The notes below the pieces were generated by a model. It made no database searches. It worked only from the letters and a program-made list of their open reading frames with translations, and was not told where the DNA came from. The position numbers were made by a program, and so were the translations under genes. Shown one piece after another: positions 1 to 64,000 of a stretch of DNA of 64,000 bases. The stretch is from Persicaria tinctoria (Eukaryota; Streptophyta; Magnoliopsida; Caryophyllales; Polygonaceae): contig JBANSL010000002.1 in assembly GCA_037127255.1 (NCBI GenBank), positions 43,369,392-43,433,391 on the forward strand, written 5' to 3'. The first letter of the stretch is position 1; every line of letters begins with the position of its first letter.

Positions 1-1176
1 CGTCTATACTTTGCGATGCGGACAACCCCGCCCCCATGTTTTATAGATGCCCATCGTGTTTTTGATGCTTCTTTGAGGTCTTCAGTGGAACAAATAGTTA
101 CACTTGGAGGATCAGGCTTTGACTCTTTACAGTGGCGTCTGTCTACTATGCCCCTAGATTATGGTGGTCTTGGAGTCTACACTGCTACAGACACCTTACA
201 TTTTGCTTTTCTCGCTTCGAGGATCCAGTCCCGCAGTTTGCAGGATCGTATTTTGAGGAGTGCTGGTGTGACTGGTGATGGGTCCTCTTTTGAATTAGCA
301 GTCTCCAGTTGGGTTAGTCCTATCGATAAGGATGTATTGGACATGTGTGTATTACAGCCAGCCCCCTGCCTAATGAAGAAAATGGTTAGTTGCTACTACA
401 AAAATGTGGACAAACACCCCAAGGTAGACTTTGCTCTTACTGGGAGGGAAGAAGCTCTTGTTGCAAATCTGAAGCTCCTTATGGCCCAACAGTGGTTGAA
501 GGCCGCTCCTATTCCAGGTCTTGGTCAGGTTATGAATCCCGTCACCTTCCGCTCTGCTATTCAATACCGTATGGGAATTGAGGTATTTAGTGCAGGTTCC
601 AAAGGCCCTGCTTGTGAGAAAGGCATTTTGGATGCGTGGGGAGATCATGCACTTGCTTGTGCTGCTGATATTGGTGTTAAGCATCGACATAATGTGGTAC
701 GTGATGCTTTGTTTGATGAGTGCTTGAAGGCTGGAATATCTGGCTGTAAAGAGGCGTCTACTGGTATGGTTGATGACAAAGGAGGGGAGCTTCGACCAGC
801 TGATATTCTATTATTCTACAATTGGTTCCAGGGCAAAGACACTTGTGTGGACGTTACAGGAACTTCTATCTTCAGTTCGGCTGGTCTTTCAAGTTTCATT
901 CCGGGTAAAGCGGCTAGAGTGGCTGCTGATAACAAAAGGAAGAAGTATGATGATGTTTGCAAGGCCAAAGGTTATCACTTTTTGCCGTTTTCGTTTTCCA
1001 CTATTGGTGACTTAGATGATGGCGCTATGGAACTTCTCAAGCGGGTGTGTGGGGTCGCTAAGGGGGTACCTGAATATAGTAGAGATTTTTGTCACACCTT
1101 GACTATGATTGCGTTTAGTATTCAAAAGGGATGCGGAGCTCAGCTTGTTAGCCGGCTCCGATCTAATTTCATGTAG
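1..1176 (+). pseudogene. C-terminal part of RLE-type non-LTR retrotransposon polyprotein, cut by window edge
   Basis: The reading frame is open from base 1, so the 5' part lies outside the window. It matches the last 390 or so residues of the larger copy at 1944-5150 at high identity. It holds the CCHC-like zinc motif (C-x2-C, then GDHALAC, about residues 200-218) and the restriction-like endonuclease core (RPADI, then CVDVTG, then KAARVAADNKRKKY). Relative to the second copy there is one extra Leu after RPADI. The ORF ends at TAG 1174-1176, and only about 8 bases separate the stop from the TAA-repeat tail. In known RLE elements this domain nicks target DNA and the upstream reverse transcriptase copies the RNA at the nick. 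It is either an intact gene truncated by the window or a 5'-truncated insertion; the sequence cannot decide. Confidence 0.8.
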
Positions 1177-1183
1177 AAAGTTT

Positions 1184-1185
1184 AT

Positions 1186-1239
<54 letters not shown>
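1184..1239. repeat. (TAA)n tail of first RLE retrotransposon copy
   Basis: An uninterrupted TAA/ATA microsatellite follows the stop codon of the first copy after a very short 3' UTR. The next element starts directly after it with CCGAGATAG. It is either the 3' tail of the upstream copy or the target site of the downstream copy. Confidence 0.9.
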
Positions 1240-1867
1240 CGAGATAGTATCTCGCTCTGCTAGGGCAGGCGATCAGAGATCAGCGATCGGGAGAGGCCAT
1301 CGGTGAAGGCAGGCCATCCGGCGGTTCCCGGTGGCCGGTGCTGGTGCTCCTGAGGCCGGAGCCCATTCTCGGTGACCGGAGCGGCCTGAGCGAGAGCGTG
1401 GAGGCCTGGGCAGCAGGCACGTGATCAGCGTTTCGGCGATCAGGGGCATCTGATCGGTGATGGCGTCTTCACCCGGCGCCCGGAGTCTCATTCATCCGGT
1501 CTTCGGCCTTCATCTCGGTGCCTGGTAGAGCATCGACGTGGTGTCTCAGGGGCCGGGCTACTGCGCGCAGGTTTGTTTCCCTTCTCTTCGAATTGTGCGG
1601 TCTTGGTTTGGTGCTCGATCGGTGTTTGTGTATCTGTTGGCGGGCTGTTCGTTGCGTCTTCGGCGTGCTGTTGTGGTTCGTTGCTTCTGTTCGGGTGGTC
1701 CGTGCTTCTGTTTGCGGCAGCTGTAATTGTAATTGATCGGTGTTGTAGCGCTGCTTGTAGTGATCGATCGGTGGTGCTGAGTGTTGTGATTGTTGCTGCT
1801 GCGGGGGTTATTATTATTATTTTTATTTGTTTTGTTGGTGCTGCAATTGTGGTTGGTTAGTGCTACT

Positions 1868-1933
1868 GTTGGTTTAGGCATACCACATTGTGGTTTGATT
1901 GTTGGTTTAGGCATACCACGTTGTGCTGCAATT
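1868..1933 (+). repeat. 33-bp tandem duplication in the 5' leader
   Basis: The word GTTGGTTTAGGCATACCAC occurs at 1868 and again at 1901, giving two copies of a 33-bp unit just before the start codon. Promoters of 5'-variable LINEs sometimes contain such repeats; the function here is unknown. Confidence 0.7.
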
Positions 1934-1943
1934 GTTGTTGTAG

Positions 1944-4900
1944 ATGAAAGGCGCGGGAGGTGTACTACCGGTGAGGGTTCATTGCCCCTTCGTTGGGTGT
2001 GATGGATGCAAGAATGGTAGTGGTAAGGGTCTCACTCCGGCCTATTTTATTAGACACTTACGGGATGTCCATCTTAGAAGTGATGCGGTGTCTGGGTTCA
2101 AAGCGCTTCTTGGGTCTAATCTTGGTATTTATGGGCAGTTTGAGACGGTTTTACGACAACTTGGTCTTTGGTTTTGTGGCCAGTGTTGTGTCACCCACAC
2201 CGTATCCAAGAATTGTTTTCATGACGGTGACGTTGTTGAAGCTCCTTTGTCTGATGACGGAACCATTACCTTTTTCATTCACGGGTTGGCCCGTCCTGCT
2301 ATTGATGTCGGTAATTCGTCGGTTGATATAGCTCAAGAGGATGATCAGGGTGATATTGCGCTAAATGTGGGATTTGACGTCACGTTATTGGGGAGAGTGT
2401 TTAGTGCTAAAGTTCATACGGTGAAGAATGTCCCATGGAAGTGTAGATTGGGTTTTGCTAGAGTTCTTAAGGATGCCCTTGATAGGGTTGCATCGGATCC
2501 GTCTAGTGTGTCGGCTTGGGTGTGTCTCCTTATTATGCCTCTTTGTATCCTGCATAGGTACAAGCCTAGGACTAGCGCAGAAAATCGGTCGGGACTAAAG
2601 AGGTGCATGCAGATTGATAGTATTTCCGATGCTATTCGGGTGTGGAGAGAACCTGGGGGCATCCATCGTCTTGTCTCTGATCTTTTGTCTGGTAATTTCG
2701 ATGCACCTTCTAGGAGTGAGGAGAGGTGTCAGGAGGAGCAGGCCATTAAGCAATGCAAGCGAAAGGTTGGCGATGGGCATTTTTCTGCAGCTATTCGCAT
2801 TCTAACGTCGTCGGGTGTCGCTCCGCAGACGGATGATACTCTTAGAGAGCTTGCAGACTAACATCCGTTCTCCCCGGCACCCTACATGCTCCCTGAACCT
2901 ATTGTCGTCGACCCCTTGCAGGTTTCCAGGAGTTTAGTTTTAGACAGAATAAGAAGCTTCCCAAAGGGCACGTCGTGTGGGAAAGATGGGCTACGCGCTC
3001 AACACTTGTTGGACACTCTTAGTGGTGCAGCTGTGGCGATTGCTGAGGAGGTTTCCGACTCTATAACGAGGGTGGTTAATTTATTTCTCAGTGGCCGGTG
3101 TCCTCCTTCTTTGAGTGAATTTGTTGCAAGTGCTCCACTCACGCCTCTCCTTAAGCCGGGTGGGGGGATTCGTCCCATTGTTGTTGGGTGAATCTGGCGG
3201 CGTTTGGTGTCGAAAGTGGCAGCATCTTCGGCTGGTAAAACCCTTGGGCCTTATCTTGAAAATGCTCAGTTTGGGGTTGGAGTGTCAGGTGGTGGAGAAG
3301 CAGTGCTGCATGCGGTTAACAGATTAGTGGAATCTCAGGGGTGTGATAATAGTCTGACTATGCCTTTGGTAGATTTCAAGAATGCTTTCAATCTGGTTGA
3401 TCGCAGTGCTATGATCAGAGAGGTTCGTCATATGTGCCCTTTTATCGCCCATTGGGTTGAGTTCTGCTATGCTCGTCCTGCTCGGTTATATTACGGTGAT
3501 CAGGTCCTCTATTCGTGTCAGGGGGTTCAGCAAGGTGACCCTCTTGGACCTCTTCTTTTCTCACTTACGTTGCATCAGTTGATCCGTAAGGTTATGGACA
3601 GTTGTGAGCTGAAGCTTAATGCTTGGTATCTGGATGACGGAACGCTGATTGGGGACACTTTGATGGTCAGCAGAGCCCTTTCCATTATCAGAGAAGAGGG
3701 CCCGGCCCTAGGACTTCACCTTAATATTGATAAGACGAAAATATTTTGGCCGAATGAGGACACACGCGGTAGGGAAGTTGGGGTTTTTCCTGAGCATATT
3801 TCCCGTCCGATGGGAGGGGTTAAACTACTTGGTGGGCCTGTTAGCTTGGATTCTTCCTTTTGTAACGAGGTGATATTGAAGAGGGTTCTGAAAACCAATG
3901 CCCTGATGGAGGCTATCAGGAGGTTAGAAGATCCTCAGTGTGAGTTATTGCTTTTGCGGGCCTGCTCGGGAGTCTCTCGTCTCTACTTTGCAATGCGAAC
4001 CACCCCGCCTTCATGTTTCATAGATGTGCAAGGTGTTTTTGATGATTTTTTGAGGATGTCATTGGAACATATAGTGACACTCGGGGGTTCGGGTTTTGGC
4101 CCTCTACAGTGGCGCCTTTCTACCATGCCTATTGACTGCGGTGGCCTTGGGGTTTACACCGCTGCGGACACGCTACATTATGCTTTTATTGCTTCGAGGC
4201 TCCAGTCGCATGGGTTGCAGGATCGTATTTTGAGGGCTTCTGGAGTATCTGGTGATGGGTCTGCTTTCGGATCAGCTACTTCTAGGTGGAGTAATATCAT
4301 TGGTGAGGATGTCTTGGATATTTGTGCGGTACAACCAGCCCCCTGTCTAATGAAGAAATTGGCTAGTTGTTACTACAAAAATGTCGACAAGCACCTCAAG
4401 GTGGAGTTTGCTCTTACTGAGAGGCAAGAAGCTCTGTTTGCAAACCTGAAACTCCCTATGGCCCAACAATGGCTAAAGGCTGCTCCTATACCCGGTCTTG
4501 GTCAAGTTATGAACCCCGCCACCTTTCGTTCTATCATTAAGTATCGTCTTGGAATTGAGTTGTTCCAGGCTGGAGTCAAATGTCCTGCTTGTGAGAAGGG
4601 CATTTTGGATTCGTGGGGGGATCATGCCCTTGCTTGTGCTGCTGACATTGTTGTTAAACACCGTCATAATATGGTGCGAGATGCTTTATATGATGAGTGT
4701 TTGAAGGCTGGGATTTCGGTGCGTAGAGAGGCGTCTACGGGTATGACTGATGACAGGGGAGGTGAGCTTCGTCCGGCGGATATTTTGTTCTACAACTGGT
4801 TCCAGGGCCAAGACACTTGTGTTGACATCACGGGTACTTCTATCTTTAGCAATTCTGGTCTTTCAGTTTTCATCCCGGGTAAGGCGGCCAGGGTGGCGGC

Positions 4901-5150
4901 TGAAAACAAAAGGAAAAAGTATGAGAAGGTGTGTGGAGACAAGGGATATCACTTTCTGCCGTTTTCGTTTTCTACTATTGGTGACTTAGGGGATGAGGCC
5001 ATGGGACTTCTCAAGCGGATATGTGGGGTTGCTAGAGGGCTACCTGGGTATAGTAGGGATACGTGTCATATTTTGACTAGAATTGCTTTTAGCATTCAGA
5101 AGGGTTGCGGAGCTCAGCTTGTTAGCCGGCTCCCATCCAATTTTATGTAA
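1944..5150 (+). pseudogene. RLE-type LINE polyprotein: zinc fingers, reverse transcriptase, endonuclease; two nonsense codons
   Basis: One frame runs from ATG 1944, placed directly after an in-frame TAG at 1941, to TAA 5148-5150: about 1,069 codons with stops at 2859-2861 (TAA) and 3189-3191 (TGA). Both stops are one base away from sense codons, and homology continues across them. Domains in order: a C2H2-like finger near residues 14-45 (CPFVGC ... HLRDVH), a second cysteine/histidine cluster (FCGQCC), RT motifs (GKDGLRAQH; RPIVVG; PLVDFKNAFNLVDR; GVQQGDPLGPLLFS; the catalytic YLDDG near 3630), a CCHC-like motif (CPAC then GDHALAC) and the endonuclease RPADI-x-CVDIT with 14 residues between the two Asp, followed by KAARVAAENKRKKY. 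It should act by target-primed reverse transcription. The two stops make this copy inactive as read. Clade unresolved. Confidence 0.85.
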
Positions 5151-5166
5151 TTACTAGTTGACATTC

Positions 5167-5303
<137 letters not shown>

Positions 5304-5334
5304 AACTAATAATAATAAAATAATAAAGGCAATC

Positions 5335-5880
5335 TCGGTGTTATTTTTCAACATTTGTTCAAGTGACCACTTCCAACATGTTCGTTGCCCGAGTGTATTC
5401 AGGCGACGAACATTGAAAAATTCGTCGTTACCTGAGTACTACTAATTTTTGGTCAACTTTTAATATTTGTTCAAGTGACCACTTCCATTATGTTCGTTGC
5501 CTGAATGTATTCAAGCGACGAACACTGAAAAATTTGTCGTTGCCTGAGTTCTACCAATTTTTGGTCAACTTTCAATTTTTGTTCAACTGACCACCTTTAA
5601 TATGTTCGTTGCCTGAGTGTATTCAAGCGACGAACATTGGTGGTCGCCAGAAGTCAAGTGTTTGGTGGTCAAGTTATGTATTTATTCAGGCGACGATTTT
5701 TTCAATGTTCATCGCTTGAATGTAGTTCAAGCGACGAACATTGGAATATGTTGGTCGCTACAAGCCCCTCCAAGGTGGAGGTTGCCTTGGGCCTGGTTGG
5801 AGTGACGGAGGTCTCATTGTCCGCCACCTGAACCTTTTTGTAGCCACGAACTGAAATATGTTCGTGGCCTGACATGCACC
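5335..5880. repeat. Three 112-bp tandem units with internal inverted repeats, plus a diverged fourth
   Basis: The word TTTGTTC followed by AA(G/C)TGACCAC starts at 5354, 5466 and 5578, a period of 112 bp. Each unit holds a near-palindrome in which TTCGTTGCC(T/C)GA pairs with TCA(A/G)GCGACGAA. A fourth, diverged palindromic segment follows to about 5760. Arrays of this kind are common in subterminal regions of CACTA and related DNA transposons, and a GTAGTG lies at about 5885. I could not find a matching second terminus, so the parent element is unknown. No coding sequence is supported here. Confidence 0.6.
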
Positions 5881-6350
5881 ATGGCGTAGTGTTACAAATG
5901 GCTGCAATATCTTCTTTCGTCCAGTCAAGTTGTTGTCCCCAACATCTTACTACATCGGTTTGAAAAATCTTGCAGCCTCACATTGTCGTCAATTAAGTGC
6001 AATCCGGTCTAGTAACAGATGGAGAGGTTACTAAGTCATCGAGGTGGATGGTTTCGTCTTACATATGGCGTGTCGGGATCAAGCATTCTTTTAGACCTTG
6101 AAAATTGGTGGATAGTTTGGTCCCTTAGCTTATTGGATGGTGAGAAGCTCTTCATGATGAGAGGGTGCAAGGTGTTCATGAGGAGGAGCTTGATCAAGCG
6201 CAGACAACGACACTAATCGAGAGGAATGTTTGCTTCTTTGAAGAACACGTCGTGATGGGGAGATGCCACGTCATTGGAATCAAGGAGCAAAGGAAAGAGA
6301 AGATCGAGAACGCTATGGAGGTATGTGAAAATATGAATTTAGTGAAGAAT
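5881..6350. other. No recognisable feature
   Basis: Small ORFs in this stretch (such as the one ending at 6356) have no recognisable motif, and I see no repeat or RNA gene. Confidence 0.5.
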
Positions 6351-6689
6351 TGTTAGACAATAATTCATATTTCAAATACATGAAAATGTGTTTTGGGCTA
6401 AATTGAGGAACATTCTGGAAGAATGTGGAATGCTATGGTAGTCTCCGGAACATGGCGGAATTTACTGGAAGCATCCGGAAGTGTGTGGAAGACTCCGAAA
6501 GCGTGTGGAACCTTATGGAAGGTTCCGAAATGGTGAAGAGTCTAGATATGCCTAGACTTGTGTAGAGTTCCGGAAGCTTGGAGAACCTTAGGAAATGTAT
6601 GGAGAAGACGAGATGCATAGAGGGATGGTTCTAGTCTTGGAGTATTCTAGAGATATCCTAGAATACTCCTCGTAAAAGATGGCATAACC

Positions 6690-6697
6690 TATAAATA
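6690..6697 (+). promoter_or_regulatory. TATA box of the solo LTR
   Basis: TATAAATA lies between the GGAA-rich upstream half and the hairpin-bearing downstream half of the LTR. Transcription would start near 6720-6730. Confidence 0.6.
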
Positions 6698-6780
6698 GGT
6701 ATAAGGAGCACATGTTGTAAGTGAGTGGGCAAGGTGAGTGCTCCTACAAAAGAGTGTGAGCATGTGAGGTGTTGAGTAGC

Positions 6781-6827
6781 CTAGTATGTGATCGATCGAG
6801 CACGAGGGTGTCTCGATCACATACTAG
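6781..6827 (+). repeat. Hairpin 1, 15-bp perfect stem
   Basis: CTAGTATGTGATCGA at 6781 is perfectly complementary to TCGATCACATACTAG ending at 6827, with a 17-base loop. It is the first of three related hairpins downstream of the TATA box. Confidence 0.85.
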
Positions 6828-6840
6828 AGAGTGTGAGTCC

Positions 6841-6885
6841 TAGTGTGTGATCGATTGAGAATGAGGATGTCTCGATCATACACTA
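6841..6885 (+). repeat. Hairpin 2, 14-bp stem with one mismatch
   Basis: TAGTGTGTGATCGA pairs with TCGATCATACACTA. The stem sequence is related to hairpin 1 and the loop has similar length and sequence. Confidence 0.8.
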
Positions 6886-6907
6886 TAGTGCGTGGGCTGG
6901 TCCGTAG

Positions 6908-6944
6908 GTGTGATCGATTGAGCATGAGGGCGTCTCGATCACAC
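6908..6944 (+). repeat. Hairpin 3, 10-bp perfect stem
   Basis: GTGTGATCGA pairs with TCGATCACAC around a loop of the same type. Spacing between successive hairpins is about 60-65 bp. Confidence 0.8.
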
Positions 6945-7126
6945 GAGTATGGGGTCCATCAAAGAGTGAGGTTAGTCTTTTGAGTCGAGTGGTGTACATG
7001 AGTCTTGTATTTGTGAGAGGTGTACTTGTGTACATAATATATAATACACGTTATCATTTGTAAGTGGAGCCTGATCCATCTGATTCACATGTGATCGAGT
7101 GTTAGTTGCCCGGTTTTTCCCCAACA

Positions 7127-8051
7127 CGATATCTGTTAGTTGTCTCCTTGATCTATATTTGTCTTTTTATACTAGATTTTTAGGTTTGGGGTTTTCCCTC
7201 TTTAGACTACACAAAGTAATAAAGTCGAATTGTATCAACAAGTTTTGTGTTCTTCTATTTTTTTATCCTTCTATTTTAAAAGCTCGATCTAGAGTTCAAA
7301 TCATAAATTGGTTTCACAATTCCCATTCTGGCTTCAATTCTAGTATCTTATTAGGCACTTGAGATCCCACGTAGTTGTTAAAATATCTCTAGGTAAAATT
7401 GGTTAAATCTTAACCACTCAATTCTAAATAAGTGGTTTAGATTTAAATTAATTTAGCCATAGAGACACATATAGGTTTAAATTTTTCCACTTTTAGTAAG
7501 ATTTAACCCAAGTTTGTTTTTAGGTAAGGAAATGTAATGGTTACTCTTCCGAATCTAGTCCATTTTTAGTTTAAGATTAATTGATAATTATTTTAATCAT
7601 TACCCTGATTCCCTCATTTTACATACAAAATCTATTTACTTTCCCCCCATTTAATTATCCACTTTGAGCGTAGGGTAACATCGAGCTGGAAAGATCTAAC
7701 TCGACCCGAGAAACCCGACCGACTCACCCTGAACTGAAAACCCCAGAGAACCCAAAAATTTAGCGTTGTGCATACCCCAAACCCAAAATGGAGCCCGACG
7801 GATATGGATCCGAAACCCGAAGTGACCCGAATACAGACGAACCCGACTCAACCCAGATCCGACCCAAATCCTAGCATGACCCAACTCCCAAATCGACCGA
7901 CTAATCGACTATAAAATGGTCTAATATAGCCTAAAACCGTCGGCTAAAAACCCTAGAATGTAAAATAATAATAAACTAATTAAGATAGAATTGGACGAAA
8001 TCGGATTTGCTGATACCGGGAATAGCGGCGGGCGCCACTACTCTGGCTTCG
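7127..8051. other. AT-rich stretch; ACCCGA-rich low-complexity segment; palindrome remnant
   Basis: No gene is visible. From about 7700 to 7880 the DNA is rich in the hexamer ACCCGA and variants. At 8026-8036 there is one copy of the GC-rich palindrome (CGGCG-GG-CGCCA) that is typical of elements A and D, cut off by the LTR that starts at 8052, so this is probably the edge of an older element. Confidence 0.45.
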
Positions 8052-8850
8052 TGGTGCGGGACGAACGTCGTTGGCACTTTCGCCCTTTGTCAAGTTAGTA
8101 ATAATATCCAAACTTAAACACACAACCAATAGATTAGGCAACCAATCACTTGATAAACCAAATAACTATTAGTATAGCGATGAAGTCCGGTGTCGAACCC
8201 ACAGGGAGAAGCGATTTCCTATTCAATAACTCTAAGAAAAGACTCTTATAATAAAGCAATGACTCTTAACAAGTAGCAAAGATGTAAAAGTAACCACACT
8301 TATGATCGCAAAGTAATTCGATATCAAAGTAGAAAGAACATTTCACCTGCAATTCTCCGACAATGGTTAGAATTCATGGTCCTCGGATTGATCTATTAAT
8401 TATTCATAATCCTAGGTCTACTTGACTAAAGTTGAGAGATCCACAGAGATTCACTCATCTTATTTAATATCACTAAATAATAGCATTAAGAATTCAAGTA
8501 ATCAAGACAAATTGGCACATTGATTCAACACAATTAAGACTAATAGGCGCATACCAAACTTAACCCTAATAGAATATCCTCAACATAGATCAATTGAAAT
8601 CATCCACTACAAAGACAAAGAGACATCCCTATCATCAATACCTTCCTTTGTTATCGGAAAACAACAACGAATTCATAGCTAAGTTGCAATTCCTAACATG
8701 TTGATAAGGCATAGAAAGGAACACAAATATAAATTAAGCAAAAGATGATAACTAAGAACACGAATAATCAAATAGAATCAAATCCTCACAATCCAAACAA
8801 CCATGTCTTCGAATCACAGGCGAAACTCCGAGTTTAGCAACTCATAGGCC

Positions 8851-8853
<3 letters not shown>

Positions 8854-8935
<82 letters not shown>

Positions 8936-8944
8936 TCTCTCTCT
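8854..8944. repeat. (CT)n microsatellite in LTR of element A
   Basis: About 90 bp of CT dinucleotides with few interruptions; the same site in the other LTR (about 25807-25849) is about half as long. Confidence 0.95.
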
Positions 8945-9100
8945 ATCTAATTGTGTTCACAGTCTCACAATAATCCACCTCTCTCTAAAACAAACTGAAA
9001 ACAACCTAAATAAGTCTCTCAAGGTTTGGCAAAACCCTAGTAGGAAATATAATAAAATAATGTCTTCGGATCCAAAATCGTGTATTCGGAAAACTGGGCC

Positions 9101-9135
9101 ACGGCGGGCACCGTGCAAGGGGCGGCGGGCGTCGT
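9101..9135. repeat. Paired GC-rich palindromes, element A 3' LTR
   Basis: ACGGCG-GG-CACCGT (centre 9107.5) and CGGCG-GG-CGTCG (centre 9128.5) have centres 21 bp apart. Each has a GG centre and near-perfect arms. Confidence 0.8.
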
Positions 9136-9694
9136 CTCTGCAGTGTTCGACGTTCCTCAATTGTCTTCAATAGATTCCAATGTCGTGCCTCCTTGCTTCT
9201 CCTTAGCCTCCGTATGCTCCCAAAAAATGCTTCTTAAGCTCTTCCTAAATTCCATCCAAGGTCGGAATGTAATTCTGCAGAATAAACACTAAAAACACAT
9301 ATATTCCAAACTCGAATACTTCACAAGTAATAAACGGAACTAGACTCAAACAATAGCAAAATCACTATCTAAATGCAATAAGAAACAACTATAATGCCTA
9401 TATGAAATATGCCTTACCACTTCACGATTCTTCTTCCTCTTCGATGTTCTTCTCTACACCGCCATTGTCGATCTTTCCTTTGCCTCTTTTATCCTCAAAA
9501 TCAGCCTCTTCTAGACATCTTAAGCCTCCCTTCAAGATCAGATTATAAAACTGCAGAATAAATACAAAATAACATAGATTCCGAACTCGAATACCCAAAT
9601 GGATAATAATGCGAATTCAACATAAAACATGCAAGAAACCTGTCTAAATGCACCTAAAACTGTCTATAATACCTATCTAAAATATGCATTATCA

Positions 9695-10428
9695 ACTCCT
9701 TTTCCCGTATTTATTTTTTGACCCGGCCCTGTCGTTGACAACCTTGTATTTGGATTTATGTTTGTTGCTCGTGTTAGACTTAAATTGCTTTAGGTAGTTT
9801 GAATGTATTCCAATAGGCTTTTGGGGTTTTGTAGATTACTCTTGAGAAAGCTTGATTGATCCAAAATAGGGAGAACAATATATGGTGAGTTGGAGGGAAT
9901 ATCTACCAAAAAGACAAAAGGAAAATATTAGACTCGATATAATATATAAAGATAGAACCTCTAATCCTAGGAAATAAGGAAACTTGTTCTAAAAAAAATT
10001 ATAATCCTAAGATAAATAGAAAATAATCTATCCCTAAAAAAATATAAAATAATCTAATCCTAGAGAAAAATAGAAAACAATCTAATCCTAAAACGAAAAA
10101 TGATCAAAAATAAAAAGATAGAAACTTCCCTTTCCAATTTTACCAAATTTCGGACTCGTTTGTTGGACAGACAGGCGGCGGGCGCCGTGGCTGGGGTGGT
10201 GGGCGCCATGTCCATAGAATGTGGCTCCGTTCTTCCAAATCAATCAAAACTCAATCCCAAAATATGTTTCACTTACCATAACTTCCGAAATCCGGCGATA
10301 CGATTGATCCTACTTTATTGAATTGATAACTAATGCAAAAGATAGAACTACTTAACTAACTACCTTGGGTTTCCTCCCAAGAAGCGCCTTTGTTTCACGT
10401 CTTTAGTTCGACGTGATGCATTGCTTGA
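9695..10428 (-). other. 3' untranslated region of element A with palindrome pair
   Basis: Non-coding DNA lies between the end of the coding remnant (10429) and the 3' LTR. It includes a block near 10367-10395 (TCCTCCCAAGAAGCGCC) that is also found in elements C (39408) and D (50695) just after their coding regions. A palindrome pair sits at 10176-10208 with centres at 10181.5 and 10202.5, 21 bp apart. There is otherwise AT-rich sequence with CTAATCCTA-like repeats (9960-10095). Confidence 0.65.
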
Positions 10429-10672
10429 TCAAGTTATTCCACCAAAATCCCCCACACTTGTCCTTTTCAAAACAAGAGGTGGAACTTTAGGAACTTCTCC
10501 GACATATCCATCAATTGCATCTATCGATTCCTTCTTGAAATGAGTTACTCCGGGAGGTTGTCCTGCAATTGCAAAAACCTCGACATTGTTAGGAATCAAT
10601 TTCTCATGGGGAATAGCAATAGAATCATTTGAATTAGACACATTTTCATGCGACTTAAACAGAAGCATCTAA
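10429..10672 (-). pseudogene. C-terminal coding remnant of element A, left of the CACTA insertion
   Basis: An open minus-strand stretch of about 80 codons (ending around GDFGGIT) continues the polyprotein that is interrupted at the CACTA insertion; the upstream part resumes at 22682. No pol motif is recognisable. It is probably the region after the protease. Confidence 0.5.
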
Positions 10673-10702
10673 CACTACTAGAATTCTGTTATTTAACATC
10701 GG
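10673..10702 (+). repeat. Left terminal inverted repeat of CACTA element
   Basis: It begins CACTACTAGAATTC and reaches TTTAACATCGG. It pairs with 22652-22681 with about three mismatches. Confidence 0.9.
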
Positions 10703-10860
10703 ACAATTAACATCGTCCAGAAAAGCAGGTGATGTTAGCAGGTGATGTTAAATAAATTTTTAACATCGGCTAAAAAAATAATGATGTTGAAAACATAATA
10801 GACATCACACTGATTTTATTGACCGATGTTAAAAAAATTTTTTAGGAAAAAGTTAAACGC
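10697..10860. repeat. Left subterminal repeats of CACTA element
   Basis: At least seven copies in both orientations of a word based on TAACATCGG, GTGATGTTA or GACATCAC. In En/Spm such repeats bind the element's own accessory protein; that role is assumed here from the family. Confidence 0.75.
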
Positions 10861-13800
10861 GCGGGATTGAAATCTGGAGTACGTAAAATCCCGCCCATCT
10901 CACATACACGCGGGCGAATTTAACACTTAGAATTTTTTTGAAGTTTGAGTTTGTTTCTTACAAAAATTAAAACACAACCCAATATTTCTAACACTTGGAA
11001 AAAAAAATGGAATTATTTACAAAACAAAAGAATAGATAGAAGGCTTATACTTGGAAAAATTAAAACCCAATTCCACATACATTTGGACTCAGCCCCCCCG
11101 ACACCCATCTCCCTCCTCCAAATCGCACAGGCTCCTTCTTGTTCACCCCCAACGCCTTCCTCCTCCAATCCGCCAATTTCGCTGGCCTTGGAGCTCGATG
11201 GTGGCTTCGGTGGGGTTGTAGACTCTCCGGCGAAATCCCTTCTTCATTCTCGTAAGTTCCCATCTCTCAACTCTTTCCGTAACCTCGAAACTTATCTTTC
11301 ACTTTCTTTGTCGTGTCTCCAGGGCGTGGCCTGTGGTTTCTGGCGAACCGAGCTTTGCCTCTATTAGTGGTCGTCTCTCTCACCGTCGAAATCAAGCCGG
11401 GCTGTCAACATTCAAGTATGCTTTTGAAATCCCAACTTCAACAGTCGAAACCCTAACTTTCCGCCTTCAATTTTCAAAATTTTTTATTTAGGGTTTATAT
11501 GAACTGGTTTGATTAAGTATAGATAGCTAAAATTGATATCTAGTTTTGATTTAGCGTTTCTTTAGGGTTTGAAGTACTCTCTAATTTAGGTTATGAAACT
11601 AATTTGAGGCTGTTCTTTTTTTTTTTTTTGGTGGGGAAATCACCTCAATGTTGTAGCTTGAGTGGACAAAGATTAGATGTGGAACCCCATCAATTCCATG
11701 CAATTCTGCCATAAGGTGAAAGTTGTCTCATAAAATAAAATTCCAAATAAACAGGAAACAACAAGATCCATTGATGTTCCCTGGCTTTCATTCAACAGAA
11801 GAAATCTTGTAACTATCATAAATCTTATGTTTATGTTCTCCAGCAAGAATCCTAAAAAAAAAAGCATGTGTCTGGATAAATAATGAAATCAGGAGGAATT
11901 GAATTGGTGGATGAACGTACAGCTCAATGACAATGACCCTTGTGGTTGCTCCTAATATCATCATGTATCTGGGTCTACATGATAATGATTTTGGAGGCCT
12001 AATCACATGCTCATGTACCAAATTAAGCTGTTTGATTTCAATCCCTGATTTGGTCCTCTTCCTTACCCATCAATATGATTGATCATCCCCTCACTTAGGC
12101 TGGGATTTAGACAGATGTTGATCATCATCGATCCCAACTTCTTGAAGTCAGTTAGTACTCGTAATCAAGGGTCGTGTGTACGGGTGCATATGGTGTTAGC
12201 TAATAATTAACCTGACAAACAATCTTAGTGAGGATCCATCTTAAACCCAATTTAATAAATACTATCTTTATATTCTACGTGGCTCTTTTGGTCTCTTCAT
12301 ATCGCAGTACAACTCATATAATGTACTAATGTACTATTATTGAATCTAATCTAAATCAGGACTAAAGTAAAGATGATGACCACCACCAGCACCAATCATT
12401 GTAAAAAGCTTATATGACCACTGATATCACTGATTTGATTGTAGTGTTGAATGGTAGACGCGCTAGCTTCTCATTATTATCCTATTTTTAATTTAACAAA
12501 TTAAAACCTGAGAGAGAATTAATAAATATGAAAGGGGTTCATACCAAACCAAATCCATCCAATTATATAATTCATTCACTGGAATATTGAGAGAGGGTGC
12601 ACTCACAGTGACCCTATAGCTTTCTTCCTCCCACCCTCCCCCTTGTGAACTGATCTTATTTCCACCAAATAAAGAGTACCTGTTGGTTTACAAATTCAAG
12701 TCAACTACCCAATTCAGCAAGCTTGAATGATCCCCAATAACGTAAAATCTAACTTAGCTCTTTGAAACCTTTAGTTGGAGATCTTCAACGATCGCATAAT
12801 TTGTAGCTTATTTAATCTGAAAAAAAAAATGAAATCAAGCACAGATTGTCCACAGTTCGACCAATTGCTATTTATGTGAGAGCTTAATGATGGAGGCGAT
12901 TATACCCTTACTGCAGCAAGGAAGATGCTGATTTTTTTTGTTGAAGTTGGGCGAGGACGATTCTGAGTCAAAGGTTAAGGTGAAAGAGAAGAGAATTGTG
13001 ATTTGTGGAAGGGGTTCTGAAGTAGGTGTGCTCTGTGGGGGAATGGGATTGCAATATTGAAATTTGGAAACAATTCGGAGTAATAAAATATCAATGATTT
13101 TTTTGTTTAAAAAAAGGAATGAAAAATTAATACACGTGGTCCAATCAAAATTTTGAAGCATGGAGTGATATATAAATTGAAGGAGACAATCCGCGTTGTT
13201 CCTAAATGAATTCACAAACCATTTAATACAGCCATGTACCGGCTCTCTTGCCGGTTTCAGTTGTTGTAACGATGTTGAAGTGTATCTACTTTGCTTTTGT
13301 TTACCTCATTTTCTACTTCTAATCCTATATTATTTATTTGCAGGCTGAGTTCAAGAGAATCGTTTCACCTTTGAAATATCAAACAAGGTGTCTTGCCGTC
13401 TTTCCATATAAACAAGGATTTTTGGTAGGACATTTCTCGTTCTGTATTGGTGACCATATATCCTCATCCGGATCATCTTACGGAAGAGGTATAATTCCTT
13501 CTTGATGTGGGTCAAGCATAGGAGTTATTTGAGTTGTCGTTAAAAATGGTATGCTTACCTTTTCCTCTCCTTCTCTCTCCCTTGCAGGAAAAGATTTACC
13601 AATTAATACTGAAACAAGAAGAGGAGGGTTCAAGAGTGACACATTTTGATATAATTGGATATCTTCAGGTTTGTATCGAGGCTTACCCATTTCTTTTGTA
13701 TGTTTGTTGGTAGGGGAATGCACCATTATAATGTTACCAAACTTTCTGTTGGAAAACCATTTCCTCACTGACCTCCTCATTGCTATGTATGCTCCCTATA

Positions 13801-14156
13801 TATGGTATTATGTGGGTTATTTGTGCATGCAATGGATATTATAAGGGTGTTTGTATCCCATCAAATTATCAATAACTTAGTAAGTGATAAAGAGTTTAGG
13901 TTTGTTTCTAAATAATGCTTTACTGCTATTAGAATAAGTAATCTAGTATCTTTTTTCATTGACTCATAACCGACCTTATGTGAATAGCTGAGAAAAAAAT
14001 ACAGTTGGATATATAAATAAGCTGAAATATATCCAAGTTATGAATTATTTACATTACACTTATATCCAAGCTATGATTTATTTAAATTACAGTTCGTGTT
14101 TTTTTAGTAACATAGTTTATATTCTTCTTTTTCTATTTGTTTTATAATTTTTAGCA
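10861..14156. other. CACTA 5' region, no confirmed coding sequence
   Basis: About 3.3 kb precede the transposase ATG. A possible untranslated first exon ends at a consensus donor (CTC then GTAAGT, about 11250), and a possible acceptor (TTTGCAG) lies at about 13343, but neither can be confirmed. ORFs at 10945-11367 and 12868-13215 have no recognisable domain and look like chance. Confidence 0.4.
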
Positions 14157-17100
14157 ATGGATAAATCATGGATTGAAGAAGATAGGTTGAGTGAGAAGTA
14201 TCAATTGGGGTTGGACGCTTTCTTTGCTTATGTTAAAACTAACTTTAATAACGCTAAGAAAGTAAGATGTCCTTGCTCAAAATGTGTGAATTTTAAGAAG
14301 AGGACATTTAAAGTCATGAGAGAACACTGCCATGAATTTGGGTTTAGTTTGGGATACACAAATTGGATTTGGCATGGAGAACCTACTGCTAGTGTTGACA
14401 CAAACAATGATGTCCACAAAGCTCATCACCCTCAACTCGGCTCTGAAACTGTGGAGATGTATGAAGCAGCTTGGAATGAAGGTGATGATTATGATGTCGA
14501 ATCTGCTGACTTCAATCAGTTTGTTGAAGATGCACAAAGACCCCTGTTTGATCGTAGTGATCACACAAAGTTAGATGCACTAGTTAGACTTCACTCTGTT
14601 AAAGCAAAGTTTGGCTTGAGTGACACTTGTTTCAATGAAGTACTAGAGGTTGTATCATCCTTGCTTCCGAATGGAAATGTGTTACCGCAAACTCTGTACG
14701 AGTCAAGAAAAACACTAAACAAGCTAGGTCTTTCATATCAGAAAATACATGCATGTCCCAATGATTGTATACTTTATAGGAATGAGTATGCCGAGTCAAA
14801 CTCTTGCCCTACTTGTGGTCTCTCTCGTTGGAAGATGACGAGAGATCAAACAGAAAGGGAGGGACAACCAGCAAAGGTTTTATGGTATTTTCCCATCATC
14901 CCTCGATTACGCCGTTTGTTTAAATCTGCTGAAACAGCTGAATTGATTACATGGCATGATGAGAATCACAGTCAAGATGGCTACATGAGACATCCAGTTG
15001 ATTCCCCTTCTTGGAAGTTGATTGATTACAAGTGTCCGGAATTTGCAACAGAAGCTAGAAATTTGAGGATGGCCTTGGCAGCGGATGGCATTAATCCACA
15101 TAGTAGTATGAGCAGCAGATATAGTTGTTGGCCTGTAATTTTGGTAACGTATAATCTTCCTCCATGGTTGTGCATGAAAAGGAAGTTTATGATGTTATCT
15201 TTACTAATTTCTGGCCCAAAACAGCTCGGCATCGATATAGATATCTACTTGGCGCCGCTAATTGAGGATCTGCAGACATTGTGGGTAGGGGTCCCTAATG
15301 TGTACGATGCTTATCGAAAGGAACACTTCACCCTCAGAGCTGTACTATTGTGGACCATCAACGATTTTCCTGCATATGGAAACTTATCCGGCTGCTCCAC
15401 AAAAGGGTACAAGGCATGTCCAATCTGCGGTGATAAAACTACCGCAATTTATCTACCACATAGTCGAAAGATGGCTTATGGAGGTCATCGTAAGTATCTT
15501 AATCTTTATCATCTGTATCGTAAGCAAAGAAAGGCCTTTAATAATGATCAAGTGTTGGGAGATGAACCATTGCCCCAATCAGGTGTGGAAGTGTTGAAAT
15601 CGGTTGAAAATATTAATTATGTGTTTGGGAAGAAAAAGAAGAAGAAAAACCCAGAAGTAGAAGCTACTTGCTGGAAGAAGAAGTCAATCTTCTTCAATTT
15701 GGAGTATTGGGCGTGGTTACATGTTCGACATTGTCTCGATGTGATGCACATCGAGAAGAATGTCGCAGAAAGTTTGGTTGGGACGTTGTTAAACATGCCT
15801 TTCAAGACAAAAGATGGTGCTGCTGCCCGCCAAGATATGGTTGATATGGGTTTGAGGCTTGACTTGGGTCCACAAGCCGGAGAGAAGAGGACGTACATAC
15901 CTGCTGCCTCATTTACTTTGTCGAGGGCTGAGAAGGTCAAAATGCTCACTTCTCTATTGTGCATGAAGGTTCCAGATGGGCATTCTTCAAATATCAAAAA
16001 TCTAGTGTCTATGGTTGATTTGAAGTTATATGGATTGAAGTCTCATGATTGCCACATTCTAATGCAACAACTGCTTCCTGTAGCCATTCGCTCGGTCCTT
16101 CCAAAGCATGTAAGGGTTACTGTTATGAGATTATGTTTCTTTTTCAATGCTTTGTGCACTAAGGTGATAGACGTGTCAAAGCTAGACAAGCTGCAGTCTG
16201 ACCTAGTGTTGACCTTATGCAAGGTAGAGAAGATATTCCCTTTATCATTCTTAGATGTAATGCTACATCTTACTGTTCATCTAGTTAGAGAAGTCAGGTT
16301 ATGTGGCCCGGTGTTTTATAGATGGATGTATCCATTTGAACGATTCATGAAGGTTCTAAAGGGGTATGTGCGCAATCGCTTCCATCCGGAGGGCTGCATT
16401 GCTGAGAGCTATCTTGCTGAAGAATCGGCTGAGCTGTGGGGTTTTTTCAGGCAAGATTGTGGGCCAGTTGGTCTTCCTAAGGATGTATGTACCCTATCGG
16501 GCCCAATTTCAGCACCTAAATTGAGGCAGTTGGATGAAGAAGAGCTAAATGCAGCTCACCTTCATGTGTTATCCAACAATGACGAGGTGGATCCATATAT
16601 ACAGTAAGTTTCTTCGTTTCACACACGTCTTCTGTAGAGTTCTGGATATATATTTTCCATTGCTAATAAAAGTGCATTTTATGAAGCACACACAAGCAAC
16701 TTCTGGAGAAATTATACGAAGGAAAAAGAAAGACTAAAAAGTGGCTTCAAGATGAGCATAATCGTACCTTTGCTGATTGGTTTAAGCAAAAGGTACATCA
16801 ATAAATATTTTTCAATGAATTTATATTATTCATAGTATTCCATGATCCTTCAAAGTGTTAATACGTTTTAAGCGCATAATAATGGGTGTTGGGCATGTAG
16901 GTAGAGGCTGAACTGGAGGAAAAGTCCATAGACGTTTCAGAAACAGTGAGATGGTTGGCCGCAAAACCAAGTTTCACCGTTTTCACGTACAATGGGTACC
17001 GATACAATGGTGTTAAGTACTTCACAAAACAACGAGACAATGGTCGTGTTGTCCAAAATAGCGGCGTTTCTTTAGTAGCTAACACAATGCAAGTGGCACG

Positions 17101-17566
17101 TGCTAAAGATAAAAACCCGGTGACTAGCGAGATGACATTCTATGGGGTTATTCAACAGATCTGGGAGCTAGATTATTGTGACTTCAAAACGCCTTTGTTT
17201 ATGTGTGAATGGGTAGAGAGCGGAAGAGGAATTAAACACGATGAGTTTGGTTTTACGTTGGTCAACCTAAATAGGCGGGGTCATACAAGGGATCAGTTTG
17301 CTTCTGTTGCCCATGTGAAACAAGTGTTTTATGTGGATGATCCCCTGGATCCAGATTGGTCGGTTGTGCTTAGGACCCCCAACAAAGACTATCGTGATTC
17401 CTTATATGAAGATGAGATAGGAGATAGTTTTATGGATCATCAACCATTTTCTATGGAGATACCTTTGCCTTGTGATGAAGAAGATAACGAGGGGGATGTG
17501 ACGTATAGAAGAGATAATGTCGAGGGAACTTGGATCGAGCAAAATGTTGGTCCAACAGAAGATTAG
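14157..17566 (+). CDS. TNP2-type CACTA transposase, three exons, about 1,072 aa
   Basis: The first ORF begins at ATG 14157. Inferred exons are 14157-16603, 16687-16792 and 16901-17566; each joint has GT...AG ends and keeps the frame, giving 3,219 bases. Domains in order: an N-terminal transposase-associated zinc domain (about residues 1-75, CPCSKC, then H and C residues and WIWHGE), the Transposase_21/TNP2 core (from about residue 180 to 560, with HACPNDCILYRNEY, CPTCGLSRW, CPICGD and HCLDVMHIEKNV), a DUF4218-like part (about 640-760, LHLTVHLVREV, YPFERFMKVLKGYVRNR) and a DUF4216-like C-terminal domain (LDPDWSVVLRTPNKDYRD). The protein excises and inserts CACTA elements by binding the termini. 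No stop or frameshift was seen, so it may be functional. It is transcribed in the same direction as the next gene. Confidence 0.9.
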
Positions 17567-17749
17567 AAACAAGTAACGATGATATGCCTTTTTCCTTGAT
17601 TGATGCTTGCTTATTTGATGTTTAATTACATGCTATCAGTTCCTATAGGCCTTTTTACATGTTTGCTTATCTGTTCCTATAATCATGTTGTTATCTGTTC
17701 TCATTATGCTATCTTCTACTGTGTTTATTTCTTTGCAGTTGACTAAACA

Positions 17750-20700
17750 ATGGTCTCCAAGAAGTCTAAGGGTAAGGGTAAGGTTGCAAGTGAACCAAAG
17801 GAGAAGGCCAAGAGTAAGAAAGCGTCAAAAAAACCTGCTGAGGATTCTGTTGAAGTTGTTGAGGAGGCGGTTTCACCTGCCGAGGAGGCGGTTGCTGCTA
17901 CTGATGGAGACAATCACCCTGCCTCAGCTAGTGCAACTACTGAAAAGGGTAAGCCAAGGGGGGTACGAGGTTCTGCACAGATGTACAAGGTACTTGTGAG
18001 GAAGGCAAAAAATAAGAAAATCAAAGTTGAGTACGACCGATCAGGCAACCCATGTGGAAAAACTCGGGCAACCCTTCAATCATACATTGGAATGCTTGCT
18101 CGGCAAATGGTGCCAATCACAATTGCCAGCTGGCCCAAGGTTGACAAGGAGCTAAAAGAGAAGCTTTGGAAAGACATTCAGGTAATTTGTGAGCCTCATT
18201 TAATTATTAGTAGTGTTTAATCTCCATAAAATGTGGGTTATATGTTGTGTGGAATGATATTTTCTCTGGTTATTACATTACTTGCACTTAAAATTCTAGG
18301 CTTTATAAACATTTTGACCTTTTTGTATGTGTGTGTGTGTTTGCAAAAACAACATCTTGACATTGAATTATTTGAATAAAAGTTGAACAAATTGTATGCC
18401 AAAAACCATGTGTTCCTTAAACATATACATAAAAGATAATAAAAGACGTACTTTCATGTATTGTTTATGCCCATTTTCCCTCATTACCACTTCCCATCAC
18501 CCATTCCCATTATAAAATATCCATGAACATTATTTGTGTGTGTCTCATTTAATTAGGATACATTCAAAGTGGCCCCTGAAAGCCGCAGATTGGTCTTGTC
18601 TTCTGCTGGGGCTAAATGGCGGCAATTTAAAACAAATTTGACGATAAACGAGGTGCTTCCATACTGTGGACAAAAGAAGAAGCTGAGAAATCCACCAAAG
18701 AAGTACGCATTCGTAGGTAAACAGAATTGGAGGGAATTTGTCAAATTAAGGTGTACAGAAGAGTGGCTGGTATGTTTCTTGTTTTTAATTCAACAGGTTA
18801 CCCCTATAGGGGAATATATATACTACTTGACATATTGAATATAATCTCACTTCCATGACATTTTCACTGTAGGAGACACATAAGCTTAGTAAGGAAAGAG
18901 TTAAGAAGAGAAAGTATCATCACATAACTGCAAGATTTGGTTACATAGGTGTCGAAGAGAAAATGGTAATGAAGTTGCCCTTATCCCTTAATTGCTCTAG
19001 ATTACTGGTGTTACATATCTTATATAGTTTTTTTTTATGGTTAGAGAGAGGAGGAGAACTTAGGCCCTGACGATGAGATTGACCGTGTTCTTGTCTGGAA
19101 GAAAGCCCATACACCCAAAGATGGGGTCGTGGATGAGATCCTGAAACCAGTAATCGAAAAAATTGTAAGTTATCACTTGCATACTTTGAAACAATATGGC
19201 ATCGTAGAAGTCAGATCTTCCAAGAAAACGTTACTTTTACACATATGACTGAAATTTGAAACTTATACTAGGATGAATTGTTGGAGAAGAAAGAGCGCGG
19301 CGAACTGGAGATTGACCTCGCAACTGGTAATGATATATTGACCCAAGCATTGGGAACTCAAGATCACTCGGGTAGGGTGAGGGGTGTGGCAGGCGTCATA
19401 ACTCCAAAGAATTTCTTTGGCCTACCAAAACAAAGAAGAGTTTCAATCACTAAGGCTGAACTATTGGCTCGTGACAAAGAGCGGGATCGGGAGTTGATCG
19501 AGACAAAGAAATTGCTTGCTGAAAGCCAAGCAAAGACGCAGGAGTTAATCAATAAAGCGATTGCTGACTTTTCTTCTCGTTTGATATCTAGCCAAGGTGG
19601 AACTCCGCTAGCAGATGCAAGAGCGCCCATTACCCCTATATCCGACAATTTCAGCACCTATGATGCCCTACACCATGCCGAATCTGGTCTTGATGTGAAT
19701 GGTGATGCAGAGGATGATCTTTTGTTTGGTTCTCCACCCACTGGTCAGGTAATTAGACATATAGATCGGTTCATTTGGTATTTGTATATACATTTGGTTC
19801 TCCACCCATTTTGAATGATGAATTCGATTTAATTTTAGGGTAATGGCATTTGTGAGTTCGCATTGGAAACCATCACCAACATTGTTGCCTTTGGCACTGT
19901 CATAGAAGGTGAAGGGATGAGAGATAGTATCCATGAACTCCCATGGCCAGAAGGGTGTGTACGAGTCTCAATTGCTGGAGATGTTCAAGGTGACCAATCA
20001 CTTCCTTTCCCTATACCGAATGCGAAGATTTTGTTGGTTAAGGATGCCATTGGTAGTCATGTGCCTTGGCCTGAAAAATGGGTCATTAGAAAAAATTCAG
20101 CTAAACCAAAGAAAAAGCCAAAGCAAGCGCAAAAATTATTTGGTAAGAGTGAGTTACCTCTACATGTCCCCAAGTCATGCCAGCTCTTATACAAACATGC
20201 TAAGGACACCATGGCTAAAACTGGTATGTCTATAACTACTGAGCTGGAAGAGGATGTTTTTGGTGTACCTAAATGACTTATTGTGTTACGAGAGAATGTG
20301 CTTGATCTGTTACAGCTGAGTTGGATTGGAGCTGGAGTGTTGGATGCTTACATGGCGTAAGTAAAGTTTTTCTATTCTAATATATTTACTATTTTAGTTC
20401 CATACTTGATCACTCTAATTGAAGAAAGTTTACCTTAAATGAACAGGTATCTCTATGAATGTGTTGCTGCAAAAAATGAGACGGACTTGTATGCTTTTGT
20501 TGACTCCGGGGCTACAGCCACATACACAAGAGCGAGTTTTGTTCCTTACTTAGTGACACGACTAAAACAAGGAAAGAACGACCGCATATTCATGATCCCT
20601 CATAACCCCGGGTGCGTTGTGATCCTTTTTTATAACTATATACACTTTTAATCCCTCATGACAACATATACATGATCCCCCACAAACTTTCTGTTGGAAA

Positions 20701-20949
20701 ATTGTCAAAAGTCCATTTGGTTTTCTATTGATTGTATGCATGCATTTTCTTTGAAATATTTAGGAAACATTGGATCTTAACTGTTATATGGGAGTCAGAA
20801 ATCTTCATAATTGACTCCATGCCAAGACAATCTGTGTACAAGGGCTGGGAGAAGGCAGTGCAGAGGTAATGAATTCATGCTTATATGATTTTCATGGTTT
20901 AACAAATTAGTGATAGCGTTTATATCCATATGAAACTTAATTTCAGCAT

Positions 20950-21024
<75 letters not shown>

Positions 21025-21417
21025 CTGTTAAACAATTCAATGAAGAGATTAGTAATGGTGATGGGAAAATGCCAAAGGTCACACACCTCAATGGTGCACC
21101 TATGCAGCCGGGTGGACATGAGTGTGGGTACTACATGATGCGCTTTATGAAGGAGATCGTAGAGGATGACAATATTTCATTCTCCACCAAGGTATAAATA
21201 TTGGATATTACGTGATGTACCAATTATTGATAGAATAAGTGCACATTGGATCTTTGTTGCTTACAATTTTGGTGCATGCACTACTCTATAGACACGTAAC
21301 AACATGCTTTATTTGTGATAACAGTGGGTTGTTGCAAGGAGTCGTAAATCCTATAGCCAACTGGAGATTGATGAAGTTCGGGTTGAACTTGCTGAATTTA
21401 TCGAGAGCTTGTTGTAG
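17750..21417 (+). pseudogene. Second CACTA gene: Transposase_24 (Ptta/En/Spm) fused to Ulp1-like C48 protease, one in-frame stop
   Basis: Ten exons can be joined with GT...AG ends and an unbroken frame: 17750-18181, 18557-18769, 18873-18965, 19045-19164, 19272-19748, 19839-20356, 20447-20611, 20764-20865, 21023-21191 and 21325-21417; 2,382 bases or 794 codons. The only interruption is TGA at 20274-20276, inside exon 6. The N terminus is Lys-rich and acidic. A Transposase_24-like region follows (SSAGAKWRQFKTNLT ... KNWREFVKLR-type sequence, then GVEEK). Next come a coiled-coil segment, a DUF8039-like domain (VRVSIAGD ... VKDAIGSHVPWP) and a C48 peptidase domain with His in KHW, Asp in IIDS, Gln in PMQPGG and Cys in HECGYY. 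All four catalytic positions are present. The stop may make this a pseudogene or yield a truncated protein without protease. Confidence 0.8.
20953..21020. repeat. (AT)n microsatellite forming the end of an intron
   Basis: About 68 bp of AT repeat runs up to the AG acceptor of exon 9 of the second CACTA gene. Its length could affect splicing. Confidence 0.9.
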
Positions 21418-21945
21418 GTTGATCTAATGCGCCTAGGTTAAGGAACTACCAAGCTTCTGGAAGGTTTGCCTATTTTTTGCATGAATTCATTATTTTTTTT
21501 GGGTTTCTAATTGCCTAGCTAGAAGCACGTACAAAAATATTAACTAGATCAGGCCAGCTAGCCTTTAACATTGGTGTCACTAAGATTGAATATCCTATTT
21601 TGTTGATTTTGTAATTATTTTAGGATGTGCAGCCTCTAACCTTGGTGTCCCAAACATGGCAATTTTGTTGATAATACTAAGTAGCCAAATGTAGTGCATT
21701 GTGTGGCATTTGATCCTTTGTTTATGAAAACATGTTCTCTTTGGTTGGTCTGGTGTATGTGTATATATACAGGTTCTGAAAACATGTTTCGGTTTGGTGT
21801 ATGTGTAAATATATTTCGGTTGGTATGGTGTATGTTTCGGTTGGTCAGGTTCTCTTTGGTTGGTCTGGTGTGGTTTCGTCTATGTGTATATATATATATA
21901 TAGACAGGATATTGGGTTTATTAACCAAATTGCTTTTGTTCATAA
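21418..21945. other. 3' flank of the second CACTA gene
   Basis: GT-rich repeats with the word TTTCGGTTGGT and variants occur at about 21735-21880, then a short AT run. No coding sequence is supported. Confidence 0.5.
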
Positions 21946-22651
21946 GCTAGCGCATCGGGTTTACGGGCAAAAGAGATCGATTTATTGTAACGAAAGACAT
22001 CGCTTGTACGAACTAAACACATCGTCTTACGTACTAAAAACATCAGTTTTACGAACTATACACATCAGCTTTATGTACAAAAAACATCAGTTTTACAAGC
22101 CAAGCACATCACTTTTATGAACTAAAAACGTCATTTTTACAACCTAAAACACATCTGATTCATTAATAATTTACGATGTCTTTACTACATATAAACAACG
22201 GTTTTAAAACTAAAACTGATTTCAATATATCCAAATAACATCCGTTTTGTATATATTCCATATAGCCAAATTTTGAGTGGAAAAATAATATTATAAATTA
22301 TAGAGAGAAAATGAATATACCTATGTAGGATTTCTATACAGGTGATGTCTATTTCATATTAAAACATCGTTTAATTTCAAAATATCGATGTCCATTGGCT
22401 TAATTGTGTTATGATTCACATCTTCATCCGCCTAAAAATACAAAATAACAAGGGTTATCAAGAGCCAAGTCTATCAAAAAAATGTTAAAAACAATATAAC
22501 TGATGTTATAAAGTATTACAAATATCGGTTTTATATTTCAAAACGATGATATAAGTTTTATAGACATCGGTCATTAGCCGATGTGAAAAACTTTTGAATT
22601 TTTACATCACCCACATAGACATCGGTTTTTTTTAAAGACATCGGCTATTAA
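21946..22651. repeat. Right subterminal repeats of CACTA element
   Basis: A series of roughly 25-30-bp units combines ACATC(A/G) with a TTTTACGAACTAAA-like word (about 21950-22170), followed by ACATCGG/CCGATGT copies to the right end. The organisation matches subterminal repeats at the left end. Confidence 0.75.
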
Positions 22652-22681
22652 CCGATGTTAAATCACAAATTTCTAGTAGTG
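22652..22681 (-). repeat. Right terminal inverted repeat of CACTA element
   Basis: It ends CTAGTAGTG and is complementary to 10673-10702. TAA follows directly. Confidence 0.9.
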
Positions 22682-22684
22682 TAA

Positions 22685-24842
22685 CAAACCATTTGATTTA
22701 TTCTTGTGATTACTTTCATTAGAGTCAAGAACATCTACAAAATTATTGGCAAAGGAAACAATAGGCTCAAATATAAAAAAACTCAATCTTTCTACCATCA
22801 AATTCCATAGTTAGTAAACCTTCAAAACAATCAATCTTAGTCTTAGCCGTTTGCAAGAATGGCCTTTCCAAGATAATCGGGGTTTCAGGCGTACCTTGTT
22901 CCATGTCTAGAATGAAGAAATTAGCTGGAAATATCAAATCATTTACCTTTACCAAAACATCTTCAATAACTCCTATAGGCTTAATACTAGAACGATCAAC
23001 GAGTTGTATAATAACACCAGTTTCAGACAATGAATTGAGACCCAAAAACATGTACAAGTTATAAGACATAACATTGATTGAAGCACCTAGGTCTAACATA
23101 GCTTTGGTGAAGCAAGCATTACCTATTGCACATGGTTTAGTAAACATACCTAGATCTCCGCACTTTTCAGGCAATCGTTTATGAAGCAAAGCAGAAACAT
23201 TCTCACTTAAACTTACCTCTTCTTTCTTTCGCATCCTTTGCTTGTGCTTCAACGTGCATAGTTTTTTCAAGAATTTCGCATAGCGAGGCACAATTTTAAT
23301 CAAATTGAAGAGTGGAACATTTACCTCACAATGAGCAAAGGTGTCATAAAGAATTTGTTCATCTTCCCATTTACAATCATATCTTAAGGCATGAGGAAAG
23401 GGTGGTGCAGGTATTGAAACCTCAAAAGACCACTCTGTAATGGCTTTTTTCGGGGATCAGTCACGGGAGGAGGTGGCGGGCGCCGTGGTGAGGGGCGCCG
23501 GGCGCCGTCTATGCAGTGTGTCTCCAATTCCGTCTCTTCCTCCTTATTTCCCAAATCAACTTCTTCCCTAGGCCCCTCTTCAGCATTCCTAGTGGGCACA
23601 CTCACTTGTTTACCTTCTCTAAGGGTCATGGAGCTAACATTGTCCTTCGGATTCACTACCACTTGCGATGACAACTTACCTGAATCTTTCGCTTTCAATT
23701 CACCAATCTCCTTAGCCATTTGACTCAGCAACTTTTCTTGAACACTCATCTTGTCCAATTACAAAATCAAGGTATCATCTCTACCATCTTGTTTAGTGTT
23801 TCTAGGACGATTCTCAAATTGGCCTCTCTGAAAAAGGAACTTGTTGCTACATGCCTCTTCCGTTAAATCTACTTTGGTGGTTTGAATTGTAGCCCTGATT
23901 ATAATTGTTACCAACGTTGCGGCGAGGTCCATATTCCATAGCATTCACTTCAGATGTGCCCTCCTGAATCAAGGGACACTTATCATTCGAATGAGTTGGA
24001 TCTCCACAAACACCACAAGTTCTAGGCTGATGGGGTTAATTCATTTACATAGTCATCTTGTTCACAATCTCCATAGGCCTATCGATATTATCCTTGTGTC
24101 TATCTCTCGAACTACCCTACTTATGAACTCCTCTAACTCCTTGGTGTCTCCCAAATTATTGCGATGCATTAGTCAACCCTTCAATAATCTGCATTGCTTC
24201 CTGAGGTGTTTTATCCAAAATATCTCCTTCGCTAGTAGTATTGATGAAACTCCTATCGGTGTCAACCAAGCCTTCATAAAGATACATAACTAGATCATCC
24301 TCAGGTATACCATGTTGCGAACAACTACCCTTAAGCCTCTTGAACTGCTCAACATACTCATAAAGACTCTCCGTTGTTGATTGCTCAATACTGGACATCT
24401 CCTTCTTATGTTTGTACAAGCGAGTCATAAGAAAGTACTTTTGCAGGAAAGTTTTCTTCAATCGCACCCAAGTAGTAATGCTTTCTTAGGGTGAGTAGTA
24501 AAGCCAATTGCTTGCAGATTCTTTCAAAGTAAAGGGGAACACTCGCAATATCAATTGGTCATTAGTCAAGCCTTGGGGTCTCAGTCTATCACACACGCTC
24601 ACAAAGGTAGCATGGTGCTTGTTCGGTTCCTCCCCAGGCAATCAATGAAAGTAGGGCAAAATAGAGGACCAATTCGACTTATACTCAAATCTTGAACCCT
24701 CAGGAAAATCAAGAAGATTAATTGCAAATGGTTGAGCACTCAAATTAGGTTCCCCTAGGTTTCTCACGGTCCTTCTTGGCAGATCAACAACACCGTCTTC
24801 TGCCATCTCCTCGTCTGTCTCAAACACAAGCTTCCTCTTCAA
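22685..24842 (-). pseudogene. Element A gag and aspartic protease, broken
   Basis: Read leftward from 24842. The gag N terminus (EGSRFEYKSNW, about 24670) has the Athila-type pattern. A retrotransposon gag core lies at 24467-24156 (LKKTFLQKYFL ... LYEGL). A linker at 23758-23384 encodes the palindrome pair as an Arg/Pro-rich peptide (DGARRPSPRRPPPPP). The protease lies at 23303-22767, with the active-site DLGAS near 23105 and the flap/dimer region ILERPFL. Several frameshifts and stops separate the pieces. The protein would form capsid and process it. The reading continues to the CACTA insertion site and resumes at 10672. Confidence 0.75.
23474..23507. repeat. Paired GC-rich palindromes in gag-protease linker of element A
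   Basis: TGGCG-GG-CGCCG (centre 23479.5) and CGCCG-GG-CGCCG (centre 23501.5), 22 bp apart, inside coding sequence. Confidence 0.75.
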
Positions 24843-24979
24843 CCTAAGATATCTTTCAATCTTAGGATCAAAAGAAAAGGAAATGAATTGGAAGATCTAG
24901 TTTGGACCATACAAGGACACAAAAGACTCAAAGTAAAGAGTAATTGAAAGAGATATAGAAAAGCAAACTCCATTCTTCT

Positions 24980-24996
24980 CCCCGGCAACGGCGCCA
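24980..24996 (-). promoter_or_regulatory. Primer-binding site for tRNA-Asp, element A
   Basis: On the minus strand the site reads TGGCGCCGTTGCCGGGG, a perfect 17-base complement of the 3' end of plant tRNA-Asp as I recall it. It lies about 7 bp inside the 5' LTR edge at 25004. Confidence 0.9.
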
Positions 24997-25003
24997 AGAA
25001 ACT

Positions 25004-25803
25004 TGGTGCAGGACGAATCCCATTGGCATTTTCGACCTTTGCCAAGTTAGTAACAATATCCAAACTTAAACACACAACCAATAGATTCGGCAACCAATCA
25101 CTTGTTTAACCAAATAACTACTAGTATAGCGATGAAGTCCGGTGTCGAACCCACAAGGAGAAGCGATTTCCTATTCAATAACTCTAAGCAAAGACTCTTA
25201 TAGCCATGCAATGATTCTTAACAAGTAGCAAAGATGTAAAAGTAACCAGATTTATTATCACAAAGTAATTCGATATCAAAGCAGAAAGAAAATTTCAACT
25301 CCAATCATCTGACAATGGTTGGAATTCACGGTCCTCGGATTGATCTATTAATTATTCATATTCCTAGGTCTACTTGAATAAAGCTGAGAGATACGCAGAG
25401 ATTCACTCATGTTAATAAATATCACTAAAGAATAGCATTAAGAACTCAAGTAATCAAGACCAATTGGCACATTGACTCAACACAATTAAGACTAATAGGC
25501 GCATACCGAACTCAATCCTAATCGAATATCCTTAACATAGATAAATTAAAATCATCCACTACAAAGACAAAGAGACATCACTATGATCAATACCTTTGTT
25601 TGCTATTCATAAAACAACAACGAATTCATAGCTAAGATGCAATTCCTAACATGTTGATCAGATATAGAAAAGAACACAAATATAAATTAAGCACAAGATG
25701 ATAACTAAGAACATGAATAATCAAATAGAATCAAATCCTCGCAATCCAAACAACCATCTCTTCGAATCACAGGCGAAACTATGAGTTTAGCAACTCATAG
25801 GCC

Positions 25804-25850
<47 letters not shown>

Positions 25851-26385
25851 ATTGTGTTCATAGTCTCACAATAATACACCTCTCTCTAGAACAAACTGAA
25901 AACAACCTAAATAAGTCTCTCAAGGGTCGGCAAAACCCTAGTAGGAAATATAATAAAATAATATCTTCGGATTCAAAATTGTGTATTCGGAAAACTGGGC
26001 CACGACGGGCGTCGTGCAAGGGGCGGCGGGCGCCGTCTCTGCAGTGTCCGACGTTCCTCAATTGTCTTCAATAGATTCCAATGTCGTGCCTCCTTGCTCC
26101 TCCTTAGCTTCTCGTTAGCCTCCATATGCTCCCAAAACATGATTCTTAAGCTCTTCCCAAAGTCCATCCAAGGTCGGAATGTAATTTTGCAGAATAAACA
26201 CTAAAAACGCATAGATTCCGAACTCAAATACTTCACAAGTAATATACGGAACTAGACTCAAACAATAGCAAAACCACTATCTAAATGCAATAAGAAACAC
26301 CTGTAATTCCTATATGAAATAGGCATTACCACTTCACGATACTTCTTCGTCTTCGACGTTCTTCTCTATACCTCCATTAGCGATC
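25004..26385 (-). repeat. 5' LTR of element A, truncated at its outer end
   Basis: It matches 8052-9473 throughout, including the CT repeat (25807-25849) and the palindrome pair (26001-26036). The outer 220 bp or so present in the left LTR are missing. After 26385 the sequence jumps to a match of the 3' internal region of the element (compare 9733-9790), which suggests a deletion across a tandem copy. Confidence 0.7.
26001..26036. repeat. Paired GC-rich palindromes, element A 5' LTR
   Basis: CACGACG-GG-CGTCGTG (centre 26008.5) and CGGCG-GG-CGCCG (centre 26029.5) are 21 bp apart. The first has seven-base perfect arms. Both arms differ from the second palindrome, so substitutions look compensatory. 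Confidence 0.85.
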
Positions 26386-27216
26386 CGTTGACAATCTTGT
26401 ATTTGGATTTATGTTTGTTGCTCGTGTTAGAATTAAACTGTTTTATGCAAACTAAAAAATTTAGGACAAGTTTTGGTATATAAACACCGGATCCCCAATG
26501 GAGCTAACACGGTTTTAGGGTTCAAAATTCCTAATTTCAAAACCTAACCCTTCGGTTTATATTCAACCCGTACCTGGATTGCAAGATCCGAACGAAGGTA
26601 TCCATTCCTTCGAAACGTAACCCGAGTCGCTACAAACCTTACTAATTTTTGAATCATTTGATTACACACACATACATATGTATCTGATGGTCAACGGGAG
26701 GGTAGCTCGTACCGTATATTGTACTTTTTGTGTTCATTTCAAATATGTGAATATGCTAGAAGAGTATTTTATCTCATCTTTAAAACCAACAAACATGTGT
26801 TTCCAATGGTAATTTCTCCCCACTATGTATATGTTTGTTCGAGTGAGGACCATATGTGTATAGAGTGTGAAGAATTCAACAACCTTTTTCACGCCCTTAG
26901 TGGGGAGTTGATTATAGTTCAAGACCATGGGTTCATTAATAAAATTCCTCTATGGATATGCCATGGAAGACATTTTCTCATCAACAACCTTTTTAATAGC
27001 ATTAGGAGGCACTTTAACCATATTTCTTTCAAAACCCTTTCAGGAGGTAAAAGGTGAAGAGGCAACTGTTAGAATGTTTATAAATATTTTATGTGGCTAA
27101 TGTATCTTGGTTTAATTGAGTATTTAGTTCATATATATTATGGTGTCCGATTTAATATAGAAGTTGAAAACATGATGGATCGGCCTCAGTCGAATTAAAT
27201 CTGGGGCTGGGGGTAA
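26386..27216. other. Element remnant (to about 26445), then unrecognised AT-rich DNA
   Basis: The first 60 bp match 9733-9790 of element A's internal region. The rest has no recognisable gene; the ORF at 26719-27057 has no motif. A G-rich run (CTGGGGCTGGGGG at about 27205) just before the LTR of element B looks like a polypurine tract. Confidence 0.45.
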
Positions 27217-27618
27217 TTATATATGTATTACCTATTGTGAGCCTAATTCGCCATGTTTTACATATACTTTTATATCGATTTCTGCATGCATTTCATGCAT
27301 TTGGGTTAAAATAATATAAAATATGTGCAATATATATTTATTTGCAATATATGGAGGTCTACACAAGTTTTTGTTATATTTCGGAGAAATCGGACGCACT
27401 ATGGATCTTAAAGGAAACCCATGAAGAAGCTAAGGATGGTGCAGCCGGAGAAAATGCCATTTTTCGGTATTCATCATTCTGAATCAAGCTTTGATGTCTT
27501 CATGAGAGTTGTAGCCCTGGAAAAGAGCTTTCCAACACATGGTCATATGCATCAATCCGACAAACGAGGACTCGGGAAAGTGCGTTTTAAGAACAGAGCA
27601 GAAAGCTGAGAGATTTAC

Positions 27619-27963
27619 TCGATATCGAGGAATTTTAGTCGATATCGAGGAAGCCCAAATCGATCTGGAGTCCCAGAAATTGACAAGGATGCTGAGCCAA
27701 GAACATTCAAGTCGATATCGAGGAAATCTACTTGATATCGAGTACAAATCAAGTCGACAAGCATCCTGGGAGCCGATATCGACGAAGAAGCTGAAGACGG
27801 AGAAAAGTTGGTAGATATCGAAGAAATCTACTCGATATCGAGTAAAAATCAAGTCGACTTTGCTCATGGAGGCCGGAATCGAGTTGCTGAACAGAAGAAA
27901 AGAAAAGTGCTAGTTGATATCGAGCAATTCTAGTCGATATCGAGCAATTTTACTCGATATCGA
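27619..27963. repeat. Cluster of TCGATATCGA palindromes in LTR of element B
   Basis: Perfect copies start at 27619, 27639, 27712, 27832, 27934 and 27954, with one-mismatch copies at 27732, 27772, 27813 and 27914. Start-to-start spacing is exactly 20 bp for 27619/27639 and for 27914/27934/27954. Confidence 0.9.
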
Positions 27964-28222
27964 GGAAATCCCCAGTGGCCGGCGTCGAGCTATCCGATTC
28001 TTGTTAAGTTTCTATCCCGAGTCCAATGGTGATATTTTCGAGATGAAATTCTATCAAGATCTATCAAGTGCTATCAAGTCAAGAGAGAAGATATTTTATC
28101 CACATTAGATATAGTCCTAGTTGATTTAATTATTTATTTTCATGTTTTATCTTTAGATAAAAGATAGATATAATTAGATATAGATATAGTTTTCTTTCCT
28201 AGAATAGCTAGGGAAAGAAGCC

Positions 28223-28230
28223 TATAAATA
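28223..28230 (+). promoter_or_regulatory. TATA box in LTR of element B
   Basis: TATAAATA lies in a typical plant retrotransposon context, followed about 35 bp later by ATTCATTCAAGC. The palindrome cluster lies 260-600 bp upstream. Confidence 0.7.
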
Positions 28231-29043
28231 AAGCCCTAGGGGGCTGATTTTCATTCATTCAAGCAAAGTCGTCTTAGGGCGCAAGGAAGGAGGAGAGAGA
28301 GAAGGAGGAGGAGGCGAGAGAGAAGGAGACGAACGGTTGTAAGTTTTAATTTATTTTATGTTAAAGTTAATTTCTTTTATTATGGTTTGTTTCTAATTTC
28401 CTTCTTCTAGGGTTGGGGTGATTCCAACATAGATATGTGTGTTTGATTTATAAATCCATGAATTTATATGTCTTTATCATCATCTACCTATGTGATTAAT
28501 CCTTTGCGAGAGTTGAAGAAATTCCTTATTCATGATATTGAAGCGAAAGTGGTCTTATTATGAATTGGATACTAATTACGGTTTATTTACGAGAGCCGAC
28601 TAATCCTAATTAAGAAAAGAAAGAAACAAATTAAGTTTTTATGCGGGAGCCTCTATCACCTAAATTGTTGGAATTTGCGAAAGTCGATTCTTTGATATAA
28701 AGCATGCATCTTTATGTGATTTATGATCTGCACATATGTTTATTGTTTTGGTGATCCGTAACCTTGGAAGTTTGCATCTTTATTTGTTTTATTTTATTAT
28801 TTTTATTCAGCACATATTCTACTCGATATCAAACCACCATTCTCTCCCCATCCCTCGACATCGACCAACTCTTAGCCGACGTCGACAACAACCCTCATCA
28901 CCTCTTCCCGCTATCCCTGGACCCCAAAACACACTAAACCTAGAACTGCTGACTTCCCTCCTGAGGACGAACCTGACTCCCCTATACTATAGCGGGGGTC
29001 TTAACTACAAATTTATTTGGTCGAGAAACCCTCTCTAACAAAT

Positions 29044-29059
29044 TGGCGCCGTTGCCGGG
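29044..29059 (+). promoter_or_regulatory. Primer-binding site for tRNA-Asp, element B
   Basis: TGGCGCCGTTGCCGGG, three bases after the LTR end. The 20-bp string that spans the LTR edge and the start of this site (29031-29050) is repeated exactly at 29194-29213, immediately before the gag ATG at 29214. Confidence 0.9.
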
Positions 29060-30648
29060 TAAGCAATCATTTGTGCCTTAGGTAGTTAAATCTCACGTTT
29101 TCTTTGAGTTACTTCGCATGTGTATGCGCCGTTCTGGTCAACCACCTGAGTTTGACGGCTTAGACGAACCGGAACACCTTTTACGCATCCACGCTCTCTA
29201 ACAAATTGGCGCCATGGAGGCTGCAGAAACACAGGAACAGCTGATACAGAGGCTTCAGAGGGAACTAGCCGCCAACAATGCTGCTCTCGCCACTGAGAGG
29301 ACTGGCAGGGAACAGGAAGTTGTGCTGAGGAGGCAAGCAGAAGCTGAGCTTGCCCAATACCCTACCATTGCAGAGGATTACATGCACCCGACTCTCGTCG
29401 TGCCTGAATCACCTATTCTAATCCCTGAACTTAGAAATAATGATTTTCATGGAAGATTTAATGAATGCCCCCTTGAACATATTACCAATTTTTCTGACAT
29501 GTGTCGTACTCTTGCTGAAGGTACTACTCTAGAATATGTCAAGATGAAGGCTTTTCGTTGGTCTGTCGCCGGTCCTGCATTGAAGTGGCTAGAAGGACTA
29601 AAACCATGATCCCTCACAACATGGGCACAAGTAGAGCAGGAATTTCTCAATAAATTCTTCCCTCTTGCCAAGACATTACTTCTCCGCCAGAAGATTACAA
29701 CTTTCAAACAGAAGCATGGGGAGCCGCTGGGAAAAGCATGGGAACGATATAAGGAACTACTGTGATCTTGCCCTACTCATGGACAACCACCCTATGTCAT
29801 TCAGGAGATCTTCTTTAATTCTCTTGACCAAGTCACTAAGGATAGGATCAATCAGTATACTCGATACGAGTATCTGACGATGCCACCAGCTGACGCGTGG
29901 GGTGTACTCGACAAGCTCACCAACTATGATAATAATTATGGGGCTCCTACAAACTATGATGAGAATGCCTACGTTAGACAAGCCTGATCCATGCCTCTCT
30001 ATGAGCCGTCTAAGGAGATAGACCCAGATGTCAATGAGAAATACTACAGAGATCAGAATCGCAAGCTCCTCAAGCAAGTCAAATATTTATCTCTCAACCA
30101 ACCTTGCATTGAATGTGGTTCACAACGGCACACCACTACTGAGTGCCCGCACACGGAGTAAGTCAGGATGGCAAAAACTCATGAAGAGGTAGCTTGCACA
30201 GGGGGTCCCAATCGCTATATGGGAGACCAAAGGTTCTATCAACCACAATGGAACCAAGGTCCTCCTAGGAACCCCCATCCATACCGAGCTCCAGGACATC
30301 CATAAAGGGACCAAAGGAAGGACGATCTGCAGCTTATCCTCGATGAGATGAGGAGAAATCAAGCACAACAGCAGCAGTCTACGAGCGCCATCAATAATCA
30401 GCTTCAGAACATGAATACAAGATTTCGAGAGCTGGATATTTGGAAAAGGAACATCGAGACTCAAATGAGTCAATTCGTGGCGCGGATTCCATGGCTATCC
30501 GGGCAGCTCCCAACACATACAGAACCAAATCCCAAGGGGCAGCACGGACATGTCGTTGCTGTAAAACTACGGAGCGGTCACAAATTGCACGAGCCAGAGG
30601 ACGGAGAAGAAAAGGACAAAATTGTCCTCGACAACGAGCAGCAGAAAG

Positions 30649-30790
30649 TCGATGTCGACCAAAGTTTGGTCGATATCGACAAAAATCTACTCGACACAGA
30701 GGAGAAACCAAGCTCGGACTCATCTGCACAGCACAGCAACCCGAAGTCGACAACTTTAGTCGATATCGCGGAAGACCTTATCGATATCGA
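30649..30790. repeat. Palindromes in gag linker of element B
   Basis: TCGATGTCGA (30649), TCGATATCGA (30670) and TCGACACAGA (30691, decayed) are 21 bp apart, that is seven codons, and read as repeated acidic peptides. A further perfect copy is at 30781. Confidence 0.85.
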
Positions 30791-31684
30791 GGAGAAGCAT
30801 GCCGACGTCGAGGAGTCTTCACCACCTCCGGAAGCTATTCTGGCTCAGAAAACTAAGAAGACGCTCTCATTCCCTTCCAAGAACCAAAGAGATCCAACTG
30901 ACGGTAAGTTTCAGCGTTTTATGAAATTTCTTTAGAGTCTAAACGTTACTATTCCTTTTACAGAAGCACTTCACGAGATGCCTGCCTACGTCAAGTTCCT
31001 CAAGAAGATTCTTAGCAACAAGCGATCAATGACTGAGATTGCCAAGGAATGTAAGAAGATGGATTTCCCTGAGAAGCGACCTGACCCAGGTAAGTTTGCT
31101 ATCACTGTTGGACTTGGTCGTCATAGATTTAAAGCATTGTGTGACTTAGGAGCAAGTGTAACCATCATGCCCCTATCCATATGGTCAAAGGTAAAGATAG
31201 ACGCCCTGGAACCAATTGATGCCAAGCTCTACATGGCAAACAACACCGTGGTAATTCCTACAGGTATTGTTGATAATGTTCCTGTTAAAGTTGGTAGATT
31301 CTTTGTCCCTACAGATTTTCTTGTAGTAGAAATGGCAGAGGATCCATCTTGCCCCATCATCCTAGGGCGACCTTTCCTAACAACAACTGATGCCAACATT
31401 AGAGTAAAAAAGGGAATTCTCACGTTCACTATTAGAGATGAGATTATTAAATACTTTTTCAATCCAGACACAGAAGAGGTAATGGAAATTAAAGCTATAT
31501 ATTCAAAATTCAATTTTATCTTTTGCAATGAGCCTGCAAGACAACTCTTGATACAAGAAGGGGGTAAGGCAGAATCCATGCCAGCAGAGGAAGAACTCGT
31601 TGCATCGGAATCGAGCGAGGAAGAGTTCTTCGACGACGCATTATCAGCGGAGCTGAACGACTCACCCGAAATTGAGCAGATCAA

Positions 31685-31900
31685 GTCGACATCGACTAAT
31701 CTCCTCGATATCGAGAAACCTTGTCCGATATCGACCAACACCAGTTATCCAGAGATAATAAGTCCCCTAAATCTTATCGATATCGAGCAGTTATCCTCGA
31801 TATCGACTACTTTCCTCCCTGCAGGCACACCAGAAGTCGAAGAAGCGAACTCGACGAGCACCATTTTCCTCGATATCGAGGAAAATAACTCGACATCGAC
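31685..31900. repeat. Palindromes after the protease of element B
   Basis: Perfect copies at 31705, 31777, 31797 and 31870, with one-mismatch copies at 31724 and 31890. Spacing is 20 bp for 31777/31797 and for 31870/31890. The pair 31777/31797 is read in two different frames (LIDIE, then SSIST). Confidence 0.9.
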
Positions 31901-34000
31901 CAAATCTGCATTCTAGGTAAGTTCTGATTTTTTGGTCGATTCCGATCTTTCTAACTCAATGTCGAGTAGCTTCTTGCAGCAGTACAGTCCTATGTCCGAT
32001 TCAGCGTTGTCTTCGATGTATGCTTGGTCGACGCCAACTCCTGTAGCTGATTTGGATGCTTCTTTCATGAGGATTGAGACGGATTACCTAGGGGAGATCA
32101 TGAAGACGGAGGAAGTAGAGCCCATCTTGATTCCACAAGGCCCTTCTCCGGTGTTGAAGCCTTTACCTGACACCCTTAGGTATGAATTTCTTGGTCCTGA
32201 TTCTACTTTTCCTGTAATTATCAATGCTTCATTAAACACACAGGAAGTAGACAAGCTAGTAGAAGTCATCCGCACTCACAGGAAACCCATTGGCTATTCT
32301 CTAGAGAACATAAAAGGTATTTCACCTATTACTTGTATGCATAGAATTCTTTTGGAAGGTGATCACAGGGCAACAATTGAGCGTCAAAGGAAGCTTAACC
32401 CCAACATGAAGGAGGTGGTCAAGAAAGATATCATGCGCATGCTAGACGCAGGAATCATCTATCCAATCTCCGACAGCAAATAGGTCAGTCAAGTTCATGT
32501 TGTCCCTAAGAAGGGTGGAATGACCGTTGAGGAGAATGAGAAGGGAGAGCTTGTTCCTAAAAGAATCACTACCAGCTGGCGGATGTGCATTGATTACAGA
32601 AAGCTCAACACCGCCACCAGAAAGGATCATTTTCCACTCCCCTTCATTGATCAGGTACTCGAAAGGTTAGTTGAACATGATTACTTTTGTTATCTGGATG
32701 GATATTCAGGCTTTTGGTAGGTTCTTATTCATCATGATGATCAAGACAAGACCACATTCACTTGCCCCTATGGAACTTTTGCATATAGGAGGATGCCCTT
32801 TGGCCTTTGCAATGCCCCTGCCACTTTTCAAAGGTGCAAGATGGTCATCTTCCCCGACATGATAGAGTACATAGTTGAGGTATTTATGGATGATTTCTCA
32901 GTTTATGGTACTACTTTCGATATTTGTCTCTCTAACATGCGCAGAGTACTCAAGCGTTGTGAAGAGACAAATTTAGTTCTCAACTGGGAAAAATGCCACT
33001 TTATGGTACTGGAAGGGATCGTGCTAGGCCACAAGGTGTCTAAAAATGGTATTGAGGTGGACAGGGGCAAAATAGAGCAAGTGGAGAAATTGCCCCCACC
33101 ATCATCCATCAAAGAGATAAGGAGTTTTCTTGGTCATGCTGGTTTTTATAGAAGTTTTATTCAAGATTTTTCTAAAATTGACAAACCATTAACTAACCTT
33201 CTTATGAAAGATGTTAAGTTTGTGTTTTCTAGAGAATATCTTGATGTCTTCAACAGGTTAAAAGAAGCCCTTATCTCCGCTCCAATCATTCAATCGTCGA
33301 ATTGGTCACTACCTTTTGAAAACATGTGTGATGCCAGTGATTATGCCTTGGGAGCAGTTCTAGGACAGCGGAAAGACAAGAAACTACATGCCATCTACTA
33401 TGCAAGCAAGACTCTTGATGTGACTCTTGATGTGATGCCAGTGATTTTTTGCTGTGGTTTTTGGCTTTTGAAAAATTTCGTTCTTATCTTGTTGGCTCTA
33501 AAGTAATTGTCCATACTGACCATGCTGCTCTTAGATATTTGATGACAAAGAAGGATGCTAAACCAAGGTTGTTATGATGGGTACTCCTGCTTCAAGAGTT
33601 TTATGTTGAGGTAAAGGACAAGAAAGGCATAGAGAATTCAGTCGTTGATCACCTATCCAGGCTCCCCAAGAACATGCTAGAGGAAGCCCAAGACACCACA
33701 CGAATCGACGACTCTCGCCCAGACGAGCACCTGATGCGGACTGACACGGTTTTCCTCGACATCGAGCAATTTTCCTCGACATCAAGTAAACCAGGTGAGT
33801 ATTCTTCTTTGCATGGATTTGAGCTGCAGGGTTACTCGACATCGAGCAAAATTTCGTCGATGTCGATAAAAGCCAACTCAACAGACCACCTGAAGCCAAG
33901 CACAGTACTAGAAGACAGTACGGTTTTACTCGATATCGAGGAAAATTCCTCGACATCGAGTAAAGCTGACCACTAGAGGCCGAGCACGGCACCAGGCCGA
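31710..34000 (+). repeat. Left arm of 2.3-kb inverted repeat
   Basis: This stretch of element B matches the reverse complement of about 34545-36830 at roughly 90% or better over its whole length. The single-stranded spacer is about 540 bp. Confidence 0.8.
33756..33960. repeat. Palindromes in RNase H-integrase linker of element B
   Basis: Pairs at 33756/33776, 33836/33857 and 33930/33950, 20-21 bp apart. They are mixtures of TCGACATCGA, TCGATGTCGA and TCGATATCGA. Confidence 0.85.
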
Positions 34001-34495
34001 GCACTGCAGTCTCCTTGGTGTCTCATTCTTCCAAGTAATGTTGCCCAATCTTTGGCACTCATCACATGAAGTGACATAAGCCTGCACATCATTGAAAAGA
34101 TTAGGCTAGTAAAAACAACATTAAAGTACCTTAGATGCAGTTTTGAAGCCTTTTGCATGTCCGCCTATAGGGAGAGTATGGCAATGGCGAATGACACTTT
34201 CCACCTCCTCCTCCAGAATACAAAGTCTGAAGATATGGTCCTTTCCTTGTTTGAACAATTAAGGATTATCCCAATAATATTGTTTGACGTCGTGGAGGAA
34301 TTTCTTCTTTGCCTGTGAGGATAGTCCTGACAGAATCTCATTTCCTGCAAGATAGTTAGCGAAATCCGCATACCAGGGTACCTTTGATCCTTTTATAGCA
34401 TATATATCATGTATAGGACTAGTAGGAGGGGTAAAGAAGAAATCCTCACCGGAATCCATACGAAAAACCTCACCTGAAAACTCACCAGGGGTTAG

Positions 34496-34525
34496 TCGAT
34501 ATCGAGTAAAATTACTCGATATCGA
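34496..34525. repeat. Palindrome pair in the linker before the integrase, element B'
   Basis: Perfect TCGATATCGA at 34496 and 34516, 20 bp apart. This lies in the spacer of the inverted repeat, so it is not a mirrored copy of one in B. Confidence 0.9.
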
Positions 34526-34544
34526 GCAGACTACAGTGTCGCCT

Positions 34545-36830
34545 GGTGCCGTGCTAGGCCTCTAGTGGTCATCTTTACTCGATGTCGAGGAATTTTCCTT
34601 GATATCGAGTAAAACCGTACTGTCTGCTGGTGATGTGCTTGGCTTCAGGTGGTCTGTCGAGTTGGCTTTTGTCGACATCGACGAAATTTTGCTCGATGTC
34701 GAGTAACCCTGTATCTCAAATCCATGCAAAGAAGAATACTCACCTGGTTTACTTGATGTCGAGGAAGATTGCTCGATGTCGAGGAAAACCGTGTCAGTCC
34801 GCATCAGGTGCTCGTCTGGGTGAGAGTCGTCGATATGTGTGGTGTCCTGGGATTCCTCTAGCATGTCCTTGAGGAGCCTGGATAGGTGATCGGCGACTGA
34901 GGTCTCTATGCCCTTCTTGTTCTTTAGCTCAACATCAAACTCTTGAAGCAGGAGTACCCATCGTAACAACCTTGGTTTAGCATCCTTCTTTGTCATGAAA
35001 TATCTAAGAGCAGCATGGTCAGTATGGACAATTACTTTAGAGCCAACAAGATAAGAATGAAATTTTTCAAAAGCAAAAACCACAGCAAAAAATTCTTTCT
35101 CTGTTGTGGTGTACTTAGCATAAACCACATCAAGAGTCTTGCTTGCATAGTATATGGCGTGTAGTTTCTTGTCCTTCCGCTGTCCTAGAACTGCTCCCAC
35201 GGCATAATCGCTGGCATCACACATGATTTCAAAAGGTAGTGACCAATCCGACGATTGAATGATTGGAGCGGAGATAAGAGCTTCTTTTAACCTGTTCAAG
35301 GCATCAAGACATTCGCTAGAAAACACAAACTTAACATCTTTCATAAGAAGGTTAGTTAATGGTTTGGCAATTTTAGAAAAATCTTGAATAAACCTTCTAT
35401 AAAAACCAGCAAGACCAAGAAAACTCCTTATCTCTTTGATGGATGTTGGTGGGGGAAATTTCTCCACTAGCTCTATTTTGGCCTTGTCCACCTCAATACC
35501 CTTTTTAGACACCTTGTGGCCTAGCACGATTCCTTCTCATACCATAAAGTGGCATTTTTCCCAGTTGAGAACCAAATTTTTCTCCTCACAACGCTTGAGT
35601 ACTCTGCGCAGGTTAGAGAGACAGATATCGAAAGTAGTACCATAAATTGAGAAATCATCTATAAATACATCCACTATGTCCTCTATCATGTCGGAGAGGA
35701 TGGTCATCATGCACCTTTGAAAAGTGGCAGGGGCATTGCAAAGGCCAAAGGGCATCCTCCTATATGAAAAAGTTCCATAGGGGCAAGTGAAGGTGGTCTT
35801 TTCTTGATCATCAGGATGAATAGGAACCTACCAAAAGCCAGAATATTCATCCAGGTAACAAAAGTAATCATGTTCAGCTAACCTTTTGAGTACCTGATCA
35901 ATGAAGAGGAGTGGAAAATGATCCTTCCTGGTGGTGGTGTTGAGCTTTCTGTAATCAATACACATCCGCCAGCTGGTAGTGATTCTTTTGGGAACAAGCT
36001 CTCCCTTCTCATTCTCCTCAACAGTCGTTCCACCCTTCTTAGGGACAACATGAACTGGACTGACCCATTTGTTGTCGGATATTGGATAGATGATTCATGC
36101 GTCTAGCATGCGCATGATCTCTTTCTTGACCACCTCCTTCATGTTAGGGTTAAGCTTCCTTTGATGCTCAATTGTTGCCCTGTGATCATCTTCCAAAAGA
36201 ATTCTATGCATACAAGTAATGGGTGAAATACCTTTTATGTCCTCTAGAGAATAGCCAATGGCTTTCCTGTGAGTGCGGATGACTTCTACTAGCTTGTCTA
36301 CTTCCTTGTGTTTAATGAAGCACTGATAATTACAGGAAAAGTAGAGTCAGGACCAAGAAATTCATACCTAAGGGCGTCAGGTAAAGGCTTCAGCACCGGA
36401 GAAGGGCCTTGTGGAATCAAGATGGGCTCTACTTCCTCCGTCTTCTTGATCTCCCCTAGGTAATCCGTCTCAATCCTCATGAAAGAAGCGTCCAAATCAG
36501 CTATAAGAGTTGGCATCGACCAAACATACATCGAAGACAACGCTGAATCGGACATAGGAATGTACTGCTGCAAGAAGCTACTTGACATTGAGTTAGAAAG
36601 ATCAGAATCGGCCAAAAAATCAAAACTTACCTTGAATGCAGATTTGGTCGATGTCGAGTTATTTTCCTCGATATCGAGGAAAATGGTGCTCGTCGAGTTC
36701 GCTTCTTAGACTTCTGGTGTGCCTGTAGGGAGGAAAGTAGTCGATATCGAGGATAACTGCTCGATATCGATAATATTTAGAGGACTTACTATCTCTGGAG
36801 AACTGGTTTTGGTAGATATCGACCACTGAT
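34545..36830 (-). repeat. Right arm of 2.3-kb inverted repeat
   Basis: Reverse-complement partner of 31710-34000. It includes mirrored palindromes at 36741/36761, which are the counterpart of 31797/31777. Confidence 0.8.
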
Positions 36831-36839
36831 TTCTCTATC

Positions 36840-37188
36840 GAGCAAGATCGTTGTTTCTTCTGTCTCTCCTGGAACCCGAAATCGACCAGACCGTACTCGA
36901 CGTCGAGTAAGCCTAGTCGACGTCGACCACCATCCAGAGTCTTCTGTTGCTCGGAATCGACTGTACTGGCCCCTGTCGACTACCACCTAGTCGAGGTCGA
37001 GTACCCCTGTGGTCGATCACCATCCGTGAGATTTGTCATTGCCTAGGATCCGCTGACACGCTTCCTCGATGATCGATCCTGACTTCCCGCTGCTACATAG
37101 GGAGGAAGTCTTGTAATTATTTGCGTGGGCACGAATCTGGTTTGATTTATTTTATTATATTTTGAACTCGATTTCCTCCCTACTAACA
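36840..37188 (+). repeat. Partial 5' LTR of element E
   Basis: It ends TACTAACA, followed by AA and the primer site. The palindrome pair TCGACGTCGA is at 36897 and 36917, 20 bp apart. The upstream part is cut off by B'. Confidence 0.7.
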
Positions 37189-37191
37189 AAT

Positions 37192-37208
37192 TGGCGCCGT
37201 TTCCGGGG
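37192..37208 (+). promoter_or_regulatory. Primer-binding site for tRNA-Asp, element E
   Basis: TGGCGCCGTTTCCGGGG, one mismatch from the perfect site in element A. Confidence 0.85.
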
Positions 37209-37429
37209 AGATATCAATCACGCCTAGTTTAATTTTGTTTAAGGTTCATAAAAGCCCATCCCTTTTTCTTACCCTATCACATACCCTACCACCACCTACC
37301 TCACCGGTACCAACTAGGTGCCAAGCTTTTGCCACTAATTTGTGTTCTTGATTGTGATTTCAAAGCTTAGGTACAAAGATGGAAGACTTTGTCGAAAGGA
37401 ATCCTGTATAGGAAGAATGGTTTCAAGAT

Positions 37430-37687
37430 TTGAGACGGAGAAATAGGATCGTAGTGGAGGAGTCACGATTAAGGGAAATAGCCCGGCTGGAGGACTTAGT
37501 CCAAAGACTTGAGGCTTCCTATCGTTCTAAAGGATTAGAGCCTCCTTCTTATGAGGAAATTGAAGCTATGGAAAGTGATGAGGAAGAAGAAGATTGGAAC
37601 GAACAATGGGTACTCCCACGGTACATGAGAGCAACAACGCCAATCGATGTCGACTACCCTATAGTCGACGTCGACCACATTACATAA
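37430..37687 (+). CDS. Element E ORF 1, coiled-coil and acidic, unknown
   Basis: Eighty-five codons with an Arg/Glu-rich heptad-like N terminus (RLREIARLEDLVQRLEASY), an acidic middle (ESDEEEEDW) and a C terminus IDVDYPIVDVD encoded by a palindrome pair 21 bp apart (37644 and 37665). An in-frame stop a few codons upstream (TATAGG near 37409) suggests a longer original ORF beginning around ATG 37380. I recognise no family. The coiled coil resembles the start of element B gag only in general character. Confidence 0.4.
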   Translation: MRRRNRIVVEESRLREIARLEDLVQRLEASYRSKGLEPPSYEEIEAMESDEEEEDWNEQWVLPRYMRATTPIDVDYPIVDVDHIT

Positions 37688-37789
37688 ACCCAGGTATGCC
37701 CTTCCCCGATCTCGATTCCACCTTTGCAATCTATCTTTGAAAAACCATATGAATGACCCCAAGAAGAAGAAGCACTAGAAGAGAAGAAG

Positions 37790-38215
37790 TTGGACATTGT
37801 TGCCCAGGGCATTCCAAGATCTCTTTTACCTTACAAAGTGAAGGCTATTCCCGATGATTTTGAGCAACCGATGTTCATAGTCAAGTGTGGGGTCCTAGCA
37901 AAGTGGCATGAAGCTCCGCGAGATGAGGAGGAAATATCTCTTCCCTCTCCACCGATCTGCTGTGGTGGAGATAGACAACCAAGTCAACCTATGAAGCGGA
38001 AGAGGTATGATGATGAGGTATGTATATTTTCTTTATATCTTCCCTTATACATGCTAGCTCGAGCCAGGGAAGATGAATGGGTGGAGCTATGGAGCGTCCA
38101 CTCGGGGAGGTTTAAGTTTCATCACATGATGCCCCCGGATGACATCCCACGCTTCCCACCACCGGAGGAACCACCAGATCCACCTATACCTCCGGACAAA
38201 GATGAGCCAGACTAA
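37790..38215 (+). CDS. Element E ORF 2, unknown protein with proline-rich tail
   Basis: About 141 codons, probably the continuation of ORF 1 after a frame break. Visible features are a basic patch (MKRKRYDDE, about residue 70) and an acidic, proline-rich C terminus (PPPEEPPDPPIPPDKDEPD). No gag, protease or pol motif is present. It lies directly upstream of the 3' untranslated region. Function unknown. Confidence 0.4.
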   Translation: MDIVAQGIPRSLLPYKVKAIPDDFEQPMFIVKCGVLAKWHEAPRDEEEISLPSPPICCGGDRQPSQPMKRKRYDDEVCIFSLYLPLYMLARAREDEWVELWSVHSGRFKFHHMMPPDDIPRFPPPEEPPDPPIPPDKDEPD

Positions 38216-38540
38216 TGCTTAATGAAGAAAGTCGGCCTAGCGACTATAAAATCTAGAGCTTGTAAATAGACATTTATTTTTGGGACTTTTGGACATTGTT
38301 GCTTTTTGTTGGTTTTGAACTTTTAGTTTTTCTATTCTGGGTATTTCTCTTCTTCATTTTTCAGGTCCATGGGGATAGAAGCAAGCTAAATTCAGACTCG
38401 GCCCTGCAACATAGCACTCGATTCTGACATCCTGCACACCTGTCTAGTGAGTTTCTTTCTTTACCCTTATTTTTTTATACAGTGAGGACATTGTAATGTT
38501 TAAGTATAGGGTAGGGGAAGGGTTTAATTTGTGCATATTT
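38216..38540 (+). other. 3' untranslated region and polypurine tract of element E
   Basis: Non-coding, with a GTGAGGACATTG word and a purine-rich tract at about 38505-38520, the arrangement that precedes the 3' LTR in related elements. The LTR is cut off. Confidence 0.5.
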
Positions 38541-38644
38541 GAAATTTATGTGACAAGGCTAGACAATTCAATCACATTATGGAACATATATAGTAAAACT
38601 CATAAAAATAAAATAGAGGAAAAACTAAGGCAAGATGAGTATTT

Positions 38645-39472
38645 GAATAACACATATATGCAATGCATAATCTTTTTGGATTTTTTTTATTTATCAAAAT
38701 ATTTTTTCATTTTCCAATGCAATAAATTAACGAAAAATAAACATGAATCGATGAATAAAATAACGACAAAATAAACATGAATGCATGAATCTATGAATGC
38801 AACCCTCGCCCGCACTTAAATTCTTCATTGTCCTCAATGAAAATCAAAGTCAACAAATCATAAAAATATGAGAGAAAGAGAGTAAAGAATAACTCACATT
38901 GTGGAAAAATTTCGACGGAGAATATGAAGAAGCTTGGAAGAAGAACGACAACGACGGGCGAACCACGAGCACAGATGAATGAAGATGATGAAGAATGAAT
39001 AAGATGGGTTGCAACGACAACAAACGAAGACTAGGCAAGAGCCGCGGGCGCAATTGATCAAGCCACGGGCACGACTACTACTAGCTTCGGACACTGGGCA
39101 TCACTGCTGAATTCGCTGGCAGCGAGTTTTGGTTCCCTGGTAGCGGATGAAATCAGCTCCAATGTCATCTGTGTGGTTGAACTCGTTGGCATCGAATAAG
39201 GATTTGCTGACAGCGAATTTAGCACATACTCTCTATTCTTCGGTCTTTTCTTTTTTCTTTTTCTTTTTTTCCTTCATGGTTAGCTCTAAAAATATTCTGA
39301 AAGCATCTATCTAACATATAAAGGAAATCTCATTTATCAAATGAAAAAAACTAATTAACTAACTAGGAATTGAAATAACTAATTTAGGAAAACTTACCTC
39401 GAGTTGCCTCCCAATAAGCGTCCTTGTTTATCGTCATAAACTCGACGGTTTATTTGTCCATGTATTCAAGAC
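38645..39472 (-). other. 3' untranslated region of element C
   Basis: No coding sequence. Palindrome pairs lie at 39114/39135 and 39184/39205 (see next entry), and the conserved TGCCTCCCAATAAGCG block at about 39408. Confidence 0.6.
39114..39215. repeat. Two palindrome pairs in 3' region of element C
   Basis: CGCTGGCAGCG (centre 39119) with CCTGGTAGCG (centre 39140), and CGTTGGCATCG (centre 39189) with TGCTGACAGCG (centre 39210). Both pairs are 21 bp apart. Confidence 0.8.
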
Positions 39473-40015
39473 TTACTCGGACATCGCTAACGCCCTCTTT
39501 AGAAAATCAAACTCTGGTGCACACCATCTAGGTAGGCGAGCACCACATATGAAGAAGCCAAAGTCAAATGATGTGATGTTGAAGAAGGTCTCCAACTCTT
39601 CATATGCTCGAGCGTGACTTCCCGACGAGGGTATGTAGTACCACCAACACAGTTCCACTGGTGGTTTGTTGAAGTAATGCTCCCAAGGATCTACATATTC
39701 ACCATAATCCACAAAAGTGTAAGAAATATCATTACCTTGCTCGAGAGCCACAAAAATCGGCTCCGGACTACGTTCCTCAATAGGTGAGTTGGGGATGACT
39801 TCTATGGGTGGAGTAGGAGCCAAAATACATGGTTCCTCACGCGTGCACTCATGATACTCCCTGTCAAGGGGCATCGGGCTCCTTTCTCCATCTTTGATTG
39901 AACCATTGATGCTTGTGTCTTGGCTTCCCTCATGTATTTCACCCGCCATTGGTTTGAAAGGTAAGGGTATAGATGCAAACTTATAGTCTTCTTCCACCTT
40001 TGCCATGTCACCCAC
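39473..40015 (-). CDS. Element C ORF, 180 aa, unknown
   Basis: The ORF starts at ATG 40013-40015 and ends at 39473. It is acidic, Pro- and Glu-rich in the N-terminal half, and has an aromatic-rich C-terminal half (VELCWWYYIP, ETFFNITSFDFGFFICG). No zinc knuckle, protease or polymerase motif is visible. It occupies the position where gag would be, between the primer site and the 3' region, and has no stop. It may be a diverged gag, a captured sequence or an accessory protein. Confidence 0.45.
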   Translation of the reverse strand: MGDMAKVEEDYKFASIPLPFKPMAGEIHEGSQDTSINGSIKDGERSPMPLDREYHECTREEPCILAPTPPIEVIPNSPIEERSPEPIFVALEQGNDISYTFVDYGEYVDPWEHYFNKPPVELCWWYYIPSSGSHARAYEELETFFNITSFDFGFFICGARLPRWCAPEFDFLKRALAMSE

Positions 40016-40355
40016 GCAAAGGAAAAGATCTCATAATTCCGGCCAATCCAAACCGTAAAAGCCTTCCTCTTTCAATGATTGAGTGAATTCTCGTATCTCG
40101 GAAAGCATGCCATCTTGAATACAAAGTACTCGTTCTTTTAAATCATCTTGGATACCCCGTGAAGCATGGTCGTCCACTAAATATTGCACTCTTGTGAGGT
40201 AATGGTGAAAGTATTCTCCCTAGTATTGCTATAACTTCAACTCCATTGCAAACAATTAGTAATGAGGTGTCGTGAACCATAAGATAGGTCCACGACGGGG
40301 TTAGATATATATACAAAAATTAATAAATACACAAAATAAATAAACGAACTTGATT

Positions 40356-40372
40356 CCCCGACAACAACGCCA
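40356..40372 (-). promoter_or_regulatory. Primer-binding site for tRNA-Asp, element C
   Basis: On the minus strand TGGCGTTGTTGTCGGGG, two mismatches from the site in element A, both C to T. Confidence 0.8.
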
Positions 40373-40376
40373 ATTT

Positions 40377-42172
40377 TGACGGAGGTAAAGTCGTTGATTT
40401 ACCTCGCCAAAGATAATTCCCAAATAAACAAACTAGTATAGTATGCAAGTAAGGGGTCGAACCCTAGAGAATCAAGTATTTCTAAATATTGTATATTTAT
40501 CAATATAAAAGATAAGATTGTTATGAATGAAAATAAAAGAAAATAATATTGACAAAAGCAAATAATGGATAGAAGAAAAGAGTTTCCACCTACAAGTTCT
40601 CGACTTTGGTTGGTTTTATTGATCATCGAATCATTTTCAAGTTATTATCTTTTCCTACGAGTTCATCTCGTCTTGGTTTAAGTAGATTAAAAGTCCTACG
40701 AGTCCAATTAATCCATTACACCCCAATGCAACCTTAACACGGTCAAGATTTAACAAATAGATAGCAAAACGTCCCAAGAACTTGAGCATATAAATAACAC
40801 CAATTAAACACGGTAAATCGATGTTTAAGATATATGTCAACTCCCTACAAAATCATGCTTCAAACACGGAATCCACAATCTTATGCGTGCTACTATGGAA
40901 ATAACACAAATACGAAAGTATTAAATCCTAGCATGAAATCAATATTATCAAGGTAGACAATCAAGATATCGCCAATAACATAATCAATATCACACAAAGT
41001 TGAAAGAATTATAGAGGAAAAATAAATTATATTAGAAACTCACAAACCACCAACCAAGTCTCGAAAGTGAAGGCGAAAACTACGAAATTAGCCAAGCATG
41101 GCTTACCTAAGCTTTCTTCTCTTTAATGGTGATTTCTCTCTTTGAATCCATAGAAAACTAATCATAAAACATCCTATTTATAAGCCTAAAGTGTTGCATA
41201 AACAAGGTAAAAGATAGACAAATAAGATAGAAACTTCATAAACAAACTAGATAGAAGATAGACTTTCCATGTATAGTTCAGCGTCAAATTCCGCTGGCAG
41301 CGAAAGTTTCCGCTAGCAGCGAATGGCCTTAAACAAGCTATTATTGGATTTTCGCTACCACCTCCCTACCACACTTGTTGCTAGCGAATGTCCATGCCTT
41401 AGAAATTTTCAAATACTCTTAGAAATTTTCAAATACTATTGGATAGACACTCGCTTCCGCGAGTGTCTATCCGCTGCAGCGAGTCCGGTCTTTCGCTGAA
41501 GCGACTCCATTCGCTGGCAGTGAGTAACCATTCGCTGGTAGTGACTCATGTTGCTTCCTCACTGACTCTTGGGCTGACTCAACTCACTGACAGCGAGCTC
41601 TATTCTCTGGCAGTGAGACATGCTAGCTCCTAGACATGCGCCCACTGACTTCACTCGCTGGCAGCGAGTTTTGCTCAGGCACTTGCTAGACATGACGTCG
41701 ATGACTTGATCCATAGCAGCGGAAATCCATTCGCTGTCAAAGAATTTCCAGAAGACTACCATCGCGTAGATCTTCAAAAGAGCTTTGCAACGCATGCTCA
41801 TATGCATCGATCGGACATTCGAGGCCGCCGGAAAGTGCGTTACAAGTTCAGCTCGCTGGGAGGATAGCTTTCACGACCCGCCCTCGTTTTTGCTCTTAGA
41901 CCTCGATTTTGTTCTCCGTTGCTCCTTAGGTTGATCCATGCTTTTTGGGAATTCTTCCTTATGCTCTCTCAAGTCTTGCCTTAGCCTCTCTTAGCTACGT
42001 TCCTCGTGTTTTTCGCCTCGGACCTACGAATCTACATAAAACCATTAAAATAATGTAGATTCCGAACTTTTCCACAAAGCGAGTGCTAATCTAATTAACA
42101 CTAAAATATGAATATATGGCAATAAAATGCACCTAAACTAACCTATAATGCCTATTGGATTATGCTTTATCA
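40377..42172 (-). repeat. 5' LTR of element C
   Basis: It starts TGACGGAGG and ends GCTTTATCA. The internal block at 41770-41830 (GAGCTTTGC, CATATGCATCG) is shared with B and D. The palindrome array is at 41292-41600. A 21-bp tandem repeat (CTTAGAAATTTTCAAATACT) lies at about 41398-41440. Confidence 0.75.
41292..41600. repeat. CGCTGGCAGCG palindrome array in LTR of element C
   Basis: At least seven copies or variants: 41292 and 41311 (19 bp apart), CGCTGCAGCG at 41472, CGCTGAAGCG at 41494, CGCTGGCAGTG at 41512, CGCTGGTAGTG at 41533 and further decayed copies. Spacings are mostly 19-22 bp. Confidence 0.8.
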
Positions 42173-44443
42173 GGAGTTCAGAGAGCAGGGACTGTATCCA
42201 CAAGAATTCACAAGTTACAATAGCCAAACTTCGGTATTCAGCTTCCGTTGATGAACGAGCGACAGTGTCTTGCTTCTTGGAACTCCAAGAAATTAAATTA
42301 TCGCCAAGGAAGATGCAATATGCACCAGTGGATTGGCGATCTAAAGGGTCTCCTGCCCAGTCAGAATCGGGAAAGGCCTGAAGACGAAGTTTGTTGTGTG
42401 CAGAGATATGGAAGCGAAGAGAGGATGTAGCACGGAGGTAACGGAGTATCCGTTTGACTGCTTGCCAGTGGTGTACACATGGATGATGCATTGATTGGAA
42501 AACTTTGTTAACCGTAATTGAAATGTCTGGCCGAGTGAATTGGAGGTATTGTAGACTACCCACGGTGCTTCGATATAGTGAAGGTTCAGAGAATAGGGGA
42601 CTCTCAGCAGGAGAGCCATCGGTGTGGTTACCAAGCTAGCTTTCTACATATTGGTCTTCACTAAAAGATCGTGAATATACCTGGATTGAGACAAATTGAA
42701 GCCAGATGCATCCCTAGAGACTTCAATTCCCAGAAAAAAATAAAGATCACCCAAATTCTTCACTGGAAATTGTTTGGCAAGTGAATCAATAAACAGAGTG
42801 GATTGATGCTCATCAGATGAAATTACGAGAAGATCGTCTACGTACACTAGAACATAAACTAAGTAGCCTGCTTGGTGATAGATAAAAAGAGATGAATCAG
42901 ATCGAGAAGGGGAAAAAACAAGAGTGATGAGAGCCTCACTGAGTTTGGCAAACCAAGCCCGAGGGGCCTGCTTTAGGCCATACAGGGATTTTCGAAGCTC
43001 GCAAATGTAATTAAGATAAAGGGAATGAATGGAACCTTTTGGTTGTTGGATGTACACATCCTCCGTCAAGTCACCGTGAAGCAAGGCTTTTTTAATATTG
43101 AGTTGTCAAACCGTCCACCTGTGTGTTGCCGCCAAAGAGAGGAGCAATCGGATGGTTGCGGGTTTTGCCACTGAACTAAACGTCTCAGAGAAATCAATGC
43201 CTTGAATTTGATTGAATCCTTGAGCCACTAAATGAGCTTTTCGACGTTCAATTTCCCTTGTAGCAAGCCTTTTGGTTTTGAAAACCCATTTGGTTCCTAG
43301 AACATTGATGGAAGGGGAGGGAGGGACAAGAGTCCATGTGTTTGTGGCAAGGAGGGTAGTGAATTTAGCATTCATTGCTTGTTGCCAGCCTACGTATTTG
43401 GATGCCTCCGTATAAGAAGTGGGTTCATCGGGTATGATCAGGGAGAATTGGGCGTTGGAGCATTGAGATGACCAACGAATGGTTCCATCTTATCAAATGA
43501 GAGGTTTGGTAATGTTGGCTTTGGATCTGGTTATCATGGGATGGCAATTTTGGCTTGAAGGTGCCGACGGGGAGGGAGGTATTGGAGACAGGCCGAGGGG
43601 TACAATCTGGAACAAAGTTCCTGGAAGATGGGAAAGGGATAAGTGGTGCTGATTGTTTGGGTGAATTGTGGGGTATTGTGTTTGGGCTGACAGTGGGGAA
43701 TGGGGAATTGGGATCAGGTCCAATATGAGGGAATTGTAGCGGGGAAAAGATTGGGCCTCTAGATCAGATTGAGTTGTAGATCCACTTGTATTAGAGATTG
43801 GTTAAGTATCCTCGTGAAACAGTACATCCCGAGATACATAATAGCGAGAATTGATCCAATCAAAACAAATGTAACCTCGATGTTGGGAACTATACCCGAG
43901 AAAAACCGTTAGGGTTGAGCGAAAAGAGAGCTTATGTGAATTGTAAGGCTGAAGGTTGGGAAAAGCAAGACAACCAAAGACTCGTAAGAACTCATAGTCG
44001 GGGAGTGTGTGAAACAAGAGCTCAAAGGGTGAGCGATTTTGTAGAACCGGGGTGGGAAGACGATTGAGAAGATAAACCGATGTTTCAAAAGCAAAGTCCC
44101 AATAGGATAGTAGGAGAGATGCATGCTTTAAGAGAGTGAGTCCCATGTCTACAATGCAATGATGTCGAGACTCAACGGTGCCATTTTGAGGGTGAGAATA
44201 CGGACATGTAAGTCTATGGGCAATGCCATTGTGTTGGAAAAATGCATGAAGGGGTTTCAACTCGGTTCCATTGTCCGTTAGGACACTTTTAATGGTTGTA
44301 GAGAATAAATTTGTAACTAATTTGGCAAAATTGATGAAAGTGGATGAAACAATAGACTTTGTAGCAATAGAAAAAATCCAAATAAATTTCGAATAATCAT
44401 CCACAATAGATAAATAAAAACAACAACTAACAAGAGGAAAACA
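42173..44443 (-). pseudogene. Copia integrase core, reverse transcriptase and RNase H
   Basis: Read leftward: integrase core (44420-43800) with SIVDDYSKFIW, DNG in SVLTDNGTE and Glu in NGTVESRHH, then the GKP-like C-terminal region (VFLGYSSQHRGYICFD). The reverse transcriptase N terminus (43375-43106) has TNTWTLVPPS and KWVFKTKR. A stop separates it from the RT core (43084-42644) with LYGLKQAPRAWF and the catalytic YVDDLLV. RNase H (42563-42173) has DSDWAGDPLDRQSTGAY and SSTEAEYRSLA. Several stops and frameshifts are present, so it is not functional. Confidence 0.85.
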
Positions 44444-45786
44444 TGTCGTTGTTTTTGCCAAAGAATACTCAAACTCACAACTAGTATAGTGTTTTAGCAA
44501 GAGATCGATCCACATGGAAATCTATTCAATTCAAGTATCAATTCTAATCGCTAATAGAGAATATGGGGGGTTTTTGGTGTGAAAAAGATCCGCCTTTTAT
44601 CAAAGCGGAAGCAAGCAAACAAAGTGAATTGGTTTAAGAATGCAATGGAGAGAAATAGGCTCACCTACAATTTATCACTTCGATTGATGAATTCGATCCT
44701 TGTTTCAGCCTCTAGTTCTTGTCTTTTCCTATCAATGTCCTTGTCCAGATCTTAGGTAAATTACTAGTCCTACGAGTCCTAGGAACCCTTATCTCTAAAT
44801 AACCCTAACATGGTTAAGATTCAACCTAGAGATAGCATTAAGATTATGAATTAACCAATGTACACATAATATCAAGCTACGAGTCGATATTCAACATGTA
44901 TTCAACTTCCTACACATCCAATTAGTCCTACGAGTCCTAAAGGGATATGATTGCCACTTGGGTTAAGGTTCGCTACGAGGAATCTACAAAACCCTAGGAA
45001 TTGAATGAATCTACTCTAACTAGTCGGCCAGGCCAGAGAGAATAAAACACATTCAAGCAATTAAGCACAAAGAAGTCAAAACATTGGAATAGGAATAAGA
45101 ACTAGATTAAGAAACTCACAATTCAACAATCAAAGATCCAAAATGTAGGAGAAACCTCGAGAGTTTAGTTGCTCATGCTCAACGGCGCTCTCAACAATGG
45201 AATAAAGTGCATAAGATAAGTGGTAGAATAAACTAGAAAAGTCTTATAAAAGCCTCTAAGAGTCGGCCAATAAAATAAACTAAAACCCTAATTAAATTCC
45301 AATTCTGAATTGGCGTTTCTGCGAAGGCCGCGGGGCGGCCGGCGATCAGCGAAATCCGTCGTCAAAGCTCCGAGCCGCGGGGCGGCTTTTACTGTTCACA
45401 GAGATTTTTGTGTTTGGAATTTGGTCTCGATGTCAACACAAAAGTTCTAGATCTCGAAGAGATCTTTCCAACGCATGGTGAAAGTGCGAAACACGTTCAG
45501 CATGTCTGGCGACAACTTTTGCTTACTTGTTTTTCATTTAGGCTCTCGAAATTCGACTCCGCTCCCGTGCTCTTCACTTTTCTTCCTCAACTTGAATCTT
45601 CCTTCATCCAAGAGTCTCCTCATTCCTCGTCGGATCCACCTTTACCTGAAATTAACCATAAAATTGCATAGATTCCGACTCTTCCAACATCACCGGTAAA
45701 CATGTAATTGTAACTAAAATATGCACTATTCACAACTAAACTATGCTAAATGTAATCTATAATGCAATACTAAACATGCTCTATCA
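44444..45786 (-). repeat. Solo LTR F inside the copia integrase gene
   Basis: It begins TGTCGTTG and ends CTCTATCA. The copia protein continues from KG at about 45790 to CFPLVSCCFYLSIVDDY at 44440, so the LTR splits one gene. An AACA flank on both sides (44440-44443 and 45786-45789) is a possible partial target duplication. It contains two copies of GCCGC-GGG-GCGGC (centres 45333 and 45380). Its style is that of the Athila-like LTRs nearby (GTTTTAGCAAGAGATCGATCC near the primer edge). No internal region is left. Confidence 0.7.
45327..45386. repeat. Palindrome pair in solo LTR F
   Basis: GCCGC-GGG-GCGGC twice, centres 47 bp apart. This is a wider spacing than in the other families. Confidence 0.8.
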
Positions 45787-47340
45787 ACAACCCTTATCGG
45801 GAAGATAATAAGAGGGACCCCAAATATCAACAAAAAGAAGTTCTAGAATACGAGTGGATCTACTAGGTGAAGCCGTATGTGGTAGTGCATGGGCCTTGGC
45901 CCATGAAAAACTTTGACAGGGCTTTATTGGGCCTGATGAAAAGGGTCGGTTGATGGAAGAAAGAATTGAGTGGGTTAGGGTTTGTGAGGGATGCCCTAAT
46001 CTATAGTGCAAATGAGCAAAAGATGAAGATGATGTGGTGGAGACATGAGCTTGCGACGGTGACGAAGGTGAGACGGTGATCGGCAACTGATAAAGGCCAC
46101 CCTCAACAGTTCCTTGAAGAAGAACCTGGCGTGTCTGCAAATCCTTAACAAATAAACAGTGAGCATGAAACTCAAGAAACACTTTGTTATCAAGACAAAA
46201 TTGATAGACAGAGAGAAGATTTTTTGAAATTTGAGGAGTATGAAGGAGGTGAGAGAGAAAGAAGATACGGTTTGGTGTTGAGAATTGGGCTGAACCATGA
46301 TTGATAATTGGAATAGAGGATCCATTACCAAGCAGTACTTGTTCAGTTCCACTATACAGAAGCGAGTCTAATCGCAAGTTCGAGATATCCATTGTGTAGT
46401 GACGATTTGAAGCAGTATCGGGGTACCAAGTATTGGTGTAGGTTGCCTGGAAGCTGGATGGTGGTGGTGATTGGAAGGCCTGATCGAATCGATGCCAACG
46501 GAAAGGGGATGTGTGCCTCCTCTTTGAGCAAAGCTGAAAGATGGGTATCGTATCTTGGAGACCATTGAAAGTTGAAAGGCGATTCTGGTGATTCTGATTT
46601 GGAGTGAAGGGAGTGCTATGATCATTCTCTCTTCCCGGCCGCGACCTCCACGTCCACCATCGTGACCTCCGCGATAGAAGCCTCAACCTCGAGAGTTGTA
46701 TGTATAGTTGACTTCTGGTGTTTGGGTTTGTGGTGGTGGTTTTGGAAGATTTGGGGATGGGGGAGTGGGGAGAAGCCCTTGTGATGGAGTGGCAAGTCGG
46801 GACTCGTGATTGAGGAGATGGGAAAGAACCAATATGGGTTCGGGCAAATTTGGTTGGGTAGAAAGAGAGGTGACAAGGGACTCATAGTCCGCTCCCAGGA
46901 CATCAAGTAAGTAAGTAATAAACTCAATATCAGAAACAACATGTCCAGCCCCAGCAAGTGTGTTTACCAGTCCTCTTGCCCGATTATAGGAGTCGGTGAC
47001 GCTCCCTTACCCTTCTCGAAGCGAGGCAAACTGTAGTCGGGCTTGGACGATTTGAACTGTTGAACGCGCAACTTGAAGTTCATGAAGTAGCGACCATATC
47101 TCTGCAGACGTCTCGCAGTCGATGACTCCATTCGGGTTGAGGGAAGGAGGTCGAGGATGACTTCCATCCACAAAACGAAGAAGCCCCTGAGAACCGAGGT
47201 AGGGGCAGACTTGAGCTTTCGATGTTGGGAAGTTGTTTTGTTTCAATTTGATGGGAATAAAACTGGAAATGCAGGAAGGGATGAAGCCCCAGCCAACAAT
47301 GGCGTTGTTTATAGGGAATTGGATAAAGAAGGAATAAAAG
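45787..47340 (-). pseudogene. Copia gag, protease and integrase zinc region
   Basis: The gag N terminus (about 47330-47010, KLKQNNFPTSKAQVCPYLGSQGLL) matches the copia-type N-terminal pattern. Gag continues with stops and frameshifts to about 46620, with a Pro/His-rich tail. The protease and GAG-pre-integrase region lies at 46686-45784, with SNRHYTMDISNL-type sequence and the zinc-binding HLHYRLGHPS. It ends in LELLFVDIWGPS, the start of the integrase core, before the LTR insertion. Confidence 0.8.
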
Positions 47341-47377
47341 GATCTGTCATTTTATTTGGACGTTTTGTCATATTGTA

Positions 47378-47389
47378 GCTCTGATACCA
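47378..47389 (-). promoter_or_regulatory. Primer-binding site for initiator tRNA-Met, copia element
   Basis: TGGTATCAGAGC on the minus strand, the standard copia primer site, adjacent to the LTR edge. Confidence 0.9.
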
Positions 47390-47390
47390 T

Positions 47391-47624
47391 AGTAGAAGAT
47401 GGTGGAAGACAGGAAGGAAATTGCAGTTGTGCTGCTTTCTGTTTCTTGATTTCAAAAGGGTGAGCAACACTAGTACATATATGGATCCAGCTACGGGAAG
47501 CCATCTAAGGTGTATTTGTCCTCATTCACTTCCTGCATACATATTAGGATAGAGTACATGTAATTGGGCCTAATACAAAAGCACTATGGGCTAAGTTGAA
47601 CATGGTCTCTTAGGGCCCTATACA
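47391..47624 (-). repeat. 5' LTR of the copia element
   Basis: A short LTR of about 230 bp. The outer edge TACA at 47621-47624 gives a TGTATAGGG start on the minus strand. The inner edge lacks a clear TG/CA, so the boundary is approximate. Confidence 0.55.
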
Positions 47625-47754
47625 ATATATTACTACTATTTCAATTCATTAAAGTAATTTGCCGATTATTTGTGGAATTAGTTTGTCGTCCTTATTCCCC
47701 ATTCATGAAATATTGAATGGCAGTTTTTATATACGTCAAATTGCAAGTAATGAA

Positions 47755-49077
47755 TGGTGGGGTGAAATGTCGTGTGTTTCACGTCGCCAAAGATATTGAT
47801 TTCCAAACTAATAAACCAACTAGTAAACTAGTATAGCGGATAAGTGAGGGGTCGAACCCACAGAAAGAATACCTTTCTGTCTACTCAAATTGCTAACAAA
47901 GTAATGAAATTGAATGTAATTGAGATGATCAAAGTAACTAAATAAAGTAAAAGCAGGAATGATGATTGATTGATAACAATATGGATGAAGTAGTTTCACC
48001 TACAAATTCTCAACAATTGTTGATTTATTGATCATTGACCCTCTTTCTAGTTATTCTAATTATTTTGATTAATTCGACTTTGGTTTATATGGATTGACAC
48101 TCTTAGTAGAGATAATAATCTCTTACATCTATCGGCAAAATCCTATCCTTGTAGGATTTAACATACAAATAACACAAATTCCCAAAGTTCTTGGCAGAAT
48201 GGTCACCCAAACTGCCATTACCCTACATAATCAAGATCATCCTCGCGGAATCACTTGCTTGTGATTGCTACAAAAGGCACAATTACTCTCGCGAAACAAT
48301 TGAAACCCTAGCACGATGCAATTCTATCAAGGATGCCAATCAAAGTAGAATCAACAACACAAAATCATTGCAAAGGTAACGAATCAATCTTTGGAATAAC
48401 ATAGAATTCAAGTCTCACAAGTCAACCAACCATGTCTTTCAATTGTAGGAAAAACTAAAGAGATTTATTGAATCATACCAAAGTATAAAACCTCCATTCT
48501 TCTCTCCATAGTTGTCTAATGAATACTAAAGAGAATAGTCTATTTAAGCTCGAACAAAACCGGCCCTTCAAAACCCTAGGAAAAGATAGATAAAACTTCC
48601 CATAAAAATAAACTCGGGCCACGTATCGCAAATCCGGATCTGAGAGGGCGGCGGGCGCCGTGGAAAGGGTGGCCGGCGCCATCCGTACAGCTTGGCAGCA
48701 TCGACAAACTGAACTTGTAATGCACTTTCTGGAACCATCGTTTGTCTGATTGACACATATAAATATGCCTTGGAAAGCTCTTTCCAAGCACTACGATTCT
48801 CATGAAAAACTCATAAGCTAGTTCCAATTTCTGAGAACCTCAAATATAGGATTTCTCCACGTTCTCCATTTCCGCTCTTGTTCCTTAGCTCTTCTTTTGT
48901 CCATTCACTCAAAGTTTTCTCCACCTTTCGAGTCCGAATCATAAGATCTACAAACAAGCACTAAAAACCGTAGATTCCAAACTTCAAATACCAAATGATC
49001 AAGAATATAAATAAGTTTATTAAACATGCAATATGAATACTTAATGCACCTATGCCTATCTAAAATATGCATTCTCG
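47755..49077 (-). repeat. 3' LTR of element D
   Basis: About 1,323 bp, matching 54015-55315 with modest divergence. It ends GCATTCTCG where the other LTR has GCATTATCA. The palindrome pair is at 48649-48681. Confidence 0.9.
48649..48681. repeat. Paired GC-rich palindromes, element D 3' LTR
   Basis: CGGCG-GG-CGCCG (centre 48654.5) and TGGCC-GG-CGCCA (centre 48675.5), 21 bp apart. Confidence 0.8.
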
Positions 49078-50770
49078 AACTCCCTCACACTTAAGCTTCG
49101 CTAGTCCTCGAGCGAATAATGAAAAAGAAACATATACCTAGGAGTTCATCATTCATGCAATAGCCTTCACCAAAAGCAACATCAATTGAAATGAACAAAT
49201 GATCAAGCGAATAAACATCATAGCATGTATTTAGCGATCAAAGCATAGAAGTAAAAATCATCCAACCTCACAAGGAATATGTGTTTCACTCATGCTCTCA
49301 TCTGTTTAGGCAATTAAGTTCAACTCTTAACTCAATCCAAAATGCACTAAGCTCGCAGACATTGACAACAATATAATCAAATCTCCACCGAAATGTCATC
49401 ACTTTTGAAAAACAATAGAAATAGACAATTTGGCTCTAGAATTTCACTCTTTTTTTTTCTTTTCATAGCTTACTTTTTCTCCTAGGTAAATTTTATCCTC
49501 CCTAGGTCTAAGCTTTCTTATTATTTTTTCTTTTTTTCTTTTTATTTTTTTTCTTTTCTTGCTATGGTTTCTTTCAACTTTGGTATTTTTCAACACCTCA
49601 ACTTACTTGAATAAAGTCCACTTGAACATCTTTTGACTCAAGTTGCAAACATGGGTGTCATGAGTAAACCTGGTTACTCAATGATTAAGCTTCTTTTCTT
49701 AGTGGGTAGCTTTTGACACTGTTTTGCGCGAATCATACCCATGGGTGTCATGCGTAGATCCGATTACTAAGTGTCTCAACCATTGCCACTTTATTTCACA
49801 CTAAACTCTCAATAAGCAACTAAAGCCAAATGTAGAACATAAAAGCATAAATTCCGCAAGCAGCAAACATGTGAGTCGGCTTTGACAATAGCTAATGAAG
49901 TCAATATCAAGAGGTAGAAACATATGGAGAGTAAATCACACATCAAAGCAAGAGGAATTATAAATGATTCCAACAAGGCTAAAAACAATCTCACAAGGGT
50001 CATGTTTTGTAGGATTTCAATCATACTCAAGCTTAATCATACATGCTCAATTACATTACCAAATCATGCTTCATAAGAAAAACATTTTAAGGCGATAAGG
50101 CTAAACACTTCAAACTTATTGTAGGATTGACAAGTTCCTACCATAAGAAATTGCAGAGTTTCGCTAACTAAGGTGGGTGTTTGGATAACAACATATATGC
50201 AATGCATGAAATTTATAGATTTTTGACATTTTTCAACTTTTTTTTCTTTTCTTTTTCTAATGCAATAAAATAGCGGAAAAATACACATGAAACTGAATTT
50301 AAACGTGACCTAACGCACTATATCACCTAACTCACTATACCCTCCCCAACACTTAAATCTTTCATTTTCCTCAATGAAAATCAAATAAAGACAACAAATT
50401 TTAAGATAAAATCAACTGAGGGAAAAGGAAACCTACTTGATCGTGGCGGTGGTGGCGACAATCGTCAGACAAAACAAGCTTCGGATCACTGAGGGTGGCG
50501 GCGGGCGCCGTGGGTTAGGAAGTAGGTGTCGCTTCTACAGAACCATGAATCCGAGATACTTTCCTGTATAGGTTAGTTCACGACTCCTACAAAGACACAT
50601 ATCTATATGGGACTCCATCATTTTGTTGAATTTGAAAGAATAAAGACCTAACTAGAATTTGAAAAACATGAAAAGTAGATAACTTGCCTTGGGTTGCCTC
50701 CCAAGAAGCGCCTTTGTTTTATGTCTTTGGCTCGACACAATAAGTTTCTCGGTCTCCTAAGTTGGGTCCT
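49078..50770 (-). other. 3' untranslated region of element D
   Basis: About 1.7 kb without a coding signal. At the LTR edge the minus strand reads GTGTGAGGGAG, the polypurine tract. Two matching segments, ATGGGTGTCATG(A/C)GTA at about 49650 and 49740, are direct repeats. The conserved block TGCCTCCCAAGAAGCGCC is at about 50695, and a palindrome pair is at 50499-50531. Confidence 0.65.
50499..50531. repeat. Palindrome pair in 3' region of element D
   Basis: CGGCG-GG-CGCCG (centre 50504.5) and a decayed AGTAG-GT-GTCGC (centre 50526.5), 22 bp apart. Confidence 0.65.
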
Positions 50771-52430
50771 CTAGGCGCATCTCTTCCAAGACTTGCCTAG
50801 AAACACTCTCATGGCATTCCCATAAGCATCCCAACAGATCTCTTCCAACTCCTGAAGTTGAAGCTTCCTCAATTCTCCTGCTGCAGATGCGTCCATGTTG
50901 GCCTGTTTGACTGCCCAATTTGCTTTGTGCTCGAGCTCAACTAGTAAATGACCATGCTTTCCATAATCCAAGAGAAATGGAGACATCCTTATAGTTGTCT
51001 TGTAAGCAGTACGGTAAGCCCACAATGCATCTTCCAGTCTAAGATTCCAATCCTTCCGATTCGGTGCAACAGTCTTCTCTAGAATCCTCATAACTCACTT
51101 CCATGTTGGACAATTCTGCCTGTTCGTTGGTTTGAGGATGATAGACGGTTGAGACTTTCTGAGTCACATTGTACTTCCTTAAAAGAGCGCTAACGTTCTT
51201 GTTGCAAAAATGAGTTCCCCTGTCACTGAAAACAACTCTGGGCATCCCAAATCTAGCAAATAAACTCTTCAAGAAACTAGCAACTGTGCGAGCATCATCA
51301 GTCCTTGTCACCTTTGCCTCAACCCACTTAGACAGATAATACTCTACAAGCAAGATGTAGACATTTCCAAATGAACTAGGAAAGGGTCCTATGAAATAGG
51401 ATAAATTATACCTGCTTGAAGGAGTTTTAAGACTTTCTTTTTTACGACCTCCATCATCGGGGGATTCAGCCGTCGTTGAGGTTGTCTTGTCGGCTTCGAA
51501 CCGTCCTCCATGAGTATGCGATGCATACACAACGTCGAACTGATTCCTTTGATATCAGCAATGGTCCATCCCAAGGCAGTGTGATGTTCTCTAAGGACAT
51601 CCACTAACCTTTGTTCCTAGTCAAAACTAAGCTTGTTAGAAATAATCACAGGAATTGTGTCACCCTCTCCCAAAAATGCATACTTCAATTGATCAGGGAG
51701 GGGTTTCAATTCAACTTCAGGTGCCTGAATGAAAGCCGAAAGAAGTTTCTCACAAGAAGGATTCAATGGTTCAGTTTTATAGCAAGGGGATAAATTCCCT
51801 GAATTTGCATCCATAGCAACAGACAATTCATGCAGGTTGTTAGGAAAAGCATAATCATGAGACAAATCCCCCAAAAGGGAATCCATCACAACCTGCAATT
51901 GATCAGAACGATTAATACTCATTATATCCTTAGTGAAAATATCAACCACACCAACCAAATTCAGAGAATATGCAGCAGATTTCCCATCAGGGATCAAATA
52001 TTTAGCCTTTTTTCCATCAACTTCCACAGTTTAAGACCCAGCAAACCAGTCAATTTTTGCTTTAGCAGTTCCCAAGAAAGGTCTACCTAGTATGATGGGT
52101 GTCTCAGGTATACCAAGGCCCGTATCAATCACATAAAAATCAACATGGAAAATCAAATCATCAACCATAATCAACACATCTTCAACTACCCCCTAGATAG
52201 GGTGGAGTTGAGAGCGATCAACAAGATGTACAATAACCATAATTTCATTCAGACGCCCCAGTCCCAACTCATCATATAACTTGTACGATATCAAATTAAT
52301 AGATGCACCAAGATCAACCATGGCAGTGTCGATTTAACTTGACCAATCGTACAAGGAAGAGTAAACATACCTGGGTCTCCAAGCTTTTCAGGCAATCGCT
52401 TTTGAAAAACCAATCACAAATTTTCTTCTT
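50771..52430 (-). pseudogene. Element D protease, RT N terminus and integrase, with internal deletion
   Basis: Protease at about 52430-52060, broken by frame changes, with active site MVDLGAS and ILGRPFLGTAK. It is followed by a post-protease region (52027-51617) and the RT N terminus (51604-51389, MEVVKKKVLKLLQAGIIYPIS). At about 51405 the RT stops and integrase begins (YFIGPFPSSFGN), so RT palm, RNase H and the integrase zinc domain are missing. The integrase core has SDRGTHF and the Glu of NEQAELSN, but the first catalytic Asp (normally in VDYVSKW) appears as Tyr. The integrase C-terminal part (51091-50771, [12 protein letters not shown]) is in another frame. Not functional. Confidence 0.8.
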
Positions 52431-52431
52431 G

Positions 52432-53874
52432 TTACTTACCTTCTTTTTCTTTCTCCCATTGTGTTCTTTTGGTTGTGCAAACTTCTCGAAGGAATTTTGC
52501 ATAACGAGGAATGTATTCAACTAGATTAAGGAGAGGAATATTTACCTGGCGTTTGGTGAACGTGTCGAATAAATCTTTATCATTTTTCCACTTACAGTCC
52601 AGATTCAAGGCATGAGGAAGGGGTGGTACATATCTTGAAACCTCAGAAGACGACTCCTCCAATGATTTCCTCGTGAATTCTAAATCGTCAAAAACCGGTT
52701 CCGTCACTGCAGTGGGTGGTGGGCGTCGTGGTGAGGGGTGGTGGGTGCTGTCTTTACAGTGTGGTGTCGTCTCGTTATCTTCTTCTTTTCCCACATCAAT
52801 CATCTCCTTAGGCCTCTCTTCTAAACTTTTATTGGAAAAATTCAAATCATTACCTCCAAGAACCATAGTCGTAGAGTCTTCTCCGGACAAATCCTTTCTC
52901 CAATTTCTCAACTTGAGTTCTTGTAACTCTCGAGCTATTTGGTTTATTATCTTCCTTTGATCTTTCATCATGTCCATCAGGCTTCTTAGAATGTCATCTC
53001 TATGCGAATTTTCTTGAGAAGACTCTTGAGGTGACTCAGAGATAGAGCTCCCTATAGCATTGACTTCTTCAATTCCATCATTTCTATCACTGAGTGGTGA
53101 TTGCAACTGTGATATCTGAGTAGCCATGTTCTTTACAATCTCAGTCGACTTAATAACTTCTTCCTTGCAGCCCCTTCCAAAGTTATCCAAACTGTGAATT
53201 TCCTCGGTTCCTTGAGATTTTTTGTATTGTTGAGAAGCACTAGCTAACCCATCAAATATTTGCATAGCATCTTCAGGTATCTTGTCTAGAATATTCCCTC
53301 CACTAGTAGCGTTGATGAGGTTGCGTTCATGATCAAGTAGTCCTTCATAAAGATAGAGAATCAAATCCTCCTCTAGTATACCATGTTGAGGACAACTTGC
53401 CTTGAGTTTCCTAAATCTCACAATGTAGTCATACAGACTCTCCTTAGAGGATTGCTCTATGCTTGACAATCTCTTGTTCAATTTGTCCAAACGCGTAACA
53501 GGGAAGTATTTTTGTAGAAAACCCTTCTTCAGGCCTAACCATGTAGTGATGCTTCCTACCGGCAAGTAGTGAAGCCAATCGCTTGTTGTGTCTTTGAGGG
53601 TGAACGGAAACAGTCTCATCATAAGTTGATCATTTGTAAATCCTTGAGGTCTGATTCTATCACATACACTGATAAACTCCATAAGATGCTTATTGGGTTC
53701 ATCTCCAGACAATCCACGGAAGATTGGAAAAATTGAATGCCAATTAGATTTGTATCCAAATTTGGAGCCCTCAGGGAGTTCAGGAAGTTTGATAGTAAGA
53801 CTTTGCGAATTTAAATCAGGTTCCTTTAACTCTCTCAATGTCCTCTTGAGAGAGTGATTAACTATTTCAGACAT
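52432..53874 (-). CDS. Element D gag, 480 aa, open
   Basis: ATG at 53872-53874. Features in order: an Athila-type N-terminal region (residues about 30-75, LPEGSKFGYKSNWHSIFPIFRGL), the retrotransposon gag core (about 75-215, MEFISVCDRIRPQGF ... LKKGFLQKYFP ... LYLYEGLLDHERNLINATSGG), and a helical, Gln-rich segment (220-330). A linker near residues 375-395 encodes the palindrome pair as THHPSPRRPPPTAV. The end is the beginning of the protease region (IPRYAKFLREV). No stop occurs in 480 codons, unlike the broken pol genes. The capsid protein could still be made and might be used in trans. No zinc knuckle was seen. Confidence 0.75.
   Translation of the reverse strand: MSEIVNHSLKRTLRELKEPDLNSQSLTIKLPELPEGSKFGYKSNWHSIFPIFRGLSGDEPNKHLMEFISVCDRIRPQGFTNDQLMMRLFPFTLKDTTSDWLHYLPVGSITTWLGLKKGFLQKYFPVTRLDKLNKRLSSIEQSSKESLYDYIVRFRKLKASCPQHGILEEDLILYLYEGLLDHERNLINATSGGNILDKIPEDAMQIFDGLASASQQYKKSQGTEEIHSLDNFGRGCKEEVIKSTEIVKNMATQISQLQSPLSDRNDGIEEVNAIGSSISESPQESSQENSHRDDILRSLMDMMKDQRKIINQIARELQELKLRNWRKDLSGEDSTTMVLGGNDLNFSNKSLEERPKEMIDVGKEEDNETTPHCKDSTHHPSPRRPPPTAVTEPVFDDLEFTRKSLEESSSEVSRYVPPLPHALNLDCKWKNDKDLFDTFTKRQVNIPLLNLVEYIPRYAKFLREVCTTKRTQWEKEKEGK
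52717..52750. repeat. Palindrome pair in gag-protease linker of element D
   Basis: TGGTG-GG-CGTCG (centre 52722.5) and TGGTG-GG-TGCTG (centre 52744.5), 22 bp apart; arms are decayed. Confidence 0.6.
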
Positions 53875-53992
53875 CCCTGCCTAGCCTATCAACAACTTCA
53901 ACAAAGATTGATTAGTAACCAAAGTGCAATCCACCGAAGTGAATCACACTATAGATAGCAATAAAAGTAACCAAAGAAAATAAAGTAATTCT

Positions 53993-54009
53993 CCCCGACA
54001 ACGGCGCCA
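53993..54009 (-). promoter_or_regulatory. Primer-binding site for tRNA-Asp, element D
   Basis: TGGCGCCGTTGTCGGGG on the minus strand, one mismatch from element A, five bases from the LTR edge. Confidence 0.88.
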
Positions 54010-54014
54010 AAATT

Positions 54015-55315
54015 TGGTGGGGTGAAATGTCGTGTGTTTCACGTCGCCAAAGATAATGATTCCTAAACTAATAAACCAACTAGTAAACTAGTATAGCGGA
54101 TAAGTAAGGGGTTGAACCCACAGAGAGAATACCTTTCCTATGTGCTCAAATTGCTATCAAAGTAATGAAATTAAAGGTAATTGAGATGATCAAAGTAACC
54201 AAATAAAGTAAAAGTAGGAATGGTGGTCGATTGATAACAATAGGGATGAAGTAGCTTCACTTACAAATTCTCAACAATGGTTGGTTTATTGATCCTTGGC
54301 CCCTTTCTAGTTATTCTAATTATTTCGATTAATCTAACTTTGGTTTATATGGATTGACACTCTTCGTAGAGATGATAATCTCTTATATCCATAGGCAAAA
54401 CCCTAACACTGCAGGATTTAACATACAAATAGCACAAATTCCCAAAGTTCTAGGCAGAATGGTCGCCCAAACTGTCATTACCCTACACAATCAAGATCAT
54501 CCTCGCGGAATCACTTGCATGTGGTTGCTACAAAAGGCACAATTACTCTCTCGAAACAATTGAAACCCTAGCGCGATGCAATTCTATCAAGGATGCAAAT
54601 CAAAGTAGAATCAACAACACAAAATCAGCGTAAAGGTAATGAATCAATCATTGGAATAACATAGAATTTAGGTCTCACAAGTCAACCAACCATGTCTTTG
54701 AATTGTAGGTGTAACTAAAGAGATTTAGTGAATCATACCAAAGTAGAAAACCTCCATTCTTTTCTCCATAGTTGGCTCAAAACCGGCCCTTAAAAACCCT
54801 AGGAAAAGATAGATAAAAGTTCCCATAAAAATAAACTCGGGCCGCATATCGCAAATCCGGATCTGAGAGGACGGCGGGCGCCGTGGAAAGAGCGGCGGGC
54901 GTCGTCCATACAGCTTGACAACATCGATAGACTGAACTTGTAACAGACTTTCTGGGGTCACTGTTCGTTCGATTGACGAATATGAATATGCGTTGGAAAT
55001 CTCTTTCCAAGCAATACGATTCTCATGAATAACTAAGAAGCTACTTTCAACTTCTCAGAACCTCAAAGATAGGATTTCTCCACGTTCTCCATTTCCGCTC
55101 TTGTTCCTTAGCTCTTCTTTTGTCCATTCGCTCTAAGTTTTCTCCTCATTTCAAGTCCGAATCATAAGACCTATAAAATAAGCACTAAAAACCGTAGATT
55201 CCGAAATTCGAATAACAAATGATCAAGAATACGAATAAGCTTATTAAACATGCAATATGAATACTTAATACACCTAAGACCCACCTATAATGTCTATCTA
55301 AAATATGCATTATCA
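54015..55315 (-). repeat. 5' LTR of element D
   Basis: About 1,301 bp. It starts TGGTGGGG and ends GCATTATCA. The palindrome pair is at 54871-54905. Confidence 0.9.
54871..54905. repeat. Paired GC-rich palindromes, element D 5' LTR
   Basis: ACGGCG-GG-CGCCGT (perfect six-base arms, centre 54877.5) and CGGCG-GG-CGTCG (centre 54898.5), 21 bp apart. Confidence 0.85.
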
Positions 55316-55320
55316 ATGAA

Positions 55321-55861
55321 TCGGCGTAGTGTTTTAGGTTTAACATAAAATTCGCATAATATAAAGGTTATATGCATTACATGGTTTAATCGCATTATAA
55401 AACATATTTATCTATGCATTAAGGTATGTTAGTTCATCGTCTAAATTACGTAATGAACTTCTTAGTCACCAAAGTTGTCTGGTTGAAAGGAAATTTAGAC
55501 TTTGATTTATGTTTCTCAATTGTTCATGATTAAAGGATGCTAAATGAAATAAAAGGTTGATTGGACAATTGATTTTATTGACTATAATTCTTGGAGATCA
55601 CCCAAAGGTGGATCATTGAATATAGTTGATAATATTAAAGGGTTAATTTTCCACTACTATGATGGGTAGTATGTATATCCAAAGATAACATACTTATTTG
55701 TCTAAAGTGTGTGGTGATTGTCTATTAAAGTTTATATATTTTAGCATCGATGATTTTATGTGTGTTTGAGTATTGCTCAAATGTTGCTTGAATACATGTT
55801 TAAAGTTTATTTTCTGAATCTGTATTAAAGTTTCAAAGCACTAATAGGTAAGCGTGTATAA
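55321..55861. other. AT-rich DNA without recognised feature
   Basis: No coding or repeat signal is visible between element D and the copia gag fragment. Confidence 0.5.
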
Positions 55862-56483
55862 ATGTTTGTAGCTTCATCCAATCTTTTTGCATCTACAAAC
55901 TCTTTCGTGAAGTTCAATGGGCTCAACTATGATGATTGGTCCGAACAGATCCGATTCACATTGGGTACCATGGGCCTGGACCTTGCAATCATTACAAAAG
56001 TACCACCCGCTGCCATTATAGAGGCTAGGTTTGACGCAGAAAAGTCCTTTTATGAGTCGTAAGAGCATTATGAGGATGAAGGTGGTAGAAAATCTTAAGC
56101 CACTTCTTCCTAAGACAGGGAGTGCAAGGGAATTCTTATTTGTAATGAAAGAGTATTCAAAGTCGGATTTGGCTGACAAGTCAATTGTAGGAAGCCTTAT
56201 GTCTGAGCTGACTACGAAGAGATTTGACTGGTCTCAGCCTATCTATTATCATGTGATGCATATGTCCAATTTGGCAGCAAAGTTGACAGCCATGGGGATG
56301 AACGTAAATGATACATTTCTTGTCCAGTTTTTCATCAACTCCCTATCTCACGAGTTTGATCAGTTCCAGGTGAATTACAACACCATTAAGCAAAAATGGA
56401 ATATTAAAGAGTTAACGACCATGCTCGTACAAGAGGAAAGGAGATTAAAGCAAAATATGATAGAACAAAAAAAAAGAGATTAA
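55862..56483 (+). pseudogene. Copia-type gag fragment (UBN2/DUF4219-like)
   Basis: Two overlapping frames make one gag: the first (55862-56062) has FVKFNGLNYDDWSEQIRFTLG, the usual N-terminal pattern, and the second (56031-56483) has a core with LMSELTTKRFD, HVMHMSNLAAKL, FINSLSHEFDQFQVNYN and WNIKELTTMLVQEE. One frameshift near 56040 joins them. No zinc knuckle, pol genes or LTRs are nearby, so it is an isolated fragment. Confidence 0.75.
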
Positions 56484-57269
56484 TAGAGCTAAGATTATTC
56501 ATTTTATGCATAATGAGAATGAATTGGATTTATGTTAGTTGAAAGAAATATTTGTTGGGTGTTGTTGATGCATATGTGTGCATAAGTGGGAGATGATGAT
56601 GAGATTTGATGATTATGAGTATGAGATGATGATGAGATTTGATGATTATGAGTTTGAGGTTATGAGTGATGAGTTTATTAATATATTTTGAGAGTTGAGA
56701 TTATGAAGGATTTTTAGGCTTTATTCATATATTATTGAGATGTTGTGTTATTGAGAGCTTGATGTATTGTTGAGTTGGTTTGTGTTATATATGTTGGGAT
56801 TTTTTGGATCTTATTTTCCCGGAATTAATAGCACCACATAACCAAATACAATTCATTGCCCTTATGTTCCTTACCAAGCCCCATTACAACCCCGCCGAAT
56901 GGAATCTGGTATGAAGGTTTCGATTGAACAAAAGTCCTACTAATGTTCTTATTTTTGCTTTGATGTATCCGGTGGATATTTGGTGATATAAATGTCAATA
57001 TTTGATTTGATGCTTGTATATGGAATTGAGGTGAGTGTATGCTTAAAGCCTAAACACATGAGAGTGAGAGATATACACATTATCCTGGGTGAGGTTGGAT
57101 TTTGGAGCATGCAAGCAACTTGATCCCATATATACATGTTATGAGGTTTATATGCATTGTATATATTTGCACTTTTATTGATGTTTCTTTTTATGAGTAA
57201 AATTGTGAAAGAATCTCTTGTGAGATGTATATATTATGTCTTTATTTTATGGTTGCTTGAGGACAAGCA
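56484..57269. other. AT-rich DNA with short GATGATGAGATT repeats
   Basis: From about 56590 to 56680 a unit of roughly 45 bp containing GATGATGAGATTTGATGATTATGAG is repeated about twice. Nothing else is recognisable. Confidence 0.5.
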
Positions 57270-57740
57270 AGAGTTAAGTGTGGGGGGATATAATGCATAT
57301 TTCATATAGGCATTATAGGCATGTCTTATTGTATTTAGATAGGAGTTTTGCATGTGTTTTAGTCTAGTTTCATATCTTGCTTGTGAAGTATTTGAGTTCG
57401 AAATCTACGCCTTTTTAGTGTTTATTATGTAATTTTACATTTCGGCCTTAGATGGGATCTTGGAAGAGCTTAGGAGACAGGTTTTAGAGTATATGAAGGA
57501 TGGGTAAGAGGATACAAAGGAACAAGGAAGCACAACAACGAAGAGAAGAAGAAAGTCGTTCACTGCATAGGACGGCGCTCACCGTTTCTCAGGCGACGCC
57601 CGCCACTACCCCGTGTTCAGCGAATTGGATTTGGATTCTAAGATCTTATTTTCTATTATATTAATATTATATTTTCTAGGGTTTTGCACATCCTATATAT
57701 TTAGGGTTTTATTATTCTATTTCAGTCGTGTGTGTTGAGC
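57270..57740 (+). repeat. LTR piece G with polypurine tract and palindrome pair
   Basis: GAGTTAAGTGTGGGGGGAT (to about 57289) is the typical polypurine context of this lineage. It is followed by ATAATGCATATTTCATATAGGCATTATAGG, which matches the LTR start of element A in plus orientation. The palindrome pair (57573-57605) and a TATA-like CCTATATATTTAGG (about 57693) follow, then the match ends. It is a partial 3' LTR. Confidence 0.65.
57573..57605. repeat. Palindrome pair in LTR piece G
   Basis: ACGGCG-CT-CACCGT (centre 57579.5) and CGACG-CC-CGCCA (centre 57600.5), 21 bp apart. Confidence 0.7.
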
Positions 57741-58560
57741 TAGGTGGGCCTTTCAGGGTTTGAAGTGGATGTCAAATTCTGACAAATTTGGCCTGAAATT
57801 GATGGTGAGTGAAGAACCAAATGTAGGGGTAGATCGGAGAGTACTTCGATGGTATGAGCCCGGAAGTATGGCCTTAGTCACCTGGCGACGAAGATAACAG
57901 ATATGGCCATTTTTTCAATGGGTGTGTATCTTGACTCTGGGGGTTGTATCGAATTGGTGAGGAATCAATTCAGGGGCTTTTCCTACAGGGCTGTCTCTTG
58001 CGGATTTTCGAAGAGTGTTGCACTGTTGGCGCCCGATTGTCGGTGGATTTCTTGCTTATTTGTTTATGCGTACAACCCTTATTTGGATTTCGATTCCAAT
58101 GCATCTTATTTAATTAATTAAGCATTTCTCTGAGTGCTGATAATGGATACTCGCATCGGTTGTGTAGGCCATTGGAGGATTTGTTGGCTATGTGGATGGC
58201 GGATAAAAAGAATCACTATGCAGTTATGATTTGTACTTTCCCGGCATTGAGTGTTGAGGTCCATCAGCGACTTTCTAACGCTGGGTGTGAAGTAGGGGAA
58301 TTAGTTGCGGTGATCATTTGTACATTGAATATGTTTGCTGATTCCTCCAATTCAACTGTTCGACGGTTCCATAGGATATGAAATTGAACATCTTGGTAGG
58401 TGCTTTTGTGAAATCTATTGTCCTTATGTAGGATTCGATGTTTTTGTTATCATAATTTCGTCTAACTAATTCTCTATGTTAAACCTTCTCCAATCGTTTC
58501 TGAACACTAAATTCATTTGGGAAATCGCTGGTTCAATTTATTGACCACAAACCTTCCAAT
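57741..58560 (+). other. Gene-like but unrecognised stretch
   Basis: Higher GC than its surroundings, with short open stretches (57903-58121 and 58160-58381). The latter encodes RPLEDLLAMWMADKKNHYAV, which reads like real protein but has no family I recognise. It may be a decayed gene or captured exons, perhaps linked to the coiled-coil exon that follows. Confidence 0.3.
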
Positions 58561-58574
58561 TTGTTCAGCTAATT

Positions 58575-58772
58575 AACAACGCAAGATTGAGGCTTTTAAG
58601 ATTGTCAGAAGCGGCGGAGAAACTTCAACAACAGGCAACTAAGTCTATTCAATTGGGAAATGAGAATGATGCTATAGTGATCTACTTTTGCAAAAGAAAA
58701 AGATACTGCAAGCTATGGAGAAATCGAAGAGCAGCATGCAATTGCTTGATGAGCTTGCATCAAAGCTAACTG
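58575..58772 (+). pseudogene. Exon fragment of a plant coiled-coil protein, frameshifted
   Basis: Preceded by a CAG acceptor-like site at 58568. The frame NARLRLLRLSEAAEKLQQQATKSIQ is a heptad-type helix, continued in another frame by LLQKKKILQAMEKSKSSM and LLDELASKLTE, with the frame shift near 58675. It resembles the middle of a conserved but poorly characterised plant coiled-coil protein whose name I cannot give. A donor-like GTTATT follows at about 58773. It is probably a duplicated or decayed exon. Confidence 0.5.
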
Positions 58773-59219
58773 AGGTTATTTATGTTGCTCTCTTTAAACA
58801 TTTGCTGCTTGATGACCTTGTATCAAATCTTTTTTATTTTATTTTATTTGCTATCTGCAGGCTATGCTAATCCAGTAGTTAACTATTCAGGTTGTTGAAT
58901 TTCGGAAGAGGAATCAATTTTTCGAAGTTGGTTATTTGTTTATTTATTGGATTCATTAAGAAACCATTTCAATATTTAAGAGGTCAGTTGTTGACCCCAT
59001 CAGTTGAAAAAAAACACCAATGGAACTGTGGGTGTAAATTGCCTTTGCTATTGATTAATTGTGGTTGCTTATATTGGTCAACTTGAATTTTTGATTTGTT
59101 ACTAGTCATGTTTCAATGATTGGAAAGTAGAACTACCTTTTTAATAATCTTTCTAAAGCTCACTGGTCACTAAATTCACTACCACCTTCTCAAGTTTATC
59201 AATTATGATACTATCTATT
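58773..59219. other. AT-rich DNA without recognised feature
   Basis: No supported ORF or repeat. Confidence 0.5.
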
Positions 59220-59289
59220 TCCTTGACGTATCGATTCGGAGACTCAATATGTTGAAGATTTATTTTGATGTTGACAAATCACTATGGGA

Positions 59290-59560
59290 AACACATTGAA
59301 TTCCAACCACAGGGTTCCAACGCTGTTATTCAATGGATGAAATTCCAACACTGAAATACAATGGGAAAAAAAATCCAACGGTATACTTTGTTGGAAAGAA
59401 GTATTCCGTATTTTCCACCGCTATGACTCGTTGGAAATAGTTTTCTAAAATTATTCCAATAACTTGATTGTTGGAAATTTAGAAAAATTAGCGTCCATCA
59501 ATAACTTTTGTTGAAAACTATATTTAAAAAATAAATAGAAATTAATTCCTTCTTTAATTT
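59290..59560. repeat. Inverted and direct copies of TTGGAA/TTCCAAC words
   Basis: Words TTCCAACG, CCAACAC and GTTGGAAA recur about ten times in both orientations in 260 bp, as in internal repeats of miniature DNA transposons. Ends and target duplications could not be identified. Confidence 0.45.
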
Positions 59561-59594
59561 TAGGCTCGGCCGGTTAAAACTGAATGGGTCAATT

Positions 59595-59599
<5 letters not shown>

Positions 59600-59630
<31 letters not shown>
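59600..59630. repeat. (AT)n microsatellite
   Basis: About 30 bp of pure AT dinucleotides. Confidence 0.9.
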
Positions 59631-59633
<3 letters not shown>

Positions 59634-59936
59634 TTATGTGTTTGACCGGTTAAGGTGGCATAACATAGCATTCATCTTAGTAATCTTGTTACTTACCATC
59701 TCACACTCGACTATATATATACACAACTCTGGATGTAAAGGATATAATGTGAAGGTGTAAAGACTAAAACATCAGGTAACTTTTTGTGTTTTATATTATT
59801 TTTTAAAGTATATTTATAGTTTTGTTGTATCAAGTTTACCACTGTATTTTATATTATATGTATTAATGTGGTAGTTGGATTAATGTTTTTGCAGATAAAA
59901 AATTCACAAGTGGAGCATAATTGATTTTGCATATAT

Positions 59937-60165
59937 TTGGAGCTAATGGATGAGGGAAACAATCCAGTCAATCTCGGAAGATGTACAACCTCGTCAAATA
60001 GAGATCAAAATGTTGTAAACGATTTTGATCTCAACTATCCCACAAGTCTCGAAGGCAATGTGACCCCCGAAAAAACAGTTGGCAAGCTGGGACATACATT
60101 AGACTTGAATTATGATGCCGATGAAGAAGTCGAAATCGATCCAGATTATATCAAGAAATATAATT
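59937..60165 (+). pseudogene. Acidic N-terminal gene fragment (FAR1-like?), cut by repeats
   Basis: About 75 codons encode an acidic N terminus with two repeated motifs, DFDLNYP and LDLNYD. Such DLN motifs occur at the start of FAR1/FHY3-type proteins derived from Mutator transposases. At about 60165 the sense sequence ends, and the following hydrophobic reading is the tandem repeat translated. The assignment to FAR1 is weak. It may be the start of a transposase whose remainder was replaced by the array. Confidence 0.35.
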
Positions 60166-60890
60166 TATGCACTATAGTTTTAATTGTGCACTTCATAATC
60201 TTATTCATGCACTTCATCGTTTTATTTATCTCTATTATCGTACTTAATAAGCTTTATAAGCCTATTAGCTCAATGGTAAAGCAATGTGCTAATGCGCAGA
60301 GAGGTGAGTTTGACTTCTATATAGGCTAAATTGCTTAATTTTAATAGTTTATATTATTTTCTGATAAAAAGCGCATTCCATAATCTTAATTGTGCACTTT
60401 ATAATCTTATTCTTGCACTTTATAATTTTATTTATGAAGTTTATAATCTTAATTGTACACTTCATAATCTAATTCATACACTTCATCATTTTGTTCTTGC
60501 ACTTTATCATTCTATGTATGCACTTTATAATCTTAATTGTGCACTTCACAATCTTATTCATGCACTTCATATTTTTATTCATACACCATCATTTTATTCT
60601 TGCACTTATCATTTTATTTGCACAACATAATATTATATTTGCACAACATAATATTGTATTTGCACACCATAATGTTATATATGCACTTTATAACATTTTA
60701 TTCTTGCACTTATCATTTTATTTGCACAACATAATATTATATTTGCACAACATAATATTGTATTTGCACACCATAATGTTATATATGCACTTTATATTTG
60801 CACAACATAATATTATATTTGCACAACATAACATTTTATTCTTGCACGTTATCATTTTATTATTGCACTTTATAATCTTATTCATGAACG
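60160..60890. repeat. Array of short units based on TGCACTTTATAATCTTATT
   Basis: Irregular tandem units of about 18-27 bp, variants of TGCACTT(C/T)ATAATCTTATTCA and GCACAACATAATATTATATTT. A 130-bp block at about 60595-60710 is repeated at about 60712-60830. Long hydrophobic ORFs in both strands are translations of the repeat. Confidence 0.85.
60260..60326 (+). other. tRNA-like sequence 1
   Basis: Begins GCCTATTAGCTCAATGG, which resembles the acceptor, D-arm and A-box start of plant tRNA-Ile(AAU). TGTGCTAATGCGCA is an anticodon-arm-like hairpin, GTGAGTTTGACTTC is a weakened B box, and the end ATATAGGC pairs with the start. It is 67 bases long, with a shortened anticodon loop and altered T-arm. 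It is likely a tRNA-derived pseudogene or a tRNA-like end of a mobile element. Confidence 0.5.
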
Positions 60891-60917
60891 GGAACAAAAA
60901 GAAGACAATCATAAATA

Positions 60918-60988
60918 GTCTATGCGGGATTTTCAACTCGAACCTTTTTGCATTGGCACATTGTTATACCAATTTTTAGCTAATAGAC
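60918..60988 (-). other. tRNA-like sequence 2, inverted relative to the first
   Basis: On the minus strand it begins GTCTATTAGC, contains TTGGTA in D-loop position, TGTGCCAATGCA in anticodon position and GGTTCGAGTTG as a B-box-like element, and ends CATAGAC, complementary to the start for six to seven pairs. Length 71 bases. It lies at the right side of the array, facing sequence 1. Confidence 0.5.
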
Positions 60989-60989
60989 T

Positions 60990-61462
60990 TTTAATGACAC
61001 ATGTCGCATTAAAGTACAAAACTATCATCAAAATAGCAACCGGTAAAGAAATATTTTGGTAGGAAACTAACCTTACATTAGGAAAATATACATTTATTAA
61101 TAATAACCTTTATTGTATTATTTGTTCACTTTATATTTTGTAATCTCATATTTTTCACTTTTTAAAATAAAGAAAAAAAAATGTGATCTAATATATTTTA
61201 TTGCATTTTGTAATCTTATAGTTGCACCTTATAATATTATTTCAAATAAAAATTACGGGCTAAAATCTGTAATTTTTATAATTGAAATAAGGGCAATATT
61301 CGTAGAAATGGAAAGTATGGGAGAGGCAATGACATTTACCCCATAATTAGGGTCATTTTCCATATACCCATTTATCCAAAAAAAATTAGACTTACACGTA
61401 AATTAGGCCAATTTACCTTCAAATTTGACTCATTTTCACTTAACATTTGCCCCCTGTCTCTT

Positions 61463-61497
<35 letters not shown>

Positions 61498-61660
61498 TTG
61501 TTCAATTCAAAATATTTAATCAATGAATTTTTATCCAATCGGATTATAATAGGTTTTTTTATTCCTTAACATATTCTACATTTTATAATCAATTAACTCA
61601 ATTTCAAACATTGATTTAATACATAATCTATACCTATATATATATATATATATATATATA
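60990..61660. repeat. AT-rich DNA with (TAA)n and (AT)n microsatellites
   Basis: TAA repeat at about 61463-61497 and AT repeat at about 61634-61660. No gene. Confidence 0.7.
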
Positions 61661-61883
61661 ATAGGTATATTGTGCACACCCCTTAGGGTGTACCTTGTGC
61701 ACAGATTTGGACCTTTGATCTCAATAAAATAGATGGATAAGATGGTGACACGTGTTCCATAAATTAAAAAAAAAATTTGAAAACTAATGTAAATCTCAAT
61801 CGTGTAGCGCGTGTAGTGTACACGTTGTGATAGGAGATAAAACCCTAAATCCCCAATTCTATTCTTCTTCATCGTGCTTCTTC

Positions 61884-62089
61884 ACCGTGTGGATCCAAGG
61901 AGAACAACCGGCGACTGGTGGAAACTGGAGAGGCGATTCGTGGACAATCGGCGGCGGTGAAGGCCGACGAAAGCAAGATCGACGACACCGTGTGGATCCA
62001 AGGAGAACAACCAACGACTGGTGGAAACTGGATAGGTGATTCGTGGACAATTGACGGCGGTGAAGGCTGGCGAAAGCAAGGTCGATGAC
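61884..62089 (+). repeat. 103-bp tandem duplication, two copies
   Basis: The units start with CCGTGTGGATCCAAGG (near 61884 and 61987) and are about 90% identical. This GC-rich stretch reads as an open ORF on both strands, but codon evidence for a real gene is absent. It may be captured gene sequence. Confidence 0.8.
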
Positions 62090-62539
62090 GCCGGTGGAAT
62101 CGAATCCAGATGAAGAGGTTGTCGACGGTATTGGGCTATCAGCAGCGACGAAGGGCATTGTTGAAGGCTATCAGCGGCGACGATTTTCCAATCGTGTGGG
62201 GGCGGTTTTCGATCGTCGTTGATGGCAGGGGTGTGTTTCAAGAGGCAGCGACGGGAATGGTGGGCGGATGTAGCGGTACCGGCTATTATATTTCCGATTT
62301 ACCTCTCGCCATCTTGCTGCGCAAAATCCTCACATGGGGCCAAAGAGTTGCAATCATATCTCATGGTATTGAATTTTATTTTATTTTGGTTTGAAATCTA
62401 ATCACACTCTTTCTTTGTGTGATTGGAATCTACAGATTGATTATGGGGCAAGGAGTTTGTTTGCTAATTTGGATGAAGGGTTTTATTGATTTTTTTTTTA
62501 TTTTATATTTGAATTAAGGTGATTTGTTTGATTCTAGGT

Positions 62540-63240
62540 GAAATGTGAAACATTATTCAGTGAAATATCAAACATTATTCGTACAAATCGTAATATTGTT
62601 TAGGGATTTAAGATTTCTATAATCTGAAAATGATGGACAAAAAAAAAACATTATTCGGTTGCAGGTGATAAATTATTCGGTGGAATACAAGCATTATTCG
62701 GTAGATTTCTAATAATTATTCTCGTTCATCTAATGAAAGGTGAAATGTGAAACATTATTCGGTAAAATATTAATTATTCGTATAAACCGTAATTATTGTT
62801 TAGTCGTATAAATCGTAATTATTGTTTAGATATTTGGTGTTTCTTTTATATGAAATTAATGGGAAAAAAAAAACATTATTCGGTAGCATGTGAAACATTA
62901 TTCGGTGGAACTGCCAAATTTAATGCAAATATCTGATCATTAAATTAACTCCGGTGAAATTATAATTTATGAATTTTTGGATGAGAATATGATAATTTGA
63001 TGAAATGTGAAATGTAAAACATTATTCGGTAAAATATGAAGCATTATTCATATAATTTCTCATTATTATTCAATGAAATTGATAAATTTTAATCTACACT
63101 GGACGAAAAAGGAAAGCATAACATTATTCGTTAGCATTTGAAATATTATTCGATGGAATTGACAAATTTTAAAAACAAATAAATTTTAATCTACATTGGA
63201 CGAAAAAAAGGAAAGCGTAATATTATTCGATGGGATAATA
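62540..63240. repeat. Dispersed CATTATTCGGT words
   Basis: At least a dozen copies of CATTATTCGGT or one-mismatch variants (often preceded by GAAA), irregularly spaced by about 20-60 bp, on the same strand. They lie inside the right half of the element with inverted termini and look like internal binding-site-type repeats. Confidence 0.7.
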
Positions 63241-63619
63241 AAATTTAAAAAGAATGAAATTCGGTGGGTGCCACCAAAGAATTGACAAATTAGTGGATTT
63301 GGGTTCATATTTAAAAAAAAAAAGGTTTTCCACTAATATTTTTTAAAAAAAAACCATTTGATTTGCAACCCATCAAAATTGTTTAATTGTGGGGCCCATT
63401 AACATTTAGAAAAAGAAAAGAAAAAAAAAGAGTGGGGATGGGTGATATCACGCAAGATCCTAGGAGAGTGGGTGTTATTTGGCATGTAGGTCGCACAATT
63501 TAAAAGGAAAAAAAAAAAGGAAATCTCTTTTAATCATAGCCCTCCATCCCCTCTCCATCAACGGTTCATATTTGTGCACAAAGTACACTATAAGAGGTGT
63601 ACACTCTGGAACCAATCCC

Positions 63620-63650
63620 TGTATGTATGTATGTATGTATGTATGTATGG
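63620..63650. repeat. (ATGT)n microsatellite
   Basis: About seven TGTA units. Confidence 0.9.
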
Positions 63651-64000
63651 GGAGAGGTTCTGGTTAAACGATTTATAGGGGGTAACGTGTAACACAATTA
63701 TAGACGTTTGATTAAAACAAATCAATGGTTGATATATATTTGAAATAAGACACATTTTGCTTACGGTATTCCTATTGTATAAGATTAGAATTGGAAAGGC
63801 AATAATTGCCTACATTAATTGACAATGTCGAAATTATCTCTTAATAACAATCCATTGAAAAAATTTATTATAATGGAGTGGATTCAAATATATGATAACT
63901 AAAAAGGAAAGTAAGTTCAATCACAATGTGAAATTTTTGTAATCTAATCACAGCAAATTATGGAATAAATAGGTGAAAAAAACAATGTCAGTTATATGAA
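63651..64000. other. AT-rich DNA without recognised feature
   Basis: Nothing recognisable up to the window end. Confidence 0.5.

Follow-up and report, generated by a model that had tools for sequence, protein, structure and literature searches.

Paired palindromes about 20 bp apart in LTR retrotransposons of Persicaria tinctoria as candidate tandem sites for dimeric DNA-binding proteins

The window, a stretch of 64,000 bp from the 1.68-Gb genome of Persicaria tinctoria, holds several LTR retrotransposons that carry pairs of short palindromes. Ty3/gypsy gag-pol sequences, as the Athila-like label of the first-pass annotation implies, were present, namely gag (PF03732) and rve in element E, RVT_1 and RT_RNaseH in element B, and a PBS-like TGGCGCCGTTG. 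The gag of element A resembles that of E, element D was assigned only through its similarity to E, and an RVT_2 copia sequence in the window belongs to an element separate from the palindrome carriers. Elements A and E and the LTR fragment G share one type of palindrome (family A core CGGCGGGCGCCG):

8052..9473, minus strand: 3' LTR of element A, found by LTR-LTR match
9102..9134: family A pair in U3 of the A 3' LTR, centres 9107.5/9128.5
10176..10208: internal family A pair, about 0.7 kb ahead of the 3' LTR, spacing 21
23474..23507: family A pair within a gag C-terminal-like stretch, spacing 22 (motif scan)
24776-24051, minus strand: gag similarity of element A
25004..26385, minus strand: 5' LTR of element A, 88% to 8052-9473, PBS-like TGGCGCCGTTGCCGGGGA directly after
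26003..26035: family A pair in U3 of the A 5' LTR, centres 26008.5/26029.5
47755..49076, minus strand: 3' LTR of element E, found by LTR-LTR match
48649..48681: A-type pair in U3 of the E 3' LTR, centres 48654.5/48675.5
50499..50510: lone A-type palindrome in the E linker between integrase and 3' LTR, partner at 50526 unrecognisable
51042..51554, minus strand: integrase of element E (PF00665)
52435..53880, minus strand: gag ORF of element E (PF03732)
54015..55314, minus strand: 5' LTR of element E, 87% to 47755-49076, PBS-like TGGCGCCGTTGTCGGGGA after
54872..54904: A-type pair in U3 of the E 5' LTR, centres 54877.5/54898.5
57573..57605: A-type pair in LTR fragment G, centres 57578.5/57599.5, 2 mismatches each

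Element D carries a different core, CGCTGNCAGCG, both internally and in U3:

39113..39216: internal pairs of D, 39119/39140 (second copy with 3 mismatches) and 39189/39210
41291..41743: U3 array of D, pairs 41297/41316, 41517/41538 and 41590/41610, singles at 41661 and 41737

The B-type copies at 27.6-37.7 kb have the core TCGANNTCGA, which occurs in clusters and arrays in and around the coding part of element B:

27618..27964: cluster of eight TCGANNTCGA copies (at most 2 mismatches each), with one triple and pairs of spacing 20
28822..28885: copies of TCGANNTCGA type, including the pair 28859.5/28880.5
30627..30811: TCGANNTCGA-type copies immediately ahead of the protease-like ORF, two triples, spacing 21
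30936..31916, plus strand: protease-like ORF of element B, weak matches to PF13975 and PF13650 below curated cut-offs
31684..31966: TCGANNTCGA array carried inside the protease-like ORF, behind its protease-like part, 31690/31709, 31781/31801, 31874/31894 and a single
32721..33503, plus strand: reverse transcriptase/RNase H of element B (PF00078, PF17919)
33755..33960: TCGANNTCGA array following the RNase H domain, made up of the pairs 33760/33780, 33840/33861 and 33934/33954
34495..34783: pair 34500/34520 together with an inverted copy of the array at 33.75-33.96 kb
36647..36927: TCGANNTCGA pairs 36652/36672, 36745/36765 and 36901/36921, the second being inverted relative to its copy at 31.7-31.9 kb
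37643..37674: TCGANNTCGA pair, spacing 21

A search of the element B reverse transcriptase against viral_contigs found no relative. The ORFs scanned, which are part of the ORFs of these degraded element copies, matched models of gag, protease, RT/RNase H and integrase alone, or nothing; no binder was recognised among them, nor any VANC-like or other additional gene. The internal stretches of A and D contain four ORFs of 141-185 aa, two of which were scanned and gave no Pfam match, and the E linker has no ORF of at least 130 aa.

The first-pass annotation had listed 16 pairs with their spacings. Of these, 12 were reproduced by a tolerant dyad scorer, which gave 19, 17.5 and 20.5 for 39119/39140, 57579/57600 and 23479/23501, respectively; the partners of these three were recovered by motif scan with at most 3 mismatches. 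For 50504/50526, a second copy was not recognisable. The 32 dyads scored had 6/6 matching arm positions in 9 cases, 5/6 in 16, and 4/6 in 7. At 3,000 random places, the scorer gave 6 in 66, 5 in 552, and 4 in 1,594, so that lone dyads scoring 4 or 5 are unremarkable. The centres of the 27-37 kb family lie about 4 bp further on than first given, and most copies had been missed: there are 36 exact TCGANNTCGA cores at 27.6-37.7 kb and one more at 60.1 kb.

Genome-wide counts for TCGANNTCGA and CGCTGNCAGCG settle that the paired palindromes are real, and they are more numerous than first noted. With centre spacings of 10-40 bp, 242,462 TCGANNTCGA pairs were found in the genome, 231,065 (95.3%) of them at 18-22 bp, while the reversed control of TCGANNTCGA gave 1,220 pairs with a flat distribution and 186 (15%) at 18-22 bp. 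The exact genome-wide count for CGCTGNCAGCG was 3,988 pairs vs 0 in the control. In the first 50 of these pairs listed, which were not deduplicated and include several copies of one element, the spacing was 19-21 bp in 42, and a degenerate middle copy was spotted by eye in 7 of the remaining 8. When CGCTGNCAGCG was allowed 2 mismatches in the window and 20 loci, the result (6/15 vs 4/9 in the control, the control cases all in L011) separated no better, so the family claim for CGCTGNCAGCG is carried by the exact count. Support for CGGCGGGCGCCG comes from the window and one other locus. Out of many palindrome families considered, only TCGANNTCGA, CGCTGNCAGCG, and CGGCGGGCGCCG are claimed as families.

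Of 20 evenly placed 10-kb stretches, 19 were used; L018, a satellite with self-matches at 78-bp steps, was left out. These 19 stretches held 46 pairs at 19-22 bp vs 6.5 in local shuffles, with 9 and 7 in the neighbouring bins below and above and 14 in a mirror-repeat control; the bins at 7-10 bp (38) and 91-94 bp (31) were also raised. The excess goes beyond chance but is narrow. After masking of TCGANNTCGA and removal of L008 and L023, which are head-to-tail palindrome arrays, the 19-22 bin fell to 13 vs 7 and 6 in the adjacent bins, and the 43-46 bin held 14. This weak remainder indicates that the effect is due to a few strong families and not to palindromes in general. A peak at 10 bp (35 vs 2.9) was not counted as a separate signal, since 19 of the 35 pairs (L018 left out) have a third palindrome at 20, i.e., the pair is nearly symmetric about its own midpoint. 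Distances of 30-300 bp between TCGANNTCGA cores showed a period of 10.25-10.5 bp (n=296, nR2 ~54) with a lesser peak at 9.25, but long-range helical phasing was set aside because arrays with 93-bp units make these distances non-independent.

In the four element types examined, the sites are located in U3, with a TATA-like word 95-273 bp downstream of them; these words were picked by eye or pattern, and in A and E they are weak and were selected with the sequence already in view. In both LTRs of A, the pair is 95 bp upstream of TTATTTAGG (25914 and 9013). The pair in the E 3' LTR has TTAAATAG (48547) 107 bp downstream, whereas for the E 5' LTR no TATA-like word was found close downstream of the pair. 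In D, TATAAATAG (41182) follows the nearest U3 palindrome at 115 bp, and in seven B-type LTR copies the cores lie 223-273 bp upstream, one with a further match at 180. Across four B-type families, the U3 ends and the TATA regions are alignable, while the stretch between them is unalignable in 5/6 family comparisons, with the pairs kept in each. Further copies are present in the linkers of A, D, and E. As first noted, the spacing is kept while the palindrome sequences differ among families. Sites, spacing, and position are direct observations.

Taken from 76 TCGANNTCGA pairs, the palindrome is a dyad of about 18 bp, BTNSTCGAY/RTCGASNAV. The centre step among 161 cores is YR in 97 and RY in 5, and C or G stands on both flanks in 141/161, 62 of those 141 being non-complementary. 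Covariation of four symmetric position pairs within palindromes was significant in none (n=112; p 0.94, 0.10, 0.17, 0.10), though three of the four tests lean to complementarity below significance. The two arms thus favour protein half-sites over stems, and the independence of the half-sites is supported, short of proof. For the same reason, hairpins or cruciforms of single palindromes were rejected as the main reading, if not absolutely. Of the two readings first offered, the dimeric DNA-binding protein is hence favoured; hairpins of single palindromes fit poorly, and one hairpin between the two palindromes of a pair is the less likely alternative. Spacings of 19, 20, and 21 are all in use, which makes the proposed two helical turns indistinguishable from a packing of abutting sites about 18 bp long.

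Our preferred reading, held at slightly better than even confidence, is that the pairs are tandem binding sites of homodimeric proteins, placed upstream of LTR promoters and differing in sequence from family to family. The pairs would then be binding sites in double-stranded DNA, each palindrome offering two abutting half-sites to one homodimer, and two sites packed side by side would bring two dimers next to each other, probably cooperatively. Based on the recurrent location in U3 upstream of the TATA box, the likeliest role would be to activate LTR transcription from upstream, as an enhancer does, while copies in internal linkers may serve as additional enhancers or loading sites. An architecture common to the families with a private sequence would be expected if binder and site diverge together. 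Protein binding, cooperativity, activation, and co-divergence are what we infer from this arrangement. The arrays inside protein-coding linkers of B-type elements count against the reading, as a pure promoter role does not predict them.

The two palindromes of a pair could instead be the arms of one RNA hairpin with a stem of 10-12 bp and a loop of about 7-9 nt, acting in packaging or read by small-RNA machinery of the host. The latter has been proposed for maize Sireviruses, whose palindrome regions draw small RNAs according to PMC10760457 and PMC5311732. Centres are complementary between palindromes in 38/99 pairs vs 13.7 +/- 3.3 after permutation, with subfamily relatedness uncontrolled, and the excess holds within YR-YR pairs (17/41 vs 10.4, p 0.017) and the others (21/58 vs 13.1, p 0.003). 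We nevertheless consider this reading fairly unlikely: the centres are non-complementary in 61/99 pairs, the inner flanks are complementary in 54/99 vs 48 expected (p 0.14), and a stem model leaves the YR centres and the 0-2 nt palindrome centres unexplained. Symmetry was broken in 12/12 degenerate partners with two mismatches, though compensated changes are rare by chance anyway. An Rfam search over the window gave one match, snoR71, away from any pair.

That the pairs have no function, being tandem duplications of 19-21 bp or arrays spread via element amplification, is made slightly more likely, at the cost of the dimer sites, by the orientation of the centres. Among 67 pairs with both centres non-self-complementary, inverted centres exceed direct ones by 27 to 16, but the TC..GA combination makes up 17 of the inverted, and with it set aside direct exceed inverted by 16 to 10, so the inverted excess was dropped as a general pair symmetry. 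Tandem Repeats Finder called some pairs 20-bp repeats (27614-27652, 94% match), the 8-mers neighbouring the palindromes in spacer and flank are slightly more similar than background (0.463 vs 0.393 +/- 0.019), and the genome copies are presumably mostly element copies. Some pairs may accordingly stem from short duplication. As a general account we judge it distinctly improbable, given the 18-22 bp spacing of 95% of TCGANNTCGA pairs against flat control palindromes, the persistence of pairs in otherwise unalignable U3, the inverted TC..GA pairs, and the same spacing in unrelated cores. Just as improbable, in our view, is anti-silencing of the VANC kind, in which an element-encoded protein binds a motif element-wide and removes DNA methylation without driving transcription. 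The motifs do extend beyond the promoter to LTRs, linkers, and coding linkers, and family-specific motifs are the VANC pattern (PMC5735166), but the ORFs scanned revealed no such gene, and the VANC motifs quoted in that paper are non-palindromic. It is very improbable that the pairs are integration targets of other elements, or centromere- or chromatin-positioning sites. Insertions of plant LTR elements weakly prefer palindromes, with Athila and Sire among four significant families (PMC6911290), yet this insertion-site palindrome is short, adds less than 1 base over shuffled, and predicts no 20-bp pairs.

The first-pass annotation knew of no such pairs in Athila-like elements, and we found no description there either, but comparable motifs are on record elsewhere. 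In Sireviruses, which are Ty1/copia elements, palindromic repeats specific to each family precede the TATA box in the LTR (Bousios et al. 2010, PMC2829016), likewise in many copies per element and with extra linker copies after pol. According to that account, the motif is absent from the other copia elements compared, while the carriers here are Ty3/gypsy; 12/13 Sirevirus motifs have a CGG-CCG core, which is missing in TCGANNTCGA and CGCTGNCAGCG, while CGGCGGGCGCCG of family A has CGG and CCG at its ends; and the linker copies accompany an ENV gene, and no ENV was recognised among the ORFs scanned here. Its section 9 on the motifs states neither a pair spacing nor a half-site logic. New with respect to this precedent are the Ty3/gypsy carriers, the tight spacing, the degenerate dyad logic, and the scale. 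Maize Sirevirus LTR palindromes have been interpreted as hairpins to which small RNAs are drawn (Bousios et al. 2016, via PMC10760457 and PMC5311732); these fast-evolving, palindrome-rich regulatory regions are similar to those found here, though not in Ty3/gypsy elements. The motifs that VANC proteins target in VANDAL elements (Hosaka et al. 2017, PMC5735166) are also short, family-specific, multi-copy, and of fast turnover, but belong to DNA transposons with a known binder, and the motifs described there are 8-9 bp long with no pair spacing named. Retand (PMC11963269) is a Ty3/gypsy element with family-specific repeats after pol as well; its repeats form tandem arrays of three or more instead of pairs, and it is described with an antisense TRP28 ORF, possibly DNA-binding, the like of which was not recognised among the ORFs scanned here. 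In PMC3414828, nothing on these palindromic motifs was found.

A Ty1/copia LTR of the same genome (L006) also has such a pair. It is possible, if rather doubtful, that LTR retrotransposons of both plant superfamilies converged on one operator grammar, in which two adjacent dyads of independently read half-sites serve fast-diverging dimeric binders, each family with its own sequence and one code present about 231,000 times here. If so, this code would be among the most abundant protein-binding addresses of the genome. If the pairs are operators, retrotransposon families would hold private, evolving binding codes that outlast the surrounding sequence, and one could test what drives LTR promoters in families that stress does not induce, how related families escape cross-regulation, and which protein recognises a site that occurs hundreds of thousands of times. 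A core together with a spacing of 19-21 bp offers a simple marker for similar codes in other plant genomes.

Direct motif scanning of the window revealed three mutually unrelated palindrome cores, labelled A, B and D like the retrotransposon families:

Core A (window, direct scan): CGGCGGGCGCCG
Core B (window, direct scan): TCGANNTCGA
Core D (window, direct scan): TCGCTGGCAGCGA

The first-pass annotation had listed 16 pairs of palindromes with centres mostly 19–22 bp apart; twelve were reproduced exactly and three more by motif scan only, with mismatches, while the partner claimed at 50526 showed no recognisable second palindrome. B copies exceeded the number listed there, with 36 exact cores at 27.6–37.7 kb and one at 60.1 kb. 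Element B contains a 2.3-kb segment, from the protease end to RNase H (window 31704–34015), that recurs in inverted orientation at 34525–36842 (93% identity), so many B arrays here are duplicates of one another.

The genome searched, to which the window belongs, comprised 1.68 Gb in 221 contigs. In 20 evenly placed 10-kb sample stretches without the satellite stretch L018, palindromes (arms ≥5, centre 0–3, simple sequence removed) lay 19–22 bp apart 46 times. Local shuffles gave 6.5 and a mirror-repeat control 14, and the neighbouring bins held 9 (below) and 7 (above); the 7–10 (38) and 91–94 (31) bins were raised as well. After masking of B and removal of arrays L008 and L023, the 19–22 bin fell to 13 (adjacent bins 7 and 6) and the 43–46 bin held 14, so that the spacing effect is a property of particular families. 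The satellite and the two arrays named here are as follows:

L018, 1–10000: satellite with self-matches in 78-bp steps and many palindrome pairs 21 bp apart
L008, 3038–4800: head-to-tail run of 19-bp units, each a palindrome (TAAATGTCAACATTTA)
L023, 9053–9364: head-to-tail run of 21-bp units, each a palindrome (CATTTGCACAAATG)

Genome-wide, where counts of repeats may be lower bounds, the B core formed 242,462 pairs at gaps of 0–30, 231,065 of them at gaps of 8–12 (centre spacing 18–22); the same core reversed gave 1,220 and 186, a share of 15.2% compared to 16.1% predicted by an even spread. For the D core, 3,988 pairs were found versus none reversed. Among the first 50 D places listed, a set without deduplication in which one element occurs more than once, the spacing was 21 in 26, 19 in 12, 20 in four, and 36, 37 or 41 in eight, seven of which revealed a degenerate middle copy discerned by eye. 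Adjacent A cores in the window and 20 loci, some of them homologous copies, were 18–22 bp apart in 8/11 cases (control 1/4). One further pair-bearing family is plausibly represented by a young Ty1/copia element (stretch L006, LTRs 99.8% alike), whose LTR carries ACGGCGCCGT and ACGACGTCGT 21 bp apart, with TATATATAG about 180 bp beyond the pair.

Elements A and E are minus-strand Ty3/gypsy elements (LTR identity 88% and 87%), E encoding gag (PF03732) and integrase and A showing gag similarity. In both, TGGCGCCGTTG(C/T)CGGGGA, which we take to resemble a tRNA-Asp primer site, adjoins the 5' LTR as a PBS-like sequence. The pairs of A lie in U3 of both LTRs, 95 bp from a TATA-like word picked by eye, and that of the 3' LTR of E lies in U3, 107 bp from such a word, also picked by eye; near the U3 pair in the 5' LTR of E no TATA-like word was found. 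In E, extra copies occur between integrase and the 3' LTR; in A, they lie about 0.7 kb ahead of the 3' LTR. The D array is located 115 bp from TATAAATAG, and D also has internal copies. Further features of the window are:

1–1238 and 3978–5222: two copies of one piece (80% identity), the latter mostly within a reverse transcriptase ORF (PF00078)
14151–17563: genes of CACTA type, for tnp2 transposase (PF02992), DUF4218 and DUF4216 transposon proteins, enclosed by the two element A LTRs
29679–29785, minus: Rfam snoR71 match (42.5, threshold 40) of doubtful function, overlapping gag-like sequence of element B (29445–29963)
39473–40030, minus: 185-aa ORF with the D LTR on one side and the internal D pairs on the other, no Pfam match
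42647–46881, minus: Ty1/copia element (RVT_2, integrase, gag_pre-integrs) adjoining the family D LTR

Arrays of B-type elements are found in U3, close to the end of gag and after the protease-like part; the window has arrays behind RNase H as well. When four related B-type families are compared, their U3 ends align at 81–85% and the TATA-proximal stretch at 70–85%; the array region between them did not align in 5/6 family comparisons, and despite this each family retained its pairs. The last core lies 223–273 bp before the TATA, one copy having a second TATA-like match at 180. A B-type element spanning L024 (2757–10000) and L025 (1–1645), with LTR parts 96.6–98.6% alike, has gag and protease-like ORFs that are long and open, and the window reverse transcriptases had no match between its LTR parts; it is apparently non-autonomous, with gag and protease kept. 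Behind the protease-like part, L024 (7453–7919) and L015 (8110–8496) carry palindrome pairs in 93-bp (31-codon) units, inside the open frame in L024, followed by a splice-donor-like AAGGTRAGC.

Based on positional composition of 76 pairs, the B dyad measures about 18 bp (BTNSTCGAY/RTCGASNAV), with a conserved T/A near the outer edges and degenerate positions in between. Its centre is a pyrimidine-purine step in 97/161 cores (the reverse in 5/161), and C or G flanks both sides in 141/161, non-complementarily in 62 of those 141. At four symmetric position pairs no significant covariation was detected by side-versus-side shuffling (n=112), three leaning towards it, and all 12 two-mismatch degenerate partners broke the symmetry. 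The lack of significant covariation, the non-complementary flanks and the asymmetric partners support half-site independence: these features are predicted better by independently read protein half-sites than by a base-paired stem. As neighbouring sites of about 18 bp nearly abut, packing alone could set the B spacing, which was 20 (32), 19 (23), 21 (19) or 18 (2) in the 76 pairs.

Regarding the symmetry between the two palindromes of a pair, both centres were non-self-complementary in 67/99 pairs, related as inverted (27), direct (16) or neither (24). The combination TC..GA made up 17 of the 27 inverted pairs; pyrimidine-pyrimidine left with purine-purine right occurred 24 times, the opposite order three times. 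Centres complemented each other between palindromes in 38/99 pairs, compared to 13.7 when permuted. Such symmetry suits a dimer of dimers with its axis between the two sites, and also a hairpin formed by both palindromes; subfamily history may be the source of part of it.

With sites, spacing, position and retention through turnover all observed, we lean slightly towards reading each pair as a tandem site for homodimers, placed upstream of the LTR promoter, at which a protein would bind, cooperate between sites and activate that promoter. The scanned ORFs of the elements provided no candidate binder, matching only gag, protease, RT/RNase H, integrase, or nothing; the putative binder may come from the host, may be gag or integrase itself, or may be encoded by an intact partner copy.

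In the titles and abstract openings of the open-access literature listed, no description of such pairs in Ty3/gypsy elements was found. According to PMC2829016, Sirevirus repeated motifs are likewise palindromic, family-specific and located upstream of the TATA; in contrast, the carrier superfamily differs here, and B and D lack the CGG-CCG core. Given these two differences, we class the elements as working like the Sirevirus repeated-motif system and not as members of it.
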